From the NCBI RefSeq assembly GCF_016786255.1, contig NZ_JADMKT010000067.1:1-64000 (forward strand): a stretch of 64,000 nt of DNA, written 5' to 3'. The notes beneath the pieces were generated by a model. That model made no database searches, was not told the DNA's origin, and saw only the letters and a program-made list of their open reading frames with translations. Of the stretch, positions 1 through 64,000 are shown one piece after another (within the stretch, counting starts at the first letter, position 1; each line of letters begins with the position of its first letter). Both the position numbers and the translations under genes were made by a program. This stretch comes from Robertkochia sediminum (GTDB lineage: Bacteria > Bacteroidota > Bacteroidia > Flavobacteriales > Flavobacteriaceae).

Positions 1-3000
1 TTAGAACAGCCAACCCCTGTTACTTTTACAACGATCCCTACCCATGTAACGTGTAATGGCTTATCGGATGGTACGATCGAAGTTGTTCTTGACGCTTCGA
101 ACGACAATCCGCCATACAGCTATGAGCTTTACGACGGCGGTGTATTGATCGCCGGACCACAGGTATCGCCAATATTTACAGGACTACCTGCTGGGAGCTA
201 CGAGGTACGAGTGATCTCAGATCGCGGATGTGATAACACTGTAATAGAGATCATCAACGAACCTGCGGCGGTTACTGCCACTGCAGCACTTACAGCAGAC
301 TTTACTTGTGATGCGAGCAATGGTGTAAGCCAGGCAGAGATCACGGTAACGGCCGGTGGCGGAAGCGGAAGCTATCTCTACAGTATCGACGGGGTGAACT
401 TCCAGAGTTCGAACGTATTCTTAGTGAACGATACGGGATCTGCAGAGACCTATACGATCGAAGTTCGCGATGGCAATGGCTGTCCTGTAACGACAACGAT
501 CGACGTAGATCCTATCAATGTATTTAGTGCCGACCGCGTTCAGAATATTGCGATCAGCTGTATTAACCCCGAAGAAGTACTGGTAACGGTAACCGATGAC
601 GGTAACCCTGCCAATACGTATGACTTTGAATTGCTACCTGTTGGAAATGCCAACGGTACGTTTATCAGCAGTCCGAACAATACTTCAGCGATCTTTGAAC
701 TCACCGCACCCGGTGACTATGTGTTCCGTGTAACGGATACTGCTACCGGATGTTTTGTAACTACAGTGCCTTATACGATAGCGCCTTACGATACGATCGA
801 GGCTACAGCAGTAACCACAGCGAATGTGAGTTGTTTTGGAGGTAATGATGGCGCTTTAGAGTTCACTGTAGACCAGTATACAGGAAACTTCGATTACGAA
901 GTATTCAATAGTGACGGCACTTCTGCGGGAATTACTGCTAGTGGTGTAGCGCCGACAACGATCGCCGTTAACGGACTCACCACCGGGAATTACTATATTG
1001 CCATTACTGCTACAGATTATCCGAACTGTCCTGCCCAGACCAATGTGGTAGCGATCAGTGGTCCGGATGCCCCTGTAAGCCTGGTGGAAGTAAATAACAT
1101 CAATGGAAATTGTAACAGTGGGGCCGAAGTAGTAGTAGCTGCTTCAGGAGGAACTCCTGATTACCGTTATGCTGCAGTACCTGCAGGCGATCCTGCACCG
1201 GCCGCTTCAGCGTATACGAGCAGTGCTACCTTTATATTCAGCCCTGCTACCTATCCTGCGAATTACGACATCTATGTATTAGACAGCAATGACTGTGGTA
1301 CGTCGATCACGGTGACGGTAGATGTAGATCCTGAGCCAACAGTTACGGCTCCTGCCTTTGCTGCCGATCAGTGTACTTCTGACGGAAGCAGTTATACCTT
1401 TACGGTTACGGCTTCAAGTGGTGTGGCACCATACAGCTACAGCATAGGAGGCGCCTTCCAAAGCAGTCCGACGTTCACGGTAACTTCTACGGGAGTTTAC
1501 ACGGTAACGGTACGCGATGCGAATGGATGTACCCATGATGCTCCTATAGAGATCTATCCTCCGGTAGATGTCACTCCGGAACTGGCCGCACAGGTAAGTT
1601 GTGCGAATAATGACGGAGCGATCACGGCCAACGGATTTGGTGGAAGCGGAAACTACGAGTTCGAGCTTCAGGACGGTACCGGTACTACCCTGGTAGCACA
1701 ACAACCTTCCGGAGATTTCCTCGGACTTGGCTTTGGCGATTATATCGTAGTGATCCACGATACTACAACCGGATGTACGGCTAATGCGCCGATCACCCTG
1801 GAGCAACCGGCAGCAGTCGTATTTACTACTGCAACCACCAATGCGAATTGTAATGCAATGGGTACGATTACGGTAGATCTTGACGAAACGGTTTCTGTGG
1901 ATCTTCCTTATCGTTATGAACTAAGCCAGGGAGGAACTGTACTGCAAACCAACAATACGGGAGTATTCACCGGGGTTGCAGCAGGAATTTATGATGTGAC
2001 CGTTATTTCGGGTAGAGACTGTGCCAACACCCAGTCTGTAGAGATCTTCACCGATCCTACACCTGAGATCACCTTGGAGGTAGCCGATAATTGCGATGCT
2101 TCCGGCCAGTATGCCATTACTGTAAATATGACCACAGAGGGCATTGCGCCTTACACATTGAGCGTGAACGGAGCAGTTCGAAACATTACGATAGACAGCA
2201 GCACACCTTATGTGATCACCGGATTATCTGAGGGTACTTATGATATTGTACTTACCGATGCCAATGGTTGTGGTGTGAATGCTACCGGAAACATTGACAT
2301 TGTACCGCTTGATTTCAACGCCCAGGTTACAGGATTACTTTTCTGTGACGGACCTGCTGAGATCACCATAGATAATATTACGGGAGTTGGGCCTTATGCC
2401 TACAGTATAGACGGCCCAGGAGGTTCAGATCTCTCGCAGACCACCCTGGATCCTGCCGGAACCACATGGAACGGTGCCGATGTGGCCGGAACCTATGTGA
2501 TCACGGTTTATGACCTCAATGGTACTTGTGATATCACCAAGGAGGTGATCGTGCCGGAAAGAGTAGAGCCAACCCTGGATGTGATAAGCATTACCGATCC
2601 TTCCTGTCATGCAGGGGCCGGTCAGCTTATTGTAAACGCTCCGGATAATGGTATTGGTCCGTTTACCTTTGAGATGATCGCCATTGATGGTGCTGCAACG
2701 AATGTAGCTCCTGACCAGGAAGATGGCTATAATGCAGTATTCAGCAACCTTAATGGTACGACCACAGGAACGGTTTACACGATACGTGCCACTGCCCAGA
2801 ACGGTTGTACTGTAGAAACGGATGCTACCATCACCCAGCCTGAGCAGATCGCCTTCCCAACACCAACCGTTACACCGTTTGGTTGTGATGCGGGAAGTAA
2901 CAATCCGAATAATGCCCTGGTTACCGTAGATGTAGCTGGAATTACAGGAGGTACCGGAGAATATGTGCGCTTTGCCTTTGAATTTAACGGCATCACTCAG

Positions 3001-5244
3001 ATCTCTTCGAGTCCGCAATTCATCGTTGCCGATCCTAACGGAGGGGTGGTGAATATCACCGTATACGACAGCAATAATTGTACAGCGACCGATAGTGTTA
3101 TTGTAGCACCGTTCATCGGCATAGAACTTATCGATCTGATCACCGATAGCACTGCTACATGTGTTAATGGGGAAGATATCACCGTAAGTGTTGATGTTTA
3201 TGAAGGCGTTCCCGGGAATCCGGCAACGGCTAACCTGCAATACGAACTTACCGATATCGACGGATTCGTACTGGAGACCTCTGCTGTGACCACAGCAACG
3301 AGTTACCAGTTCACCGATCTGGCACCGGGATCGTATTTCATCAATATCCTGAATACCGATACCGGTTGTGAGGTAAGTACTTCTCATACGGTTAACGATC
3401 CGGATACCTTTGTACTCACTGCCGCAATGGCCGATCCTGCTTGTTTCGGTGAATCTAATGGTAGTGTAACCATCAATATGATCGATACCTTCCTTGGAGA
3501 TGGCGATCAGTCCGGAAGTTTCGACTGGACCATCACCGGTATTACCAATAGTTATACTGTTTCCGGTAGTAGCACTTCAAGCGAGATCACCATCGGCGGA
3601 CTTCCTGCCGGTCATTATGAAGTATCGGCAGTGATCACCAGCAATAGTCTTGGTTGTGATTTAGATCCAAGTGAGTTCACCATTACAGAGCCACTGGAAG
3701 ATCTTCAGGCTACCATTGAAGAGGTTGCGAATGTAACCTGCACCAACGACCGCGGTGAGATCTATGTAGATGCCTGGGGAGGATATCCTTATTACGAGAT
3801 CACCCTTATTGGAGATAACGGATACGCTCAAACGCAAACCAATGTAGACGGTTACGTATTCCTCGGTCTTGCTGCCGGAGTGTATACCGCTTACATCACC
3901 GATGAGAGAGGATGTACTTTTGAGACGGAGTCTATTGAACTTATAAGACCTGAATTCATTTCTGCCGAGATCACCGGACAGCCTACAACTTGTTTTGGTT
4001 CTAACACCGGAGAAGTATCGGCTATCAATGTTACCGGTGGAGCCGGACCAGACAGCTATTATTACGAGCTGTACGATCAGGCAGGCAATATGATCGGGGA
4101 GAGCCAGGAAGAGGCCACCTTTACCGAGCTTCCTGCTGGAGCATACTTCATAAGAGTTAGGGATGCATGGGATTGTGATTTCGATACAGAAGTGTTCGTA
4201 GTTTCAGAACCGGAAGAGATCGCGATCACAGTTACCGATCAGCCAAATGTGGTTTGTTTCGGAACTACCGATGGATACTACGAATTCGTACTTACAGGAG
4301 GAACCGCTCCTTATACCGCAGAACTGTATCATCCGGAAAACGATACGCCGGTAGCTACCTACACCGGTATCGGTCTTGCCGAGGTGGTGTCGTTCTGGGA
4401 TCTGGAAGGCGATGTGGATTACCGTATCGTGGTAACTGATGCCAATACCTGTAGCAACGAGTCCAGCTTTATGATCCCTACCGGACCGGACCTTAGTTCG
4501 GCTGTAAATGTGGTTTACGAGTGCTCTACAACGCTTCCGGACAATTATATAGAGGTAACCCTCACTCAGACCGATATGGACCCTTCTGAGGTGTTATATG
4601 CGCTAAATAGCACAGACATCAATGATGCTGTATTGTTTGCAGAGGTGATCGACGGAAAAGGGATCGTGAGAAACGTTCCTGCCGGATCCGATCAGTTCAT
4701 CACTATTTTCCACGAAGGATGTGCTCAGGTAATGCCTGCAGAAGAATTCTTTGAGGTGATCGCTTACCAGCCACTGGAAATTTCACTGGCAAATGAGACG
4801 TTGAATGTGATCGACTTCACGGCAACTGGCGGTCAGACTTCGTATACGTTCTATGTAAATGGAGAGTACGTAGGAAATGACACAAGCTATCGTATCAGAG
4901 AAACAGGCATTTATGAGGTGGTTGTGATCGATGCCCTAGGTTGTGAGAATAGAGCTGAGATCTTCGTAGAATTTTACGATATTGAGATCCCGAATTTCTT
5001 TACACCTGATGGCGATAGTAACAACGACGTCTGGGCACCAGGAAATGATACGGCCTACCCGAGTATTCTAACCCGAGTTTATGACCGTTACGGTCGTGAA
5101 GTAGGTAAGATGCGCGTAGGACAAACGTGGGATGGTACCTACAACGGTTCGCCATTGCCAAGTGGAGATTACTGGTATGTAATTAAATTCAGCGAAGACG
5201 AAGACGAAAGAGAATTTGTGGGTCACTTTACCCTATACCGATAA
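1..5244 (+). CDS. SprB-like giant adhesin with type B T9SS sorting end (5' partial)
   Basis: The frame is open from base 1 and already inside a repeat, so the start lies upstream; 1747 residues are visible. The protein is a string of roughly 75-80 residue SprB-type modules, each with a conserved Cys near its start (as in VSCFGGNDGALEF) and a closing turn of the type GTYTVTVRDANGC. The last ~130 residues are the CHU_C/type B sorting domain: IPNFFTPDGD (about nt 4984), then VYDRYGR, WDGTYNG and the terminal GHFTLYR. Known for the family: such proteins are T9SS cargo carried to the cell surface, and SprB of Flavobacterium johnsoniae is the mobile gliding adhesin. An SprF-like gene follows 17 bp downstream, the same order as sprB-sprF. 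The role as a gliding adhesin is inferred. Lysine is scarce and acidic residues abundant. Confidence 0.85.
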   Translation, partial: LEQPTPVTFTTIPTHVTCNGLSDGTIEVVLDASNDNPPYSYELYDGGVLIAGPQVSPIFTGLPAGSYEVRVISDRGCDNTVIEIINEPAAVTATAALTADFTCDASNGVSQAEITVTAGGGSGSYLYSIDGVNFQSSNVFLVNDTGSAETYTIEVRDGNGCPVTTTIDVDPINVFSADRVQNIAISCINPEEVLVTVTDDGNPANTYDFELLPVGNANGTFISSPNNTSAIFELTAPGDYVFRVTDTATGCFVTTVPYTIAPYDTIEATAVTTANVSCFGGNDGALEFTVDQYTGNFDYEVFNSDGTSAGITASGVAPTTIAVNGLTTGNYYIAITATDYPNCPAQTNVVAISGPDAPVSLVEVNNINGNCNSGAEVVVAASGGTPDYRYAAVPAGDPAPAASAYTSSATFIFSPATYPANYDIYVLDSNDCGTSITVTVDVDPEPTVTAPAFAADQCTSDGSSYTFTVTASSGVAPYSYSIGGAFQSSPTFTVTSTGVYTVTVRDANGCTHDAPIEIYPPVDVTPELAAQVSCANNDGAITANGFGGSGNYEFELQDGTGTTLVAQQPSGDFLGLGFGDYIVVIHDTTTGCTANAPITLEQPAAVVFTTATTNANCNAMGTITVDLDETVSVDLPYRYELSQGGTVLQTNNTGVFTGVAAGIYDVTVISGRDCANTQSVEIFTDPTPEITLEVADNCDASGQYAITVNMTTEGIAPYTLSVNGAVRNITIDSSTPYVITGLSEGTYDIVLTDANGCGVNATGNIDIVPLDFNAQVTGLLFCDGPAEITIDNITGVGPYAYSIDGPGGSDLSQTTLDPAGTTWNGADVAGTYVITVYDLNGTCDITKEVIVPERVEPTLDVISITDPSCHAGAGQLIVNAPDNGIGPFTFEMIAIDGAATNVAPDQEDGYNAVFSNLNGTTTGTVYTIRATAQNGCTVETDATITQPEQIAFPTPTVTPFGCDAGSNNPNNALVTVDVAGITGGTGEYVRFAFEFNGITQISSSPQFIVADPNGGVVNITVYDSNNCTATDSVIVAPFIGIELIDLITDSTATCVNGEDITVSVDVYEGVPGNPATANLQYELTDIDGFVLETSAVTTATSYQFTDLAPGSYFINILNTDTGCEVSTSHTVNDPDTFVLTAAMADPACFGESNGSVTINMIDTFLGDGDQSGSFDWTITGITNSYTVSGSSTSSEITIGGLPAGHYEVSAVITSNSLGCDLDPSEFTITEPLEDLQATIEEVANVTCTNDRGEIYVDAWGGYPYYEITLIGDNGYAQTQTNVDGYVFLGLAAGVYTAYITDERGCTFETESIELIRPEFISAEITGQPTTCFGSNTGEVSAINVTGGAGPDSYYYELYDQAGNMIGESQEEATFTELPAGAYFIRVRDAWDCDFDTEVFVVSEPEEIAITVTDQPNVVCFGTTDGYYEFVLTGGTAPYTAELYHPENDTPVATYTGIGLAEVVSFWDLEGDVDYRIVVTDANTCSNESSFMIPTGPDLSSAVNVVYECSTTLPDNYIEVTLTQTDMDPSEVLYALNSTDINDAVLFAEVIDGKGIVRNVPAGSDQFITIFHEGCAQVMPAEEFFEVIAYQPLEISLANETLNVIDFTATGGQTSYTFYVNGEYVGNDTSYRIRETGIYEVVVIDALGCENRAEIFVEFYDIEIPNFFTPDGDSNNDVWAPGNDTAYPSILTRVYDRYGREVGKMRVGQTWDGTYNGSPLPSGDYWYVIKFSEDEDEREFVGHFTLYR

Positions 5245-5261
5245 CGAAAGAAGGATTAACC

Positions 5262-6209
5262 ATGATGAGAAAACTTATTTATGCTACGATTGCCCTGTTA
5301 GGTATGGAAGCTTCCGCCCAAGAGCTTACCTTGCCTACCTTTACACAGTACACCTCAGATAATGAGTTCGTGATCTCGCCCACCTACGCGGGTATCGGAG
5401 ACTATGTAAAGGTGAGAGGGAACGCCCTGACCCAATGGGTTGGGATCAAGAATGCACCCGACACGCAAACCCTGGTCGGCGATGTACGACTGGGAGAACG
5501 CTCTGGTACCGGAGTGTTATTTTACAACGACCGTAACGGATTTACGAGTCAGCGCGGTGCGCGATTATCATTCGCACACCACCTGACCCTGAACAATCAG
5601 GACGACAAGTTCCTGAGTTTCGGTTTGTCGTACAATGTTAACCAGTTCCGTATTGACATCAACGAGTTCGACCCTAATGCCGATCCATCGGTAACCGACG
5701 ATCGTTCGACCACCAATCACAACTTCGATGTGGGGATACTCTATCGTCAGGGGCAGTTCTTTGCGAGTTTAAATGCGGCAAACATCCTGAACAAGGACCT
5801 GAATGTTTTCGCAATTTCTGAGCCTAACCGACTTAGAAATTACTACCTCTATACCGGGTACCGTTATAAGAAGAACATCCGCTCTGACTGGGAATACGAA
5901 CCTTCAGTATTCTTTCAACTTTTTGAAAGTGACGGCCGTTCGAGTACCGATGTGAATTTCAAGGTGAGGTATTTTGATTTTGAAGACTATTACTGGTTCG
6001 GGATCACCTATCGATTCCTGAACGACCAGTTCTTCAACCCTTGGAATATCGGACCTATGGCGGGACTTAAGAAGGGAGGTTTTTACTTTGGTTACAGTTA
6101 CCAGGTGATCTTTAATGAGATCCAGCTTTACAGTACCGGAACGCACGTGATCACCCTTGGGGTCGATCTGTTCCAGGGAATAAGCAATTGTAAATGTACC
6201 ATGAGATAG
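5262..6209 (+). CDS. sprF: PorP/SprF family type IX secretion outer-membrane protein
   Basis: 315 residues with a signal peptide (MMRKLIYATIALLGMEASAQ) and a beta-rich body of outer-membrane type. The N-terminal motif PTYAGIGDYVKVRGN followed by QWVGIKNAPDT is the signature of PorP/SprF proteins. In F. johnsoniae SprF is needed for export of SprB, and members of this family usually sit directly after the adhesin they serve. Here it starts 17 bp after the SprB-like gene, so the two are probably cotranscribed and SprF is the dedicated partner of that cargo. ATG at 5262 is used; a second ATG follows immediately. A strong hairpin follows the gene. The family assignment is firm, while the gene symbol rests on context. 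Confidence 0.85.
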   Translation: MMRKLIYATIALLGMEASAQELTLPTFTQYTSDNEFVISPTYAGIGDYVKVRGNALTQWVGIKNAPDTQTLVGDVRLGERSGTGVLFYNDRNGFTSQRGARLSFAHHLTLNNQDDKFLSFGLSYNVNQFRIDINEFDPNADPSVTDDRSTTNHNFDVGILYRQGQFFASLNAANILNKDLNVFAISEPNRLRNYYLYTGYRYKKNIRSDWEYEPSVFFQLFESDGRSSTDVNFKVRYFDFEDYYWFGITYRFLNDQFFNPWNIGPMAGLKKGGFYFGYSYQVIFNEIQLYSTGTHVITLGVDLFQGISNCKCTMR

Positions 6210-6254
6210 GTTTCATGCGGAATAATCTTTTATCTACATCTTAAACCATAAATC

Positions 6255-6300
6255 AAAGTCGGAATGATCTTTACACGAGACCATTCCGACTTTAAAGGTT
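6255..6300 (+). terminator. Rho-independent-type terminator after sprF
   Basis: A perfect 12-bp inverted repeat, AAAGTCGGAATG (6255-6266) with CATTCCGACTTT (6282-6293), encloses a 15-nt loop and ends in T residues. It closes the adhesin-sprF unit and separates it from the next secreted-protein gene. Confidence 0.75.
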
Positions 6301-6360
6301 TTAACGAACCAGATGCTACCCATCCCGAATATTGAAAATAATAGCAGGAGTAATTTTATT

Positions 6361-9276
6361 ATGACATCATCTAAATCCTACTTTCCCCCCCAAGGACTAT
6401 GGTCTTTACTTTTTTTTGTACTTGTTACCGGGCTTCAGGCCCAGGTAAAGCAGCCTTTTGAGGTGCGTTACCAGGAAACCATTAAGGGGGACCTGACCTT
6501 TATTGCGAATGGTATCGTGAATCGCGAAACGGGAACAGAAAATCCTGAAGATCCTTACGATCTTACCGGATCGGGCTCACAGGCCAACGATTTCCTGAAC
6601 ATGCAATATATCGATGAGGATAATGACACCATTACATTTAGTTCCTCGTCTGCTCAATTTACCTTACCCGACCCCTCCTGTTCTGTAGTGCGTTACGCGG
6701 GATTATACTGGGGAGGTATTTATCCGTTTGAGGGGAGTGATACGACCAATGTCAGGGAGGGCGATTTTTCTGAGATCAAGCTGCGTATTCCGGGGGAAGT
6801 GCTTTACAGGGATATTGCGGCAGATACGGTGATATTTGACGGACTCAACGATCCTGATCTTGGAGATTATGCACCTTATGTGTGTTATAAGGATGTTACA
6901 GGTGTGCTCACGTCACTCTCTGACCCTCAGGGGGTATATTCCGTAGGAAATGTAAGAGCTGCAGCAGGAGTGGCCAGTAATGAGTTTCCCGGAGGGGTTT
7001 CTGCAGGATGGACCCTTGTGATCGTCTATGAGAATCCGAACCTGCCGGCCAAGAATATAACCACTTTTGACGGTTTCGCAGGGATCGAACAAACGGCCAC
7101 TGCCCCGGTAGACATTCCTTTTAACGGTTTTACCACCTTGCCCAACGGATTACCGGTTCGGGCCAACCTTATGGTTGCAGCCCTGGAGGGAGATAACAAC
7201 CTTGTAGGAGACCAGTTGTCTTTCAGAGCGAACAGTAATGCTACCTTCACACCGTTGGCAGATGCCCTGAATCCGGCTGATAACTTTTTTAACAGTAGTA
7301 TCAGTCAGCTGGAAACCCCTTTTAACAACCGAACGCCCAACAGTCAGAATACTCTGGGCTGGGATACCGATCTGCTCGCCATTGACAATCCGGGAAACAG
7401 CATTATCCCCAATGATGAGACCGGTGCGGTGCTGCGTGCTACGACTTCCGGAGATAAGTTCGATCTGTTCTTTACAGCCCTGGCCGTAGAAAACATTGAA
7501 CCAAATATAGAGATCACCAATACTGTAGAAGATCTTAGCGGGACCAATATCGATGGCACTACAGTAGCTCTTGGACAGGAGATGGATTATGTGATCACCT
7601 TTGACAATACAGGGAACGATGATGGGGCAGATTTTACCATGACCAATGTACTGCCGGCCAATGTGGATCCTGTAATCGACGATTTTGTGCTTCCGAATAA
7701 TGGAGATCCGATATCGGTATCTTATGATGAAAATGCACATCGGCTTACTTTCGACATTCCGAATTCGTATATCGAGGTAGCCGATAATCCTTATGAGATC
7801 AGGGTACGCGTACGTGTACTTCAGGATTGTTTTGGGTTGAGAGATGCCTGTTCCAATATTCTGGAGAACACGGTGTATGCCACTTACAGAGGTATATTGA
7901 ATACGAACCAGATCACTACAGACCCCAATGTTTCTGTATTCGGTGCCTGTAGCCTTCCTGCTCCCGGTGCAACGAACTACATCAACCTGGATCAATGTGA
8001 CTTTGAACGTGATGAATACCTTTGCGGAAGCAGTATTACGCTGACCGCCGGAAGCGGATACTCGACCTATCAGTGGCAACGACAGGATACCGCCGGGAAT
8101 TTTATCAATATTCCGGGAGAGACCGGGGTGAGTTATGAAGCGACTACTCCCGGAACATACCGTGTGCAGAAAACAGCTCCTTCTCCTTGTATTTCGGACG
8201 ATGAGACCATTAATTTGATCCTCGTTGGAGATGTGGGGAGCGTACCATTTACCGATGTAGCCGATGAGGTACTAACTTGTGCTGCAGACGGCGCTGTGGT
8301 TCCGCATTTTTACTTCTGTGATCCTGCAGACGACCGTTTGCTTGAAACCGATTTTCCAAATGCTATTTCCATAGCATGGCAGCGCCTGGATGCCAACTGT
8401 GCAGATCAGATCAACGGGGCTTGTCCGATATCCTCACCTACCTGTAGTTGGAGCACTGTAGCTACGGGAACATCATACACGCTGAACAGTGCAAATGCCG
8501 GAGAGTACAGGTTGGTGTTGGAATACGATAACGGATGTACGGCGACCTACCCATTTAAGGCATTCGACTTTTCTATTGACCCAATTGCTGAGGTAACTTA
8601 TTTATGTGTCGGAAACACTACCTCGAATGAGGTAACGATCACGATCGGTGACAATTCCTTTACCGATGTGATCTATAACCTCGACGGAGGAGACGACAGT
8701 TTTGATAATATGTTCCGTAACCTGGCTCCGGGACCTCATACCGTTACTGCAAACTATAGAGGATGCATCAGAACTGTCGATTTTGAGATCGATGGTGTTG
8801 CTCCGCTTGAACTGTCTTTGGCTAATGAGATCCCCAATGTGATCGAAATGGGAGCTGTTGGTGGAGTTGCGCCGTATACCTTCTATGTGAACGATGCTTA
8901 TCAGGGAGAGAACAGGACTTACCGAATAAGGGAAACAGGCTTGTATAATGTACTCGTGGTAGATGCTTCGGGCTGCGAGAGCAGGGCACAGATCTACCTG
9001 GAATACTACGATATGGAGATCCCGAACTTCTTTACACCCGATGGAGATGGTCAGAATGATGTTTGGGGACCAACAAATACTGAGGACTACCCGAATTTAA
9101 CAACCATTGTTTACGATCGCTACGGAAGGGTGGTAGGAGAAATGCGCCCGGGGGAATACTGGGATGGAACGTACAATGGCAGTGCGCTGCCTACCGGAGA
9201 TTACTGGTATGTACTTCGGTTCGATGAAGGTGATAAGATCAAGGAATTCGTAGGACACTTTACCTTGTACCGTTAA
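6361..9276 (+). CDS. Secreted protein with DUF11-like domain and type B T9SS sorting end
   Basis: 971 residues from ATG 6361, chosen because a clean signal peptide follows (LWSLLFFVLVTGLQAQ); an in-frame ATG at 6313 would add 16 residues before it. An N-terminal region (about residues 30-370, with RYAGLYWGG and GWTLVIVYENP) is followed by a DUF11-like segment (about 379-500), a Cys-rich Ig-like part with two WQR motifs (about 540-720), and the ~130-residue sorting end (IPNFFTPDGDG near residue 886, closing GHFTLYR). It lacks the long SprB repeat block. Both ends match the 3337-residue protein downstream, so it looks like a short paralogue of it. Expected at the cell surface through the T9SS; the molecular role is unknown. 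A terminator follows. Confidence 0.8.
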   Translation: MTSSKSYFPPQGLWSLLFFVLVTGLQAQVKQPFEVRYQETIKGDLTFIANGIVNRETGTENPEDPYDLTGSGSQANDFLNMQYIDEDNDTITFSSSSAQFTLPDPSCSVVRYAGLYWGGIYPFEGSDTTNVREGDFSEIKLRIPGEVLYRDIAADTVIFDGLNDPDLGDYAPYVCYKDVTGVLTSLSDPQGVYSVGNVRAAAGVASNEFPGGVSAGWTLVIVYENPNLPAKNITTFDGFAGIEQTATAPVDIPFNGFTTLPNGLPVRANLMVAALEGDNNLVGDQLSFRANSNATFTPLADALNPADNFFNSSISQLETPFNNRTPNSQNTLGWDTDLLAIDNPGNSIIPNDETGAVLRATTSGDKFDLFFTALAVENIEPNIEITNTVEDLSGTNIDGTTVALGQEMDYVITFDNTGNDDGADFTMTNVLPANVDPVIDDFVLPNNGDPISVSYDENAHRLTFDIPNSYIEVADNPYEIRVRVRVLQDCFGLRDACSNILENTVYATYRGILNTNQITTDPNVSVFGACSLPAPGATNYINLDQCDFERDEYLCGSSITLTAGSGYSTYQWQRQDTAGNFINIPGETGVSYEATTPGTYRVQKTAPSPCISDDETINLILVGDVGSVPFTDVADEVLTCAADGAVVPHFYFCDPADDRLLETDFPNAISIAWQRLDANCADQINGACPISSPTCSWSTVATGTSYTLNSANAGEYRLVLEYDNGCTATYPFKAFDFSIDPIAEVTYLCVGNTTSNEVTITIGDNSFTDVIYNLDGGDDSFDNMFRNLAPGPHTVTANYRGCIRTVDFEIDGVAPLELSLANEIPNVIEMGAVGGVAPYTFYVNDAYQGENRTYRIRETGLYNVLVVDASGCESRAQIYLEYYDMEIPNFFTPDGDGQNDVWGPTNTEDYPNLTTIVYDRYGRVVGEMRPGEYWDGTYNGSALPTGDYWYVLRFDEGDKIKEFVGHFTLYR

Positions 9277-9308
9277 GAAACCATAAATAGCACTTTAAAC
9301 AGTCCATA

Positions 9309-9350
9309 GCCTGATGCGAAAGCCTAACCTTTCGGATCAGGCTTTTTTTA
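9309..9350 (+). terminator. Strong intrinsic terminator
   Basis: The arms 9309-9323 and 9330-9344 pair at 14 of 15 positions around a 6-nt loop (AGCCTGAT...ATCAGGCT) and are followed by TTTTTT. It ends the 971-residue secreted-protein gene. Confidence 0.85.
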
Positions 9351-9906
9351 TGGCAGGGCAGTGCGCTTTAGATCCAATTTCGTTCCTCACATAGCGTCCC
9401 GGCTAACCGATCACTCCGGGCCCAATTCGGCATAGATGGTATTCCAGGCAACTATTTTGACCTCCTTTTTTCACGGCATTCCCTCTAAAATGTGCATTAC
9501 ATCGATAAAACACCAAAAATATTCGTTGAAATGCATTCTATCTGTAAGAATTATCGTATAATTACTACATAATTATCTGATTACTCGTATGAATATATAA
9601 TTACTAATACCCGTTCAAACATTACCGTCTGTCCAAACGGTGATCGCGAACACAACTTTTGCTTATGAAATCAGCCCCAATTCACAGCGCCTTATGGCTT
9701 TTCGGGCAACCACGGCACCAGAGCTCCGATCGTACCGACGGTATCTCGTCGCAACGAACAGAAGCTGCACCGGTAATTCCAGCCCATTTCGATCTATGTT
9801 TTAGGAGTACTTACAGAAGCCGCCGTTCACACGACTCCTCCTAGTCTGTTCAGGCGAATTTCTTTGTCCGGGAAATTATTCGTGTACCCTAAAATCGATC
9901 AACATT
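9351..9906. other. Long intergenic region before the 3337-residue adhesin gene
   Basis: About 555 bp without a convincing gene. Bases 9490-9650 are very AT-rich with several TATA-like stretches and could hold the promoter of the giant gene. Bases 9660-9845 are less AT-rich and contain one short open frame (9659-9844) with no recognisable protein features. TTTCTTTG near 9857 resembles a -7 element, one base off TAnnTTTG. The leader of the downstream transcript could therefore be long. Confidence 0.4.
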
Positions 9907-12900
9907 ATGAAGTCCACAGCTACCTATTTACATAATCTTCTGCTTTTAGCAGGCTTGTTTTTATTGGGATATGTTTCCACGTATGCCCAGGTAAAAAATG
10001 ATCTTGAAGTAAGATATCAGTCTAATATCAGAGGAGACATTACGTTTATCGCGAATAATATCATGAATCGCGATGACAACGCTCATGATCCTGAAGACCC
10101 GTATAATGCAACGGGCACCGCGTCCCAATACAATGACCGGCTCAATATGCAGTACATTGATATTGACGATGATCCTTCGACCTTCTCTTCTTCTTCTGCC
10201 GATCTGATCATGAATGACCTTAACTGTACCCGAATACGGTATGCCGGGTTATACTGGGGAGCGGTATATCCCTTTGATGGCGACAAGCAATCGAACGGAC
10301 GAAGCGACGATTTCAACCAGATCAAATTCAGTATTCCCGGAGGAACCTACCAGGATATCACGGCAGACGAGATCCTTTTTGACGGACTTAATGACAGTGA
10401 TTTCGGAAGTTACAGTCCGTACATATGCTACAAGGATGTCACCGCACTGGTCACATCACTTGATGACCCTACAGGAACGTATACGGTGGCTAATATAAGA
10501 GCCGCTACGGGTGGTAGAAACATCAGGGGAGGAATATCCGGAGGGTGGACTTTGATCCTGGTTTATGAGAATCCCACCATGCCGGCAAAGAACATTGCCA
10601 CCTTTGATGGGTATGCAGGGATCAAATCGGGAGAGACCATTGATGTTCCGTTCAACGGATTTAAAACCTTACCTGATCCTTTTCCGGTGAACGCAACCCT
10701 TGGGGTGGCAACCCTGGAGGGGGATAATCGTATTACCGGCGACGGACTCTCTTTTAAGGCCGATAGTAATTCGGCATTCACCCCATTGGGTGACGCCCTT
10801 AACCCGGCGAATAATTTCTTCAACAGTAATATTACTCATTTTGAGAACGAATTTCTCGATCGCGATCCTAATAGCCGCAATACCCTGGGGTGGGATACCG
10901 ACCTGATCAGGCTCGATAATCCGGCCAATTCGTTATTACCTAATGATGAAACAGGCGCAACCCTTAGAGCTTCGTCAACGGGAGATAAATACGATATCTT
11001 TTTTACTTCCCTGGCTGTTGAGGTCATCGAACCGGATATCCGGTTGACCAAGATCGTTGAAGACCTTCTGGGCAACGATATTACCGGTAGCGATGTAAGG
11101 CTGGGCCAGGAGATGTTCTACGTACTGGGTTTCCAGAATGTAGGGAACGACGATGCGGTTAATTTTACCCTAAGAGATGTACTTCCGGTCAACGTAGACC
11201 CTATTTTGGCAGAGATCGAAGTGCCGGGAGCCATAAACGGGGAGCAGGTGACCTTTGATTATGATCCCGATACCCATGAGATCGTATTTCACATCCCCGA
11301 CACCTATATCGAAGAAGACGACCCCTATTACGAGATCAATCTAAAGGTTAAGGTGCTTGAAAACTGTTTTGGGTTGCGGGATGCCTGTTCGAACATTATT
11401 GAGAATACGGCATATGCCACCTATTCCGGGCTTATAAACGATGCGGTGATCTCTGATGACCCCTCTGTTGCCGGATTCGATGCCTGCGGACTTGCCATTC
11501 CCGGGGCGACCAATTTTCTGGTAGACCTTGAAGATTGTGATTTTGTACGTGATGAATACCTCTGTGGGTCAGAGATCACGTTGACTGCCGGGGAGGGCTT
11601 TGCAACCTTTCAATGGCAAACAGATATGGGAGGAGGGAATTTCGTTAATATTCCGGGAGCTACCAACCAGACTTTTGAGGCTTCGGCCTTTGGCACCTAC
11701 AGGGTGATAAAAACAGCGCCTGCTCCCTGTATGGAAATGGAGGAGGTCATTCATGTGATCCCTTTTGATAACGGAGCAACGAATCCGTTTCTGGATGCAG
11801 CCGATGAAGTGGTAACCTGTTCTAATGACGGCTCCCAATTACCCAAGTTCTACCTGTGCGGTACCAACGATACCAGGTTTCTGGACGTGACCTTTAGTGA
11901 TGCCGTGTCTTTTGAATGGCAGCGACTGGATGAAGGGTGTGCCGATGAGGCTATTGATGATTGTCCGACCCGATCGCGTACCTGCTCCTGGACGACGGTT
12001 TCCACCAGTGAAGATTACACCCTGGAGGCAGCAGGGGAGTACCGCCTGATGGTGGTGTATCAGAACGGATGCTTTAACCAGTTCTATTTTAAAGCCTATG
12101 AGAACTCCTTAGACCCTAAGGTGAATTCACGCGATATTATTTGTGATGCCAACGGAAGTATTACGGTAAGCAATATTCCGTCGGGCTATGAGTTCGCGAT
12201 CACTACCCAGCCGGATATCTTTGATCAGGCCACAGCGGCATGGCAATCGAGCGGATCTTTCGTTATCACTTCAGAAGGACTTTATACCATCTTTATGCGA
12301 CAGCCGGATGTCTTTACCGATTCCGGTACGGCCTGCTTGTTCGCTGTTCGCGATGTAGCAGTAGAAGCCAGGGAGTTTCGCGCTGAGGTATCGGTAAATC
12401 AACCCCTATGCCCAACAGATTTCGGAAGTATTGGAATTTCTGTTTACGATGCCGAACCGCAATATACCTATGAGTTAAAAGACGATACAGGGCAATTGGT
12501 AAACACCTATGGTCCTGATGATGATAACAACCACACCTTTACTTCGCTTCCGGCAGGAGCCTATGAGGTTTCTGTAAGTACAGAAGACGGTTGTGTGTAT
12601 GCCGAGGAAGTTATCCTGGAGAGTGACTCTGATCTTGATCTCACGGCAAGGGTATCTCAGCATATTGTTTGTGACCAGGGGAATATCCTTGTGGAATCTT
12701 CAGGAGGACAAACTCCACACCGCTATGCCATCTGGAGCTACGCACCCGATAGTGAAGCGACCAACGCTCCGGTTAGCTATGCAAGTATTGATGATATTCC
12801 GCCTTCAGTGTACCAGACCAGTGTGATCTTTGATATTCCTTTTGGAGGTCAGGGGACCTATCAGTTCGTGGTGATCGACAAAAATAATTGTACCGCATTG

Positions 12901-15900
12901 TCCAATCCTGTTAAAATTGACCTGATCCCACCAGTGGAATATACCGTAGATCCTACCGATGTTTCCTGTTTTGGAGCGACTAATGGGGCGATCGATGTGA
13001 ATGTATTGCCCGGTCAAAAAGGTGGCGGATACCGAATGAGTTATGAGCTGACCCATGCCGATGGAACTGTTCTTGGAAATACCTCGGGCACCTATGAGAA
13101 TCTGGCTCCGGGAGACTACGAGCTTGTGGTGTACCAAACCCATGGAAATCAGACGTGTGAATTCCGTCATGAAGTAACCATATCGCAACCTGATGCTCCG
13201 CTGCAAGCTGAGGTTGTCCTGGTGCAGGATGCTAAATGCGACGGGACGTTGACCTATAGTTCCGGAATTATCGAAGTACAGCATATTACAGGTGGAACAC
13301 CACCCTATGCCTTTAGTATCGATGGTTTGGATTATAGCAATACCACCGGAAGGTTTGAAGGACTTTCACCCGGGACATACACGGTTTTTATACAAGATTC
13401 CAGAGGGTGTACCTGGTCGGATAATACGACTACAGTAACACCCCCAACTCCGCCCACAGCTATTGATTTCGATCTCACTCCCGTGGTGTGTCCGTCGCTT
13501 TCATCAGATGTTACGCTCAGCGTTAACGGAGGTTCAGGAGATCTGCTCTATGAGATCGTAGCCCCTGCAGGCGCTGCTGAGAGCAATACTACCGGAGTGT
13601 TCAACGATCTGACTCCCGATACCTACACCTTTAAGGTTACCGATGCCGATGGTTGTGCCTACGAGGAGTATCTAACGATAGATCCGATCACACCAATTGG
13701 AGTTTCCGGAAGACTATTAAGCAATGTGACATGTGCAACGGATGCTGACGGCGAGGTAGTGTTCGAAGTATCGAATTTCAATACGTTCGACTATGAAGTA
13801 AGAGATGCCGCAAACGATCCGGTTCCGGGAGCAAGCGGTGCGGGAGCAACCACATCGGCCATTAGCGTCCCCGGTTTAGCAGCAGGTAATTACACCATCA
13901 CCGTTACCGATAATGTTACCAGCTGTTCTGCTACGGCCAGTGTAACAGTAACTGCCCCTGCAGCAATAGCGGTTGCTCCGGCGATCACCCGAGAGCGTTG
14001 TGATGCCTATACCGTAACCCTCGAAACCAACGGAGGGTGGGGTACTTATACGTATGAACTCACCTATCCTGATGGAACACTTATCGGGGGACCACAGAGC
14101 GCTGATACCTTTACAGGTATATTGTACCAGACCGGAGATTACTCCTATACGGTAACCGATGTAAACGGGTGTTCGTTTACCGATACCTTTACGATCACAG
14201 CGCCCGTTCCTTTAACAGGAGCAGCTGCAGCCAATAGCAGTTGCATTACCGGTGCAGGAGGTTTAACGATTATAGCAAGTGCTTCAGGAGGTACAGCACC
14301 CTATGAGTACCGTGTAAATGGAGGGGACTGGCAAAGCGCAATGACTTTTAGTGGGCTGCAGCCCGGAGTTACCTATACCGTTGAAGTGATCGACGCCAAT
14401 GGCTGTACCGATGTTATTGATACCTCGATCGAAGCTACAGCACCCCTGCAAGCCAATGCTGTGTTGATCAAAGATCTTGATTGTAATACGGCCCCGCCTG
14501 AAGCGGTGATCGAATTGAACATCGCAGCGGGAACCCCGGGATATACCTATGATGTGTTCAGAGATGGCATTGAAGTAGCTTCTGATATTTCGGTATCCTC
14601 CCTTCCTGTGGTATATACTGCGACGGTATCCGGAGACTATACCTTTGTGGTTTCTGATAACGGACCATGTCCGGATGTGACCACCAATACCGTTACCGTT
14701 AGCGAACTGGTTCCGGTCACCTACGATCCTGTGCTTACCAACCCAAGTTGTTACGGAACAAGCGATGGAGTGGTTGACCTGAACATAAGTGGTGGTACTC
14801 CTCCTTATTCCATCTTTTTTGACGGGGCAGGACCATCTGCTCAGCAAGTATATTCCGGTTTAAGTGCGAACACCACCTATACCTTCTCCGGAACAGACGC
14901 CAAGGGATGTGCCTTCAGCGGGACCGTAACACTCGCCCAGCCGCAACCGATAACGTTTAGTATGCTGGCCCAGGATGTATCTTGTGATTCCGGATCCGGC
15001 GCTACGACCCCGGGATCAATAACGGTCACTATAACCAGTGGCGGAGAAGCTCCTTTTGATTACTATTTGTATGACAGTGCTGATGATTTGATAGAAGAGC
15101 GATCAGGAGAAACAAATACTTCTTATACGTTCCATGGGTTGGATTACGGTTTTTACTACGTCAGGATCGTCGATGCCAATGGCTGTGAGTCTGAGGTAGG
15201 ATCAGAACGCGTGGCTGCGGCCCCCTATCTGGATATAGCCGGCGCACCGGTCTTTAACGGGTGTGTTCTTGGTGCCAGTGTTACCCTGGAAGCCAGCGGA
15301 GGGTCCGGAAACTATGCTTTCGAGATCTATGGAACGGGCACTCCGCCAACTGCCAATAACGGGGAAGTTTCTCCGGGGGTTTATGAAGTGGTTTACGACG
15401 GACTTGACCCAAACAGGGAATACGTTTTCCTGGCGACAGACCTGGATACGGGATGCCTGAGTTATTTTGAGGTCACTACCCCCGGGCCGGTTAATAGCAT
15501 GGATGTTACAGTTGTAGCAGAAATTCCTTCGACGTGTTATGGCAGTGATGACGGGGCTTTGGAATTTACGGTAGCTAATTACGACCCCGGTGCTTCAGCT
15601 TTGGCATATACCATTTTTGAACGGTACACCAATACCGTTGTTCAGGGACCGGTAACCTTTGCTAATCCGCCCTCAGGAATTGCGATCACGGAAACAGTTA
15701 CCGGAATAGCTCCCGGAGATTACAGTATACAGATCACTGAGATCGGCGGACAGGAATGTGTTGAAAGTGTAAATTTCCGCATCACCGAACCTACCCCCGT
15801 AGTTGCGGAGGTAATAAGCAATACCAATGCCAATTGTGTAGACGATACCCAGGTGATCGTACGAGCCACCGGAGGAAACGGGAGCTACGAATACGCCCTG

Positions 15901-18900
15901 ATCCCCGATACCCAGGCAGCTCCTTCGCCCGGAGATTGGCAAATCGGTCAGATCTTTGATCGCGACCCGTCGATCACCGATAACTGGCATCTTTACGCAC
16001 GCGATGTGAATGGATGTCTTACTACTCCGGTGCCGGTAAGTATCGCCTTTGATCCTGTCGTTGACATTGAAGCCAACCTGGTCGATGCGTGCGCAGGGGA
16101 GGGGAATTATGCCATTACCGTAGTGATCGATCCTTCAGGCCTGGGACATATAGGTATTCCTCCTTACCGCATTAGTCTTAACGGGGGAGCTTATCAGCAG
16201 GTGAATACCTGGCCATTTACCGGCTATACGAACCTCACTTCAGGAACTTACGATATTAAGGTCGTTGACGCCAATGGAGAAGTGTGTGCCGCCACCGATC
16301 AGGTGATCATCCACCCTGAACTTGTATTAAATTCAACCATTGATGCGCAGCCGGGTTGTGATGTTAATGATGGGATCGTTGCTTATGAGGTACTTGGCGG
16401 CTCCGGAAGTTTCACCGTCGAATTATTCGATAGCTCGGGAGATCCGGCGGGGATCATCCAGGATACTTCCGGAAATCCGGGAGACCCATCGGTTGCTCCG
16501 GGACGATTTGCAGGGCTGGCCCCCGGCACGTATACTGTGAGGGTTATTGATGCAGAAGCCGATATTTGTCGGGTAGAAAACACGCTTACGCTGGACCCGG
16601 CTCCGCAGATCATTCCGGGAACACCGGAGATCGATCATGTAACCTGTAACGCAGGATATGGTGCTGTGGCAGTGCATCTCAACGGGACGAATCAGGCTAT
16701 AATCACTTCATATGAGCTGGAAGAGATCGACGCCATCGGAGGGACGCCGATCGGGGGTATTACCCGCGGGCCACAGGCGAGTCCTTTCTTTAATAACCTG
16801 CCGGCCGGGTTCTATAGAATCACCCTGACCTCAACACGGCATTGTGAAGCGACCATTGATATGGAGATCAAAGAACCGGCGCTGCTAACAGCCACTGCAG
16901 CCGTTACTACCGATTTTACCTGTAATGTGAGTAATGGGGTGAGCCGGGGGGTGATCACGGTACAACCTATTGGAGGAACGGCACCCTATGCTTACAGCAT
17001 GAATGGCGGAGCCTTTCAAACTTCAGCAGAATTTTACGTGAATGATACGGGGTCTCCGGAGACCTATACGTTCGAGGTTCGAGATGCCAATGGCTGTATA
17101 GCGAATGCGACTGTAACTGTTGATCCGATCAATGCCTTTACCCTGGATCTTACCAGGGATCTGGCTATAAGCTGCGACGATAATGAGCGGGTAACCGTAT
17201 TTGTGGCTACTGATAACGGCAACCCTTCAAACAGCTATACCTTCGAATTATTACCCATAGGAAATACAGTAGGAAGCCTCATAAGCACCACGGCCAATTC
17301 GGCTACCTTCGATCTTACGGCTCCTGGTGATCACACCTTCAGGGTAACCGATAATGTAACCTCTTGTTATCAAACCATCACGCATACCGTTGCTCCTTTC
17401 CGTACGATCGAGGCGGTAGTAGTAGCGAATACCCAGGTATCTTGTTTTGGAGGCGCAGATGGCGCAATGGAGTTGACCATAAATGGTTATTCGGGAGCTT
17501 ATCAATACGAGGTTTTCGATAATAATGGTAATGTGGTTATTGCATCAACTCCTGCCAATACCGCTACCGATCCGTTAACGATTAACGGCTTGCATGCCGG
17601 AAGCTTTAATGTGGCGATCACAGCTTTAGACGCGCCATTCTGTGATACGATCTCCAATACGGTTGCTATCACCGCACCTGATGCTCCTGTACTGCTTGAC
17701 CTGCAGATCTCAAGAGCGATCACCTGTGACGAGCAGGGCCAGCTTATTGCCTATGCCAATGGAGGTAGCGGAACCTATGAATATCAACTTCTGGATGCCG
17801 ACACCGGCGATGTGCTTGAAGCCTTTTCGTCCAATTATATGTTCGACGGACTCTCTGCAGGAGCCTATGAGGTAGTGGTAAGAGATGCCAAAGGGTGTGA
17901 GGCCATTGCCGGGATCACCCTGGATGCACCTGCTCCGATCGCCGGCCTTTTAGTAGCAGGAGCTCCCGTGCTGTGCGAAGGCGCAACATCCGGAAGTATT
18001 ACCGTAACATCTGTTAGTGGCGGAAGACCGGAGTCTGATCCGAATGCCGACTACCTTTACATACTCAATTACCTGGATGCCTCCGGTAATATGTTATACA
18101 GCAGCGGAGGTCAGTTATCCCCTGAATTTGAAAACCTTCCTGCCGGTAGTTACAGCGTTACGATTACCGATGGTTGGGGATGTGATTTTACCACGCCTGT
18201 GGAAGTGATCACCGAACCGGACCCTGTAATTGCACGTCTTCGATTGGCAAGCGATAATACCTGTGCTATCGATGCTGTTGTTGAGCTAACGGCAACGGGA
18301 GGAACAGCCCCTTATTACTACAGTACTGATGCAGATGGCACTTTTTACCCCATGACCGGAAGTACCATAAGCTTAACGGTTCCTGAGGGTCAATACCGGT
18401 ATTTTGTGAAAGACGCCAATGGCTGTGTTTCACAAGTAAGTAATGCCATCGGAATTGGCCCGGTAGCACCGGTGATCATCCATGTTGATACGATCTCTGA
18501 TGTAACCTGTTACGAAGAGGCTACGGGCTATGTTGAGGTCCGTGCAACCGGCGGATTAGGTAATTACACCTATACCTTGCTCAATGCTGCTCAGGACGGG
18601 TCTGACCCCGTACGGCCTGCACAAGACACAGGCGTGTTTACCGACCTGCCGGCCGGAGTGTATTACGTGAGGGTAGATAGTGAAGATTGCCATGAAGTAA
18701 CCCGTATTGAGATCGAAGAAGGGGAGCCCATATACGCCTCAGACCCCGTTGTAACCCAACCTGCTTGTCCGGACGACCTTGGTACCATAGCCATCAATCT
18801 CGAAGGAGGAACCGGGATCTATCAGTACGCGATCTCGCCAAGGTTGGATCAGTTTCGGGAGGATAATGTTTTTTACGACCTGGAGCCCGGAACATATACG

Positions 18901-19920
18901 GTGATCGCCCAGGATTCGAAAGGGTGCAAGCCTTTTGTGTTTGAAATAGACATTGTTGCTCCTGAGCCGTTAGTGATCACCCCGGAGATCCTTTTGCAGG
19001 AGTACTGCGAGGGAGAAGATTCGGGAATTATTGCCCTGGATATTACCGGGGGTGTAGCCCCTTACTACACGGCTTTGAACTCCAATAGCCCAGCCGACTA
19101 TATTGAAGGGCAGTTGGTTTTTGAAGGACTTTCGGGAGGAGCTACCTATACCATTTTTGTAAAGGATGCCAGTGGGTGTGAACAGCATGTGACGGTTAGC
19201 CTGGATGCTCCGGTGCCTTTTGATCCAGAAGTGGAGGTGATCTACACCTGTATGGACAATGTATCATCGAATGAGGTGAGCGTTCATCTTGGCGACGATA
19301 GGGTGACTGATGTGATCTATAGTTTGGATGGCGGAACCGATCAGTTCGAGAACTTCTTTTTAGATGTGACTCCCGGAAGGCACGTGATCACGGCTTATTA
19401 TCAGGGATGCGAGCGCACCCTGGAATTTGAGGTCGATGCTGTAGCACCACTTGAGCTTTCTGTAAGTAATGAAGAGATCAATGTCATGGAGATACATCCT
19501 TCAGGAGGTTATGCACCCTATACCATCTATGTGAACGGGGAGCATATGGGTAGTGAAACCATCTACCGGATCGAAAAATCGCGAACCTATGAGGTTGTGG
19601 TGGTCGATGCCAAGGGATGTGAGGTGCGCACCGAGATCTATTTGGAGTACTACGACCTGGACATTCCGAATTTCTTTACTCCCGACGGAGATGGGAAGAA
19701 CGATCTGTGGTCGGTTGTGAATGCCGAGGCCTACGATATTGAAAAAACGATCGTTTACGACCGTTACGGCCGCGTGGTAGGAGAAATGCATGTAGGACAG
19801 CAATGGGACGGCACCTACAACGGTTCTCCCTTACCTGCGGGAGATTATTGGTATGTATTACGGGTTGAAGAAGGAAAAGCGCTTAAAGAATACGTTGGGC
19901 ACTTTACCTTGTACCGATAA
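9907..19920 (+). CDS. Giant SprB-repeat adhesin with type B T9SS sorting end
   Basis: 3337 residues. Signal peptide (HNLLLLAGLFLLGYVSTYAQ), then an N-terminal region and DUF11-like segment (from about residue 374) closely matching the 971-residue protein upstream. A Cys-rich Ig-like part follows, then a huge array of SprB-type modules (about residues 740-3100, of the order of 30 by length) with recurring VTC or VSC starts and VTDANGC-like ends. The type B sorting domain closes it (IPNFFTPDGDGKND near 3252, ending GHFTLYR). Family knowledge: T9SS-exported, surface-displayed filamentous adhesin related to SprB. No SprF-like gene follows it; folB comes next after a hairpin. The function (gliding, attachment or polysaccharide binding) is inferred. 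One block of about 270 residues is shared with the first adhesin of the window. Confidence 0.85.
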   Translation: MKSTATYLHNLLLLAGLFLLGYVSTYAQVKNDLEVRYQSNIRGDITFIANNIMNRDDNAHDPEDPYNATGTASQYNDRLNMQYIDIDDDPSTFSSSSADLIMNDLNCTRIRYAGLYWGAVYPFDGDKQSNGRSDDFNQIKFSIPGGTYQDITADEILFDGLNDSDFGSYSPYICYKDVTALVTSLDDPTGTYTVANIRAATGGRNIRGGISGGWTLILVYENPTMPAKNIATFDGYAGIKSGETIDVPFNGFKTLPDPFPVNATLGVATLEGDNRITGDGLSFKADSNSAFTPLGDALNPANNFFNSNITHFENEFLDRDPNSRNTLGWDTDLIRLDNPANSLLPNDETGATLRASSTGDKYDIFFTSLAVEVIEPDIRLTKIVEDLLGNDITGSDVRLGQEMFYVLGFQNVGNDDAVNFTLRDVLPVNVDPILAEIEVPGAINGEQVTFDYDPDTHEIVFHIPDTYIEEDDPYYEINLKVKVLENCFGLRDACSNIIENTAYATYSGLINDAVISDDPSVAGFDACGLAIPGATNFLVDLEDCDFVRDEYLCGSEITLTAGEGFATFQWQTDMGGGNFVNIPGATNQTFEASAFGTYRVIKTAPAPCMEMEEVIHVIPFDNGATNPFLDAADEVVTCSNDGSQLPKFYLCGTNDTRFLDVTFSDAVSFEWQRLDEGCADEAIDDCPTRSRTCSWTTVSTSEDYTLEAAGEYRLMVVYQNGCFNQFYFKAYENSLDPKVNSRDIICDANGSITVSNIPSGYEFAITTQPDIFDQATAAWQSSGSFVITSEGLYTIFMRQPDVFTDSGTACLFAVRDVAVEAREFRAEVSVNQPLCPTDFGSIGISVYDAEPQYTYELKDDTGQLVNTYGPDDDNNHTFTSLPAGAYEVSVSTEDGCVYAEEVILESDSDLDLTARVSQHIVCDQGNILVESSGGQTPHRYAIWSYAPDSEATNAPVSYASIDDIPPSVYQTSVIFDIPFGGQGTYQFVVIDKNNCTALSNPVKIDLIPPVEYTVDPTDVSCFGATNGAIDVNVLPGQKGGGYRMSYELTHADGTVLGNTSGTYENLAPGDYELVVYQTHGNQTCEFRHEVTISQPDAPLQAEVVLVQDAKCDGTLTYSSGIIEVQHITGGTPPYAFSIDGLDYSNTTGRFEGLSPGTYTVFIQDSRGCTWSDNTTTVTPPTPPTAIDFDLTPVVCPSLSSDVTLSVNGGSGDLLYEIVAPAGAAESNTTGVFNDLTPDTYTFKVTDADGCAYEEYLTIDPITPIGVSGRLLSNVTCATDADGEVVFEVSNFNTFDYEVRDAANDPVPGASGAGATTSAISVPGLAAGNYTITVTDNVTSCSATASVTVTAPAAIAVAPAITRERCDAYTVTLETNGGWGTYTYELTYPDGTLIGGPQSADTFTGILYQTGDYSYTVTDVNGCSFTDTFTITAPVPLTGAAAANSSCITGAGGLTIIASASGGTAPYEYRVNGGDWQSAMTFSGLQPGVTYTVEVIDANGCTDVIDTSIEATAPLQANAVLIKDLDCNTAPPEAVIELNIAAGTPGYTYDVFRDGIEVASDISVSSLPVVYTATVSGDYTFVVSDNGPCPDVTTNTVTVSELVPVTYDPVLTNPSCYGTSDGVVDLNISGGTPPYSIFFDGAGPSAQQVYSGLSANTTYTFSGTDAKGCAFSGTVTLAQPQPITFSMLAQDVSCDSGSGATTPGSITVTITSGGEAPFDYYLYDSADDLIEERSGETNTSYTFHGLDYGFYYVRIVDANGCESEVGSERVAAAPYLDIAGAPVFNGCVLGASVTLEASGGSGNYAFEIYGTGTPPTANNGEVSPGVYEVVYDGLDPNREYVFLATDLDTGCLSYFEVTTPGPVNSMDVTVVAEIPSTCYGSDDGALEFTVANYDPGASALAYTIFERYTNTVVQGPVTFANPPSGIAITETVTGIAPGDYSIQITEIGGQECVESVNFRITEPTPVVAEVISNTNANCVDDTQVIVRATGGNGSYEYALIPDTQAAPSPGDWQIGQIFDRDPSITDNWHLYARDVNGCLTTPVPVSIAFDPVVDIEANLVDACAGEGNYAITVVIDPSGLGHIGIPPYRISLNGGAYQQVNTWPFTGYTNLTSGTYDIKVVDANGEVCAATDQVIIHPELVLNSTIDAQPGCDVNDGIVAYEVLGGSGSFTVELFDSSGDPAGIIQDTSGNPGDPSVAPGRFAGLAPGTYTVRVIDAEADICRVENTLTLDPAPQIIPGTPEIDHVTCNAGYGAVAVHLNGTNQAIITSYELEEIDAIGGTPIGGITRGPQASPFFNNLPAGFYRITLTSTRHCEATIDMEIKEPALLTATAAVTTDFTCNVSNGVSRGVITVQPIGGTAPYAYSMNGGAFQTSAEFYVNDTGSPETYTFEVRDANGCIANATVTVDPINAFTLDLTRDLAISCDDNERVTVFVATDNGNPSNSYTFELLPIGNTVGSLISTTANSATFDLTAPGDHTFRVTDNVTSCYQTITHTVAPFRTIEAVVVANTQVSCFGGADGAMELTINGYSGAYQYEVFDNNGNVVIASTPANTATDPLTINGLHAGSFNVAITALDAPFCDTISNTVAITAPDAPVLLDLQISRAITCDEQGQLIAYANGGSGTYEYQLLDADTGDVLEAFSSNYMFDGLSAGAYEVVVRDAKGCEAIAGITLDAPAPIAGLLVAGAPVLCEGATSGSITVTSVSGGRPESDPNADYLYILNYLDASGNMLYSSGGQLSPEFENLPAGSYSVTITDGWGCDFTTPVEVITEPDPVIARLRLASDNTCAIDAVVELTATGGTAPYYYSTDADGTFYPMTGSTISLTVPEGQYRYFVKDANGCVSQVSNAIGIGPVAPVIIHVDTISDVTCYEEATGYVEVRATGGLGNYTYTLLNAAQDGSDPVRPAQDTGVFTDLPAGVYYVRVDSEDCHEVTRIEIEEGEPIYASDPVVTQPACPDDLGTIAINLEGGTGIYQYAISPRLDQFREDNVFYDLEPGTYTVIAQDSKGCKPFVFEIDIVAPEPLVITPEILLQEYCEGEDSGIIALDITGGVAPYYTALNSNSPADYIEGQLVFEGLSGGATYTIFVKDASGCEQHVTVSLDAPVPFDPEVEVIYTCMDNVSSNEVSVHLGDDRVTDVIYSLDGGTDQFENFFLDVTPGRHVITAYYQGCERTLEFEVDAVAPLELSVSNEEINVMEIHPSGGYAPYTIYVNGEHMGSETIYRIEKSRTYEVVVVDAKGCEVRTEIYLEYYDLDIPNFFTPDGDGKNDLWSVVNAEAYDIEKTIVYDRYGRVVGEMHVGQQWDGTYNGSPLPAGDYWYVLRVEEGKALKEYVGHFTLYR

Positions 19921-19925
19921 GCTCA

Positions 19926-19976
19926 TGAGATAGCTATCGGGGCATTTAGCGAGATAAGTGCCCCGGGGCTTTCTCA
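19926..19976 (+). terminator. Stem-loop after the giant adhesin gene
   Basis: The inner stem CGGGGCATTTA (19938-19948) pairs with TAAGTGCCCCG (19955-19965), with one G-U pair and a 6-nt loop. The outer stem TGAGATAGC (19926-19934) pairs with GCTTTCTCA (19968-19976), with one mismatch. The T run afterwards is weak, so it may be a terminator or an mRNA-stabilising hairpin. Confidence 0.5.
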
Positions 19977-19992
19977 TCCTGTGCGATTAACG

Positions 19993-20000
19993 TATTTTTG
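19993..20000 (+). promoter_or_regulatory. Probable promoter -7 element for folB
   Basis: TATTTTTG fits the Bacteroidota -7 consensus TAnnTTTG and lies 18 bp before the GTG start of folB. The -33 position is only TTTC. It lies just past the hairpin that ends the adhesin gene, as expected for an independent promoter. Confidence 0.5.
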
Positions 20001-20017
20001 CAGGAAACAATATTCCT

Positions 20018-20374
20018 GTGGGAACAATAAGGGTTACCAATATTCAGGTATATGCCTTTCATGGCTGCCTGACCGAAGAAGAGAAGATCGGGAGCGATTA
20101 TCGCGTTGATGTTGCTGTGAAGGCCAATTTACAACCTTCGGCACATAGTGATGAGTTGAAAGACACCGTGGATTACGTACATATTAATCGCATCGTAAAG
20201 GAAGAAATGGCGATTCGTTCAAAGCTTCTGGAACATGTGGCTAAGCGTATGTTAGACCGTATCTTTGCTGAGGTTCCTATTGCTATGGAGGCTACTGTTG
20301 AGGTTTCTAAGATCAATCCGCCCATCGGTGGTAATGTGGAACAGGTAACCATAGAAATGACCCTTAGCAGGTAA
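20018..20374 (+). CDS. folB: Dihydroneopterin aldolase
   Basis: 118 residues, the usual size for FolB. It converts 7,8-dihydroneopterin to 6-hydroxymethyl-7,8-dihydropterin plus glycolaldehyde in cytosolic folate synthesis. Visible motifs are VYAFHGCLTEEEKIG near the N-terminus (the substrate-binding Glu after the HG), DTVDYVHINRIV in the middle, LLEHVAKRM, and the C-terminal KINPPIGGNVEQV. The start is GTG at 20018; no ATG fits, and the -7 element at 19993-20000 leaves a very short leader. It stands alone between an adhesin gene and a tRNA gene, with no other folate gene beside it. Confidence 0.93.
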   Translation: MGTIRVTNIQVYAFHGCLTEEEKIGSDYRVDVAVKANLQPSAHSDELKDTVDYVHINRIVKEEMAIRSKLLEHVAKRMLDRIFAEVPIAMEATVEVSKINPPIGGNVEQVTIEMTLSR

Positions 20375-20385
20375 TGTAAATTGTT

Positions 20386-20418
20386 TTTGGTTTAAAGAGA
20401 ATTTATTTCTTATTTTTG
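20386..20418 (+). promoter_or_regulatory. Probable promoter of tRNA-Cys
   Basis: TTTG (20386-20389) and TATTTTTG (20411-20418), separated by 21 bp, resemble TTTG-N19-TAnnTTTG. The tRNA begins 15 bp after the -7 element. Confidence 0.5.
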
Positions 20419-20432
20419 ACGCCCGTTAAAAC

Positions 20433-20503
20433 GGCATCGTGGCCGAGTGGCTAGGCAGAGGTCTGCAAAACCTTGTACAGCGGTTCGAATCCGCTCGATG
20501 CCT
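20433..20503 (+). tRNA. tRNA-Cys (anticodon GCA)
   Basis: A complete cloverleaf can be drawn. The acceptor stem is GGCATCG (20433-20439) with CGATGCC (20496-20502) and discriminator T. The anticodon loop CTGCAAA (20463-20469) has GCA at 20465-20467, on a 5-bp stem with one G-U pair. The T arm is AGCGG-TTCGAAT-CCGCT. CCA is not encoded. An own promoter and an own terminator flank it. Confidence 0.95.
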
Positions 20504-20510
20504 CAAAAAA

Positions 20511-20540
20511 AAGACCGTTCATTGCGAACGGTCTTTTTTG
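20511..20540 (+). terminator. Terminator of tRNA-Cys
   Basis: GACCGTTC (20513-20520), loop ATTGC, GAACGGTC (20526-20533), then six T. The perfect 8-bp stem is preceded by an A run, so it could also act on transcripts from the opposite strand (holB side). Confidence 0.88.
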
Positions 20541-20544
20541 TTAT

Positions 20545-20716
20545 ATGGTGATAAGGTTATAAAGTGATGGGGTGGAAATGTACTAAAGGATTAGAGCCCC
20601 TGGAAAATAAGAGGTAATTTCTATTAGGCCTGATGTTTGGTAAAACAATGTAAGATTCGGATCTTCTCATAACCTCATAACCTCATAACCTCATAACCTC
20701 ATAACCTCATAACCTC
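20545..20716. repeat. Inverted-array element, 8-bp units, no gene inside
   Basis: On the right, six perfect tandem copies of ATAACCTC (20669-20716) run directly into the holB stop codon. On the left, four degenerate 8-bp units in the opposite orientation (20545-20576: ATGGTGAT, AAGGTTAT, AAAGTGAT, GGGGTGGA) resemble the reverse complement GAGGTTAT; the second matches at 7 of 8. The spacer is about 92 bp and holds no open frame. The architecture is the same as in the two four-helix-bundle elements of this window, so it may be a gene-less derivative. Confidence 0.6.
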
Positions 20717-21851
20717 ACTCCGCCTTTCGGTGCAGAAATCTCGTAAGGGAAAGCGACAGGTCGGTAAAGATCACCTTGCTGTTCACGTTACGTTCTACCT
20801 GGTAAAGGGCGGTTTCCAGTTCTTTATGGATCTCGGTGATGTTATTCCCGTGCACGAAAGGCGCAAATTTCTCCATTTTGAATCCGGTTTCGAATTCCAT
20901 AAAAGCGAGTTCTTTGGCATTGTAATTATACACCAATGCCTGGCGAAATACTTCCATGCAGTAATAGATGAACTTTTTTTGAGTTTCCCGACCTGTTTTG
21001 GCGACCTGGTCGCTCCAGGTGATCAGGTCATTGACCACAGCCTTGTTTCCTCTTGCTTTAAAAGCGGTACGCACCCAGGTAACGAACCATTTTTCAAAAA
21101 CTTCGTCTTCAGAGCGGTTCTCGATGAGGTCAAAGGCTTTGTTCAGGTTTCCGTCTGCACGGTGAGCGATCTTTAAGGCTTCAGCAGGTGGAGTGCCCTT
21201 TTGTTCCAGTGCCTTTACCACAGCTGCTTCAGCCAGGGGCGGGAAGTGAATGACCTGACATCGCGAGCGTATGGTTTGTAATAAGGCTTCTTCATCTTCA
21301 GCAATAAGAATGAACACGGTTTTCTCCGGCGGCTCTTCAATGAGCTTCAGCAATTTGTTTGACGCTGCATTGTTCATGAATTCGGCCATCCACATGATCA
21401 GAACGCGGTAACCACCTTCATAAGATTTTAGCGCCATTGACTTCATAATGTCTTTGGCCTCATAGACCGATATGAGACCCTGCTTTTTTTCGATCCCGAT
21501 ACTCAGCAGCCAGTCAAAGAGATTGCCATAGGGTTGTTCTTTGAGAAAGTCGATCCATTCTGTGGGGTAATCTTTACTGGTAGGGTCCTTTTTTACCTTA
21601 TCACTGGTATTTACCGGATAGGAAAAATGCAGGTCGGGATGCCCGAGGGCATCGAATTTCATATGACAGGCCTGCTGGTTGTTCAGGTCGTTGTTGCAAA
21701 TGATATATCGGGCATAGGCAATGGCCATGGGAAGCGTTCCCGAACCTTCGGGGCCTGCGAACAATTGTGCATGGGGAATTCTGCCCTGATCTGCACTGTG
21801 TTTCAGGTGATCCTTGATGTGTTCCTGACCGATAATTTCTTCGAATTGCAT
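20715..21851 (-). CDS. holB: DNA polymerase III subunit delta-prime
   Basis: 378 residues; clamp-loader subunit of the replicative polymerase. The N-terminus MQFEEIIGQEHIKDHL is typical of clamp-loader AAA+ proteins. The P-loop region GPEGSGTLPMAIAYA lacks the Walker lysine, as is usual for delta-prime. Later motifs are NAASNKLLKLIEEPPEKTVF and the SRC finger in TIRSRCQVIHFPPL. The C-terminal half is helical. It is transcribed convergently with the tRNA gene. Its stop codon (20715-20717) overlaps the end of the ATAACCTC array by two bases, so repeat growth has reached the end of this gene. Confidence 0.88.
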   Translation of the reverse strand: MQFEEIIGQEHIKDHLKHSADQGRIPHAQLFAGPEGSGTLPMAIAYARYIICNNDLNNQQACHMKFDALGHPDLHFSYPVNTSDKVKKDPTSKDYPTEWIDFLKEQPYGNLFDWLLSIGIEKKQGLISVYEAKDIMKSMALKSYEGGYRVLIMWMAEFMNNAASNKLLKLIEEPPEKTVFILIAEDEEALLQTIRSRCQVIHFPPLAEAAVVKALEQKGTPPAEALKIAHRADGNLNKAFDLIENRSEDEVFEKWFVTWVRTAFKARGNKAVVNDLITWSDQVAKTGRETQKKFIYYCMEVFRQALVYNYNAKELAFMEFETGFKMEKFAPFVHGNNITEIHKELETALYQVERNVNSKVIFTDLSLSLTRFLHRKAE

Positions 21852-21967
21852 AGACGCTGTTTAACGTCCGAAAAATAGCGGTTATTAAGGGTTTCTACAA
21901 GCGATTACAATGATTTTGAGCAGGAAAACAAAGAATTTTTCCCTAGTAATTTAATAGGGAATTCGCA

Positions 21968-21997
21968 TTTGCAACTTTTGATAAATACGTAACTTTG
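21968..21997 (+). promoter_or_regulatory. Promoter of pgk
   Basis: TTTG (21968-21971) and TAACTTTG (21990-21997), separated by 18 bp, match the Bacteroidota consensus. The inferred transcript would begin a few bases before the ATG at 22019, which supports that start over the earlier ATG at 22010. Confidence 0.7.
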
Positions 21998-22018
21998 TGT
22001 ATAATTTAGATGAATGAT

Positions 22019-23209
22019 ATGAAAACAATAGACGATTTTAATTTTGAGAATAAGAAGGCCCTGATCAGGGTTGATTTTAATGTTCCTGTAAACGAAAACT
22101 TCGAAGTTACCGATACTACCCGTATCGAAGCTGCGAAACCTACGATCATAAAGGTGCTTGAAGATGGAGGTAGTGCTATTTTGATGAGTCATATGGGGCG
22201 TCCTAAGGGGCAGGTGAATGAGTCGATGTCATTAAAGCATATTCTTGATAAGGTTTCTGAAGTTATCGGGGTGCAGGTAAAGTTTGCTGCTAACTGTGTT
22301 GGAGAAGAGGCAGAGCAAGCAGTAGCCGATCTCAAACCCGGAGAAGTATTGATGTTGGAGAATCTTCGTTTTCATGCTGAAGAGGAAAAAGGTGATGAGC
22401 AATTTGCAGAGCAGCTTTCTAAATTAGGTGATGTTTATGTGAACGATGCTTTTGGTACTGCCCACAGAGCCCATGCTTCGACCACCATCGTTGCGAAATT
22501 CTTCCCTGAGAACAAATGTTTCGGGTACCTTCTTGCCCGTGAGATCGAATCGATCGATAAGGTAATGAGCAGTGGTGAGAAGCCGGTAACGGCGATCCTT
22601 GGGGGGTCTAAGGTGTCCTCAAAGATCACCATCATTGAAAATATTCTTGATAAGGTAGATAACCTGATCATTGGTGGAGGTATGACCTATACCTTTATTA
22701 AAGCCCAGGGAGGTAAGATCGGGGATTCGATCTGTGAGGACGATAAACAAGACCTCGCCCTGAGTATTCTCGAAAAAGCGAAAACTCACGGAGTGAACGT
22801 TTACCTTCCTGTAGATGTGATCGCGGCCGATGATTTCAATAACAAGGCCAATACCAAGATCTGCGCAGTAGATGAGATCCCTGACGGATGGCAAGGACTG
22901 GATGCCGGTCCTAAGACCCTGGACAACTTCAGAGAGGTGATCCTGAACTCTAAGACCATTCTTTGGAACGGTCCTGTAGGGGTGTTCGAAATGGAGAGTT
23001 TCGCCAAGGGAACTATCGCTGTAGGTGAGTTTATCGCCGAGTCTACTGCCAACGGAGCCTTCTCTCTTGTAGGGGGTGGTGATTCTGTTGCTGCTGTAAA
23101 ACAGTTCGGTTTCGAAGAAAAGGTGAGCTATGTGTCTACCGGTGGGGGAGCCATGCTTGAAAGCCTTGAAGGAAAAACGCTTCCGGGAATTGCTGCTATC
23201 AGACAATAG
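22019..23209 (+). CDS. pgk: Phosphoglycerate kinase
   Basis: 396 residues, full family length. It transfers phosphate from 1,3-bisphosphoglycerate to ADP in glycolysis (cytosol). Motifs in order are RVDFNVPVN near residue 20, [45 protein letters not shown], the ATP-site [15 protein letters not shown], and [13 protein letters not shown] with STGGGAMLE at the end. The start at 22019 ([14 protein letters not shown]) fits related proteins; an ATG three codons earlier is less likely. It is a monocistronic unit with its own promoter and terminator. Confidence 0.97.
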
Positions 23210-23235
23210 GCAAGATCATTTTACGTTATATATCG

Positions 23236-23270
23236 CAAACCCTTGTACTTGATGCAAGGGTTTGTTTTTT
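23236..23270 (+). terminator. Terminator of pgk
   Basis: A perfect 10-bp stem, CAAACCCTTG (23236-23245) with CAAGGGTTTG (23255-23264), encloses a 9-nt loop and is followed by TTTTTT. Confidence 0.9.
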
Positions 23271-23339
23271 AACATTGTGTAGGGAGGATTGTTTAAAATT
23301 TCTCCGATTTTTGCACGTCCTAAAATGCCCTGAAAGATC

Positions 23340-24713
23340 ATGAATGCAATAAAGTATTTTTTACTGTTTATCCTTTGTGCGCCTTTTGCACTGAACGCCC
23401 AGGATGGTGTCAACCCATCGGGTAGCGCTGCGATTACCTCAGACACCACTGCTGTAAATAAAAAGGTGGAAGAAGAGAGATCATCAGATGCTGGATCTGC
23501 AAAAGGGATCGACCTTTTCGTGAAAAATGGAAAATACATACTTCCCGATGTTCCTTTCGCTAAAAGGGTAGACAGTCTTTGGTTACAGCAGTTCTACGGA
23601 TCCGGTCTCTACGATACGGTATATACCGATATTTCTTCCTTAGAATTTGAAAGGCCAGCACCGGTCGTATTGCCTACCGACACCTTGAAAGCGCGTTTGG
23701 AAAGGCTTAATCGTAAAACACCGTTTAATATTGAGTACAATCCGGTTCTGGAAAGCGTGATCAATAGCTACCTGAAACACCGCCAAAAGCACCTTACCAA
23801 GCTTATGGCCTTGAGTAAGTATTACTTTCCGATGTTCGAACAGGAATTCGATAAACACGATATTCCGCTGGAGATGAAATACTTGGCCATTGTCGAGTCG
23901 GCATTGAATCCGCGTGCAAAATCTAGGGTAGGAGCTACGGGACTTTGGCAATTCATGTTTTCGACCGGAAAGATCTACGACCTGAATGTAAGCAGTTATG
24001 TCGATGAGCGAAGCGATCCGGCACGTTCTACAGAGGCGGCGGCAAAATTCCTGGCGAAGCTGTACAAGATGTTCGGCGATTGGGACCTTGCCCTGGCGGC
24101 GTATAATTCAGGACCCGGAAATGTGTCAAAGGCGATACGTCGTAGCGGCGGAAGTGAGAATTACTGGAATTTAAGACCATTTTTACCCAGGGAAACTGCA
24201 GGTTATGTGCCGGCATTCCAGGCTACCATGTATATTTTTGAATACGCCAAAGAACACGGACTGCAGGAGTATCACCCGGAGTGGTCGTATTACGAGTCTG
24301 ATACCGTTAGGGTAAGGGAGCTCATTACCTTTGATCATGTGGCGGAGGTACTTGATATGGATGTAGAAGCACTCGAGTTCTTTAATCCGTCGTACAAGCT
24401 CAATATTATCCCGGATCTCGAAGATCGCAACTACGCGCTGAGATTGCCTGTAGATAAACTCGGAAAGTTCGTGGCCAATGAGCAGGTGATCTACGAGCAT
24501 GTGAAGGCAGACCTGGCCAAAAGAGAAAAGCCATTGCCTGAATTGGTAAAACAGAATTCGCGCATACGATATCGCGTACAGTCCGGAGATTACCTCGGTA
24601 GGATCGCCAAAAAATTTGGTGTCAGGGTTAGTGATATTAAGCGATGGAATGGTATGAGAAATAGTAATATCAGGGCCGGACAGCGTCTTACCATTTATCC
24701 GCGAAGACTCTGA
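23340..24713 (+). CDS. mltD: Membrane-bound lytic murein transglycosylase D-like, LysM
   Basis: 457 residues with a signal peptide (YFLLFILCAPFALNAQ). The catalytic SLT domain lies around residues 150-300: LAIVESALNP holds the catalytic Glu, followed by SRVGATGLWQFM and LALAAYNSGPGNVSKAI. A divergent LysM-like segment follows (about 330-385), then a clear C-terminal LysM (YRVQSGDYLGRIAKKFGV ... RAGQRLTIYP). It would cleave peptidoglycan glycan strands in the periplasm to give 1,6-anhydro-muropeptides and bind the wall through LysM. A -7-like GATTTTTG lies at 23306-23313. A DUF4837 lipoprotein gene follows after a terminator. Confidence 0.88.
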   Translation: MNAIKYFLLFILCAPFALNAQDGVNPSGSAAITSDTTAVNKKVEEERSSDAGSAKGIDLFVKNGKYILPDVPFAKRVDSLWLQQFYGSGLYDTVYTDISSLEFERPAPVVLPTDTLKARLERLNRKTPFNIEYNPVLESVINSYLKHRQKHLTKLMALSKYYFPMFEQEFDKHDIPLEMKYLAIVESALNPRAKSRVGATGLWQFMFSTGKIYDLNVSSYVDERSDPARSTEAAAKFLAKLYKMFGDWDLALAAYNSGPGNVSKAIRRSGGSENYWNLRPFLPRETAGYVPAFQATMYIFEYAKEHGLQEYHPEWSYYESDTVRVRELITFDHVAEVLDMDVEALEFFNPSYKLNIIPDLEDRNYALRLPVDKLGKFVANEQVIYEHVKADLAKREKPLPELVKQNSRIRYRVQSGDYLGRIAKKFGVRVSDIKRWNGMRNSNIRAGQRLTIYPRRL

Positions 24714-24752
24714 TGACCGGAGCGATCTCAAGAAGATAAGAAGAGAATACAG

Positions 24753-24793
24753 GCCTTCTGAACCGCGCTCAACACGGTCTGAAGGCTTTTTTA
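24753..24793 (+). terminator. Terminator after mltD
   Basis: GCCTTC (24753-24758) pairs with GAAGGC (24781-24786), and an inner ACCG/CGGT stem lies beyond a small internal loop. TTTTTT follows directly. Confidence 0.7.
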
Positions 24794-24876
24794 TTAAATT
24801 TATGTCCCCGATTTTCGGGATTGGAACGATATTCGCGGTAAGATCTGGTGAATTGTAATCAAAAAAGAATCAAAAG

Positions 24877-25887
24877 ATGAAGAACGTAGTCCTCTTGTTT
24901 TTCCTGTCACTTTTCCTTTTTTCATGTGAAGAGTCTGATAAAAAAGTACTCCCCAAGTCTGTGGGAGCGATCAATGAGATCTCTGTAGTGGTTGAAGACG
25001 AACTGTGGCAAGGTGCCCTGGGAGATACCATAAGAAAGTATTTCGCAGCACCTGTAGACGGTTTGCCATGGGATGAACCCCTGTTCACTATTCGCCAGGT
25101 GAGTCCGGAAGTATTTACCGACTTCGTACGTACCCGAAGAAATATTCTCATCGCCAAGGTAGACAGCACAAAACAGGCAGTTGTAAAGAACGACCTGTTT
25201 GCCAAGCCGCAGCAGGTAGCCATTCTCGAAGGTGGCAATACCGAAGCGCTTATGGCTCAGGTGGCACGTTTTGCTCCGGATATTATCGGGAAGTTCAAGG
25301 ATATGGAACTCAAAGAGTCTCAGAAACGTTTTCAGCGTTCCCTGAATAAGGAGAAAGATCTCCAGGAACTGGGAATATCGCTTACCATGCCGTCGATCTA
25401 CAAGATCACCAAAAAGGAAAATAACTTTTTCTGGATGGAAAGGATCATTCGCAATAACGGAACTATGAACATCTTGGTTTATGAGATGCCGTTAAACAGT
25501 ATTCCTAACGATACGACAAGGGTTGAGACCATCGTTAAAATGCGCGACAGCATTGGTGAGACCTATGTTCCCGGAAGGGAAGAGGGTATGTATATGATCA
25601 CTGAGAAGGCTTATGCGCCTTATGTGTTCGACACCGAGCTTGCCGGCAGAAAGGCTGTAGAGACCAAAGGAATGTGGGAAGTGAAGAATTTCTTCATGGC
25701 AGGTCCGTTCGTTAATTATATCGTAGAAGACAAGCCTAATGACCGTTTATTGGTTCTTGAAGGGTTCACCTTTGCGCCTTCGACCAATAAGCGCGATTAT
25801 ATGTTCGAATTAGAAGCGATCCTGAAAACCTTAAGATTCACAGATCAGGGGCAAGGAGACTCCGGTGTAGTTAGTGCATCGAAGTAA
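24877..25887 (+). CDS. DUF4837 family lipoprotein
   Basis: 336 residues. The lipoprotein signal LLFFLSLFLFSCEESDKK puts the lipobox Cys near residue 17. The body resembles the DUF4837 family of Flavobacteriia (recognised from memory): INEISVVVEDELWQG, GDTIRKYFAAPVDGLP, EPLFTIRQV and a C-terminal GPFVNYIVEDKPNDRL. The function is unknown; the protein should be anchored to a membrane and face the periplasm. It sits between a cell-wall hydrolase gene and tatA, with an M23 peptidase beyond, which hints at an envelope role but does not prove one. Confidence 0.75.
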   Translation: MKNVVLLFFLSLFLFSCEESDKKVLPKSVGAINEISVVVEDELWQGALGDTIRKYFAAPVDGLPWDEPLFTIRQVSPEVFTDFVRTRRNILIAKVDSTKQAVVKNDLFAKPQQVAILEGGNTEALMAQVARFAPDIIGKFKDMELKESQKRFQRSLNKEKDLQELGISLTMPSIYKITKKENNFFWMERIIRNNGTMNILVYEMPLNSIPNDTTRVETIVKMRDSIGETYVPGREEGMYMITEKAYAPYVFDTELAGRKAVETKGMWEVKNFFMAGPFVNYIVEDKPNDRLLVLEGFTFAPSTNKRDYMFELEAILKTLRFTDQGQGDSGVVSASK

Positions 25888-25910
25888 TTGCGAAGATACC
25901 GTAACAAAAA

Positions 25911-25936
25911 AGCCTTCTGAAAAGAAGGCTTTTTTT
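25911..25936. terminator. Bidirectional terminator between DUF4837 gene and tatA
   Basis: AGCCTTCT (25911-25918), loop GAAA, AGAAGGCT (25923-25930), then TTTTTT, with a matching A run in front. It can serve both convergent genes. Confidence 0.9.
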
Positions 25937-25958
25937 ATGAAGGTAGATGATTAATTGC

Positions 25959-26144
25959 TTAATCGTTCTTTTTGTCTGTTTCTGATGGGTCTTCTTCTTT
26001 GGAAGCTTCCTTAAATTCTTTAATACCGCTACCAAGCCCTCTCATAAGTTCAGGTAATTTCTTCCCCCCGAACAACAAGAGTATTACAACAGCGATGAGT
26101 ACCATTTGAGGCCATCCAATCATAAGAGAAAATACTAATGCCAT
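25959..26144 (-). CDS. tatA: Sec-independent translocase TatA/MttA-type subunit
   Basis: 61 residues. One N-terminal membrane helix ([20 protein letters not shown]), the FG hinge, an amphipathic helix ([14 protein letters not shown]) and a short charged tail are the full TatA design. TatA forms the pore of the twin-arginine pathway that exports folded proteins across the inner membrane. No tatC is in the window. The start may be Met1 or Met8 (26123). It converges on the DUF4837 gene and diverges from the M23 peptidase gene. Confidence 0.88.
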
Positions 26145-26230
26145 GATTATAAAATTAAGTTCAGCTGCAAAGGTAAGAATTAAACTTTAAACTCTTATTT
26201 TTCAGTTATACAAAAAGCCAGTTTCCTCCT

Positions 26231-26261
26231 GTTGAAATACAGAGGGGTTTGGTTATATTTG
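26231..26261 (+). promoter_or_regulatory. Promoter of the M23 peptidase - GH3 unit
   Basis: GTTG (26231-26234), a 19-bp spacer and TATATTTG (26254-26261) agree closely with TTTG-N19-TAnnTTTG, 7 bp before the ATG. Confidence 0.7.
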
Positions 26262-26268
26262 CTGTGAT

Positions 26269-27144
26269 ATGGCAAAAAAAGAAGAAAAGAGAAAGCAGAT
26301 CAAACAGAAGTTACTTCACAAATACCGCCTGGTGGTATTGAATGAAGATACTTTCGAAGAACGGCTGTCTTTCAAGCTCAATCGGCTTAACGTTTTCGTT
26401 CTGGGTACGCTTTTTACCACGCTGCTTATTGCGGGGACCATTCTTCTTATCGCCTTTACCCCTTTGAAGGAGTATATTCCGGGGTATTCTTCCACTGAAC
26501 TTCGCATTAAGGCTACCGATCTTGCATTTAAGGTAGACTCCCTGGAGTACAAGCTTGCTGCAAATGAGGCGTATTTTGGAGAGATCCAGAAGGTGCTCAA
26601 GGGCGAGATCAATACGGAAGAGATCGACAGGGATTCCCTTTTCTCCGAGTTTAAATTGAACAACGATACGGCCGAGGTGGCTTTACAGCCCAACCGACAG
26701 GATTCGCTCCTTCGCGAAAAGGTGGCATTGGAAGATAAATACAATCTTTTTCAGGCGGCTTCTTCCCGTTTGGACTTTGTGCTTTTCCCTCCTTTGCAGG
26801 GAACAGTATCTCAGGGGTATAATCCTCAGGAAGAACATTTCGCTATAGATCTTACCGCCCCTGCCCAAACCCCGGTGAAATCGGTTGCCGATGGTACCGT
26901 GATCTTTTCTGAATGGACGGCAGAAACCGGATACGTGATCATTGTAGAACATCCTTACGGACTGCTATCGGTATATAAGCATAATTCCTCTTTAAGCAAG
27001 CAACAGGGCGACCTGGTAAAGGCCGGTGAGGTTATTGCCATTATTGGGAATACCGGGGAGCTTACTACAGGACCCCACTTGCATTTTGAACTATGGAGTG
27101 AAGGGCATGCGGTGAATCCGTCCGATTATATAGACTTTGAATAA
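26269..27144 (+). CDS. M23 family metallopeptidase (cell-wall endopeptidase)
   Basis: 291 residues. A cytoplasmic basic start (KKEEKRKQIKQK) is followed by one membrane helix (about 45-68), a helical linker (about 80-165) and a C-terminal LytM/M23 domain. The zinc ligands are visible: HFAIDL (HxxxD) and PHLHFEL (HxH). It would cut peptide cross-links of peptidoglycan from a membrane-anchored periplasmic position. The stop is 1 bp before the GH3-family gene, so the two are probably cotranscribed. Conserved linkage of the two would suggest a joint envelope role, but that is inference. Confidence 0.88.
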   Translation: MAKKEEKRKQIKQKLLHKYRLVVLNEDTFEERLSFKLNRLNVFVLGTLFTTLLIAGTILLIAFTPLKEYIPGYSSTELRIKATDLAFKVDSLEYKLAANEAYFGEIQKVLKGEINTEEIDRDSLFSEFKLNNDTAEVALQPNRQDSLLREKVALEDKYNLFQAASSRLDFVLFPPLQGTVSQGYNPQEEHFAIDLTAPAQTPVKSVADGTVIFSEWTAETGYVIIVEHPYGLLSVYKHNSSLSKQQGDLVKAGEVIAIIGNTGELTTGPHLHFELWSEGHAVNPSDYIDFE

Positions 27145-27145
27145 T

Positions 27146-28642
27146 ATGTCGATTAAAGCAATAGGGGCAAAGGTCTTTGCCCGGATCGTTACCCAACGAA
27201 TAAAGAAATGGTCAACGCGACCGGTAGAAACTCAGGAAAAGGTTTTTCGCGAGTTGATAGCCAAGGCTAAGGATACACGGTTTGGCCGTGATCATGACTT
27301 CAGGTATATCAAGAGTCATGAGGACTTTGCAGCAAGAGTCCCTGTAAGGGATTACGAAGCACTTAAGTCATATGTGGAGCGCGTGGTGAAAGGAGAAGAA
27401 AACGTGCTCTGGCCCGGAAAGCCGATCTATTTCGCGAAAACTTCAGGAACCACTTCGGGGGCGAAATACATTCCGATCACCGACGACTCCATGCCCTACC
27501 ACGTTAAAGCGGCCAGGAATGCTATCCTGTGCTACATTGCCGCAACGGGAAATACAGACTTTGTCGATGGAAAGATGATCTTCTTGCAAGGGAGTCCGAT
27601 CCTTGAGGAAAAGAACGGAATTAAACTGGGGCGCCTTTCCGGGATCGTAGCGCATTATGTACCGCCTTATCTTCAGAAGAATCGAATGCCCAGCTGGGAA
27701 ACCAATTGTATAGATGACTGGGAGACGAAGGTGGAAGCGATCGTCGATGAGACCGTTAAGGAGGATATGACCGTGATAAGCGGAATTCCTTCGTGGGTTC
27801 AGATGTATTTCGAACGATTGCAAAAGCGTACCGGAAAAAAGGTCGGAGATATCTTTCCCGGATTTAACCTGTTCATTTACGGAGGGGTGAATTTTGAGCC
27901 TTACCGCCAGCGTTTTGAATCGCTCATAGGCAGAAGGGTGGATAGTATCGAGCTCTTCCCGGCCAGTGAAGGCTTTTTTGCCTACCAGGATTCGCAAAAG
28001 GAACCAGGAATGTTGCTGTTACTGGATGGGGGGATCTTTTATGAATTTATCCGCGCCGAAGAGTTCTTTGATGAGAACCCTGAACGGCTTACCATAGGGC
28101 AGGTGGAGAAAGGAGTGAATTATGTGATGATCATTTCTACCAATGCCGGACTTTGGGGATATAACCTCGGGGATACCGTTCAATTCGTTTCTACAGATCC
28201 GTACCGCGTGATCGTTTCAGGACGTATCAAGCATTTTATATCGGCCTTTGGGGAGCATGTTATTGCCAAAGAAGTGGAACAGGCTATGCAATTGGTCACT
28301 GCGGAACAAGGGATCAAGGTCAGGGAGTTTACGGTAGCGCCACAACTCGACGTTCGGGAGGGAGAACTTCCGTACCATGAATGGCTGATAGAGTTCGAAG
28401 AGGTGCCGGCAGACCTGAGCGCCATGATCGCCCGTTTGGATGAGGAAATGCAAAAGCAAAACTCCTATTACTTCGATCTTATAGAAGGTAAGGTTCTGCA
28501 GCCGCTTAAGATAAGTGCGGTGAAGCACGGCGGATTCAATGCTTACATGAAGAAGGCCGGGAAATTGGGCGGACAGAATAAAGTGCAGCGACTGGCGAAC
28601 GACAGAAAGGTGGCTGATGGCCTGAAAGACTTTCTTGTTTAG
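27146..28642 (+). CDS. GH3 auxin-responsive promoter family acyl-adenylating enzyme
   Basis: 498 residues from ATG 27146; a TTG three codons earlier is unlikely. It resembles bacterial members of the GH3 family: AKTSGTTSGAKYIPIT is the adenylation P-loop-like motif, LFIYGGVNFEPYR and LFPASEGFFAYQ follow, then NLGDTVQFVS and ISAFGEHVIAKEVEQAM. Plant GH3 enzymes join amino acids to jasmonate or auxin through acyl-adenylates. The substrate of the bacterial forms is not known to me. The gene follows the M23 peptidase by 1 bp and precedes cysQ by about 45 bp. Confidence 0.82.
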   Translation: MSIKAIGAKVFARIVTQRIKKWSTRPVETQEKVFRELIAKAKDTRFGRDHDFRYIKSHEDFAARVPVRDYEALKSYVERVVKGEENVLWPGKPIYFAKTSGTTSGAKYIPITDDSMPYHVKAARNAILCYIAATGNTDFVDGKMIFLQGSPILEEKNGIKLGRLSGIVAHYVPPYLQKNRMPSWETNCIDDWETKVEAIVDETVKEDMTVISGIPSWVQMYFERLQKRTGKKVGDIFPGFNLFIYGGVNFEPYRQRFESLIGRRVDSIELFPASEGFFAYQDSQKEPGMLLLLDGGIFYEFIRAEEFFDENPERLTIGQVEKGVNYVMIISTNAGLWGYNLGDTVQFVSTDPYRVIVSGRIKHFISAFGEHVIAKEVEQAMQLVTAEQGIKVREFTVAPQLDVREGELPYHEWLIEFEEVPADLSAMIARLDEEMQKQNSYYFDLIEGKVLQPLKISAVKHGGFNAYMKKAGKLGGQNKVQRLANDRKVADGLKDFLV

Positions 28643-28687
28643 GATGCCTGTTGCCTGAAAGCCCCAAGGGTAAAATCCTTAGGAATT

Positions 28688-29509
28688 ATGAAACACGATC
28701 TTTTTAATATCTCCGAAATAAGAGCAGCTCTTGAAGCTGCTGTGGTTGCCGGAAAGGCCATCATGGAGGTGCATGGAGGCGATCTGGGGACTGAGTATAA
28801 GGAAGACGATTCTCCTGTAACTATAGCCGACAAAGCGGCCCATAAGGTGATCTCTGAAACCCTCGAAGGCACCGGGATCCCTTTACTGAGTGAAGAGATG
28901 AACCATCCGGAGTACAGGATCAGAAAAAACTGGGAGCGCTATTGGTTGGTAGATCCCCTGGATGGCACCAGGGAATTTGTGAACGGAGGAGACGATTTTA
29001 CGGTGAATATAGCCCTGATGGAAAATGACTTTCCTGTTCTGGGCATCATCCTGATCCCGGTAACCCGTGAATTTTATATAGGGGGTACTTTGCCCGGGCG
29101 TGTTTACAAGCATCAGTTACCTCGTTTGGAGCTTTCAGAGCTGGAAGGCATGGAGCCCGAAGAACTGAAGCCTATAGTGTCTGAGCATATTGGGGTAGCA
29201 GTGAGTCATTCGCATTTGAATAAGCGTACTCTGGCATATGTGGAAAAGCTCAGGCTGAAGTACGGTGAAGAACGTATTCGCCTGATCAGGCGTGGTAGTG
29301 CGGTTAAATTTTGCATGTTGGCCGAAGGGCAGGCTCAATTTTATCCGCGGTATTCTCCTTGTATGGAATGGGACACTGCTGCAGGGCAGGCCATCTGCGA
29401 GACCCAGGGAGCCCGAATGGTGAGAATGGAAGACCAACAGCCTTTGGATTACAACAAAGACGACCTTTATAATCCGCCGTTCCTGTTAAGTGCTTCCGGT
29501 TATTATTAG
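28688..29509 (+). CDS. cysQ: 3'(2'),5'-bisphosphate nucleotidase CysQ-like
   Basis: 273 residues of the inositol monophosphatase superfamily. Metal-site motifs are visible: SEEMNHPEY, WLVDPLDGTREFVNGGDDFTVN, and CMEWDTAAGQAICE at the C-terminal side. DGTREF is the CysQ variant. It would hydrolyse 3'-phosphoadenosine 5'-phosphate to AMP in sulfate assimilation or PAP detoxification in the cytosol. It is probably in the same transcript as the GH3-family gene upstream. No other sulfur-assimilation genes are nearby. Confidence 0.88.
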   Translation: MKHDLFNISEIRAALEAAVVAGKAIMEVHGGDLGTEYKEDDSPVTIADKAAHKVISETLEGTGIPLLSEEMNHPEYRIRKNWERYWLVDPLDGTREFVNGGDDFTVNIALMENDFPVLGIILIPVTREFYIGGTLPGRVYKHQLPRLELSELEGMEPEELKPIVSEHIGVAVSHSHLNKRTLAYVEKLRLKYGEERIRLIRRGSAVKFCMLAEGQAQFYPRYSPCMEWDTAAGQAICETQGARMVRMEDQQPLDYNKDDLYNPPFLLSASGYY

Positions 29510-29596
29510 CGGATTTTACGAAAAAACAATACGTTTCAAAATGCTTAAATTACAGTAAGATAGCTCTTGTATAGTGGAGAGTTGGAAAAGAACTCG

Positions 29597-29604
29597 TATT
29601 TTTG
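29597..29604 (+). promoter_or_regulatory. -7 element for the DUF6909-like gene
   Basis: TATTTTTG fits TAnnTTTG and lies 16 bp before the ATG at 29621. It lies downstream of an earlier in-frame ATG (29567), which argues against that start. The preceding GTTGGAAAAGAA (29581-29592) recurs before the sprE promoter. Confidence 0.6.
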
Positions 29605-29620
29605 CCGGGAAATAGGTGAG

Positions 29621-31300
29621 ATGAGTACTACAGCTAAACGCACCCGGGCCCAGGAATCTACAGCGGCCATTGAACGCATGTACATCACCATGCGTCATCT
29701 TTTTAACAGAGGATTTTATAAACCCATGGGAGTTTCGGGAGAGACCCTGAGAGAAGCTTTGTTGCAATTGCGACCGGAGATCTACGGATCGGTGGCTGAG
29801 GAAAAAACAGAGCTGCACGGCTTGTTATATGTTTTGGACAGGCTTCCGTATGGGATCGAAGAGTGCAGGTTTATTAACCTGACCAGTGATGAAGGGTATA
29901 AGAATTCCGGATTCAAGGTGATCATTCCTCCAAAGCGTCGACGCAATTGCTATCGCATAGACAAGGAGCAAATGAATATTGAGATCACCAGAGGGCGTTC
30001 GGATATCTATGATATTCTGACCCATCTTACCTTTATGTTCATCGAGTCGAATAAGATCGCCAATCGCATTTACGATGAAGAAGACAAGACCATCCTGAGG
30101 GATTGGGAGCGACTGGAGGAGGCGATCCAAAAGAAAAAGCTTACGGTCACTGAACGTGAAGTAGCCCTGAGTCATATGAGTAATATTATGGGGCGCACCT
30201 TTGCCGAATTAAAGAATGCCCACGGCATTTTTAAGACCAAGGAAGAGCCGGACAGATTTCTCCACATCATTTACTGGATGGGGAAACTCGGACTTGCAGA
30301 GATCAAAGAAGGGAAGAAACGCACCATAACTTTTAGTCCGGTACTCAGAGAACGCCTTGGACACCATATCCATGGAGAAAGGTGGGCGAATAACATCAAA
30401 GAGGTGTTGCACAAGAAAGGACTGCTACGCCGTCCGATCCATATTATCAGTGCAAATATGCACTCGGTCATGAATACGCTTTTCGCCAGAAAGGCTCTTG
30501 GTACCCAGGTAAAGGCAAAGTCGGACCTTGACCTCTATACCGAACTGAGTCAGCCGGAAAATAACGCCATGCGTAAGAAGGTGACCGCCTATGCCGAAAA
30601 GAATGGCATGATCAGTATTGACGATACCTCAGGAACCAATATCGACGTGCAATTATTCGACCTGAAAAGTATTGGTGGTACAGGTAATAATCCTAATTTT
30701 GCAGCCGATAATGAGGCACCTGTCCTTTTTGTGATGGATTATGCCTTTGGTGAGCAGGCTTATGAAACTATTGATGAGTTTTTAAAGCCTTATAAAGAGA
30801 AGGATGAAACAAAGCATTATATGAATATTGCTTCCGTTTCGATCATGGGGAAAGCCGGGATCCTTGAAGGAGGAAAAGGCGACCTGATGATCCCTTCGGC
30901 ACATATTTTTGAAGGAACAGCCGATAATTATCCGTTTAAGAATGAGCTTTGCGCCGATGATTTTAAAGGCAACGGACTCAAAGTGTGTGAAGGAACCATG
31001 ATCACGGTACTGGGAACCTCGTTGCAGAACAGGGATATTCTGAAGTTTTTCCACGACAGTACCTGGAATGTCATCGGACTGGAAATGGAAGGGGCTCATT
31101 ATCAAAAAGCCGTGCAATCGGCTTCCCAGATCAGGAAGAGTATTTCTGAGGATGTCAAGGTGAGATATGCGTATTATGCCTCAGATAATCCACTGGAAAC
31201 AGGGAGTACGCTGGCTTCCGGCGGATTGGGAACAACGGGTGTAAAGCCTACCTACCTGATCACAGAAAAGATATTAGAACAGATATTTAATAGTAAGTAA
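29621..31300 (+). CDS. DUF6909-like protein with nucleoside-phosphorylase-like C-terminus
   Basis: 559 residues from ATG 29621. I recognise it from memory as the conserved Bacteroidota family called DUF6909; its function is not established. The N-terminal half is helical and charged, with IIPPKRRRNCYRIDKEQ. The C-terminal half carries motifs reminiscent of purine nucleoside phosphorylases and AMP nucleosidases: SVSIMGKAGILEGGKGDLM, a MIPSAHIFEGTADNYPF segment, and NVIGLEMEGAHYQKAV, whose EMEGA resembles the ribose-binding glutamate motif. It could therefore bind or cleave a nucleotide, but this is only a motif impression. No transmembrane helix or signal peptide. It precedes the Wzz-like gene by 3 bp. 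Confidence 0.65.
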   Translation: MSTTAKRTRAQESTAAIERMYITMRHLFNRGFYKPMGVSGETLREALLQLRPEIYGSVAEEKTELHGLLYVLDRLPYGIEECRFINLTSDEGYKNSGFKVIIPPKRRRNCYRIDKEQMNIEITRGRSDIYDILTHLTFMFIESNKIANRIYDEEDKTILRDWERLEEAIQKKKLTVTEREVALSHMSNIMGRTFAELKNAHGIFKTKEEPDRFLHIIYWMGKLGLAEIKEGKKRTITFSPVLRERLGHHIHGERWANNIKEVLHKKGLLRRPIHIISANMHSVMNTLFARKALGTQVKAKSDLDLYTELSQPENNAMRKKVTAYAEKNGMISIDDTSGTNIDVQLFDLKSIGGTGNNPNFAADNEAPVLFVMDYAFGEQAYETIDEFLKPYKEKDETKHYMNIASVSIMGKAGILEGGKGDLMIPSAHIFEGTADNYPFKNELCADDFKGNGLKVCEGTMITVLGTSLQNRDILKFFHDSTWNVIGLEMEGAHYQKAVQSASQIRKSISEDVKVRYAYYASDNPLETGSTLASGGLGTTGVKPTYLITEKILEQIFNSK

Positions 31301-31303
31301 ACC

Positions 31304-32368
31304 ATGGACAACAATTTGCAACCTACCCCCCCAAATCGCAATGCTGAGGAAATTGATCTAGGACAGTTATTTAAGCTCATAGGAGATGGGTTTAGAAAGC
31401 TATTCAATTTTATCGGAGGGATCTTTAAAGGCCTTTTCGGATTCTTATTGCAGTTTCTTTTATTCATCCAGAAGCACTTTTTGAAGTTTGTGATCGCAGG
31501 GGTGCTTGGAGTTATCCTTGGAGTGGTTGCTGAAAACTTTACCAATACGAAATATGTATCTACCATGGTCGTAGAGCCTAATTTTAATAGTGTTCAGCAG
31601 CTCTATAACAATGTTAACTTTTATAACGAACTGGCAGCGGTTAGGGACTCAGTAAGTTTGGCGGAGGCGTTGGAGATTTCTGTCGCGGAAGCTGCGACAT
31701 TGAGAGAGTTTAGCATTGAATCCTATGCCGATGAGAATCAGAAGGTGAGACTCTTCGATCAGTTCGTTAGGGAGTTAGACACCACCACACAGAAGACCAT
31801 CAATATGGAGCGTTTTATGGAGAACTTCAACTCTCTGGACGCGCGCTTCCACAATATTTCGGTGGTTGCCACAGATCCTTTTATTGCTCAAAAGACAAGA
31901 CCTGCGATACTTAATTCCATATCCCGTAACGATTACTTCAAGCTGCAAAAGAACATCACCCAGATCAACCTGGACCTTCAGGATGAGATCATCAAAAAGC
32001 AGCTGGCAGAGATCGATTCTCTTCAGGAGCTTTACAAGCGTGTGATGGAGAAAGAAGCCGAAAAACCGCTTCAGGGTACCAATATCAGCCTGGGTGAGAA
32101 TGGTTCTCAACAAAATAAGGAGTTAGCGCTGATCAACCAGATCGATGAACTTAAGGCTTCTATGGTTTCTTTAAACCAGGAAAAAGCGAATAAGTCAAGT
32201 ATTATTAATGTGATCTCTGATTTCCCTCGTAGGGGGGTTGAATTAAAAGGACTTGCCAATAATCTGGTCTTTTTAGGACCTGTGGTCTTGATGTTATTGA
32301 CCTTTTTAGTATTACTGGTTTTAGAGCTTAATAAGTTTCTTATTGCGTATAGAAATAAGTTGAGTTAA
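31304..32368 (+). CDS. Wzz-like polysaccharide chain-length regulator (putative)
   Basis: 354 residues. An amphipathic N-terminal stretch with repeated F and G (FNFIGGIFKGLFGFLLQFLL) is followed by a membrane helix (about 65-85). A long, mostly coiled-coil periplasmic part (about 90-315) and a C-terminal membrane helix (about 322-345, VFLGPVVLMLLTFLVLLVLE) complete it. Two helices flanking a coiled-coil is the Wzz layout, and the rfb and O-antigen genes begin 130 bp downstream. The role in setting O-antigen length is inferred from this layout and context. A terminator follows. Confidence 0.6.
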   Translation: MDNNLQPTPPNRNAEEIDLGQLFKLIGDGFRKLFNFIGGIFKGLFGFLLQFLLFIQKHFLKFVIAGVLGVILGVVAENFTNTKYVSTMVVEPNFNSVQQLYNNVNFYNELAAVRDSVSLAEALEISVAEAATLREFSIESYADENQKVRLFDQFVRELDTTTQKTINMERFMENFNSLDARFHNISVVATDPFIAQKTRPAILNSISRNDYFKLQKNITQINLDLQDEIIKKQLAEIDSLQELYKRVMEKEAEKPLQGTNISLGENGSQQNKELALINQIDELKASMVSLNQEKANKSSIINVISDFPRRGVELKGLANNLVFLGPVVLMLLTFLVLLVLELNKFLIAYRNKLS

Positions 32369-32392
32369 TTCTATAGTCATAATAATAGATAA

Positions 32393-32418
32393 GGCCCGGT
32401 ATTCACCGGGTCTTTTTT
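32393..32418 (+). terminator. Terminator after the Wzz-like gene
   Basis: GGCCCGGT (32393-32400), loop ATTC, ACCGGGTC (32405-32412, one G-U pair), then TTTTTT. Confidence 0.88.
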
Positions 32419-32501
32419 GTTGATGACATTCCGTTTGAGATTGAAGAATTGAGGAAAGTTCTTTAATTCTTTCTTATTTTCGTACAAATCGCGAGTTACG
32501 C

Positions 32502-33563
32502 ATGACAAAACTACTTATCACCGGAGGTGCAGGATTTATTGGCTCTCATGTGGTTCGGTTATTGGTTAATAGGTATTCCGAATACCAGATCGTTAACCTC
32601 GATGCCCTTACCTATGCAGGTAACCTGGAGAATCTAAGTGATATTGAAGGATCACAGAATTACCGGTTTATCAAGGGAGATATCACTGATGCTGCTTTTA
32701 TTTCAGGACTTTTTGCCAAGGAACGTTTTGACGGGGTGATCCATTTGGCGGCCGAATCTCATGTAGATCGCTCGATTAATAATCCCCTGGTTTTTGCCAA
32801 AACCAATATCCTGGGAACGATCAATTTGCTGGAAGGGTTCAGAGCCCTGTGGGAGGATAATTGGGAAGGCAAGCGGTTTTATCATATCAGCACCGATGAG
32901 GTCTATGGAACCTTAGGGGAAACCGGTCTTTTTCGTGAAGATACGCCTTACGACCCGAATTCGCCCTACTCGGCATCCAAGGCTTCCTCCGATCACTTCG
33001 TGAGGGCATATGGGGAAACCTACGGATTACCCTACGTGATCTCTAATTGTTCTAATAATTACGGACCTAATCAATTCCCTGAGAAGTTGATTCCGCTCTT
33101 TCTGAATAATATTATTGAAGAAAAGTCACTTCCGGTATATGGTGATGGAAATTATACCAGGGACTGGTTGTACGTCGAGGATCATGCTGCTGCCATTGAT
33201 CTTGTTTTGCACAAGGGGAAGACTGGAGAAACTTATAATATCGGTGGATTTAATGAATGGAAGAACATAGACTTGGTGAAATCACTTTGTAGGGTAATGG
33301 ACTGTAAATTAGGTCGCCCGAAGGGTGCCAGTGAAAAACTGATCACCTTTGTCAAGGACAGACCCGGTCATGACCTGCGTTACGCTATCGATGCCTCAAA
33401 GATCAATAATGAATTGGGATGGCAGCCTTCCGTGACCTTTAAAGAAGGATTGGAAAAAACAGTAGATTGGTATTTAGCGCATCAGGAATGGCTCGATCAC
33501 GTGACCTCGGGAGCGTATCTTGAATATTACAATAATCATTACCATAATAACCAACCCACATGA
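32502..33563 (+). CDS. rfbB: dTDP-glucose 4,6-dehydratase
   Basis: 353 residues, normal length. Extended short-chain dehydrogenase: the NAD-binding [14 protein letters not shown] is near the start, followed by [21 protein letters not shown] with the catalytic Asp-Glu pair, and [11 protein letters not shown] with Tyr and Lys of YxxxK. It removes water from dTDP-D-glucose to give dTDP-4-keto-6-deoxyglucose, the second step of dTDP-L-rhamnose synthesis. TATTTTCG (32475-32482) may be a weak -7 element. The stop overlaps the rfbA start by 4 bp (ATGA). Confidence 0.96.
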
Positions 33564-34420
33564 AAGGTATCATCTTAGCAGGCGGCACCGGCTCTCGATT
33601 ACATCCGCTTACCCTCGCGGTGAGCAAGCAGCTCATGCCGGTTTACGACAAGCCCATGATCTATTATCCGCTGTCTACCCTAATTTATGCGGGTATTCGT
33701 GAGATCCTGATCATTACAACCCCTGAAGACCTGCCGTTATTTCAAAAATTACTGGGCGATGGCAGTCAGTTGGGTTGCTCCTTTCAATATGAGACCCAGG
33801 CAAAGCCAAAAGGAATTGCAGAGGCGTTTATTATTGGGGAGTCGTTTATTGGTGATGACAAGGTCGCCTTGATCCTGGGAGACAATATCTTTTACGGCAC
33901 CGGTTTGGCAGAACTGATGCAGGCCAATAGTGATCCGAATGGAGGTGTGGTTTTTGCGTATCACGTGAACGATCCGGAACGCTACGGGGTGGTGGAATTT
34001 AATGAGCAAGGGGTGGCAGTATCTATTGAAGAAAAGCCCGCTCAGCCCCGTTCAAAATTTGCAGTACCCGGAATCTACTTTTATGATAACGAAGTGGTGA
34101 AGATCGCCAGGGAGATACAACCGAGTAAGCGAGGTGAATTGGAGATCACGGATATCAATAAAGCCTATATGCAGAAAGGACGGTTAAAGGTTGGCGTATT
34201 AGACCGCGGAACGGCATGGTTGGATACCGGAACGTTTCAGTCGCTAATGCAGGCTTCACAATTTGTAGAGGTGATCGAAGAGCGTCAGGGGTTGAAGATC
34301 GGATGTATAGAAGAAGCCGCCTTTAGAATGGGCTTAATTGGTAAAGAAGCACTGAAAGAATTGGCCAAGCCCTTAATGAAAAGTGGTTATGGGGAATATC
34401 TTTTGGGATTGGTGATATGA
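33560..34420 (+). CDS. rfbA: Glucose-1-phosphate thymidylyltransferase
   Basis: 286 residues. The N-terminal nucleotidyltransferase signature [20 protein letters not shown] is followed by [39 protein letters not shown] and [10 protein letters not shown]. It makes dTDP-glucose from dTTP and glucose-1-phosphate, the first step of the dTDP-rhamnose pathway. It is translationally coupled to rfbB by a 4-bp overlap. In many genomes rfbC follows directly; here a four-helix-bundle element of about 530 bp lies between them. Confidence 0.96.
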
Positions 34421-34472
34421 ATTTGGCTAATTCCGAGAGTTTCGTGAGTTGTAGATGGGGGTAAATTGTAAA

Positions 34473-34826
34473 TCAATTATCAGTTAGTTTGGAAGCTAAG
34501 CTTATAAGCATTCGCTTTATGCGCATCAGATCATAGGTGTACTGGCTAATATCGGTAGTGAACCCCAGAAGTTTTGAGATTTCCAGTAATGTTTCTACTT
34601 CTGCCGTTGATCCAATGGCAATATTTATAAAGTATAAGAATTGTTTCGAAGTATTCCGGGCGCTTCCTTCAGCGATGTTGGCAGGAACAGATACTGCAGC
34701 CCTTCTTATTTGACTGATCAATCCGTATTTCTCTTCTTCGGGGAAAGCTGCAGTTAATTGGTAGAGTAAGCCAACCATTTGGAGGGATAATTTGTAGACA
34801 TCCAGATCTTTATGTGTTCTGACCAA
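34473..34826 (-). CDS. Four-helix-bundle protein (S23/IVS, Avd-like)
   Basis: 117 residues if translation starts at TTG 34826. That start is chosen because it aligns with the 115-residue homologue at 47443-47790 (RTHKDLDVYK against TTHKDLRVWK) and because a -7 element, TATATTTG, lies 17 bp before it. An ATG at 34898 would place the start upstream of that promoter. Family hallmarks are SQIRRAAVSVPANIAEGSAR and a C-terminal KRMLISLASKL. Homologues occur inside 23S rRNA intervening sequences, as Avd in diversity-generating retroelements, and as orphan genes; the orphan function is unknown. No reverse transcriptase or rRNA gene is near. The gene is enclosed by inverted repeats. Confidence 0.82.
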   Translation of the reverse strand: MVRTHKDLDVYKLSLQMVGLLYQLTAAFPEEEKYGLISQIRRAAVSVPANIAEGSARNTSKQFLYFINIAIGSTAEVETLLEISKLLGFTTDISQYTYDLMRIKRMLISLASKLTDN

Positions 34827-34842
34827 AACAATTAAATTTATA

Positions 34843-34850
34843 CAAATATA
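34843..34850 (-). promoter_or_regulatory. -7 element for the four-helix-bundle gene
   Basis: On the minus strand the sequence reads TATATTTG, a match to TAnnTTTG, 16 bp before the proposed TTG start. No good -33 element is visible. Confidence 0.45.
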
Positions 34851-34901
34851 TAGAAAATAACCTACACCACTTATTTTGTTATTATCACATTCGTTCAATC
34901 T

Positions 34902-34964
34902 CGCAATTAACGTAATTCAACCAATTCACGCAATTCACGCATTTAATGTAACTCACGAAATTCT
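34902..34964 (+). repeat. Degenerate 9-bp tandem array
   Basis: Seven consecutive units of 8-10 bp: CGCAATTAA, CGTAATTCAA, CCAATTCA, CGCAATTCA, CGCATTTAA, TGTAACTCA and CGAAATTCT, with consensus close to CGCAATTCA. It forms the right arm of the four-helix-bundle element and touches the rfbC promoter. Confidence 0.6.
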
Positions 34965-34966
34965 CC

Positions 34967-34974
34967 TATCTTTA
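34967..34974 (+). promoter_or_regulatory. Possible promoter of rfbC
   Basis: TATCTTTA differs from TAnnTTTG only at the last base and lies 16 bp before the GTG start. It sits immediately after the repeat array, which would give rfbC and rfbD their own promoter after separation from rfbBA. Confidence 0.4.
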
Positions 34975-34990
34975 TCCCAAAACCTGATCA

Positions 34991-35554
34991 GTGAAAATTA
35001 CTACAACGCCTTTAAACGACTGTCTTTTACTTGAGCCAAAGATCTATAAGGATGATCGGGGTCTTTTTCTTGAGTCCTTTAATCATAAAGCATTTACCCA
35101 GGCGCTTGGATATGAGGTGAACTTTGTCCAGGATAACCTTTCAGTATCTGTTAAAGGGACCTTAAGAGGGCTGCATTTTCAGAAAGGGAGTGATAGTCAG
35201 GCTAAATTAGTTCAGGTGTTAAAGGGAAAGGTTCAGGATGTGGTTGTTGACCTTCGGCCGGGATCTTCAACTTATGGGAATACATTTTCCATAGTTTTAG
35301 ACGATATCGAAAGAAAACAACTCTTTATTCCAAAGGGTTTTGCCCACGGTTTTCTCGCCCTTTCTGATGAGGTGTTGTTTTCCTATAAATGCGACGGGTT
35401 CTATGCTCCCGGATCGGAGTCGGGGATTATTTATAATGATCCTGACCTTAATGTTGAATGGCAATTACCAGCGGAGGAATTGGTGCTTTCCGATAAAGAC
35501 AGAATATTAAAAGGCTTTGATGCCCTTGAATCAGAGCAAGCTTTTCAATGGTAG
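34991..35554 (+). CDS. rfbC: dTDP-4-dehydrorhamnose 3,5-epimerase
   Basis: 187 residues with a cupin fold. Motifs are DDRGLFLESFN, FVQDNLSVSVKGTLRGLHFQ with the catalytic His, KGKVQDVVVDLRPGS, IPKGFAHGFLALSD and YNDPDLNVEW. It epimerises C3 and C5 of dTDP-4-keto-6-deoxyglucose, the third step towards dTDP-L-rhamnose. The start is GTG (34991); no ATG fits. It overlaps rfbD by 7 bp. Confidence 0.95.
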   Translation: MKITTTPLNDCLLLEPKIYKDDRGLFLESFNHKAFTQALGYEVNFVQDNLSVSVKGTLRGLHFQKGSDSQAKLVQVLKGKVQDVVVDLRPGSSTYGNTFSIVLDDIERKQLFIPKGFAHGFLALSDEVLFSYKCDGFYAPGSESGIIYNDPDLNVEWQLPAEELVLSDKDRILKGFDALESEQAFQW

Positions 35555-36354
35555 CGGGGGAGGACAAGAAAGATCCGGTTAAAGTTCTGGTCACAGGAGC
35601 CAGTGGACAGCTGGGTATGACCTTGCAGAAATACTATGGGGCAGAGACCGGTATGCAATGGAGCTTTTTTAATTCCAAAGAATTGGATATCTGTGATCCT
35701 GAAGCCTTAGCGGCAGTCTTTGAGGATCTCCAACCTGACTACTGCATTAATTGTGCAGCTTACACCAATGTAGAAAAAGCTGAATCAGAACCTGAAAGGG
35801 CATTTAAAGTAAATGCTGAAGCGGTTAAGTCTCTAGCGGAACAATGTAAGAAGCATGAAGCCATACTTATTCATATTTCCACTGATTATGTATTTGACGG
35901 TACTAAAGGGGCTCCATATACTCCCGATGATAGACCTAATCCGCTGAATGTCTACGGGAAGTCCAAGTTAGCCGGCGAACAATTTATTCAGGAGATATTG
36001 GAGCACTATTATATTGTGCGTACCTCCTGGCTATACAGTAAAGAATTCGGCCATAATTTCTACCGCACGATCAAAGCGAAGGCCGAGAAAGGAGAATCGT
36101 TAAAGGTCGTCGATGATCAGGTGGGGTGTCCTACCAATACAGTCAATTTATCACGTCACATTGTTGGCCTCATAAATAATACCGTTAGTTTTGGGGTTAA
36201 GCATTTTTGTGATGGTGAGGCAATGAGTTGGTATGATTTTGCGCAGAGAATTATAATGGAACTTCGTTCCGAAAGTACACTTCAACCAATGTCTTCAACA
36301 GGACTGAAGCAATTAGCAGTTAGACCACCCAATTCTGTGATGCTTACAGAATAG
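35548..36354 (+). CDS. rfbD: dTDP-4-dehydrorhamnose reductase, C-terminus frameshifted
   Basis: 268 residues. NAD(P)-binding GASGQLGMTLQ is followed by NCAAYTNVEKAESEPE, the catalytic STDYVFDGTKGAPY and YGKSKLAGE, so the catalytic core is intact. It would reduce the keto sugar to dTDP-L-rhamnose. The frame stops at TAG 36352, right after RPPNSVM, where the family normally continues for about 30 residues. Those residues are found in the +1 frame: from 36347 it reads QNSKKIYGYPHPFEQSL and runs to TAA at 36434. One extra base near 36340-36346 explains this. It may be a real truncation or a sequence error; activity of the short form is uncertain. Confidence 0.85.
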   Translation: MVAGEDKKDPVKVLVTGASGQLGMTLQKYYGAETGMQWSFFNSKELDICDPEALAAVFEDLQPDYCINCAAYTNVEKAESEPERAFKVNAEAVKSLAEQCKKHEAILIHISTDYVFDGTKGAPYTPDDRPNPLNVYGKSKLAGEQFIQEILEHYYIVRTSWLYSKEFGHNFYRTIKAKAEKGESLKVVDDQVGCPTNTVNLSRHIVGLINNTVSFGVKHFCDGEAMSWYDFAQRIIMELRSESTLQPMSSTGLKQLAVRPPNSVMLTE

Positions 36355-36436
36355 TAAAAAAATTTATGGTTATCCTCACCCATTTGAGCAGTCTCTAATA
36401 TACTGCTATCTTTTACATGTTAAGGGAATGAAATAA

Positions 36437-36467
36437 TTTGTCAGCCATTGGGGTTGTTGTATTTTTG
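36437..36467 (+). promoter_or_regulatory. Promoter of the O-antigen cluster
   Basis: TTTG (36437-36440), exactly 19 bp, then TATTTTTG (36460-36467): a perfect Bacteroidota consensus promoter. It gives a leader of about 65 nt before the TTG start of the flippase gene. Confidence 0.75.
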
Positions 36468-36537
36468 CAGGCTATGAATTTGCGGTTAAAGAAAGTTATG
36501 ATTACTAAAGGTTGCCTGCAATTAAATATGGTACGAA

Positions 36538-37800
36538 TTGAAAAGGTATAAAGTATTACTTAAGAGTTCTGATTTCCGGAAGTTGTTTTCGAATTTCAGT
36601 GCCTTGTTCGTTATTCAAATCGCGAATTATGTCCTCCCTATTTTGGTACTACCTTTACTGGTAAGGCAATTAGGTGCAGAAAACTTTGGTTTGGTGATGT
36701 TTGCACAATCTATGATGGTGTTTTTTCATGTTTTTGTAGATTTTGGGTTTAGTTTAAGTGGAACCAGAGAAGTTTCATTAAACAAGGATACCCCTGAGGA
36801 ATTATCTAATATCTTCAGTGCTATTTTGTTTATTAAGGTGATATTGTTGATTCTTGGAGCGGGGGTTTTGGCAATAGTGATATTTTCATTTGATAGGTTT
36901 AAAGGTGAGGAATTGGTTTACCTTTTAAGCTATGGAATTGTCATAGGGCAGGGGTTGTTTCCCATTTGGTACTTCCAAGGTGTTGAAAAAATGAAAGTTA
37001 TCACCTTACTCAATGTATCCGCAAAGGTGATATTTACCCTATTAGTGTTTGTTTCAATTCGAGAGGAGTCTGACTACCTGTTAGTTCCAATCTTTAATTC
37101 ATTTGGATTTATAATTTCCGGTATTCTTGGATTAGTCCTTGCTATAAAAAGTTTGAAAATACGGAAGCCTAAAATGTCCTTGACAATCAGATTACTTAAA
37201 GAAAGTTCCTTACTTTTTTACTCTAATGTAGCAACAAGTTTGTACACTGCCAGTAATGTTTTTATACTAGGGTATTTTTCAGGTAATGTTATGGCGGGAA
37301 TTTTTGCGAGTATGGAGAAGCTGATACTTGCTGTTAAAAATATTTACGTGCCAATCTATCAGGCGGTATTCCCTTGGCTTTCTAAAAAGTCTCCAGCTGA
37401 AATACGAGAACTAATAAAGAAATCGTACCCGTTTATTGGTTTAATTGGAGTACTGATGTTTATAACCATTTTATTTGGGGCAGAAACCATCTTAAATTTG
37501 TTGTATAATGATCAGAGAATCGGGGAATACTTTTATGTATTACAGTTGTTGGGTCTAATTGCAATTTTTTCTGGTCTGAATATGCTTTTTAATACGTTGT
37601 ATTTTCCAGCCATAAAGGCTTACAGTGTTAGAACTAAGATATTGATTGCAGGGGCAGTTATTAGCGTAATCCTTAGTTTGATTTTTGTCCCCTTATATAA
37701 TATTAATGCTACCGCCATCATAACGGTGGTTACGGAATTATTATTATTGATTTTTGCGGTTTTTTATTTCATTAAAGAAAATCCATTTAAAAATGCGTAA
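36538..37800 (+). CDS. Wzx-type O-antigen flippase
   Basis: 420 residues, nearly all hydrophobic, with about 12 membrane helices. The N-terminus (SDFRKLFSNFSALFVIQIANY, with LPLLVRQLGAENFGLV) is typical of the polysaccharide-synthase/Wzx branch of the MOP superfamily. It would flip undecaprenyl-linked O-units across the inner membrane. The start is TTG at 36538, since the frame has a stop just upstream and no ATG. It is the first gene of an AT-rich cluster and overlaps the next gene by 8 bp. Confidence 0.85.
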   Translation: MKRYKVLLKSSDFRKLFSNFSALFVIQIANYVLPILVLPLLVRQLGAENFGLVMFAQSMMVFFHVFVDFGFSLSGTREVSLNKDTPEELSNIFSAILFIKVILLILGAGVLAIVIFSFDRFKGEELVYLLSYGIVIGQGLFPIWYFQGVEKMKVITLLNVSAKVIFTLLVFVSIREESDYLLVPIFNSFGFIISGILGLVLAIKSLKIRKPKMSLTIRLLKESSLLFYSNVATSLYTASNVFILGYFSGNVMAGIFASMEKLILAVKNIYVPIYQAVFPWLSKKSPAEIRELIKKSYPFIGLIGVLMFITILFGAETILNLLYNDQRIGEYFYVLQLLGLIAIFSGLNMLFNTLYFPAIKAYSVRTKILIAGAVISVILSLIFVPLYNINATAIITVVTELLLLIFAVFYFIKENPFKNA

Positions 37801-38866
37801 ACTAGTAATTCTACAAACGACCATTCCCGATTATCGAGAGAAAATATTTTTGTATTTAAGAGAAGAATTGGGTGAGAATTTCATTTTGTTTGGCGGTGAT
37901 AATTACTTTGAAAGCTCTGTAAAAACTAACTATGGTTTACCATTTATGTGTTTTGTGAGAAATCGGTTTTTTCTAAAAAGAAGGTTTCTTTTTCAAACAG
38001 GTATGTGGGGAGCTATTTTGGGGAATAATGTATGGGTTATGGAGATGAATCCCAGAATTATTTCGAACTGGTTGATATTGTTAATACGAAAAGCTGCTGG
38101 GAAGAAAACAGTATTATGGGGGCATGCATGGCCACGCGCAGGAAAAGGTTCTAAAAGTGATCGTCTTCGCCATTTTATGAGATCTCTGGCTGATGAAATT
38201 ATTGTTTATACACATTCTCAAAGAAGGGAGCTTCACGAGCTCATGCCGCATAAAGCTATTGTTGCTGCTCCTAATTCTGTTTTTTTTAAGGATGAGATGT
38301 GTTTAATTAATGGAGATCAAGTCTCCAAGCGAAAGAATTTCATTTATGTAGGCCGTTTAACATTGTATAAAAAGCCAATGTTATTGGTTAGGGCATTTAA
38401 ATGTTTGTGTGCAAAAGATCAAGCTATGGATGTAAATTTATTGATTGTAGGTGCAGGCGAGGAGTATGAAAAAATTCGGCAATATATAGAAGAGAATAAT
38501 TTAATAGACAGAGTCAAATTGTTTGGACACGTTGGAGATTATGAAGAATTAAAAGACTTATACTCTACTGCAATAGCAAGTGTTTCTCCAGGTTATGTAG
38601 GTCTGTCAATTACTCAAAGTTTTGGTTTTGGTGTGCCGATGATAATTTCGAAAAGGGAGAATCACAGCCCAGAGATAGAGGCTGCTGTTGATGGTTTTAA
38701 CTCGCTTTTCTTTAATACGGATGATATGGAAAATTTAGCAGAGAAAATGGAAGGTGTCATAGCCAATCGTAATTCCTGGATTTCAAGAAGTGAAGAAATA
38801 ATAGATTTTGCAAAGGAGCGCTATTCTGTTGAAGCAATGGGATCAGCCTTTTTGGAATTGCTGTGA
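37793..38866 (+). CDS. Glycosyltransferase, GT4 type
   Basis: 357 residues from ATG 37793 (MRKLVILQTTIPDYREKIF); an upstream ATG at 37754 lies inside the flippase gene. The C-terminal half shows the GT-B donor-binding fold: NFIYVGRLTLYKKPMLLVRA, LLIVGAGEEYEKIR, VKLFGHV, then SPGYVGLSITQSFGFGVPM with a Glu-containing loop (NHSPEIE). It would add a sugar to the lipid-linked O-unit on the cytoplasmic side. The sugar specificity cannot be read from the sequence. AT-rich like its neighbours. Confidence 0.82.
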   Translation: MRKLVILQTTIPDYREKIFLYLREELGENFILFGGDNYFESSVKTNYGLPFMCFVRNRFFLKRRFLFQTGMWGAILGNNVWVMEMNPRIISNWLILLIRKAAGKKTVLWGHAWPRAGKGSKSDRLRHFMRSLADEIIVYTHSQRRELHELMPHKAIVAAPNSVFFKDEMCLINGDQVSKRKNFIYVGRLTLYKKPMLLVRAFKCLCAKDQAMDVNLLIVGAGEEYEKIRQYIEENNLIDRVKLFGHVGDYEELKDLYSTAIASVSPGYVGLSITQSFGFGVPMIISKRENHSPEIEAAVDGFNSLFFNTDDMENLAEKMEGVIANRNSWISRSEEIIDFAKERYSVEAMGSAFLELL

Positions 38867-38906
38867 TTTATAGTAATTATTAGACAGAAAACGTTACCCA
38901 CCCCAC

Positions 38907-40316
38907 ATGAAAATAAAATTAGCAACTCTTTTCCCACTTATTTTTGCAGGAATTTCGTTTGTGCTATTCTTGTTATATAGCGGTCCGATAAAGGTCTTGG
39001 CGTCCTTTATTTTTAATTTCGTTGTTGTTTTTTTTATAACATGGTATCACCTAAATAACGAGAGAAATCACTCCCCTTTTTTATCTTCTTATCTCATTTT
39101 TAGTAGCCTGTTTCTTTTTTTTGCACCTGTTATTCAAATAACTAATTTACAGATAAATGGAGGTAAATTTCCAAATGGGTTTCCTTTTAATGATTCCTTG
39201 ATTATTTACATCAATCTGTTGATTGTGCTCTTTCATATTGTATTTTTTATTTCTTACATATATTTCAGTTCGCGATTGATGGTTAAATTGAAAAGACGGG
39301 TAAATATTTCCCGGAATTTTCCATTGCTCGTTATGATCTTACTTGGCGTAGCTTTATTGATTGCAGTTTTTAATTGGAATTACTTAATAACAGAAATGGT
39401 AAGGCCCAATTGGTCGGAACTTCAAGAATCTGTTGCCATGTTTTTAGTGAGGAAGAAGGTTCTTTTTCTTGTTCCCTTAGGTATTATTATAATTTGTTCA
39501 TCTTACCTGAAAAGCGGATTTAAGGTAAATGTAAATTACCTCACAGTCTTGTTCGTTTGTATAATTAGTATTCTTTTGCTTTTATTTTTTAAAAACCCGC
39601 TAACAGAAAAGAGAAACGCATTAGGGCCAATCTATATAACACTTATTTTTCTTTTCTTCCCAAGATTATTGAATTCAAACTTAAAATCGTATTCGTTTTT
39701 ATTTTTTGCACTGATACTAGGATTTCCTTTAATGGCTGTTATCACTCATATTGATGCAACTTTTGATGAAATGATTGGTAGCCCAGGAATATTTATTAAT
39801 TATCTGAAACATGAAGGCGTCTTTAAAACCTTTAATACTTTGCATTATGATGCCTTTGCAAATATTATGGCAACGATAGATTATGTAAGTGTGAATGGTT
39901 TGACCTATGGATTTCAATTGTTAAGTGCATTATTTTTTTTCATTCCTAGGTCTTTGTGGCCGGCTAAACCTATTTCAACAGGTGAATTAATAGGGAATTA
40001 TTTGATTAGCGATTATGATTTTGTTTTTAATAATTTATCAAATCCATTAATATCTGAGGGGTATGTTAATTTTGGACTCTTTGGAGTGGTATTATTTGCA
40101 ATTCTGTTGGGATATTTTGGGGCCTATTCTAAAATCTGGTTATTAGAATTTCAATCACCCTTATTGAAGTCGGTTGCATTTTATAGTTCAATCCACTTGA
40201 TATTCTTGTTGCGGGGAGACTTAACTAACGGATTTGCTTACTTATGCGGTTCGCTGATCGGTTTTTACTTTATCCCTAAATTCTTCAATTTTTTTGTTTC
40301 TCGTTTTAGATTATGA
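38907..40316 (+). CDS. O-antigen polymerase, Wzy-like membrane protein
   Basis: 469 residues with around 12 membrane helices and strongly AT-rich. The motif FIPRSLWPAKPISTGELIGNYL followed by NPLISEGYVNFGLFGVV is characteristic of oligosaccharide repeat unit polymerases. It would link O-units on the periplasmic face. The next gene looks like an O-antigen ligase, so this one is the better candidate for the polymerase. It overlaps that gene by 4 bp. Confidence 0.72.
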   Translation: MKIKLATLFPLIFAGISFVLFLLYSGPIKVLASFIFNFVVVFFITWYHLNNERNHSPFLSSYLIFSSLFLFFAPVIQITNLQINGGKFPNGFPFNDSLIIYINLLIVLFHIVFFISYIYFSSRLMVKLKRRVNISRNFPLLVMILLGVALLIAVFNWNYLITEMVRPNWSELQESVAMFLVRKKVLFLVPLGIIIICSSYLKSGFKVNVNYLTVLFVCIISILLLLFFKNPLTEKRNALGPIYITLIFLFFPRLLNSNLKSYSFLFFALILGFPLMAVITHIDATFDEMIGSPGIFINYLKHEGVFKTFNTLHYDAFANIMATIDYVSVNGLTYGFQLLSALFFFIPRSLWPAKPISTGELIGNYLISDYDFVFNNLSNPLISEGYVNFGLFGVVLFAILLGYFGAYSKIWLLEFQSPLLKSVAFYSSIHLIFLLRGDLTNGFAYLCGSLIGFYFIPKFFNFFVSRFRL

Positions 40317-41563
40317 AGATCTCAAATATTAATATAAATATCTCGCCTAACGTATTATTCCATATACTTTCCATATTGGTGATGAGTTCCATTTTATTGC
40401 CTTTTAATTTTAGACCTTATATAATTGCAATATTTGGTATTGGGGTAATTCTTCATATCATTGCAAATCGTCGAGCCTGGGATAAGGGCTTTTTTATTGT
40501 AAATTCGTCAATTTTTCTTGTTTTAGTAATTAGTCTGTTGTACAGTGCAGATTTTCATTATGGGTTAAAAAAGTTAGGTACAATGTTGCCTTTACTGGTT
40601 TTCCCATTTTTATTTTCTTTTTTGATAAAGAACAATGACTTAACAATGTATGTTAGGGAAAATCATTTTAGAATAGTGATTTTCTTTCCAATATTTGTTT
40701 TGATTTTTAATTCTGTTTTTTTTTCATGGTTTGTTCTGACTGAATTCACATTTTCTGAGACTATAAAGCACTATGCATACTTGGTAGATAATAAGTTGGG
40801 GGATTATAATATTCACTCAATCTATCTTTCATGTCATATTGGGATTTCAATATTAATATTAGGGTTTTATATTTTGGACGATAGATTTAAAACGATCCAG
40901 AAGATTTTTTGGTTTGTGCTGATCTGCTTTTTGTTAATGTTTTTAATAATCCTTAATAAGAAAGGTCCTGTTCTTTCCCTGTTAATAACATTATTAGGTT
41001 TAATAATATTTTTAAAACGTAGAAAAGTTGTTCTTTTTTACTCAGCTATCTTGATTTTGATTATGTCGATATCAACGATTGCGATAATTTCAGACGCAGA
41101 TAGAGTTCAGCGATATAGAGAGTTGCTTGAAATAAATTATTCTGAGCATACTGGTGGTTTAGATTCAACCTCCATTAGATTGTCCATTTATCAATGTGCA
41201 TTGAATTTATTTAAATCGAATCCTATTTTTGGCGTAGGTGTAGGGGATACAAAAGACAAGTTGTTGAATTGCTATAATGAGTCGGGTTATGATGATAGAT
41301 TCACCATTGAGGCATACAATACCCACAACCAATATCTTAGTGTGCTTTTGTCATCTGGATTAATCGCACTTATTGTTATTGTTGGCATGTATTTTAAATT
41401 ATTGCAGTATTCAGTACGTAATAGTAACATAATGTTATTTATATTTTTATGTTTTTACTTGGTTGAGATGTTGACTGAAAATTTGTTAGAGCGCCAGGAT
41501 GGAGTGTTTTATTTTTCATTTTTCATCTGCTTTTCGCAACTTCTTAATACACCAAAAAAATGA
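40313..41563 (+). CDS. O-antigen ligase family protein (Wzy_C domain)
   Basis: 416 residues with about 10-11 membrane helices. The large periplasmic loop holds NPIFGVGVGDTKDKL and NTHNQYLSVLLSSGLIAL, the usual Wzy_C/WaaL signature with the conserved His. Such proteins either polymerise O-units or transfer the finished chain to lipid A-core. With a separate Wzy-like gene directly upstream, ligase is more likely, but the roles could be reversed. It overlaps both neighbours by 4 bp, indicating one transcript. Confidence 0.75.
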   Translation: MKISNININISPNVLFHILSILVMSSILLPFNFRPYIIAIFGIGVILHIIANRRAWDKGFFIVNSSIFLVLVISLLYSADFHYGLKKLGTMLPLLVFPFLFSFLIKNNDLTMYVRENHFRIVIFFPIFVLIFNSVFFSWFVLTEFTFSETIKHYAYLVDNKLGDYNIHSIYLSCHIGISILILGFYILDDRFKTIQKIFWFVLICFLLMFLIILNKKGPVLSLLITLLGLIIFLKRRKVVLFYSAILILIMSISTIAIISDADRVQRYRELLEINYSEHTGGLDSTSIRLSIYQCALNLFKSNPIFGVGVGDTKDKLLNCYNESGYDDRFTIEAYNTHNQYLSVLLSSGLIALIVIVGMYFKLLQYSVRNSNIMLFIFLCFYLVEMLTENLLERQDGVFYFSFFICFSQLLNTPKK

Positions 41564-42621
41564 AGAAAATTTTGATTATAGGTCCCTTGGAGGAGCCAAT
41601 TACAGGGGTAACTGTGTCCAATGATTTGGTCTTAACCATTTTAGATGAAAGAGGTATTTGTTCGGGTAAGATTAATATGTCGATAAAGTCATTTGAGGGA
41701 GATTTTGGAACATTTTCCTTTAAAAAAATGATACATTTTATAACGAAATGGTTTCAGGCTTTTAAGATTATTTATTGTGACACTATTTATATAACCCCAG
41801 GACAAACTTTTAGTGGGATTTTGAAATATGCACCATATATAATTATGGCAAGGATTTTAGGTAAGAAAGTAGTAACTCATATCCATGGGAATATTCTTCA
41901 ATTCACTTATAGCCAAAGCAATGTGGTTAAAAAATCATTTATGAAATTTCTGCTAGGTCAAAGTCACCGGGGGATAGTGTTATCCGAATCGCTTAAGAAG
42001 AACCTTGAATTCGCTATTAATGAAAGTCGAATTCATTGTTTGTCTAATTTTGTGACAGATGATATTGTTTTTGATGAAAATGAAATTAAATGTAAAGATT
42101 TCAACGTTCCCAAAATTATTTTTTTAAGTAATCTAGTAGAGGGGAAAGGAGTTTTTGTTTTACTAGAAGCTTTAAAAATCATTGAAAGTCTGGGGGTTGA
42201 GTATGAATGTCAGTTGGCTGGTAATATCGATGTAAATCATCGCGAAGAGTTGTTGAGAAGTATTAATGATCTAAAACACACTCGCTATCTTGGCGTTGTG
42301 AAGGGTAGGGTTAAAAGGGAACTTTTATTATGGGGAAATATTTTCGTTCTTCCTGCATTGCAAGTGGAGGGGCTTCCAATTTCTATTTTGGAAGCAATGT
42401 CCTCGGGATGCATGGTTGCAACCACTACACAAGATTCATTGTCAGACTTGTTTTCGAATGAAGAGTTAAAATATATCGAAAGAGGCTCAGTAGAATCCAT
42501 TGTTGATTTGGTAAAGGAATTTCGATGGACTGAAGATTCTGCATTGAGAAATAACCATCATGTTAACTTAAATTTTACGGAAGAGCATTTTCAAGATCAA
42601 TTATTGGAGATAATTCATTAA
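41560..42621 (+). CDS. Glycosyltransferase, GT4 type
   Basis: 353 residues of GT-B fold. The N-terminal GPLEEPITGVTVSND begins the acceptor domain, and VVTHIHGNILQF is a further acceptor-side motif. The donor domain has PKIIFLSNLVEGKGVFVLLEA, YLGVVKGRVKRELL, and LPALQVEGLPISILEAMSSG, with the Glu of the EX7E motif. It should act on the growing lipid-linked O-unit. The donor sugar is unknown. It starts 4 bp inside the ligase gene. Confidence 0.83.
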   Translation: MKKILIIGPLEEPITGVTVSNDLVLTILDERGICSGKINMSIKSFEGDFGTFSFKKMIHFITKWFQAFKIIYCDTIYITPGQTFSGILKYAPYIIMARILGKKVVTHIHGNILQFTYSQSNVVKKSFMKFLLGQSHRGIVLSESLKKNLEFAINESRIHCLSNFVTDDIVFDENEIKCKDFNVPKIIFLSNLVEGKGVFVLLEALKIIESLGVEYECQLAGNIDVNHREELLRSINDLKHTRYLGVVKGRVKRELLLWGNIFVLPALQVEGLPISILEAMSSGCMVATTTQDSLSDLFSNEELKYIERGSVESIVDLVKEFRWTEDSALRNNHHVNLNFTEEHFQDQLLEIIH

Positions 42622-42660
42622 TTCTGAATTTAAGTTAGAAATGGTAATAAGAAGGATGAT

Positions 42661-43236
42661 TTGAAAGATCAAAGAAATATTGTTTATCAGGATTTGAAGT
42701 TGAACCGTACTCCAAAGGATTTTAGGGGGAGGTCTAAAGTTTATGTTCAATTGTGGTGGATTGTTCAGGCATTGCTCTTCAATCCTTCCCCTCAGGTGTT
42801 TTACAGATGGAGAAATTGGCTTTTACGACGTTTTGGTGCGAGTATTGGTAAAGGTGTATTAATACGTCCATCTGTAACTGTCACTTATCCCTGGAAGCTT
42901 TCTATAGGGGATTATAGCTGGATAGGAGATGATGTCACGTTATATACTCTGGGAGAAATCAAGATAGGAAGTAACAGTGTGGTGTCTCAAAGATCCTATT
43001 TGTGCGCTGGATCTCACGATCACAAGAAGATTGATTTTCCATTAACCAATGAGCCCATAACGATAGAGGATGAATGTTGGGTTGCCACCGATGTATATAT
43101 AGCCCCAGGTGTTTGCATTGGAAAGGGCACAATAGTTGGAGCGCGAAGTAGTGTTTTTAAGTCACTTCCAGGTGGTAATATATGTGTAGGGTCCCCTGCT
43201 AGAATTATTAAGGAGAGAAAAGGATATGATGATTAA
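42661..43236 (+). CDS. WcaF-type acyltransferase (left-handed beta-helix)
   Basis: 191 residues. It resembles the WcaF colanic-acid acetyltransferase family: YRWRNWLLRRFGASIGKGV, then hexapeptide-repeat coils (KLSIGDYSWIGDDVTLYTLG, KIGSNSVVSQRSYLCAGSHD with the catalytic His, CWVATDVYIAPGVCIGKGT). It would O-acetylate a sugar of the surface polysaccharide. The start is TTG at 42661; the nearby ATG is out of frame. Its 3' end overlaps the next gene by 11 bp. Confidence 0.83.
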   Translation: MKDQRNIVYQDLKLNRTPKDFRGRSKVYVQLWWIVQALLFNPSPQVFYRWRNWLLRRFGASIGKGVLIRPSVTVTYPWKLSIGDYSWIGDDVTLYTLGEIKIGSNSVVSQRSYLCAGSHDHKKIDFPLTNEPITIEDECWVATDVYIAPGVCIGKGTIVGARSSVFKSLPGGNICVGSPARIIKERKGYDD

Positions 43237-44470
43237 AAATGTAACGATAATCGGAATTAATTTTTATCCCGAGGATACTGCAATTGGCCTTTATTCAACA
43301 GGAATGGCTAAACATTTCCAAAATGAATCCTGCAATGTAAATGTCGTAACCGGATTTCCATACTATCCAGCCTGGAAGATTTCTGAGGAGTACAGATTCA
43401 AAAAAAGGTACCTGGAAGAGAATATTGATGGTATAACCATTTATAGATATAAACAGTATGTTCCTAAGAAGCCGACATTTATCTCTCGGATTTTCCACCT
43501 TCTGGACTTCACTTTTGGGAGTATACGTAATGTATTTAAAATTGATAGGACAGATTTGATCATTGTCATTGTTCCCTTTACGAGCTCTTTGTTGCTTGGG
43601 ACGTTATTAAGGTATCTTAAAGGAGGGAAGTTATGGGTTCATGTGCAGGATTTTGAGTTTGATGCGGCTTCTCAGGCAGGGTTGTCCAATGGCCAAGGCA
43701 GTAGGTTGAGAAAAGGGATCTTCAATATGTTGTTCAAATTGGAAAAATTTCTTTTTTCAAAAGTGGATGGCGCCAGTACGATTAGCTTCGCGATGCTCAA
43801 AAAGCTTCGCGCTAAAACTGGTCTTACTGATGATAGACTACTGTATTTTCCAAATTGGGTTGATCCTTCCGAAATAAATCCTAACCAAGCAAGACCACAT
43901 GATTATTTTAATAAGGATAAATTCAACATTCTTTATTCGGGGAATATTGGTGAAAAGCAGGATTGGCAATTATTTGTTGACTTTGTTAAAAGGTTGGATA
44001 CCAAGCTGTTTAATGTTGTTCTTGTAGGCGATGGGGCGAAGCGAGAATGGGTCCGGGAGGAAATGTCCAATTTAACTAATATTCAATATCATCCACCGGT
44101 ACCTTTTGAAGATTTAAACGATTTACTGTGTGGAGCAGATTTGCATATTTTATTTCAGAAAGCGGAAGTTATAGACTCTGTAATGCCTTCAAAATTGTTA
44201 GGTATGTTTGCCAGTGGAGTTCCGTCTTTAGTTACCGGTAATAAGGAGTCTGAGGTTGCTTCAATTTTTGAAAAGTCACAATGTGGTTATTATGACTCTA
44301 CCGGAGAGATATATCCTTTAATTGACTTTGCCAATAAACTTCAAAGAGATTTAAGTTATAAGGAAGAGCTAGGTTTAAATGCACGAAGATTCATTATTAA
44401 AAACTTTTCTTCTCAGGAAATTCTAAATGCTTATTCGTCAGAGATAGAAAGTTTATTTAGCTCCCCCTAA
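43226..44470 (+). CDS. WcaI-type glycosyltransferase
   Basis: 414 residues of GT-B/GT4 type resembling the WcaI family. The N-terminus IIGINFYPEDTAIGLYSTGM and VVTGFPYYPAWKI are typical, as are LWVHVQDFEFDAA and the donor-domain motifs ILYSGNIGEKQDW, VVLVGDGAKREW and VMPSKLLGMFASGVPSLVTG. The pairing with a WcaF-type gene just upstream mirrors many exopolysaccharide clusters. It is the last gene of the AT-rich block. Confidence 0.83.
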   Translation: MMIKNVTIIGINFYPEDTAIGLYSTGMAKHFQNESCNVNVVTGFPYYPAWKISEEYRFKKRYLEENIDGITIYRYKQYVPKKPTFISRIFHLLDFTFGSIRNVFKIDRTDLIIVIVPFTSSLLLGTLLRYLKGGKLWVHVQDFEFDAASQAGLSNGQGSRLRKGIFNMLFKLEKFLFSKVDGASTISFAMLKKLRAKTGLTDDRLLYFPNWVDPSEINPNQARPHDYFNKDKFNILYSGNIGEKQDWQLFVDFVKRLDTKLFNVVLVGDGAKREWVREEMSNLTNIQYHPPVPFEDLNDLLCGADLHILFQKAEVIDSVMPSKLLGMFASGVPSLVTGNKESEVASIFEKSQCGYYDSTGEIYPLIDFANKLQRDLSYKEELGLNARRFIIKNFSSQEILNAYSSEIESLFSSP

Positions 44471-44509
44471 AAAAGCTAATAGCGATTTTAATGCTTCTAC
44501 AATTTGACT

Positions 44510-44517
44510 TACTTTTG
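44510..44517 (+). promoter_or_regulatory. -7 element for the sugar transferase gene
   Basis: TACTTTTG fits TAnnTTTG, and TTTA lies 19 bp upstream as a near -33 match. The ATG follows 24 bp later, suggesting transcription separate from the O-antigen block. Confidence 0.5.
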
Positions 44518-44541
44518 CGAAATAAACCTACATCCTAACCA

Positions 44542-45894
44542 ATGTTTCATAAACAAGGGAGATATTCCGGATTGCTAAAACCCGTTTCCTATATCATAGA
44601 TCTCACCATTATTCTTGGTTTAGCCTATGTCCTGCCCTTGAAGTTGAGATATCCATTGCTTATCCTGGCGTATTTGGCCTTTACTTGGGTGATCATATCG
44701 GTTAAGAATGAGTTCTATCAGGTACAGCGTTATGCTAAGGTGTCGCGGGTTTTCTCTCTGTTATTCCGCCAGTTCGTTATTTTCTTTGTGGTGCTCTATG
44801 GCTTCATAGGGTTCTTTAAAGAGCATATGGTAAGCCGCTTGTTACTTGCGCAGTACTTCGCACTTTCTTTTTTTTTGGTCGCCTTTTTTAAGATCTTGAT
44901 GTATTATCTCCTGCAGCGCTATCGAAGGGCTCTTGGAGGCAACTTCAGAAACACACTGGTGGTTGGAAGTAACGTCAAGTCTGAGCAGCTTATCAATATC
45001 TTTAAGGATAGGCCTGAGTTTGGTTTTGTATTTAAAAAGCAGTTCAAGCCCGGTTCGAGATCATTTAAGGTTGAAGAGCTTATAGCTTATGCTGAAAGTG
45101 AAGAGATCGATGAGATCTACTGCTCGGTGGCAGAGCTAAATAACGAAGATCTGGGTGATATCGTTGACTATGCAGATAACAATCTGAAGGTGGTTAAATT
45201 CATCCCGGACAATAAGTTTATCTACAACCGTCGTCTCAAATTTGAATACTACGATTACCTGCCGGTACTGTCCTTGAGAGATATTCCGCTTGATGAATCG
45301 ATTAATTACGGATTGAAAAGAGTCTTCGATGTGGTTTTCTCACTTCTGGTTATTGTCTTTATACTATCCTGGCTGGTGCCTTTAATGGGCTTACTGATCA
45401 AAATGGAATCTAAAGGTCCGATTTTCTTTAAACAGAAGCGTCATGGTATCAACGGAGGTGAATTTCAGTGCTATAAGTTCCGTTCTATGGGGGTTAATAA
45501 GGATGCCGATAAGGCGCAAGCCACCAAGAACGATATGAGGGTAACCAAGATCGGAAACTTTATGCGCAGAACAAGTATCGATGAATTGCCTCAGTTCTTT
45601 AATGTGCTCTTCGGACAAATGTCTGTAGTAGGCCCTCGTCCGCACATGGTTTACCACACCGAGCTATATGGCGATCTTGTAGACAAATACATGGTACGTC
45701 ACTTTGTGAAGCCTGGGATTACCGGCCTGGCGCAGGTTCGTGGTTATCGTGGAGAGATCTCCAAGGATAGCGATATCATCAACCGTGTACGACTGGACAT
45801 TTTCTATGTGGAGAACTGGTCTATGGCACTGGACTTCAAGATCATTATTGATACCGTACTCAACGTCTTCCGCGGAGAGGAGAATGCATATTAG
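44542..45894 (+). CDS. Polyprenyl-phosphate hexose-1-phosphate transferase (WcaJ/WbaP type)
   Basis: 450 residues. Four N-terminal membrane helices (about 10-125), a nucleotide-binding-like middle (NTLVVGSNVKSEQLINIF), a fifth helix (about 265-290) and the bacterial sugar-transferase domain. That domain carries IFFKQKRHGINGGEFQCYKF, RRTSIDELPQFFNVLFGQMS, VGPRPHM and KPGITGLAQVRGYRGE. It starts O-unit or exopolysaccharide synthesis by moving sugar-1-phosphate from a UDP-sugar to undecaprenyl phosphate in the inner membrane. Its base composition is that of the core genome, unlike the AT-rich genes just upstream. Confidence 0.88.
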   Translation: MFHKQGRYSGLLKPVSYIIDLTIILGLAYVLPLKLRYPLLILAYLAFTWVIISVKNEFYQVQRYAKVSRVFSLLFRQFVIFFVVLYGFIGFFKEHMVSRLLLAQYFALSFFLVAFFKILMYYLLQRYRRALGGNFRNTLVVGSNVKSEQLINIFKDRPEFGFVFKKQFKPGSRSFKVEELIAYAESEEIDEIYCSVAELNNEDLGDIVDYADNNLKVVKFIPDNKFIYNRRLKFEYYDYLPVLSLRDIPLDESINYGLKRVFDVVFSLLVIVFILSWLVPLMGLLIKMESKGPIFFKQKRHGINGGEFQCYKFRSMGVNKDADKAQATKNDMRVTKIGNFMRRTSIDELPQFFNVLFGQMSVVGPRPHMVYHTELYGDLVDKYMVRHFVKPGITGLAQVRGYRGEISKDSDIINRVRLDIFYVENWSMALDFKIIIDTVLNVFRGEENAY

Positions 45895-46048
45895 GGTGAA
45901 GGTGTAAAGAGGTAAAGGGATAATGGATATTTGTGATTCAGGCCTGAGGATGCTTTTTTCATACCTGCATACCTGCGTACCTGCGTAACTGCGTACCTGC
46001 GTAACTGCGTAACTGCGTAACTGCGTAACTGCGTAACTGCGTAACTTA
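45893..46048. repeat. Inverted-array element, 8-bp units, upstream of purD
   Basis: The right arm (45961-46048) has ten 8-bp units: ATACCTGC twice, then GTACCTGC and GTAACTGC mixed, with GTAACTGC repeated perfectly at the end, plus a partial unit. The left arm (45893-45924) has four purine-rich 8-bp units of opposite strand character (AGGGTGAA, GGTGTAAA, GAGGTAAA, GGGATAAT), only weakly similar to the reverse complement. The 36-bp spacer includes the palindrome TCAGGCCTGA (45938-45947). No open frame. The left arm starts at the stop codon of the sugar transferase gene and the right arm ends 8 bp before the purD -7 element. Confidence 0.55.
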
Positions 46049-46055
46049 AAATCGC

Positions 46056-46063
46056 TATCTTTG
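46056..46063 (+). promoter_or_regulatory. -7 element of purD
   Basis: TATCTTTG fits TAnnTTTG. The position where -33 should lie falls inside the GTAACTGC array, so the repeat provides that part of the promoter. It overlaps a possible TTG start at 46061, which argues for the ATG at 46109. Confidence 0.6.
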
Positions 46064-46108
46064 CTGCGTTTTATAAAACGAACTAATCCATACGTAAATC
46101 ATCATTTC

Positions 46109-47380
46109 ATGAACATTCTTGTACTCGGTTCCGGAGGACGTGAACACACCCTAACCTGGAAGATCGCTCAAAGTAATCACGTTGATCATCTATTTGTAGC
46201 TCCCGGAAATGCAGGCACAGCTGCTATCGCGAATAACGTGCCTGTATCTCCCAACGATTTTGAAGCTGTAAAGGAACTGGTTGTTAATGAAAACATCGAT
46301 ATGGTGGTTGTCGGACCTGAAGATCCGCTGGTACAGGGAATCTACGATTACTTCCAGGAACAGGAGGAGTTAAAAGGAGTGCATGTGATCGGTCCGTCAA
46401 AGACCGGAGCGATCCTCGAAGGAAGTAAAGAGTTCGCTAAAGAATTTATGTCAAGACATAACATTCCTACCGCGGCCTACCAAAGTTTTACCTCGGATAG
46501 TCTCGAAGCGGGTTATGCTTTTCTGGAAACACTCAAGGCACCGTATGTATTGAAAGCCGACGGACTCGCAGCCGGGAAAGGGGTGCTTATTATTGATGAT
46601 ATTGAAGAGGCAAAAGCCGAACTAAAAAATATGCTGGTCGATGCCAAGTTCGGACAGGCTAGTGCCAAGGTGGTGATCGAGGAGTTCCTTAGTGGGATCG
46701 AACTCAGTGTATTCGTGCTTACCGATGGTCGTGACTATCTGATCCTGCCTACAGCTAAAGATTACAAACGTATTGGCGAAGGCGACACCGGACTCAATAC
46801 CGGGGGTATGGGGGCTATTTCACCGGTACCTTTCGCCGATGCCGAATTCATGCAGAAGATCGAAGAGCGCATCGTTAAACCTACCGTAGACGGCTTTAAA
46901 AAGGATAATATCACCTATAAAGGATTTGTTTTCATCGGACTCATTAAAGTCGATGGAGAGCCTTATGTGATCGAATACAATGTTCGTATGGGTGACCCGG
47001 AGACCGAGGTGGTGATCCCTAGGATCAAGAATGATATCGTAGACCTGTTCCTTGCAACTGCTAATGGGAGCCTGGCCGATAAGACCCTGGAGATCGATGA
47101 GCGTGCTGCCACCACGATAATGGCAGTTTCCGGAGGGTATCCCGAGGCGTATGAAAAAGGTAAGGAGATCGTCGGACTTGAAAATGTGAAAGACAGTATC
47201 GTGTTCCACGCCGGAACAAAGCAAGAAGGAGATAAAGTAGTCACCTCAGGTGGTCGGGTCATCGCCTTCACTTCGTTTGGTGACGACTTCAGAGAAGCGC
47301 TTAAAACCTCATACGACAGCCTGAACAAGGTGTGTTTTGACGGGATCTATTACCGCAAGGATCTTGGGTTTGATCTTTAA
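46109..47380 (+). CDS. purD: Phosphoribosylamine-glycine ligase
   Basis: 423 residues from ATG 46109 (MNILVLGSGGREHTL), the standard start and length. ATP-grasp enzyme of purine synthesis joining glycine to phosphoribosylamine in the cytosol. Motifs are VVVGPEDPLVQGI, ADGLAAGKGVLI, LNTGGMGAISPVP, EYNVRMGDPETEVV and a C-terminal GYPEAYEKGKEI. Its stop codon lies within a perfect 15-bp inverted repeat (47372-47404). In related bacteria the DUF6341/DUF6427/upp group is often near purD; here a four-helix-bundle element intervenes. Confidence 0.95.
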   Translation: MNILVLGSGGREHTLTWKIAQSNHVDHLFVAPGNAGTAAIANNVPVSPNDFEAVKELVVNENIDMVVVGPEDPLVQGIYDYFQEQEELKGVHVIGPSKTGAILEGSKEFAKEFMSRHNIPTAAYQSFTSDSLEAGYAFLETLKAPYVLKADGLAAGKGVLIIDDIEEAKAELKNMLVDAKFGQASAKVVIEEFLSGIELSVFVLTDGRDYLILPTAKDYKRIGEGDTGLNTGGMGAISPVPFADAEFMQKIEERIVKPTVDGFKKDNITYKGFVFIGLIKVDGEPYVIEYNVRMGDPETEVVIPRIKNDIVDLFLATANGSLADKTLEIDERAATTIMAVSGGYPEAYEKGKEIVGLENVKDSIVFHAGTKQEGDKVVTSGGRVIAFTSFGDDFREALKTSYDSLNKVCFDGIYYRKDLGFDL

Positions 47381-47404
47381 AATGGCCAAGCCATTTTAAA
47401 GATC
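47372..47404. repeat. Perfect 15-bp inverted repeat at the purD stop
   Basis: GATCTTTAAAATGGC (47372-47386), loop CAA, GCCATTTTAAAGATC (47390-47404). The TAA stop of purD lies within the left arm. It could act as a terminator hairpin, though no T run follows. Confidence 0.7.
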
Positions 47405-47442
47405 TGTTATGGGCTAGGAGTTAGGAGCTAAGGGTTGTTAGC

Positions 47443-47790
47443 TTATTGAACGGCTTTAATGAGGTTGATTAACATTCTTCTAATTGAGGTTATTCTACTA
47501 GTTAAGTGCTCTGAATATTCAGCATAACCAAGATCAGCTGCAATTTCAAGTTGAGTATCTAGTTCGGCAAGAGATCCTAATGAAATGTATAGAAACCTAC
47601 AAAGTTCTTTATTTCCTTTTCGTGCAGACCCTTCTGCAATGTTTGAAGGAATCGAAATAACACTTCTTCTAATTTGGCTTTGTAGAGCGTATTGCTCATG
47701 TTGAGGAAAGTCTTTGGTGTGCATGTAAACAATGCTTACTAATTCTTTTGAACTTTTCCATACTCTAAGGTCTTTATGTGTTGTGATCAT
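47443..47790 (-). CDS. Four-helix-bundle protein (S23/IVS, Avd-like)
   Basis: 115 residues, all helical. TTHKDLRVWKSSKELV at the start, SQIRRSVISIPSNIAEGSAR in the middle and RRMLINLIKAVQ at the end mark the family. It is clearly homologous to the protein at 34473-34826 but well diverged, so the two are not a recent copy of one another. Family members bind nucleic acid or assist retroelements in known cases (Avd); the function of orphan forms is unknown. There is no reverse transcriptase in the window. Enclosed by inverted tandem arrays. Confidence 0.85.
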   Translation of the reverse strand: MITTHKDLRVWKSSKELVSIVYMHTKDFPQHEQYALQSQIRRSVISIPSNIAEGSARKGNKELCRFLYISLGSLAELDTQLEIAADLGYAEYSEHLTSRITSIRRMLINLIKAVQ

Positions 47791-47890
47791 TATTCATCTC
47801 ATTTTCAACATAATATAGAAAAAATTCTATACATTTCATTCTGAATAGTTTTAATTCTACCTCAAGTTTTCTAAATCCAAAACTTTTAAA

Positions 47891-47990
47891 TTAGCCCTTA
47901 GCCCTTAGCCCTTAGCCCTTAGCCCTTAGCCCTTAGCCCTTAGCCCTTAGCCCTTAGCCCTTAGCCCTTAGCCCTTAGCCCTTAGCCCTT
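47891..47990 (+). repeat. Fourteen perfect copies of TTAGCCC
   Basis: An uninterrupted heptamer array of 100 bp (14 units plus TT). There is no variation between units, which suggests recent expansion by slippage or active homogenisation. It sits upstream of the four-helix-bundle gene, so the gene's strand reads GGGCTAA repeats. Confidence 0.95.
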
Positions 47991-48003
47991 AACTTATAAC
48001 CAC

Positions 48004-48036
48004 AAAAAAACCCCAAAGCCTTTCGACCTCGGGGTT
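48004..48036 (-). terminator. Terminator of the DUF6341 gene
   Basis: On the minus strand AACCCC (48036-48031) pairs with GGGGTT (48014-48009) and is followed by a T run. It lies about 30 bp past the end of the minus-strand DUF6341 gene. Confidence 0.7.
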
Positions 48037-48066
48037 CTTTCCAAAAATTGTATTGTTGAGAAACGC

Positions 48067-48288
48067 TTACAGGTAAGAGTGCCCTGTTACGTCTTTTCTT
48101 TCTTCGTTATTGTCGTTAAATTTCTTTAACTGCCCCATCCAGTATACGAATGCTACAGAACCGATCAACATAAAGATCCAGTTGAGGGTGTTGGCACCCC
48201 ACCAGCTGTCCATTCCTCTCAAAGCGTGAAGCGGAGCGAAAAGATAATCTTCAAATAAGGTCTGTATACCGTAGAAAAAATCTGCCAT
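48067..48288 (-). CDS. DUF6341 family small membrane protein
   Basis: 73 residues from ATG 48288 (MADFFYGIQTLFEDYLFAPL). An ATG 13 codons earlier overlaps the promoter -7 element and is unlikely. One membrane helix (NTLNWIFMLIGSVAFVYWM) precedes the conserved end LKKFNDNNEERKDVTGHSYL. Recognised from memory as DUF6341 of Flavobacteriia; its function is unknown. It is divergent from the DUF6427 membrane protein gene, a pairing seen near purD and upp in relatives. Confidence 0.75.
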   Translation of the reverse strand: MADFFYGIQTLFEDYLFAPLHALRGMDSWWGANTLNWIFMLIGSVAFVYWMGQLKKFNDNNEERKDVTGHSYL

Positions 48289-48316
48289 GACTAAAAGATA
48301 TATTAAATTTACCCCG

Positions 48317-48347
48317 CAAACATACAAAAAGCCTCCATGATTTCAAG
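48317..48347 (-). promoter_or_regulatory. Promoter of the DUF6341 gene
   Basis: On the minus strand CTTG (48347-48344), 19 bp, TATGTTTG (48324-48317): close to the Bacteroidota consensus. It overlaps the first codons of the divergent DUF6427 gene. Confidence 0.6.
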
Positions 48348-49260
48348 CATTTTTGGAAGAACTAAACCGATAAACTATATCTTTCTTGCGCTTTTTGGCC
48401 TCATCTTTCTTGTTTGCTATTTTTTGATTGCGGCTCCCGATGTTTTTTCTTTGGCTCAGCTGCCCGGTATCGCCCTGAATATCTTCCTGGTATTGTTTAC
48501 CATGATGCTGGTCGAGTTCATCAACCGAAAGAACGACCTCACCAGGGATAACACCTACCTGAGTTTTCTTTTTCTGACCTTTCTCTGCATGTTTCCGCGG
48601 ATCTTCGCCGATCTCAACGCGGTTATCGCACATATTTTTATCCTGCTGGCGTTCCGCAGAGTCATTAGCATTCGCAGCGGCCAGGATGTACGCCTAAAGA
48701 TCTTTGATGCTGCCCTATGGGTTTTTGTGGCCACCCTGTTGTACAGTTGGTCTGTGGTCTTTCTTTTATTGGTCTTTGCCGGAATATTTCTTTACGGAGT
48801 GAATTACTATAAGAATCTTCTGGTGCCTCTGGTGGCACTGGTGGTTGTGGCCATCCTGGCCATCACCTTTAATCTTTGGACCGGCCAGGGCCTGCAATGG
48901 GCAACCTACTTTGATCTTACGCCTACCTTTACCCTGGATAAATACGATTCTTTGCGGTTTTTGGTGCCGGTTATTTTAATGGCCTGCTTGGGAATCATAG
49001 GGCTTACGGCGTATTTTGTAGGGGTTGGTCGTAAATCGTATAAAGCCCGAATTCCGGGATGGCTTATCCTGTTCTTTTTTGCCCTGGCTGTATTACTGGT
49101 AGCACTCGTAGAAAGCGCCAATACTTCAGAACTGATCTTTGTGGCCTTTCCCCTCTGTGTAATGATCGTTAATTACCTGGAAAGCCTGGAGCGAAAGTGG
49201 ATAAGAGAGGTAGTCCTTTGGCTGTTTCTGCTGCTACCGTTAGTGGCATTATTTCTGTAG
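48337..49260 (+). CDS. DUF6427 family integral membrane protein
   Basis: 307 residues with about 9-10 membrane helices spread over the whole length and few polar loops. Motifs seen: GRTKPINYIFLALFGLIF at the start, FINRKNDLTRDNTY, and FPRIFADLNAVIAHIFILLA. From memory this is DUF6427, found in Flavobacteriia next to upp; its role is unknown. Its stop overlaps the end of the convergent upp gene by 12 bp. Confidence 0.72.
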   Translation: MISSIFGRTKPINYIFLALFGLIFLVCYFLIAAPDVFSLAQLPGIALNIFLVLFTMMLVEFINRKNDLTRDNTYLSFLFLTFLCMFPRIFADLNAVIAHIFILLAFRRVISIRSGQDVRLKIFDAALWVFVATLLYSWSVVFLLLVFAGIFLYGVNYYKNLLVPLVALVVVAILAITFNLWTGQGLQWATYFDLTPTFTLDKYDSLRFLVPVILMACLGIIGLTAYFVGVGRKSYKARIPGWLILFFFALAVLLVALVESANTSELIFVAFPLCVMIVNYLESLERKWIREVVLWLFLLLPLVALFL

Positions 49261-49905
49261 TTTTTCTCCAAAGGCCAGGTCCCCGGCATCTCCCAGCCCG
49301 GGTACAATATAGGCGTAGTCGTTGAGTTCCGGATCAATATCTCCCACCCACAGTCGTGTTTCCGGCGGAAAATGCTTTGCGATATAATCTACGCCTTCCT
49401 GTGAGGCGATAGCAGTTACCAAATGAATTTCTTTGGGAAGTCCGACTTTCGTAAGGGCTTCAAAAGTAGCCACCAGTGAGTGTCCGCTGGCCAGCATAGG
49501 GTCGGCGAGAATGAGAACCTTCTTGTCGAGATCGGGACTGGCGAGGTATTCTACGATGATCTCAAATTCGGTGTCGCTTGTGTGATAGCGGTAAGCTGAA
49601 ATAAAGGCGTTCTCTACCCAGTCAAAATAATTGAGGATCCCCTGGTGTAATGGAAGTCCGGCCCTTAATACCGAACAGATCACGATCTTGTCCTGAAGGT
49701 TTTGTGCATGTTTAACCCCCAATGGCGTGACAATGTCTTCTTCCTGAAAATGAAGATGCTTGCTGAGCTCATAACTGAGGATCTCTCCGATGCGTTCCAG
49801 ATTTCGTCGAAACCGCATGGAATCTTTTTGGATCTCTTGATCTCTTAGCTGGTTCAGGTAATTGTTTAGTATGGAAGGCGCTTTTGCCAGATGATGGATC
49901 TTCAT
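49249..49905 (-). CDS. upp: Uracil phosphoribosyltransferase
   Basis: 218 residues. Type I phosphoribosyltransferase that makes UMP from uracil and PRPP (pyrimidine salvage). The PRPP loop reads VLILADPMLASGHSLVA, where most UPRTs have ATGGS, a variant of the motif. The C-terminal uracil-binding part has LWVGDIDPELNDYAYIVPGLGDAGD. VLRAGLPLHQGIL is the other conserved block. It converges on the DUF6427 gene with a 12-bp tail overlap. Confidence 0.92.
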   Translation of the reverse strand: MKIHHLAKAPSILNNYLNQLRDQEIQKDSMRFRRNLERIGEILSYELSKHLHFQEEDIVTPLGVKHAQNLQDKIVICSVLRAGLPLHQGILNYFDWVENAFISAYRYHTSDTEFEIIVEYLASPDLDKKVLILADPMLASGHSLVATFEALTKVGLPKEIHLVTAIASQEGVDYIAKHFPPETRLWVGDIDPELNDYAYIVPGLGDAGDLAFGEKLQK

Positions 49906-50019
49906 GTTCTAAATTTAGGTATTTCTGCTGTTTTATGAGCTGCAATTTCCAGCTGGCTAAGGCTGTTTTCATGATCTATGGGCGTCAGGGAATCCCGTGT
50001 GCTGTCATTAACTCCTGAT

Positions 50020-50649
50020 TCAGGATTCCATAGCCTCATTATCCGTTGCTTCCTGGGTAGGTTTTAAGGCGTCGTATTTTTCAGATCCTGCCCCTAATTG
50101 CTGCAGCGTACTAATAACTTCTTTGGGGGTCATGTCGAGCTTTATAATTCGTGAGGGATCTACATATATTACAGATCCGGACCACGGATTAGGGGCGCCG
50201 GGGAGGTATACGACTACACGGCCTTTTTTGGTGCGTTCGATCTCAAAGCCTACCTGCGCATTATCGTCAAATTCAGCCAGTACAGGCAGGAAGTTCTCTG
50301 CAGCCTTCTCATTGCTTTTGAATCCGTCGGTTATCCCTTTGACAAAACGGTATCCCGGCAGATTGATCAGCACCTTGTTTTCAATGACACTCTGAAGCTT
50401 TTTAAGGTTTTTAGCGTTTGCCGCCAAACCCGCCAGGAAGCAAAGCACTAAAATAGCCATGATTGCAAGGATGTTGGCCAGGGCTACACCGCCAACCCGT
50501 TCTATAGGGATTAATTTACCCAGCGGTTCGGCAACCCTCAGCATGATCTGAAATGCCTTGGTGAGGATGATGAAGATCAAAACAAAAGGTATTAAAAAGA
50601 GTATACCTCCAATGATGGTGGTTTTTAGGAATTCGAACATCTTACTCAT
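50020..50649 (-). CDS. DUF502 family membrane protein
   Basis: 209 residues. Two N-terminal membrane helices (TTIIGGILFLIPFVLIFIIL and ALANILAIMAILVLCFLAGL) are followed by a soluble domain with INLPGYRFVKGITDGFKS and VVVYLPGAPNPWSGSVIYVD, the DUF502 signature. The biochemical function is unknown; the protein should sit in the inner membrane. The last ~25 residues are polar and probably disordered. It appears to be a single-gene unit. Confidence 0.85.
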   Translation of the reverse strand: MSKMFEFLKTTIIGGILFLIPFVLIFIILTKAFQIMLRVAEPLGKLIPIERVGGVALANILAIMAILVLCFLAGLAANAKNLKKLQSVIENKVLINLPGYRFVKGITDGFKSNEKAAENFLPVLAEFDDNAQVGFEIERTKKGRVVVYLPGAPNPWSGSVIYVDPSRIIKLDMTPKEVISTLQQLGAGSEKYDALKPTQEATDNEAMES

Positions 50650-50960
50650 AATGGTCAGGCTTTAATTGGAGGGTGTAAATAATTTAATATCAGAAAGTTA
50701 TGAATTATTACTGAATATTTTGTATTTGCATGGCTTACAGCTTGATAGGAGGTGAACGCTCGAATGCCGTTGGATTTTCAATGATGTCTCTTGCCTTTTT
50801 TTGCAGCCTGTTTACAAGTTTGAAATATGGTGCGGTTTTTATTGCTTTTACGTTGCGTGTAATTGGGGTGGTATGCCTGGTATGATCATGTGGTTTTGCG
50901 CCTTGTTTCCTGTGAACACATCGGTTAAATTGCCTATCTTTACCGACAAATTACAAGCCT
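50650..50960. other. Intergenic region with a possible 51-codon frame
   Basis: 311 bp between divergent DUF502 and DUF4254 genes. A plus-strand frame 50730-50885 (51 codons, MAYSLIGGERSN, with a hydrophobic C-terminal half) is the only open stretch, and I cannot recognise it. TATCTTTA at 50935-50942 is a likely -7 element for the DUF4254 gene. Nothing else stands out. Confidence 0.35.
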
Positions 50961-51566
50961 ATGTTTAGCGAATTTGCTTTCAAGATATTTGACGAGAGTA
51001 TTGAGAAATACCACGTAAAAGACGATGTTTATCAATCGTTCGAAAACCCATACCCAAAAGACCAGATCGAGCACCTGCTTTACCGCAAGAATTGGATCGA
51101 TACTGTACAATGGCACTACGAAGATATTATCAGAGATCCTGAGATCGACCCGGTAGCCGCTCTTGACCTTAAGCGCAAGATCGATGCTTCGAACCAGGAC
51201 CGTACCGATATGGTAGAATATATCGACAGTTTTTTTCTGAATAAGTACAAGGACGTAACTCCTGAAGAAGGGGCTACCATTAATTCTGAAAGTCCGGCAT
51301 GGGCTATCGATCGTTTGTCGATCCTCGCCCTTAAGATCTACCATATGCAGGAGGAAGTAGACCGTGAAGGCGCTTCTGAAGATCACAAAGCTAAATGTGA
51401 AGCGAAGCTGAATGTTTTGCTGGAGCAGAAGAAGGATCTTTCTACGGCTATCGATCAGCTGTTGGCCGATATTGAGAGTGGCAAGAAATACATGAAGGTG
51501 TATAAGCAGATGAAGATGTACAACGACGAAGAGCTTAACCCTGTGCTTTACAAGAATAAGAAATAA
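50961..51566 (+). CDS. DUF4254 domain protein
   Basis: 201 residues, helical and charged, matching the DUF4254 family in size and motifs: YRKNWIDTVQWHYEDIIRDP near residue 40, AALDLKRKIDASNQDRTDMV, and NSESPAWAIDRLSILALKIY. Members usually lie next to LPS-type glycosyltransferase genes, as here, where a GT gene follows 32 bp downstream. No membrane helix. The function is not established; a role in lipopolysaccharide or core synthesis is inferred from context only. Confidence 0.82.
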   Translation: MFSEFAFKIFDESIEKYHVKDDVYQSFENPYPKDQIEHLLYRKNWIDTVQWHYEDIIRDPEIDPVAALDLKRKIDASNQDRTDMVEYIDSFFLNKYKDVTPEEGATINSESPAWAIDRLSILALKIYHMQEEVDREGASEDHKAKCEAKLNVLLEQKKDLSTAIDQLLADIESGKKYMKVYKQMKMYNDEELNPVLYKNKK

Positions 51567-51598
51567 TCTGACCTTTCGGTCGTACAATCACTGCTGAT

Positions 51599-52336
51599 AT
51601 GGCACAAGACAAGAATATTCACATCTTCTGCATGAAATGGGGAACCCTCTACGGGCCGGAGTATGTGAACCGTTTGCACGCTATGGTAAAGCGCAATCTA
51701 ACCCTCCCTTTTACCATGGTTTGTTTTACCGACAACGAGGAAGGGATCGATAAAGACGTAAAGTGCTTTCCAATTCCTGAGATCGATATTCCCGGAAACC
51801 TTCCGGAGCGTATGTGGAAGAAGCTCACCACACTTAAAGAGGACCTCTACGGACTCGAAGGAACGGCGCTTTTCCTGGATCTCGATATCGTGATCGTAGA
51901 CAATATCGATTGCTTCTTTGAAGATGATGCACCGTTCCGAATTATTAAGGATCATTCATGGAGAACCTGGAGAATAACCGGGAACTCTTCGGTATACCGC
52001 TTCGAGATCGGAAAACACGGATATGTTTTTGATTACTTCACCAAGAATTTTGACCAGATCAGAAAGGATCATCGTAACGAACAGGAATACCTTACCTGGG
52101 CGGTTCATGAAAAGGGATATTTGAACTACTGGCCCAAAGAGTGGTGCCCGAGTTTTAAATACGATTGTGTTTCGCGATTCCCCCTGGCCTTCTGGAAGAA
52201 GCCGGAGATCCCGGAAGGGTCTAAGATCATTATCTTCCACGGAGAGATCAATCCGCATAAAGCCATTGAAGGCGGCCGCGGAAAATGGTACCGATATGTA
52301 AGACCGGCACCTTGGGTAGCCGACTATTGGAAATAA
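51599..52336 (+). CDS. Glycosyltransferase with GT8-like DxD motif
   Basis: 245 residues of GT-A type. NIHIFCMKWGTLYGPEYVNR opens the nucleotide-sugar fold, and ALFLDLDIVIVDNID has the metal-binding DxD. NEQEYLTWAVHEKG and IIFHGEINPHKAI near the end fit the GT8-like pattern of a late His ligand. It would add a sugar to a surface glycan at the cytoplasmic side, probably together with the DUF4254 protein encoded just upstream. Donor and acceptor are unknown. A strong terminator follows. Confidence 0.75.
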   Translation: MAQDKNIHIFCMKWGTLYGPEYVNRLHAMVKRNLTLPFTMVCFTDNEEGIDKDVKCFPIPEIDIPGNLPERMWKKLTTLKEDLYGLEGTALFLDLDIVIVDNIDCFFEDDAPFRIIKDHSWRTWRITGNSSVYRFEIGKHGYVFDYFTKNFDQIRKDHRNEQEYLTWAVHEKGYLNYWPKEWCPSFKYDCVSRFPLAFWKKPEIPEGSKIIIFHGEINPHKAIEGGRGKWYRYVRPAPWVADYWK

Positions 52337-52342
52337 AAAAAA

Positions 52343-52367
52343 GGGAAGCACAATGCTTCCCTTTTTT
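52343..52367. terminator. Bidirectional terminator after the glycosyltransferase gene
   Basis: GGGAAGCA (52343-52350), loop CAA, TGCTTCCC (52354-52361), then TTTTTT, with an A run in front. Confidence 0.92.
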
Positions 52368-52376
52368 AGTTATAAC

Positions 52377-52441
52377 GTTATGAGGTTAAAAAGGTTATGA
52401 TGCATTAAACCCGTCTTTCCTCTTTCCTCTTGACTCTGATT
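52377..52441. repeat. Short degenerate repeat pair in a convergent gap
   Basis: The left part is GTTATGAG, GTTAAAAA, GGTTATGA (52377-52400). Its first 12 bases exactly match the reverse complement of the ATAACCTC array at 20669-20716. The right part is TCTTTCC twice, then TCTTGAC and TCTGATT (52414-52441), touching the stop of the reductase gene. It resembles a shorter, decayed version of the inverted-array elements. Confidence 0.4.
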
Positions 52442-53492
52442 AAACATCATCGTAATCGAGCGCAAGCGTACTCGTGGTAGGGTGTGCTTGGCAGGTAAGG
52501 ATCAATCCTTCTTCTAACTCGCTGTCGGTGAGGATCTGATTTTTGACCATTTCTGCCTTTCCTTCGGTTACCCTCGCAATACAGCTGGAGCATATGCCGC
52601 CTTGGCATGAGTAAGGGGCATCGATATCTTCTTTAAGTACGGCGTCGAGCACACGCTCTTTTTTATCCATTACCAGAGCGTACTCTTCATCATCTACGAC
52701 AACAGTGACTTTAGTTTTTCCTTCCGGGAGATCACCGGTAACCTCGGCAGTATCTTCTCCGGAGGTAAAGAGTTCGAATTTCACAGCATCTTTAGCAATA
52801 CCACCGCTTACCAAGGCATCAGAAACATTGTTGATCATGGTTTCCGGACCACAGAGGTAGAACAGGCAGTCTTGCGGCTTTTCAACTTTGTTCTTGAGAA
52901 TATAGTTTACTGTAGAACGCTCAATGCGGCCAAAGAGGGCATCCTCATTCTGTTCGCGGCTGTAAACGAATTGTACCTGGAAACGATCCTTGTATTGCTT
53001 CGCCATTGCTGCGATCTCCTTATGGAACATGGTTTCTTCCAGCTTCTTGTTTCCATACACCAGGATAAAGTTCTTATCGGTTTCCGATAGCACCGAGTGC
53101 ATAATGCTCATGATCGGAGTGATCCCGCTTCCCGCAGCAAAAGCCACTACCGTTTCGGCCTCGTCCTTCGAAGCATCAAAAGTGAATCGGCCTTCCGGTG
53201 GATGAACTTCAAGTTGTACACCTGCTTTGAGTTCATCATTGGCGTATTTAGAGAAGAGTCCGTCGTGGATCTTTTTGATCCCTACCGATAGTTGCTCTGC
53301 ATTTGCAGCCGAACAGATCGAATAGGAGCGACGTATCTCCTCTCCATTGATGCGGGTTTTAATGGTGATGTATTGCCCGGGAGTAAAAGCAAATTCTTCT
53401 TTTAAGGCTTCCGGAAGTTCGAAAGTCACCTTTACAGCATTGGGGGTTAGCCGTTCTATATGCTCGACATTTAGATGTTTGTACTTATCCAT
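52440..53492 (-). CDS. PaaE-like 2Fe-2S flavin reductase
   Basis: 350 residues in three parts. The FAD domain has RRSYSICSAA and GLFSKYANDEL. The NAD(P) domain has VVAFAAGSGITPIMSIMHSV, FILVYGNKKLEETMF and LFYLCGPETMI. The C-terminal plant-type ferredoxin has four Cys in CQGGICSSCIARV and ILTCQAHP. It passes electrons from NAD(P)H through FAD and 2Fe-2S to a partner oxygenase or desaturase. The layout matches PaaE, the phenylacetyl-CoA epoxidase reductase, but no paaABCD genes are in the window, so another partner is likely. A -7 element TATTTTTG lies at 53516-53509. Confidence 0.83.
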   Translation of the reverse strand: MDKYKHLNVEHIERLTPNAVKVTFELPEALKEEFAFTPGQYITIKTRINGEEIRRSYSICSAANAEQLSVGIKKIHDGLFSKYANDELKAGVQLEVHPPEGRFTFDASKDEAETVVAFAAGSGITPIMSIMHSVLSETDKNFILVYGNKKLEETMFHKEIAAMAKQYKDRFQVQFVYSREQNEDALFGRIERSTVNYILKNKVEKPQDCLFYLCGPETMINNVSDALVSGGIAKDAVKFELFTSGEDTAEVTGDLPEGKTKVTVVVDDEEYALVMDKKERVLDAVLKEDIDAPYSCQGGICSSCIARVTEGKAEMVKNQILTDSELEEGLILTCQAHPTTSTLALDYDDV

Positions 53493-53508
53493 TCGGTAAA
53501 ATTTTTTT

Positions 53509-53516
53509 CAAAAATA
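53509..53516 (-). promoter_or_regulatory. -7 element for the PaaE-like reductase gene
   Basis: TATTTTTG on the minus strand fits TAnnTTTG, 16 bp before the ATG. It is divergent from the padR-type gene, and the palindrome at 53557-53577 lies about 40 bp upstream. Confidence 0.5.
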
Positions 53517-53556
53517 AGGATTGTAAAGAAGTCTTTCGTCTGACTTTCTGATTTTT

Positions 53557-53577
53557 ATACCTAAATTATTTAGGTAT
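53557..53577. promoter_or_regulatory. Perfect palindrome, probable PadR-type operator
   Basis: The arms ATACCTAAAT (53557-53566) and ATTTAGGTAT (53568-53577) are perfect inverted repeats around one T. It lies 32 bp before the padR-type gene, where a dimeric regulator would block transcription. Autoregulation by PadR-type proteins from such sites is common; the link here is inference. Confidence 0.6.
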
Positions 53578-53609
53578 GACGGGTCGATTTACTAGATTGT
53601 GAGTGTTTT

Positions 53610-53948
53610 ATGGATAAATGGAAGTTGTATAAAGGGAGTTTAGACACGATCGTGTTGCAATTATTGGGGCAGAATGACCGCATGTATGGCTATGAGATCA
53701 CCCAAAAGGTGAAAGAGGTTACTGAAGGCGAACTCGAGATCAAGGAAGGAGCACTTTATCCTGCTTTACATCGCCTGGAGGCAAAAGGCTTGTTGGAGGT
53801 CGAGGTGGATCATGTGGGTAACCGAATGCGTAAATACTACAAGCTTACCGAGCAGGGATTACGTGAAAAGGACAATGCTTTGCAACAACTGGAAGATTAC
53901 CTCTCAACGATGAAAAAACTTATTGACCCTAATATTTCATTCGGATGA
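53610..53948 (+). CDS. PadR family transcriptional regulator
   Basis: 112 residues. The winged-helix motifs of PadR are clear: GSLDTIVLQLLGQNDRMYGY, KEGALYPALHRLEAKGLL and RKYYKLTEQGLREK, followed by a short C-terminal helix for dimerisation. It probably represses its own operon through the palindrome 32 bp upstream and responds to an unknown, perhaps hydrophobic, compound. It overlaps the next gene by 4 bp (ATGA) and leads an operon with an ABC exporter, a common PadR arrangement. Confidence 0.92.
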   Translation: MDKWKLYKGSLDTIVLQLLGQNDRMYGYEITQKVKEVTEGELEIKEGALYPALHRLEAKGLLEVEVDHVGNRMRKYYKLTEQGLREKDNALQQLEDYLSTMKKLIDPNISFG

Positions 53949-54652
53949 TCACATTGGAACAAAAACATATCGACCACCTGTACGATTTTGTGCGGAGGCA
54001 CTTCGTGCCCTATTACGACCTGCAAACCGAGCTGGTAGATCACCTGGCCTCGGGGATCGAAAAATTATCGGAGGAGCATCCCGGGAAATCCTTTGAACAG
54101 CTTCTCGATATAGAATTCAGGAAGTTTGGAGTACACGGATTTGAAGATGTGGTTGCGAAAAGAGCGAATGCCCTGTCGAAAGAGTATTACCGGTTGGCAT
54201 TAGAACGGGTGGCCGGTTATTTTAAGTGGCCGGTGATCCTCCAGAGTCTTTTCTACGGGGTGCTATGCTATTTTACGCTTACAGTTATCGATAGCCAATG
54301 GCTTCCGATGGCATTTTATGTTTTCATTATTGCAGTTGCGATTGCCGGGGTTGTGCGGCTTTGGAGACAAAAAAAACAAAGGGAACGTAAGTATTCAAGG
54401 AAGTGGCTTCTGCAGGAGATCATTTTTAATGGTGGTGGTGGAGGGGTAGCGATCCTACAGCTGCCACTGCAGTTACTTTTGTTCTTTGTTAATCATGGCA
54501 GTGAACGGATAGAGTTGCTGTGGTTTCGCCTTTTGGTTGCTGTGAGTGTAGTGGTTCTTTTCAGAATAGTGCAAGTAGTTTGCTGGGTGATCCCAGACCA
54601 GATCGATTCCATCCTTGAAGAACGCTATAAAACTTATAAATTTTCAGATTAG
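53945..54652 (+). CDS. Membrane protein of unknown function, in PadR-ABC operon
   Basis: 235 residues that I do not recognise as a named family. The N-terminal ~90 residues are soluble and helical (LYDFVRRHFVPYYDLQTELVDHLASG). About four membrane helices follow, roughly at 100-120, 122-140, 165-185 and 195-215, with a basic loop between the second and third. Such soluble-plus-membrane proteins often follow PadR genes in Bacteroidota. It is coupled to padR by a 4-bp overlap and precedes the permease gene by 50 bp. It may modulate the regulator or the transporter, but this is inference. Confidence 0.6.
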   Translation: MITLEQKHIDHLYDFVRRHFVPYYDLQTELVDHLASGIEKLSEEHPGKSFEQLLDIEFRKFGVHGFEDVVAKRANALSKEYYRLALERVAGYFKWPVILQSLFYGVLCYFTLTVIDSQWLPMAFYVFIIAVAIAGVVRLWRQKKQRERKYSRKWLLQEIIFNGGGGGVAILQLPLQLLLFFVNHGSERIELLWFRLLVAVSVVVLFRIVQVVCWVIPDQIDSILEERYKTYKFSD

Positions 54653-54702
54653 TGTAACATTTTACCGGAAATGAACACTAACCTTTTGCAAACCATCAAC
54701 CT

Positions 54703-56175
54703 ATGCTTAAAACCTTTATTTCCCTACAGTGGAAGTCCTTTTTCCGTGCGGCCTCTTTTCAGACCAACCTGGCCATCAAGATCCTCATGGGCTTTCTTGC
54801 CCTGTACTTTATCGTGATCTTTACAGCCTTAGGGACATTCTCTTTTCACATCATTAAAGATCAATTAAATGAAGATCCCTTGCGGGTGGTCAATAAGATC
54901 CTGATCTTTTACCTGATCGCAGATCTTGTTATTCGATACCTGCTTCAACGCATGCCTGTTGTGAATATCAAACCCCTATTGGCATTGCCTTTCAGCAAGA
55001 ATAAGATCGTACATTTTAGCCTCTGGAAGACAGTTATTTCTTTCTTCAATGTTATTCACGCCTTCTTCTTCCTGCCCTTTTTTATTGTTTTACTTGTTGA
55101 AGGGTATCCGCCCATACAGGCCACAGCCTGGTTCGTGATGGTAACCGCCCTTATCTATTCCAATAACTTCATCAATATCTTCCTTAATGATGTTGATAAG
55201 GTGTTTTATGCGGCATTAACCATCGTTGCTGTTTTTGCAGGACTCATGTATTACGGGGTATTCGATATCACCAAATTCATTGCTCCTGTATTCGATTGGG
55301 TATATGATCATCCGCTATGGGTGGTAATTCCGGTAGGAGTACTTGCCGGTTTGTATTATACGGCTTTCCGCTACTTTAAGAATAGGCTTTATCTGGATGA
55401 CGGATTGCAACGTAAGACACAGGAGGCGACTTCTGAAGATCTCTCCTGGCTTAACCGCTTCGGGAGTCTTGCCGTATTCCTGAAGAACGACATAAAGCTG
55501 ATCAAAAGAAATAAGCGCTCGCGCACCTCGGTGCTTATGAGTGTGTTCTTTTTGTTTTACGGATTCCTGTTCTTTTCCGGCGGATTAGAAGTGTACGAGG
55601 GGCCGATATGGCGCATCTTCGCCGGTATATTTGTGACTGGCGGATTTTTATTCACCTTCGGACAGTTCGTGCCCAGTTGGGACAGTTCGTATTATCCGCT
55701 CATGATGAGCCAGAACATTAAATACCGCGATTACCTCAATAGTAAATGGTGGCTCATTGTGATCGGGACGATCATTTCTACGATTCTGGCTTCTTTCTAC
55801 CTGTATTACGGGTGGGAAGTATATCTCGCCATCGTTGTTTCGGCCATCTATAACCTGGGCGTTAATTCACATATGGTGCTTTGGGGCGGGGCGTATATCA
55901 AAACCCCTATCGATCTGACCTCGGCTAAAAGGGCCTTTGGCGATAAACAGGCTTTTAACCTAAAAACCATGCTGTTCACTATTCCGAAACTCGTACTGCC
56001 CCTGGCACTTTATGGGGCCGGACATTATACCCTCGGGCCTAACTTTGGATATTTCCTGGTGGCCCTGGCGGGAATCATCGGATTCGCCTTTAAAGACAAG
56101 GTGTTTAACCTGATCGAAAAGGTTTATAAGAATGAAAAATACAAAACGCTCGTAGCATATAAACAAAACTCCTAA
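54703..56175 (+). CDS. DUF5687 family ABC transporter membrane subunit
   Basis: 490 residues with about 12 membrane helices. I recognise it from memory as DUF5687; members are found beside ABC ATPases. The start LKTFISLQWKSFFRA, LIADLVIRYLLQRMP, and FGQFVPSWDSSYYPLMMSQN are notable. It would form the channel of an exporter energised by the ATPase encoded 15 bp downstream. The substrate is unknown. There are basic cytoplasmic loops such as IKLIKRNKRSRTS. Confidence 0.75.
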   Translation: MLKTFISLQWKSFFRAASFQTNLAIKILMGFLALYFIVIFTALGTFSFHIIKDQLNEDPLRVVNKILIFYLIADLVIRYLLQRMPVVNIKPLLALPFSKNKIVHFSLWKTVISFFNVIHAFFFLPFFIVLLVEGYPPIQATAWFVMVTALIYSNNFINIFLNDVDKVFYAALTIVAVFAGLMYYGVFDITKFIAPVFDWVYDHPLWVVIPVGVLAGLYYTAFRYFKNRLYLDDGLQRKTQEATSEDLSWLNRFGSLAVFLKNDIKLIKRNKRSRTSVLMSVFFLFYGFLFFSGGLEVYEGPIWRIFAGIFVTGGFLFTFGQFVPSWDSSYYPLMMSQNIKYRDYLNSKWWLIVIGTIISTILASFYLYYGWEVYLAIVVSAIYNLGVNSHMVLWGGAYIKTPIDLTSAKRAFGDKQAFNLKTMLFTIPKLVLPLALYGAGHYTLGPNFGYFLVALAGIIGFAFKDKVFNLIEKVYKNEKYKTLVAYKQNS

Positions 56176-56190
56176 TTCATTTTCTGCGTT

Positions 56191-56901
56191 ATGATCTCAT
56201 TACATCAACTTACCAAAACATATAAATCAGTAACGGTTCTCAATGTACCCTCCCTCGAAATTCCTAAAGGGCAGAGTTTCGGACTCGTAGGGAATAACGG
56301 TGCCGGGAAGACCACCATGTTCAGCATGCTGCTCGACCTTGTACGTCCTACCACAGGGTATGTTCTCAATAACGATATCAAGGTGAACGAAAGCGAGGCA
56401 TGGAAGCCTTTTACTTCGGCCTTTTTAGATGAGACCTTCCTTATTGGTTACCTCACTCCGGAAGAGTACTTCTATTTTATCGGAGAGCTTCGCGGGCAGA
56501 ATAAGGCCGATGTCGATAAGCTGATGTCCGGTTTTGAAGATTTTTTCAACGGGGAGATCCTCGGGGTGAAAAAATACCTCCGTGACCTTTCTAAGGGGAA
56601 TCAGAAAAAAGTGGGCATTGTAGCTACCCTGATCGGGAATCCGGAGGTGATCATTCTCGACGAGCCTTTTGCCAATCTCGATCCCACCACCCAGATACGA
56701 CTGAAGAAGATCCTGAAGGAACTCAAAGAGACACAGGATGTCACGGTGTTGATCTCCAGCCACGACCTTATGCACGTTACCGAAGTGTGCGAGCGTATTG
56801 CGGTGCTTGAAAAAGGAGAAGTGGTGCGCGATCTGCAAACTTCCCCGGAAACCCTGAAGGAATTGGAGCAATTTTTTTCCGGAGTGCTGCAGGAAGCGTA
56901 A
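56191..56901 (+). CDS. ABC transporter ATP-binding protein
   Basis: 236 residues. Walker A GLVGNNGAGKTTMF is near residue 35, the signature is the variant DLSKGNQKKVGI, Walker B is VIILDEPFANLDP, and the switch His is in LISSHDLMHV. The last ~30 residues are short. It is the partner of the DUF5687 permease, and the two form a two-gene exporter under the PadR-type regulator. The signature LSKGNQKK instead of LSGGQ is common in this sub-branch. Confidence 0.92.
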   Translation: MISLHQLTKTYKSVTVLNVPSLEIPKGQSFGLVGNNGAGKTTMFSMLLDLVRPTTGYVLNNDIKVNESEAWKPFTSAFLDETFLIGYLTPEEYFYFIGELRGQNKADVDKLMSGFEDFFNGEILGVKKYLRDLSKGNQKKVGIVATLIGNPEVIILDEPFANLDPTTQIRLKKILKELKETQDVTVLISSHDLMHVTEVCERIAVLEKGEVVRDLQTSPETLKELEQFFSGVLQEA

Positions 56902-57021
56902 TGCTGTATACCCGCCCTTTTTTACAGGGAAGTCGCAATTGTTGGAAAAGAAACGTATTTTTACCTCGGTACAGCAATATTTTGCCTGTGCCGCGGTTAT
57001 TATTACTCCAGAGCTATTGCG

Positions 57022-59571
57022 GTGAAGCACCTACTTAAAATACTACTGACCTTTGCGGCTGTCCTGATCGCAGTGACTTCCTGTTCTACCAAAAAGGATG
57101 CTTTCCTCAATAGGAAATGGCACGCCATGAACTCCAAATACAACGCGATCTATAATGGAAAGAACGCTTTAACCGATGGTCGTCAGAACCTTATAGACAA
57201 CTACCGTGATAATTACTGGGAAATACTTCCCGTGGAGCGCATGGAGGTTCGGGAAGATATCGTATTGGACGGTACAGAACTCACTCCGGATTTTGAGCGT
57301 GCCGAAGAAAAGGCAGTGAAGGCCATTCAAAAGCACGGGATGAATATCGGTGGCCAGGAGAAGAACACCCAGATAGACGAAGCTTATCTCCTACTTGGAC
57401 AAGCCAGGTATTACGATCAGCGGTTCATTCCGGCCCTGGAAGCTTTTAATTACGTGCTCAACAAATACCGCGATAGTGATATCATTGGCCAGGCCCTGAT
57501 ATGGCGTGAAAAGACCCATATCAGGCTCGAGAACGATGAGCTGGTGATCACCAACCTAAAGAAGCTCCTTAATTACGCCGCCTATATTGGCGACCAGGAT
57601 TATGCCGACGCCAATGCGATGATGGCCCAGGCGTATATGAATCTTCAGCATAACGACTCGGCCCTGCAGCGCCTTAAGATCGCTTCGTTACACACGAAAG
57701 ATAAGGAAGAGCAAGGGCGCTACTTTTTTATCATTGGGCAACTTTACAATGAGCTGGGGTATGCCGATAGTGCAAATTATGCCTTTGATAAGGTTATTGA
57801 CCTCAATCGCCAAACATCGCGTATCTATCACGTTAATGCGAAGGTGTTCAAGATCAGAAACCTGTATGAACTTGGGTATGACAAGGAAGAATTGCTGGAG
57901 ATGCTCACCAAAATGGAGAAGAACAGGGAGAACCGTCCGTATCTTGGCTTGGTATACCGGCAGTTGGCACTATATCACGAAGACCAGGATTCTTTAGATC
58001 TGGCAAGTCATTTTTATAACAGATCGCTACGGGCTTCAACTGCAGACTCCATACTCAATGCAAAGAATTACCAGGCCCTGGGTAAATTGGCCTTTGATGC
58101 CCGTAACTATACCCTTGCAGGAGCCTATTACGATAGTACGCTCACCAATATGAAAGGGGGGAGTAAGGAATTCAGGTTGCTAAAGCGGCAGCGTGATAAC
58201 CTGCAGGATGTGATCACCTATGAAGCCGTTCGCAAGCGCAATGATAGTATCCTCGGATTGCTTTCCATGTCGAAAGCAGATCGTACCGCATACTTTGAAT
58301 CTTATATCGATTCGCTCCGGGCGGAAGAAGAATTAAAACGCCAGCGACAAAGGGTGCGCGAAATGGAAAAGGGTAAAGGTCGTTCGGGCTTCTTTGGCGG
58401 AGGTTCAGGAGGCAATGGAGATTTTTATTTCTACAATCCGGCAAGTGTGACCTTTGGAAAGGAAGAGTTCAGAAAGATCTGGGGAAATATAGAGCTGATC
58501 GATAACTGGAAATACGGAAAACAGGGCGTGGTTGGCGCTGCGGGAGCAGGGATCCCTGATGCCAATGCCAATACCGCTACTGCCGATATCTATGATGTGA
58601 AGTTCTACCTCGACGCCCTGCCTCAGGTTCCGGAGGCTATTGACAGTATTCAGCAGGAACGGGATCAGGCCTACTATCAGCTTGGGTTGCTTTACAAGGA
58701 GCGATTCAGAGAATACCAGCTTGCGGCCCAACGTTTGCAGGATCTGTTAACCTTCTATCCGGAAGAGCGATTGGTTCTGCCTGCAAAATATAACCTCTAT
58801 CGTATTTACAGGGAAACAGGATCACCGCTTGCGGAGGCCATGGAAACCGATATCCTTAATAATTACGCGGATTCGCGTTACGCTCAGTTCATCAGGGATC
58901 CTCAAGGTTTTGCTTCAGACGATGCCGATGATCCTGAAAAGAACTACAAAGAGCTGTACAGCCTGATGGAGAAGCAAAAGTATGAGCAGGTGATCACTCG
59001 TGCAGAAGCATACAGTAGAAAGTATAACGGAGAAGATATAGCGGCCAAATTCGAATTGCTCCGGGCCATGGCCCTTGGGAAGCTCGAGGGAATAGTGACG
59101 TTAAAAAAGATACTTACGGGTATAAGTCTTAATTACCCCTCCAAGCCCGAAGGACTTCAGGCGCAAAAGCTTTTAGAGACCAGTGTGCCACAGCTTGAAG
59201 CCCTGGCCCTGCCGGATAATGAAGCCGATCTTACGCATTGGAAGTTGTGCTATGTGCTTAAAAAGACTGACAAGAAAGGGTTGGAAGCCCTGCTCGAAAA
59301 GGTTTCGGCAAGCCTTGAAGAATTTGAGCAACGCGGGTATTCGTACTCCGTAGATGTTTATGACCGCGATCTTTTATTTGTTGTGATCCACAAGATTCCT
59401 ACAGCTCTGATGGCTGAGGGGTATGCTGAATTAATGCTTAAGGATAAGGATTATTTGGTTGATATAGAGAATTTTGTAATTTCGCGTGATGCGTATAAAG
59501 TGATCCAGGTAAAGAAGAACCTGGAAGCCTATTTGCTCCGTACGGGGCAATCTAACCCGAATCTAAAATAA
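57022..59571 (+). CDS. sprE: T9SS lipoprotein SprE/PorW with TPR repeats
   Basis: 849 residues. Lipoprotein signal LLTFAAVLIAVTSCSTKKDA with the lipobox Cys near residue 21. FLNRKWHAMNSKYNAIYNGK after it is characteristic of SprE/PorW. Helical TPR-like repeats fill about 120-400 and 560-700, with a Gly-rich linker (GRSGFFGGGSGGNGDF) between. SprE is required for type IX secretion and gliding in F. johnsoniae. GTG at 57022 is the start; no ATG fits. TATTTTTA (56956-56963) is a likely -7 element. It precedes the bactofilin gene by 5 bp. Confidence 0.85.
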   Translation: MKHLLKILLTFAAVLIAVTSCSTKKDAFLNRKWHAMNSKYNAIYNGKNALTDGRQNLIDNYRDNYWEILPVERMEVREDIVLDGTELTPDFERAEEKAVKAIQKHGMNIGGQEKNTQIDEAYLLLGQARYYDQRFIPALEAFNYVLNKYRDSDIIGQALIWREKTHIRLENDELVITNLKKLLNYAAYIGDQDYADANAMMAQAYMNLQHNDSALQRLKIASLHTKDKEEQGRYFFIIGQLYNELGYADSANYAFDKVIDLNRQTSRIYHVNAKVFKIRNLYELGYDKEELLEMLTKMEKNRENRPYLGLVYRQLALYHEDQDSLDLASHFYNRSLRASTADSILNAKNYQALGKLAFDARNYTLAGAYYDSTLTNMKGGSKEFRLLKRQRDNLQDVITYEAVRKRNDSILGLLSMSKADRTAYFESYIDSLRAEEELKRQRQRVREMEKGKGRSGFFGGGSGGNGDFYFYNPASVTFGKEEFRKIWGNIELIDNWKYGKQGVVGAAGAGIPDANANTATADIYDVKFYLDALPQVPEAIDSIQQERDQAYYQLGLLYKERFREYQLAAQRLQDLLTFYPEERLVLPAKYNLYRIYRETGSPLAEAMETDILNNYADSRYAQFIRDPQGFASDDADDPEKNYKELYSLMEKQKYEQVITRAEAYSRKYNGEDIAAKFELLRAMALGKLEGIVTLKKILTGISLNYPSKPEGLQAQKLLETSVPQLEALALPDNEADLTHWKLCYVLKKTDKKGLEALLEKVSASLEEFEQRGYSYSVDVYDRDLLFVVIHKIPTALMAEGYAELMLKDKDYLVDIENFVISRDAYKVIQVKKNLEAYLLRTGQSNPNLK

Positions 59572-59576
59572 ACGAC

Positions 59577-59987
59577 ATGTTTTCAGAATCTAAAAAAACG
59601 AAAATGGAACCTACCAGTGCTTTAAACAACCTTATTACTAAAAACACGAAGATCAAAGGAGATATTTCTTCAGAATCCGATATCCGTATTGATGGGGAGG
59701 TTGAGGGAAGTATCCTTACTACCGCTAAGATCGTAATTGGAAAGTCTGGAAAAGTAACCGGGAAGATCCAATGTGAGAACGCTGATTTCGAAGGTACTTT
59801 TAACGGAGAACTCAAGGTGAACCAGGTACTGTCACTTAAAAGTTCTGCAGTGATCGAAGGCGATGTGGTGGTTGGTAAACTGGCCGTAGAACCCGGAGCC
59901 AGCTTTAACGCCTCTTGTACAATGGGAGGGGCAGCAGTAAAGTCACTTAAAGATGACCAAAAAGGAAGATCCGAAAAATCCGCTTAA
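59577..59987 (+). CDS. Bactofilin (polymer-forming cytoskeletal protein)
   Basis: 136 residues. The core (about 25-115) is a right-handed beta-helix with the bactofilin pattern: TKIKGDISSESDIRIDGEVE, GSILTTAKIVIGKSGKVTG, FNGELKVNQVLSLKSSAVIE and GDVVVGKLAVEPGASF. It polymerises without nucleotide into membrane-associated filaments. It lies 5 bp after sprE and overlaps atpZ by 35 bp, so the three are probably one transcript. A scaffolding role for the T9SS is possible but only inferred from position. The tail is basic. Confidence 0.9.
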   Translation: MFSESKKTKMEPTSALNNLITKNTKIKGDISSESDIRIDGEVEGSILTTAKIVIGKSGKVTGKIQCENADFEGTFNGELKVNQVLSLKSSAVIEGDVVVGKLAVEPGASFNASCTMGGAAVKSLKDDQKGRSEKSA

Positions 59988-60177
59988 AAACTTCGCGATA
60001 TTTTCAGGTATCGCAATTCAAATGGGTGTAACCATCTTCCTGTTCGCATGGCTGGGAAGATGGTTAGACGACACCTATAACGATGGGGAAAAGCTATTTC
60101 TCATCATATCTACCCTATTCGGGGTGGCCATGGCTATTTACGTCGTGATCAAGCAACTAAACCAAATGCAGAAGTGA
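59953..60177 (+). CDS. AtpZ/AtpI family protein of ATP synthase operon
   Basis: 74 residues. Two membrane helices (FAIFSGIAIQMGVTIFLFAWL and LFLIISTLFGVAMAIYVVI), joined by the short polar loop GRWLDDTYNDGEK, are the AtpZ/AtpI design. These proteins help c-ring assembly or ion uptake next to the F-type ATP synthase. It overlaps the bactofilin gene by 35 bp and the next gene by 4 bp. Confidence 0.82.
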   Translation: MTKKEDPKNPLKNFAIFSGIAIQMGVTIFLFAWLGRWLDDTYNDGEKLFLIISTLFGVAMAIYVVIKQLNQMQK

Positions 60178-60584
60178 GGTCTACTTCCCGAAAAATCCTT
60201 CTCAATCATATTCTTTTACTTCTGATCTTGCTGGGCGTTGCCGGCGGATTGCACTTTTATGTACTCCAACGTTTGCATATTGAGCCCGAGAGTGTGCTGT
60301 TGGGGCGTGCTTATCTGGTCAATACTATAGCAGCTATACTCATACTTGTAGTGATCTACCTGCTCCGAAAACGCATGTTTTCTCAGATAGGCTTCTTATT
60401 TCTCGCCGGAAGTATGTTTAAGTTCCTGCTCTTCTTCTTGTTGTTCAATCCTACATACCGTTCAGACGATATCGTCACGAGGCCCGAGTTTATTGGGTTT
60501 TTCATACCCTATTGCCTGAGTCTCATTATTGAAACGTTTGCGGTTTCCAAACTGTTAAAAGAAAATTCCGATTCAGACTCCTGA
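60174..60584 (+). CDS. Small membrane protein of ATP synthase operon (DUF6168-like)
   Basis: 136 residues with four membrane helices (about 9-29, 44-62, 67-87 and 106-124). The position between atpZ and atpB is that of the subunit I-like protein; I recall this family in Flavobacteriia as DUF6168, without certainty. The start is GTG at 60174, overlapping the AtpZ stop. Role unknown; assembly of the Fo part is plausible. Confidence 0.65.
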   Translation: MRSTSRKILLNHILLLLILLGVAGGLHFYVLQRLHIEPESVLLGRAYLVNTIAAILILVVIYLLRKRMFSQIGFLFLAGSMFKFLLFFLLFNPTYRSDDIVTRPEFIGFFIPYCLSLIIETFAVSKLLKENSDSDS

Positions 60585-60627
60585 GCAAGTGCGCTTTAGA
60601 CGGGGGAAAGAATAGCGTAAAATTGTT

Positions 60628-60656
60628 TTTGTTTTTCGATTAAAGCGTTACATTTG
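60628..60656 (+). promoter_or_regulatory. Promoter of atpB
   Basis: TTTG (60628-60631), 17 bp, TACATTTG (60649-60656). It overlaps an in-frame TTG at 60654, so the ATG at 60690 is the more credible start of atpB. Confidence 0.6.
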
Positions 60657-60689
60657 CAGCGATTTTTAAGCCACCTTTACTTGAGTGAT

Positions 60690-61769
60690 ATGCGAAGAGA
60701 ATTAATTGAAAAGATCCTGGTAATCTTATTCATTTCAGCCCCGTTCTTAACCTGGGCACAACATGAAACAACCGAAGGGCATGAGGCCCCGGAGTCGAAA
60801 AGAGAAAGTATTAAGGCCTTTATTGACCACCACCTTCAGGATTCTCATTATTTTACCCTTTCCGAGGATGAAGAAGCTGGTGCACATTACGGTATTCCAC
60901 TTCCGGTGATCCTTTGGGATAACGGACTCAAAGTTTTTTCTTCTTCAAAATTTCATCACGGCGAGACCGTAGCTGAGGTAGATGGCAATCACTACGCTCT
61001 TTACCACGGAAAGATCTACAAAACCGATGCTCAGGGTACCATTACCTATGATGAGGATCATCACCCTACTAACGCAAAACCACTTGATTTTTCGATCACC
61101 AAAAATGTAGTGACCATGTTATTGGTTTCATTGCTGATGTTCATGCTGTTCAGAGGTCTTGCTAAAAGTTATACTAAGAATAACGGACTTCCAAAGGGGG
61201 TTGGGCGTTTCTTTGAGCCGCTCGTGGTTTTTGTGAGAGACGAGATCGCTATTCCGAATATCGGAGAGAAGCACTATAAAAAATATATGAGTTTCCTGTT
61301 AACCATCTTCTTCTTTATCTGGTTTCTGAACCTGTTAGGGATGACTCCGCTTGGGGTTAATGTTACCGGGAATATTGCAGTGACCTTTGCGTTGGCGTTG
61401 TTGACCTTCCTGATCACAACCTTCACTGCAAATAAGAATTACTGGGGACACATTTTCTGGATGCCGGGTGTGCCTAAGCTAATGAGAATCGTTTTGGCTC
61501 CCATCGAAGTTTTGGGAATGTTCATTAAGCCGTTCTCACTAATGATCCGTCTCTACGCGAACATGACCGCAGGTCACGTGGTATTGATGAGTATTATCGG
61601 ACTGATGTTCATCTTCAAGAACTGGATCGGTAGTAGCTTGTCTTTCGGACTTGCTTTTGCCCTTTCGATTCTTGAATTACTGGTAGCTGCGCTTCAGGCG
61701 TATATCTTTACCATGCTTTCTGCACTTTATTTCGGTATGGCGAACGAAGAGCATCACGACGATCATTAA
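60690..61769 (+). CDS. atpB: ATP synthase F0 subunit a
   Basis: 359 residues from ATG 60690. A signal peptide (ILVILFISAPFLTWAQ) and a long N-terminal periplasmic extension (about 25-140, His- and Asp-rich) precede the a-subunit core with five or more helices. The essential Arg of the proton path lies in LMIRLYANMTAGHVVLM, with LLVAALQAYIFTMLSALY after it. Such N-terminal extensions are usual in Bacteroidota. It is the channel part of Fo, in the inner membrane. Confidence 0.93.
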   Translation: MRRELIEKILVILFISAPFLTWAQHETTEGHEAPESKRESIKAFIDHHLQDSHYFTLSEDEEAGAHYGIPLPVILWDNGLKVFSSSKFHHGETVAEVDGNHYALYHGKIYKTDAQGTITYDEDHHPTNAKPLDFSITKNVVTMLLVSLLMFMLFRGLAKSYTKNNGLPKGVGRFFEPLVVFVRDEIAIPNIGEKHYKKYMSFLLTIFFFIWFLNLLGMTPLGVNVTGNIAVTFALALLTFLITTFTANKNYWGHIFWMPGVPKLMRIVLAPIEVLGMFIKPFSLMIRLYANMTAGHVVLMSIIGLMFIFKNWIGSSLSFGLAFALSILELLVAALQAYIFTMLSALYFGMANEEHHDDH

Positions 61770-61802
61770 TAAATTGAATGTTTAATTTTTAATTATATAA
61801 CT

Positions 61803-61994
61803 ATGGAAATCCCAACTATTGTAGGAGCTGGTTTAATTGTAATTGGTGCTGGTCTTGGTATCGGTAGAATCGGTGGTCAAGCTATGGAAGCTATCGCCCG
61901 TCAGCCAGAAGCTTCTGGTAAGATCCAGACTGCTATGCTTATTGCTGCAGCTCTTATCGAAGGTATTGGATTTGCTGCTCTTTTCGCAGCTTAA
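61803..61994 (+). CDS. atpE: ATP synthase F0 subunit c
   Basis: 63 residues, two helices forming the hairpin of the rotor ring. The first helix is Gly-rich (GAGLIVIGAGLGIGRIGGQA), the polar loop is ARQPEASGK, and the proton-binding Glu is residue 53 in LIEGIGFAALF. The Arg-Gln-Pro of the loop is the usual contact to F1. ATG at 61803, 33 bp after atpB. Confidence 0.96.
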   Translation: MEIPTIVGAGLIVIGAGLGIGRIGGQAMEAIARQPEASGKIQTAMLIAAALIEGIGFAALFAA

Positions 61995-62075
61995 GACTAC
62001 TAGATAGACAGCTGCAACGGTTGGTTGCAGCTGCCTATTATCAATTGTCGATTAAACATTATTAAAAAATATTAC

Positions 62076-62576
62076 ATGGAAAAGTTAATAGAATCATTCT
62101 CATTCGGACTCTTCTTTTGGCAGATTGTCATTTTTGTTGGATTAGTATTACTCCTTAAGAAATTTGCTTGGGGTCCAATCCTTAAAGCGGTTAACGATCG
62201 CGAGGAAGGGATCAAACAAGCTTTAGAGTCTGCAGAAAATGCCCGTAAGGAAATGCAAAACCTTCAGGCGGATAATGAGAAGCTTATTAAAGAGGCCAGA
62301 GCAGAGCGCGATATCATGATGAAAGAAGCTCGCGAGGTAAAAGATAAGTTGATTTCTGACGCTAAAGAGCAAGCCCAGGAAGAGGCGAACAAGATCATTG
62401 CTTCAGCTCAGGCAAGCATTGAAAGCGAAAAGCAGGCAGCTATCAATGACCTTAAGAACAAGGTTGCAGAGCTTTCTATCGAGATCGCTGAAAAAGTGGT
62501 TAGAGAAGAGCTTTCTGCCAAAGACAAGCAATTGAAGCTTGTAGAAGGAATGTTAGAAGACATTAAGCTAAACTAA
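62076..62576 (+). CDS. atpF: ATP synthase F0 subunit b
   Basis: 166 residues from ATG 62076; an upstream in-frame ATG would precede it with 17 unlikely residues. One N-terminal membrane helix (FFWQIVIFVGLVLLLKKFAW) is followed by GPILKAVNDREEGIKQALE and a long coiled coil, and then a C-terminal helix for the delta contact. It is the peripheral stalk of the ATP synthase. Confidence 0.93.
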   Translation: MEKLIESFSFGLFFWQIVIFVGLVLLLKKFAWGPILKAVNDREEGIKQALESAENARKEMQNLQADNEKLIKEARAERDIMMKEAREVKDKLISDAKEQAQEEANKIIASAQASIESEKQAAINDLKNKVAELSIEIAEKVVREELSAKDKQLKLVEGMLEDIKLN

Positions 62577-62584
62577 TACAGGAA

Positions 62585-63136
62585 ATGACAGGTAGTAGGG
62601 CAGCAACAAGATACGCCAAGGCAGTTTTAGGGTACGCTCAGGAGCAGGGGCTTTTAGCATCTGTGCAGAGCGATATGCTTAAGATCGTTAAGGTGATCGA
62701 GGAAAACGAAGAGCTTAAGGCTTTTATAGAAAGTCCGGTGATCAAGGCCGAGCTAAAAAGTGGTGTACTCAGAGAGATCTTCGCAGATCTTAGTGATGCC
62801 AGCCATAAACTTATGGCTTTGCTTTTGGAAAATAAACGTGTTGAACTTCTCGGTATGGTAGCTGAGAAATTCACTGTGCTTTACGACGAGCTGGAAGGAA
62901 AACAAAATGCTATGGTGACTACTGCAGTTCCATTAACTAAAGAGTTAGAGGCTAAAGTACTTGCTAAGGTACAGGAACTTACCGGAAAAGATATTACCCT
63001 TGAGAACGTAATAGACGAAGCCATTATTGGCGGATTCGTGCTTAGGGTTGGAGATATGCAGTACGATGCGAGTATTGCGAATAAATTAAACAATCTTAAA
63101 AGAGACTTTATCAATAAAGCGGTAGTCTCTGCGTAA
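62585..63136 (+). CDS. atpH: ATP synthase F1 subunit delta
   Basis: 183 residues, all helix then beta. RAATRYAKAVLGYAQEQGLL is the N-terminal signature, ALLLENKRVELLGMVAEKF lies in the middle, and the C-terminal IIGGFVLRVGDMQYDASIAN with KLNNLKRDF is the conserved delta/OSCP end. It joins the b stalk to the top of F1. Eight bp after atpF. Confidence 0.94.
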   Translation: MTGSRAATRYAKAVLGYAQEQGLLASVQSDMLKIVKVIEENEELKAFIESPVIKAELKSGVLREIFADLSDASHKLMALLLENKRVELLGMVAEKFTVLYDELEGKQNAMVTTAVPLTKELEAKVLAKVQELTGKDITLENVIDEAIIGGFVLRVGDMQYDASIANKLNNLKRDFINKAVVSA

Positions 63137-63152
63137 CAATTAAAAAATGGAT

Positions 63153-63178
63153 GACCTTTAGCTTTCGGGCTTAAGGTC
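63153..63178 (+). other. Hairpin between atpH and atpA
   Basis: GACCTT (63153-63158) pairs with AAGGTC (63173-63178), and the inner AGC/GCT extends the stem after a T/T mismatch. There is no T run, so it is likely an intercistronic stability or translation hairpin rather than a terminator. Confidence 0.45.
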
Positions 63179-63201
63179 GAAAATCTAAATACTTAATTAA
63201 G

Positions 63202-64000
63202 ATGGCTGAAGTTAAAGCTGCTGAGGTATCAGCAATATTAAAAAAGCAACTATCAGGGTTTGAAGGAAAGGCTTCTTTGGATGAAGTTGGTACCGTTCTA
63301 ACTATCGGTGACGGTATTGCCCGTGTATTCGGACTGAACAACGTTCAATATGGAGAGCTTGTTGCTTTCGCTAACGGGATGGAAGGTATCGTACTTAACA
63401 TCGAGGAAGACAACGTAGGTGTCGTACTTCTCGGACCTTCAACTGAGGTAAAAGAAGGTGATACTGTAAAAAGAACTGAGCGTATTGCTTCCCTTAAAGT
63501 AGGAGAAGGAATGCTTGGACGGGTAGTGGATACCCTGGGTAACCCGATCGATGGAAAAGGGCCCATTACAGGAGATCTTTACGAAATGCCGCTGGAGCGT
63601 AAGGCTCCCGGGGTTATCTTCCGTCAGCCTGTAGATGAGCCACTTCAGACCGGTATTAAGTCGGTAGATGCCATGATCCCTGTAGGTCGTGGACAGCGTG
63701 AGCTTGTTATTGGTGACCGTCAGACCGGTAAAACTACCGTGTGTATCGACACCATCCTCAACCAAAAGGAGTTTTACGATGCAGGTGAGCCTGTATTCTG
63801 TATCTATGTAGCTATTGGGCAGAAAGCCTCAACTGTGGCTGGTATTGCTAAGACCCTTGAAGATAAGGGTGCTCTTGCGTATACCGTTATCGTAGCTGCA
63901 AACGCATCAGATCCTGCTCCAATGCAGGTGTATGCTCCATTCGCAGGTGCTGCGATCGGAGAGTACTTCAGAGATACTGGTCGTCCTGCACTTATCGTTT
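63202..64000 (+). CDS. atpA: ATP synthase F1 subunit alpha (3' partial)
   Basis: 266 complete codons are visible and the gene runs past the window end. N-terminal [20 protein letters not shown], the beta-barrel with [40 protein letters not shown], then the P-loop [20 protein letters not shown] and [19 protein letters not shown]. It is the non-catalytic nucleotide-binding subunit of F1, facing the cytoplasm. It continues the operon atpZ - DUF6168-like - atpB - atpE - atpF - atpH. Confidence 0.97.

Follow-up and report, generated by a model that had tools for sequence, protein, structure and literature searches.

The cyanobacterial STRR sequences are dispersed heptamer arrays, and REP sequences are short imperfect palindromes scattered between genes and associated with RAYT, a Y1 nuclease whose gene the same repeat flanks on both sides. 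The intervening sequences of 23S rRNA, found in Leptospira, Coxiella and others, have been termed selfish and are suspected of being mobile; like the elements described here they possess an S23p ORF (PF05635), a similar size (428 nt in Coxiella) and complementary ends, with tandem heptamers upstream of the ORF whose copy number varies between strains (PMC4990558). Dispersed heptamers of the GGGNATC type in Xanthomonas and Nostoc likewise have 7-bp units situated mostly between genes, and inverted pairs of GGGAATC have been reported from Xanthomonas (PMC4692102). TAACTGA repeats occur in Beggiatoaceae, Cyanobacteria and Bacteroidetes (PMC4679880). In the portions of the last two papers reached by a word search, no "23S rRNA-intervening sequence protein" (IVP) is named as a partner of GGGNATC or TAACTGA, and among the open PubMed Central papers listed we found none that connects PF05635 genes outside rRNA with inverted heptamer arrays or with empty sites.

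The window, by which we mean the whole 64,000-nucleotide stretch of Robertkochia sediminum DNA analysed, contains two four-helix-bundle genes which belong to PF05635/S23 (Table 1). Unlike the rRNA intervening sequences, each of the two copies in the window is flanked by protein genes and lies outside 23S rRNA genes, as do ten annotated plasmid copies, and the ends of the elements frequently consist of longer tandem arrays. Further differences are the empty sites, the derivatives that have no gene and the arrays of the same unit dispersed elsewhere. We consider it likely that the arrays and the four-helix-bundle gene together form a single small mobile element of the same kind as the intervening sequences, with inverted arrays as its ends and without a recognised transposase. 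What the data show is the anatomy of the elements, their breadth, the tie of unit to protein lineage among close proteins, the presence or absence of elements at gene junctions that are themselves conserved, and derivatives which keep the unit but have no gene; the reading draws on these. An element of this type would measure about 0.4-0.6 kb: a G-rich tandem array of 7-9 bp units comes first, followed by the promoter region (which in this genus includes a conserved palindrome) and the IVP/S23 gene (PF05635), and the array recurs in inverted orientation at the far end.

Table 1. Arrays, IVP genes and palindromes in the window
Feature	Position	Strand	Unit or motif	Remarks
Left array	47406..47434	+	~GGGCTAA	G-rich, degenerate; part of IVP element downstream of purD
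IVP/S23 four-helix-bundle gene	47443..47790	-		115 aa; PF05635 9e-35, TIGR02436 5e-35
Palindrome	47815..47829		TAGA-N7-CTAT	25-39 bp before IVP start codon
Right array	47891..47991	-	TTAGCCC x14.4 (G-rich strand GGGCTAA)	C-rich; Tandem Repeats Finder, 100% match
Left array	34429..34451	+	~TGAATTGCG	G-rich, degenerate
IVP/S23 gene	34473..34898	-		ORF 141 aa from TTG; PF05635 3e-31
Imperfect palindrome	34849..34866		TATAGAAAATAATCTA-like	Before IVP start; by eye, missed by strict pattern (locus L009)
Right array	34902..34963	-	9-bp unit	C-rich, degenerate; Tandem Repeats Finder score 54, 67% matches
Left array	20540..20573	+	~GTTATGAG	Degenerate; gene-less inverted pair; 0/400 shuffles
Right array	20666..20717	-	CTCATAAC x6.5	Tandem Repeats Finder
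Solo array	45965..46046	-	CTGCGTAA x10.2	Tandem Repeats Finder; between glycosyl-phosphotransferase gene and purD
Solo array	52369..52400	+	GTTATGAG type	Degenerate; unit score 0/400 shuffles

The IVP element at 34429 is flanked by an NTP-transferase gene and a dTDP-sugar-isomerase gene (Pfam). Since the family match of its ORF begins only at residue 30, translation probably begins close to 34826 (117 aa), and this shorter start was taken for the Flavobacteriales flank test. The gene-less pair at 20540-20717 has tRNA-Cys and a DNA polymerase III delta-prime-type gene (PF13177) as neighbours, and its right array shares its unit with the arms of L008, a resident IVP element. Left arms in the window were compared with 400 dinucleotide shuffles; at 47406-47434 and at 34429-34451 the unit score was reached by none of these and the arm-versus-arm score by one. 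For the array at 45965..46046 the score of the best left partner was matched by 400/400 shuffles by unit and by 342/400 arm versus arm. The gap which holds this array is occupied by a full IVP element in genome G004 and, as judged by eye, by arrays with other units in G001 and G003. An inverted partner on the right of the array at 52369..52400 was matched by 170/400 shuffles.

The inverted-array plan that the original prediction recognised at four places and, more weakly, at a fifth (52377) thus stands at 20545, 34435 and 47411 (0-1 of 400 shuffles) and falls at 45893 and 52377. Left arms are distinct from shuffled sequence at 20540, 34429 and 47406 and indistinct at 45893 (400/400 by unit). 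Tandem Repeats Finder recovered the arrays at 20666, 34902, 45965 and 47891, and what lies at 52377 is a lone degenerate array. Two places had been credited with a four-helix-bundle gene, and these are two of the three supported loci; among the proposed gene-less derivatives 20545 holds good, and 45893 and 52377 lack the pair.

Between the arms of both window elements no transposase is recognisable, PF05635 being the sole recognisable gene. Inverted ends, gene-less derivatives, discrete insertions with empty sites and one clean 5-bp duplication recall MITEs and IS elements; the differences are this lack of a transposase in the two window elements, the array ends, and the want of a clean duplication at most of the sites compared. 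As in REP/RAYT systems, dispersed intergenic repeats accompany a gene bracketed by them, but the window genes match PF05635, one of them also weakly bAvd, and gave no Y1 HUH transposase match. The IVP protein is presumably a pentamer, and the solved relatives 2gsc and 2rld have five chains apiece. PF05635 is related to Avd (PMC10053308), with weak matches to PF22296 and NF033474, and Avd/bAvd is the related helical-bundle protein of diversity-generating retroelements. This kinship would suit a reverse transcriptase that copies the element in trans with IVP as its Avd-like partner. We regard this as highly improbable, for RVT_1 is absent from 13/13 genomes searched, nine of them with 7-16 IVP genes. 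A reverse transcriptase is excluded as a standing requirement in those 13 genomes, a result that does not cover past movement.

The original prediction of one element family, consisting of a four-helix-bundle gene and gene-less derivatives, is borne out, and the link between gene and arrays reaches far beyond the window. In Flavobacteriales, inverted arms exceeded the 95% level of mismatched flanks in 48 of 64 IVP loci (16 lay below it), as against 4/64 in the direct-orientation control (Wilcoxon p=1e-11). A set from many phyla, made up of the best 80 of the matches listed less four with a short flank or short ORF, gave 47/76 above and 29/76 below this level, with 14/76 above it in the direct control (p=1.3e-13). 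On plasmids, where 10 of 45 records with an IVP match were examined, the inverted score was 33-63 in seven and 16-22 in three, and it was at least 30 in 18 of a further 30 loci, several of which overlap the earlier sets. At some IVP loci, e.g. L242 and L348, direct repeats outscore inverted ones. Four fragments (L104, L108, L112 and L116) were dropped from the Flavobacteriales flank, unit-protein, free-array, palindrome and arm-composition counts, and L013, which shares flanks with L001, from the unit-protein, two-unit free-array and arm-composition counts. Among the 88 loci with clear inverted arms, G exceeds C on the upstream arm in 86, and the best array period is 7 in 84 arms and 8 in 38. 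The stronger array lies upstream in 43, downstream in 37 and neither in 8, so that the proposed rule of a degenerate left and a better-preserved right array does not extend to them.

It had also been asked whether arrays are equally frequent in genomes without the protein. In a small sample, in which kinship is ignored, they were not: non-coding arrays numbered 0 in 600 kb from four IVP-less genomes and 23 in 1.4 Mb from 11 IVP genomes, and four of the 11 (G018, G025, G038 and G011) had none in 100 kb each. These counts bear on the idea that slippage minisatellites arise alone at gene junctions and that IVP genes end up in or next to them by drift. Single free arrays without IVP or an inverted partner are indeed common in the genus, and array copy number varies. 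Yet inverted arms far outnumber direct ones, the 600 kb of IVP-less sequence is devoid of non-coding arrays, units match across species when the IVP proteins are close, and the cleanest empty sites have neither arrays nor gene. Slippage as the origin is in our judgement very unlikely.

Related plasmids with and without IVP are distinguished by discrete 0.4-0.5 kb insertions. The cleanest site is filled in T. variabilis and Scytonema and empty in N. linckia and Aulosira, the flanks being 97-99% identical; the insert measures 409-423 bp, with a 5-bp duplication (GTAAT), and the two filled copies differ by 14 bp in array length. When seven IVP insertion sites were compared for target duplication, a clean 5 bp was seen at one, while another had 3 bp relative to one empty plasmid and none relative to a second. 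At the other five, 11-46 bp of the empty sequence are missing in the automatic junctions, with TTCTA present by eye on both sides of one of these unclean sites. In Nostoc N6, a 181-bp inverted-array insert without an IVP gene, with a duplication of 1 bp, lies within an IVP gene that has the same unit. Judging from presence and absence, it seems that the IVP gene and its arrays travel together as a single small unit, without any known moving enzyme.

IVP pairs not at the same site share their arm unit in 18/30 cases at a protein identity of at least 0.65, in 14/67 at 0.60-0.65 and in approximately 3% below 0.60. At an identity of at least 0.60 sharing amounts to 32/97 pairs, the permuted mean being 3.2 and the maximum 13 in 2000; the overall correlation between unit and protein identity is null (rho 0.01, reached by 747/2000 permutations). 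Among close proteins only, the unit tracks the IVP protein lineage and not the locus. The earlier statement that units are specific to the locus is consequently misleading, since close IVP relatives and some free arrays share a unit across sites. Plain inheritance likewise predicts a tie of unit and protein among close proteins.

Where sister species have an element at the same site, the units are often different, and at some sites the IVP genes belong to different clades. After purD, sister species have the units GGGCTAA, GGGTTAT and GATGCGAA-like; the three IVP genes there form no single clade in the tree, which is still compatible with one origin. Two IVP origins are required by the starred branches at sites D, E, H and J, in a tree with long branches and an unsettled bootstrap; since the different units at these sites go with different IVP clades, they point to separate insertions. 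Different units at orthologous sites, as after purD, are also what one would expect of a process that builds every array out of the sequence nearby, as had been suggested. That explanation is barely credible, because units recur with the protein across sites and species (the 18 of 30 close-protein pairs) and the differences at D, E, H and J accompany separate insertions; local creation is disfavoured as the main account. Unit sharing across sites and species, together with same-site differences in unit and clade, fits elements which bring their own arrays.

The unit of a resident IVP was found in 16 of 36 free arrays (shuffled expectation about 1.2), mainly in the window's genome. A match was called when two units agreed with no more than one mismatch; comparison by overall score was abandoned as uninformative because long arrays inflate the score. 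In G000, the genome's own IVP unit accounts for 11/17 free arrays, and the arms of G001, G003, G004 and G002 for 1, 4, 0 and 0, respectively. The result for G004 is weak (own unit 4/13; arms of G001 3, G003 3, G000 1, G002 1), that for G003 is 1/2 with other genomes' arms equally high, and in G001 the own unit gave 0/4 and the arms of G003 gave 2. The test used 12/13 IVP genes of G000, 12/15 of G001, 8/14 of G004, 7/9 of G003 and 3/7 of G002.

The motif TAGA-N3..11-CTA[TC] occurs within 110 bp upstream of 27/43 IVP genes of the genus, against 2 in downstream control windows; the palindrome at 47815..47829 is likely to be a promoter/operator. Being common to IVP genes with differing arrays, the palindrome is not the array. 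One might then view IVP as an RNA- or DNA-binding regulator, the arrays close to start or stop codons as its selected binding sites, and the arms of its own gene as autoregulatory. The recurrence of resident-IVP arm units in some free arrays and the conserved palindrome are in keeping with such a network, as is the regulatory role given to TAACTGA repeats, with a repeat-binding protein as a possible mobile part (MacGregor 2015, PMC4679880). We nevertheless think it improbable: the palindrome accompanies differing arrays, the turnover of sites between sister species and plasmids looks selfish and not regulatory, and no regulatory role was identifiable for GGGNATC arrays according to Rehm 2015 (PMC4692102).

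Among 369 Gammaproteobacteria genomes, (GGGAATC)3 was detected in G432 alone. GGGAATC arms are present on its single IVP gene and on one of the two IVP genes of its relative G439, and GGGAATC pairs persist in 2/6 IVP-lacking genomes of the G432 genus. TAACTGA arrays occur in 4/249 genomes of the family, with IVP genes in 4/4 of these versus 40/60 relatives, a weak contrast. In G636, the one of these four genomes that was analysed, this unit is found in the arms of 0/4 IVP loci, all four having no clear inverted arms (scores 16-22); a loose threshold is non-discriminating, as it finds TAACTGA-like sequence on both sides in 12/150 other loci. TAACTGA as an IVP unit is therefore not confirmed. 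The difference from the dispersed heptamers as published, an IVP gene which bears the unit in its own arms, consequently holds for GGGAATC. It is quite possible, and we suggest it tentatively, that PF05635 is the protein part of widespread transposase-free elements whose inverted arrays are read by their own protein, that unit and protein co-diversify, and that these elements are the source of the cyanobacterial, xanthomonad and Bacteroidota heptamers and of the 23S rRNA intervening sequences.

As to how a mobile element of this kind would operate, we infer both binding of the repeats by the protein and the participation of a moving enzyme. The IVP protein, an Avd-related helical bundle, would recognise the unit of its own arrays and pair the two ends of the element, and the element and its unit-matched gene-less copies would move in trans via a host nuclease or polymerase. 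The arrays may afterwards lengthen or shorten by slippage, shed the gene and remain as dispersed short repeats. In read-through transcripts the inverted arms may fold and so spare the interrupted operon, like the 23S rRNA intervening sequences.

Alternatively, the arms might act at the RNA level only, folding in the read-through transcript so that RNase III excises the insert, as in 23S rRNA intervening sequences, with the complementarity of the arms maintained by selection against operon damage and the DNA arrays inert. In Coxiella the intervening sequence, which has a terminal stem of 28 bp and includes tandem heptamers, is cleaved by RNase III in vitro (PMC4990558); inverted arms extend across many phyla, and IVP is co-directional with both neighbours in 70/116 classed loci (plain ORF caller; 148 loci, 32 unclassed). 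Convergent genes, however, flank 26/116 classed elements, free single arrays are common, and the upstream arm precedes the apparent promoter, so that the element's mRNA would lack that arm. The spread of the unit is also left unexplained, and we consider this alternative somewhat unlikely.

The data tie together the function of S23/IVP, the origin of heptamer repeats and the mechanism of the rRNA intervening sequences, which have been termed selfish. If the mobile-element reading is true, such an element spreads although it encodes no recognisable enzyme, only a protein some 115 residues long, and IVP elements may account for much short repeated DNA in many bacterial genomes. On two cyanobacterial plasmids the IVP gene and its arrays lie between cas6 and cas4, which may explain why a CRISPR-association survey includes '23S rRNA IVP' among the domains that one of its figure legends lists (PMC10910872).

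The genome to which the window belongs (3.53 Mb in 82 contigs) was compared with relatives from the same genus and family. The original prediction had proposed five places at which a degenerate left array faces an inverted right array. The four right-hand arrays it named most firmly proved real on checking; against 400 dinucleotide shuffles an inverted left arm was found at 20545, 34435 and 47411 but not at 45893, and the weaker fifth place, 52377, has one degenerate GTTATGAG-type array and no partner. Two elements carry genes for the four-helix-bundle 23S rRNA-intervening sequence protein (IVP, also called S23), listed below. Their products show weak likeness to Avd, the structures solved among relatives are 2gsc (XCC0516) and 2rld, with five chains each, and no transposase was found in either element. 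A perfect long palindrome at 47372–47404 spans the purD stop codon and adjoins the left arm; it may act as a terminator or may have arisen by fold-back during insertion. By eye, a palindrome of other sequence lies at the equivalent place in the sister species G004, and one adjoins the arm of another IVP locus, L011. Elsewhere, window positions 9907–19920 encode a 3337 amino acid SprB-repeat protein with a C-terminal type IX secretion signal domain.

IVP genes of the window
Feature	Position	Strand	Family
IVP gene	34473–34898	-	PF05635 / TIGR02436
IVP gene	47443–47790	-	PF05635 / TIGR02436

Inverted arms are a general property of IVP loci. The upstream flank of each locus was scored against the reverse complement of its downstream flank, with all mismatched flank pairs as background. 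Among 64 loci from the window's genome, genus and order (Flavobacteriales; four fragments were dropped from 68), 48 scored above the 95% level and 27 above the 99% level, against 4 of the same 64 above 95% in the direct-orientation control. The best 80 named loci among the matches listed, from many phyla and more than one third Bacteroidota by title, gave 76 usable loci, with 47 above 95%, 20 above 99% and 14 above 95% in the direct control; several of these possess long direct arrays too. Ten of 45 plasmid records with an IVP match were examined, seven having inverted scores of 33–63 and three of 16–22. The units at the former were GGGAGTA, GGGTGTA, AGGTGAC/AGGGAAC, AAAAGCT-type, GGGAACA, GGGAAAA and one 9-bp unit; at one of them, in Pseudanabaena, the direct repeat was stronger than the inverted. 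A further cut of 30 loci, several repeating earlier sets, gave 18 with scores of at least 30.

Pooling 153 loci, we derived arm statistics from the 88 with scores of at least 30. G exceeds C in the upstream arm of 86 of these, the best-array period is 7 in 84 arms, 8 in 38 and 9 in 7, and the arms begin a median of 17.5 bp past the stop codon and end a median of 46 bp ahead of the start codon. IVP genes of the genus have a palindrome in common, TAGA-N3..11-CTA[TC] (nearly always N7), despite their differing arrays. It lies no further than 110 bp upstream of the start codon in 27 of 43 genes, with 2 in the downstream control.

The unit follows the protein lineage among close relatives. With same-site pairs excluded and shared arm sequence taken as a score of at least 30, arms were shared by 5/6 pairs at protein identities of at least 0.70, 13/24 at 0.65–0.70, 14/67 at 0.60–0.65, 28/247 at 0.55–0.60 and about 3% below. 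At identities of at least 0.60, therefore, 32 of 97 pairs share arms; when arms were permuted among loci, the count averaged 3.2 and never exceeded 13. One pair, with a protein identity of 0.66 and a score of 47, joins a Flavobacteriales genome (L023) to a cyanobacterial plasmid (L247). Over all pairs of a smaller set the rank correlation of unit with protein identity was null, as expected if units become unrecognisable past some divergence, so that the tie is shown for close proteins only.

An IVP match was present in 40 of 60 relatives searched. The window's genome has 13, seven of them clustered on a single 68-kb contig; two genes on contig C70 (L001 and L013) form a tandem pair.

Arrays also occur away from IVP genes. 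In 400 kb sampled from the window's genome there were 15 arrays of 6–10 bp, 9 outside ORFs of at least 120 amino acids, and most of its free arrays had no inverted partner. The expectation that genomes without IVP would also be without arrays was borne out in part: none lay outside ORFs in 600 kb from four genomes without an IVP match, and 23 did in 1.4 Mb from eleven IVP-bearing genomes, but four of these eleven had none either. One genome without an IVP match, G036, has 11 arrays clustered within ORFs on one stretch; at its locus L129 (13041–15918) these are coding 9-bp repeats unrelated to the non-coding arrays.

A free-array unit was counted as recurring when a resident IVP arm had it twice in tandem; this applied to 16 of 36 arrays, compared with about 1.2 expected from shuffled units. 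Free arrays of the window's genome matched their own arms in 11/17 cases (arms of sister species G003 4, G001 1, G002 and G004 0). Those of G004 matched their own in 4/13 (G001 and G003 3 each, the window's genome and G002 1 each), those of G003 in 1/2 (1 each for the window's genome, G001 and G002) and those of G001 in 0/4 (G003 2), so unit specificity rests on the window's genome. The window's CTCATAAC and TTAGCCC arrays have several matching places in G003 and G004 and none in G001 or G002, and its CTGCGTAA array has two in G001 and one in G003; array families thus differ sharply among sister species.

Some orthologous sites were probably occupied more than once. After purD, the window's genome, G001 (gene broken) and G004 carry elements with three different units, and G003 has none; the gap before purD holds a full IVP element in G004 and, by eye, arrays only in the window's genome, G001 and G003. 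At four sites (D, E, H and J) sister-species IVP genes fall in different clades. Where matches between their flanks were found, they pair upstream with upstream and downstream with downstream, a pattern suggesting that elements inserted repeatedly and in the same orientation. IVP genes were co-directional with both neighbours at 70 of 116 classed loci and between divergent genes at 3 (32 more were unclassed).

Filled and empty versions of the same junction were compared at seven sites on cyanobacterial plasmids. In Trichormus variabilis and Scytonema an element lies between two "hypothetical" genes followed by a TrbI/VirB10-family gene; Nostoc linckia and Aulosira have this junction without it, with flanks 97–99% identical to the filled plasmids. 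The insert is 423 (409) bp with GTAAT at both borders, and the array differs by 14 bp between the filled copies. A junction filled in loci L246 and L380 and empty in L378 and L379 has TTCTA flanks by eye, the automatic junction giving no resolution, and a third has 3 bp duplicated relative to one empty plasmid and none relative to another. At 5/7 sites by automatic junctions, the TTCTA site included, 11–46 bp present in the empty version are missing from the filled copy, so the target has often diverged or lost sequence. Some forms have no gene: the IVP gene on the Nostoc N6 plasmid contains a 181-bp insert of inverted arrays with the resident unit, and at a junction where two other plasmids have the IVP form, ATCC 53789 carries a GGGAAC element lacking the gene. 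Nostoc C052 pE carries a decayed copy.

On plasmids of Anabaena sp. 90 (L241; type I-D by cas1d) and Pseudanabaena galeata (L242), an IVP gene lies between CRISPR cas6 and cas4, with unlike repeat units. This may be why a figure legend of PMC10910872 names "23S rRNA IVP".

Most likely, the element is small, mobile and of the same kind as intervening sequences. We infer that its protein would recognise the unit present in the element's ends, and hence gene-less copies too, and likewise infer the nuclease used and the copying route; reverse transcriptases were absent from the 13 genomes searched. The Coxiella rRNA intervening sequence, as described in PMC4990558, has the same parts: an S23p ORF, a terminal stem and tandem heptamers of variable number. 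The protein family, rRNA elements and heptamer arrays are already known separately; in open PubMed Central (titles, abstract beginnings and passages) we found nothing on the inverted-array bracket across phyla, the unit-protein tie or empty sites.

Published heptamers allowed a prediction, that arrays lead to an IVP gene with matching arms. According to Rehm et al. 2015 (PMC4692102), the GGGAATC arrays of Xanthomonas include 70 inverted pairs in one genome and 75 in another, and generally show no association with insertion sequences or transposable elements. Among 369 Gammaproteobacteria genomes, G432 alone has three exact tandem GGGAATC units, and its sole IVP match is flanked by GGGAATC and GATTCCC arrays; so is one of two IVP genes in its relative G439, at the same gene junction by eye. 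The prediction held for GGGAATC, although GGGAATC pairs also occur, at 23 and 4 places, in two of six genus members without an IVP match. It did not hold for TAACTGA, the repeat treated in MacGregor 2015 (PMC4679880). Among 249 genomes from the family, three units occur in 4, all with IVP genes, but in one of these, G636, TAACTGA arms are missing at each of four IVP genes, and none of the four has clear inverted arms (scores 16–22). In a single gap of G636 (L399, 1438–1534) the left arm is GGCAGTA x4.6 and the right arm AACTGAT x5.7; the two units share only CAGT, possibly a stage of unit divergence.
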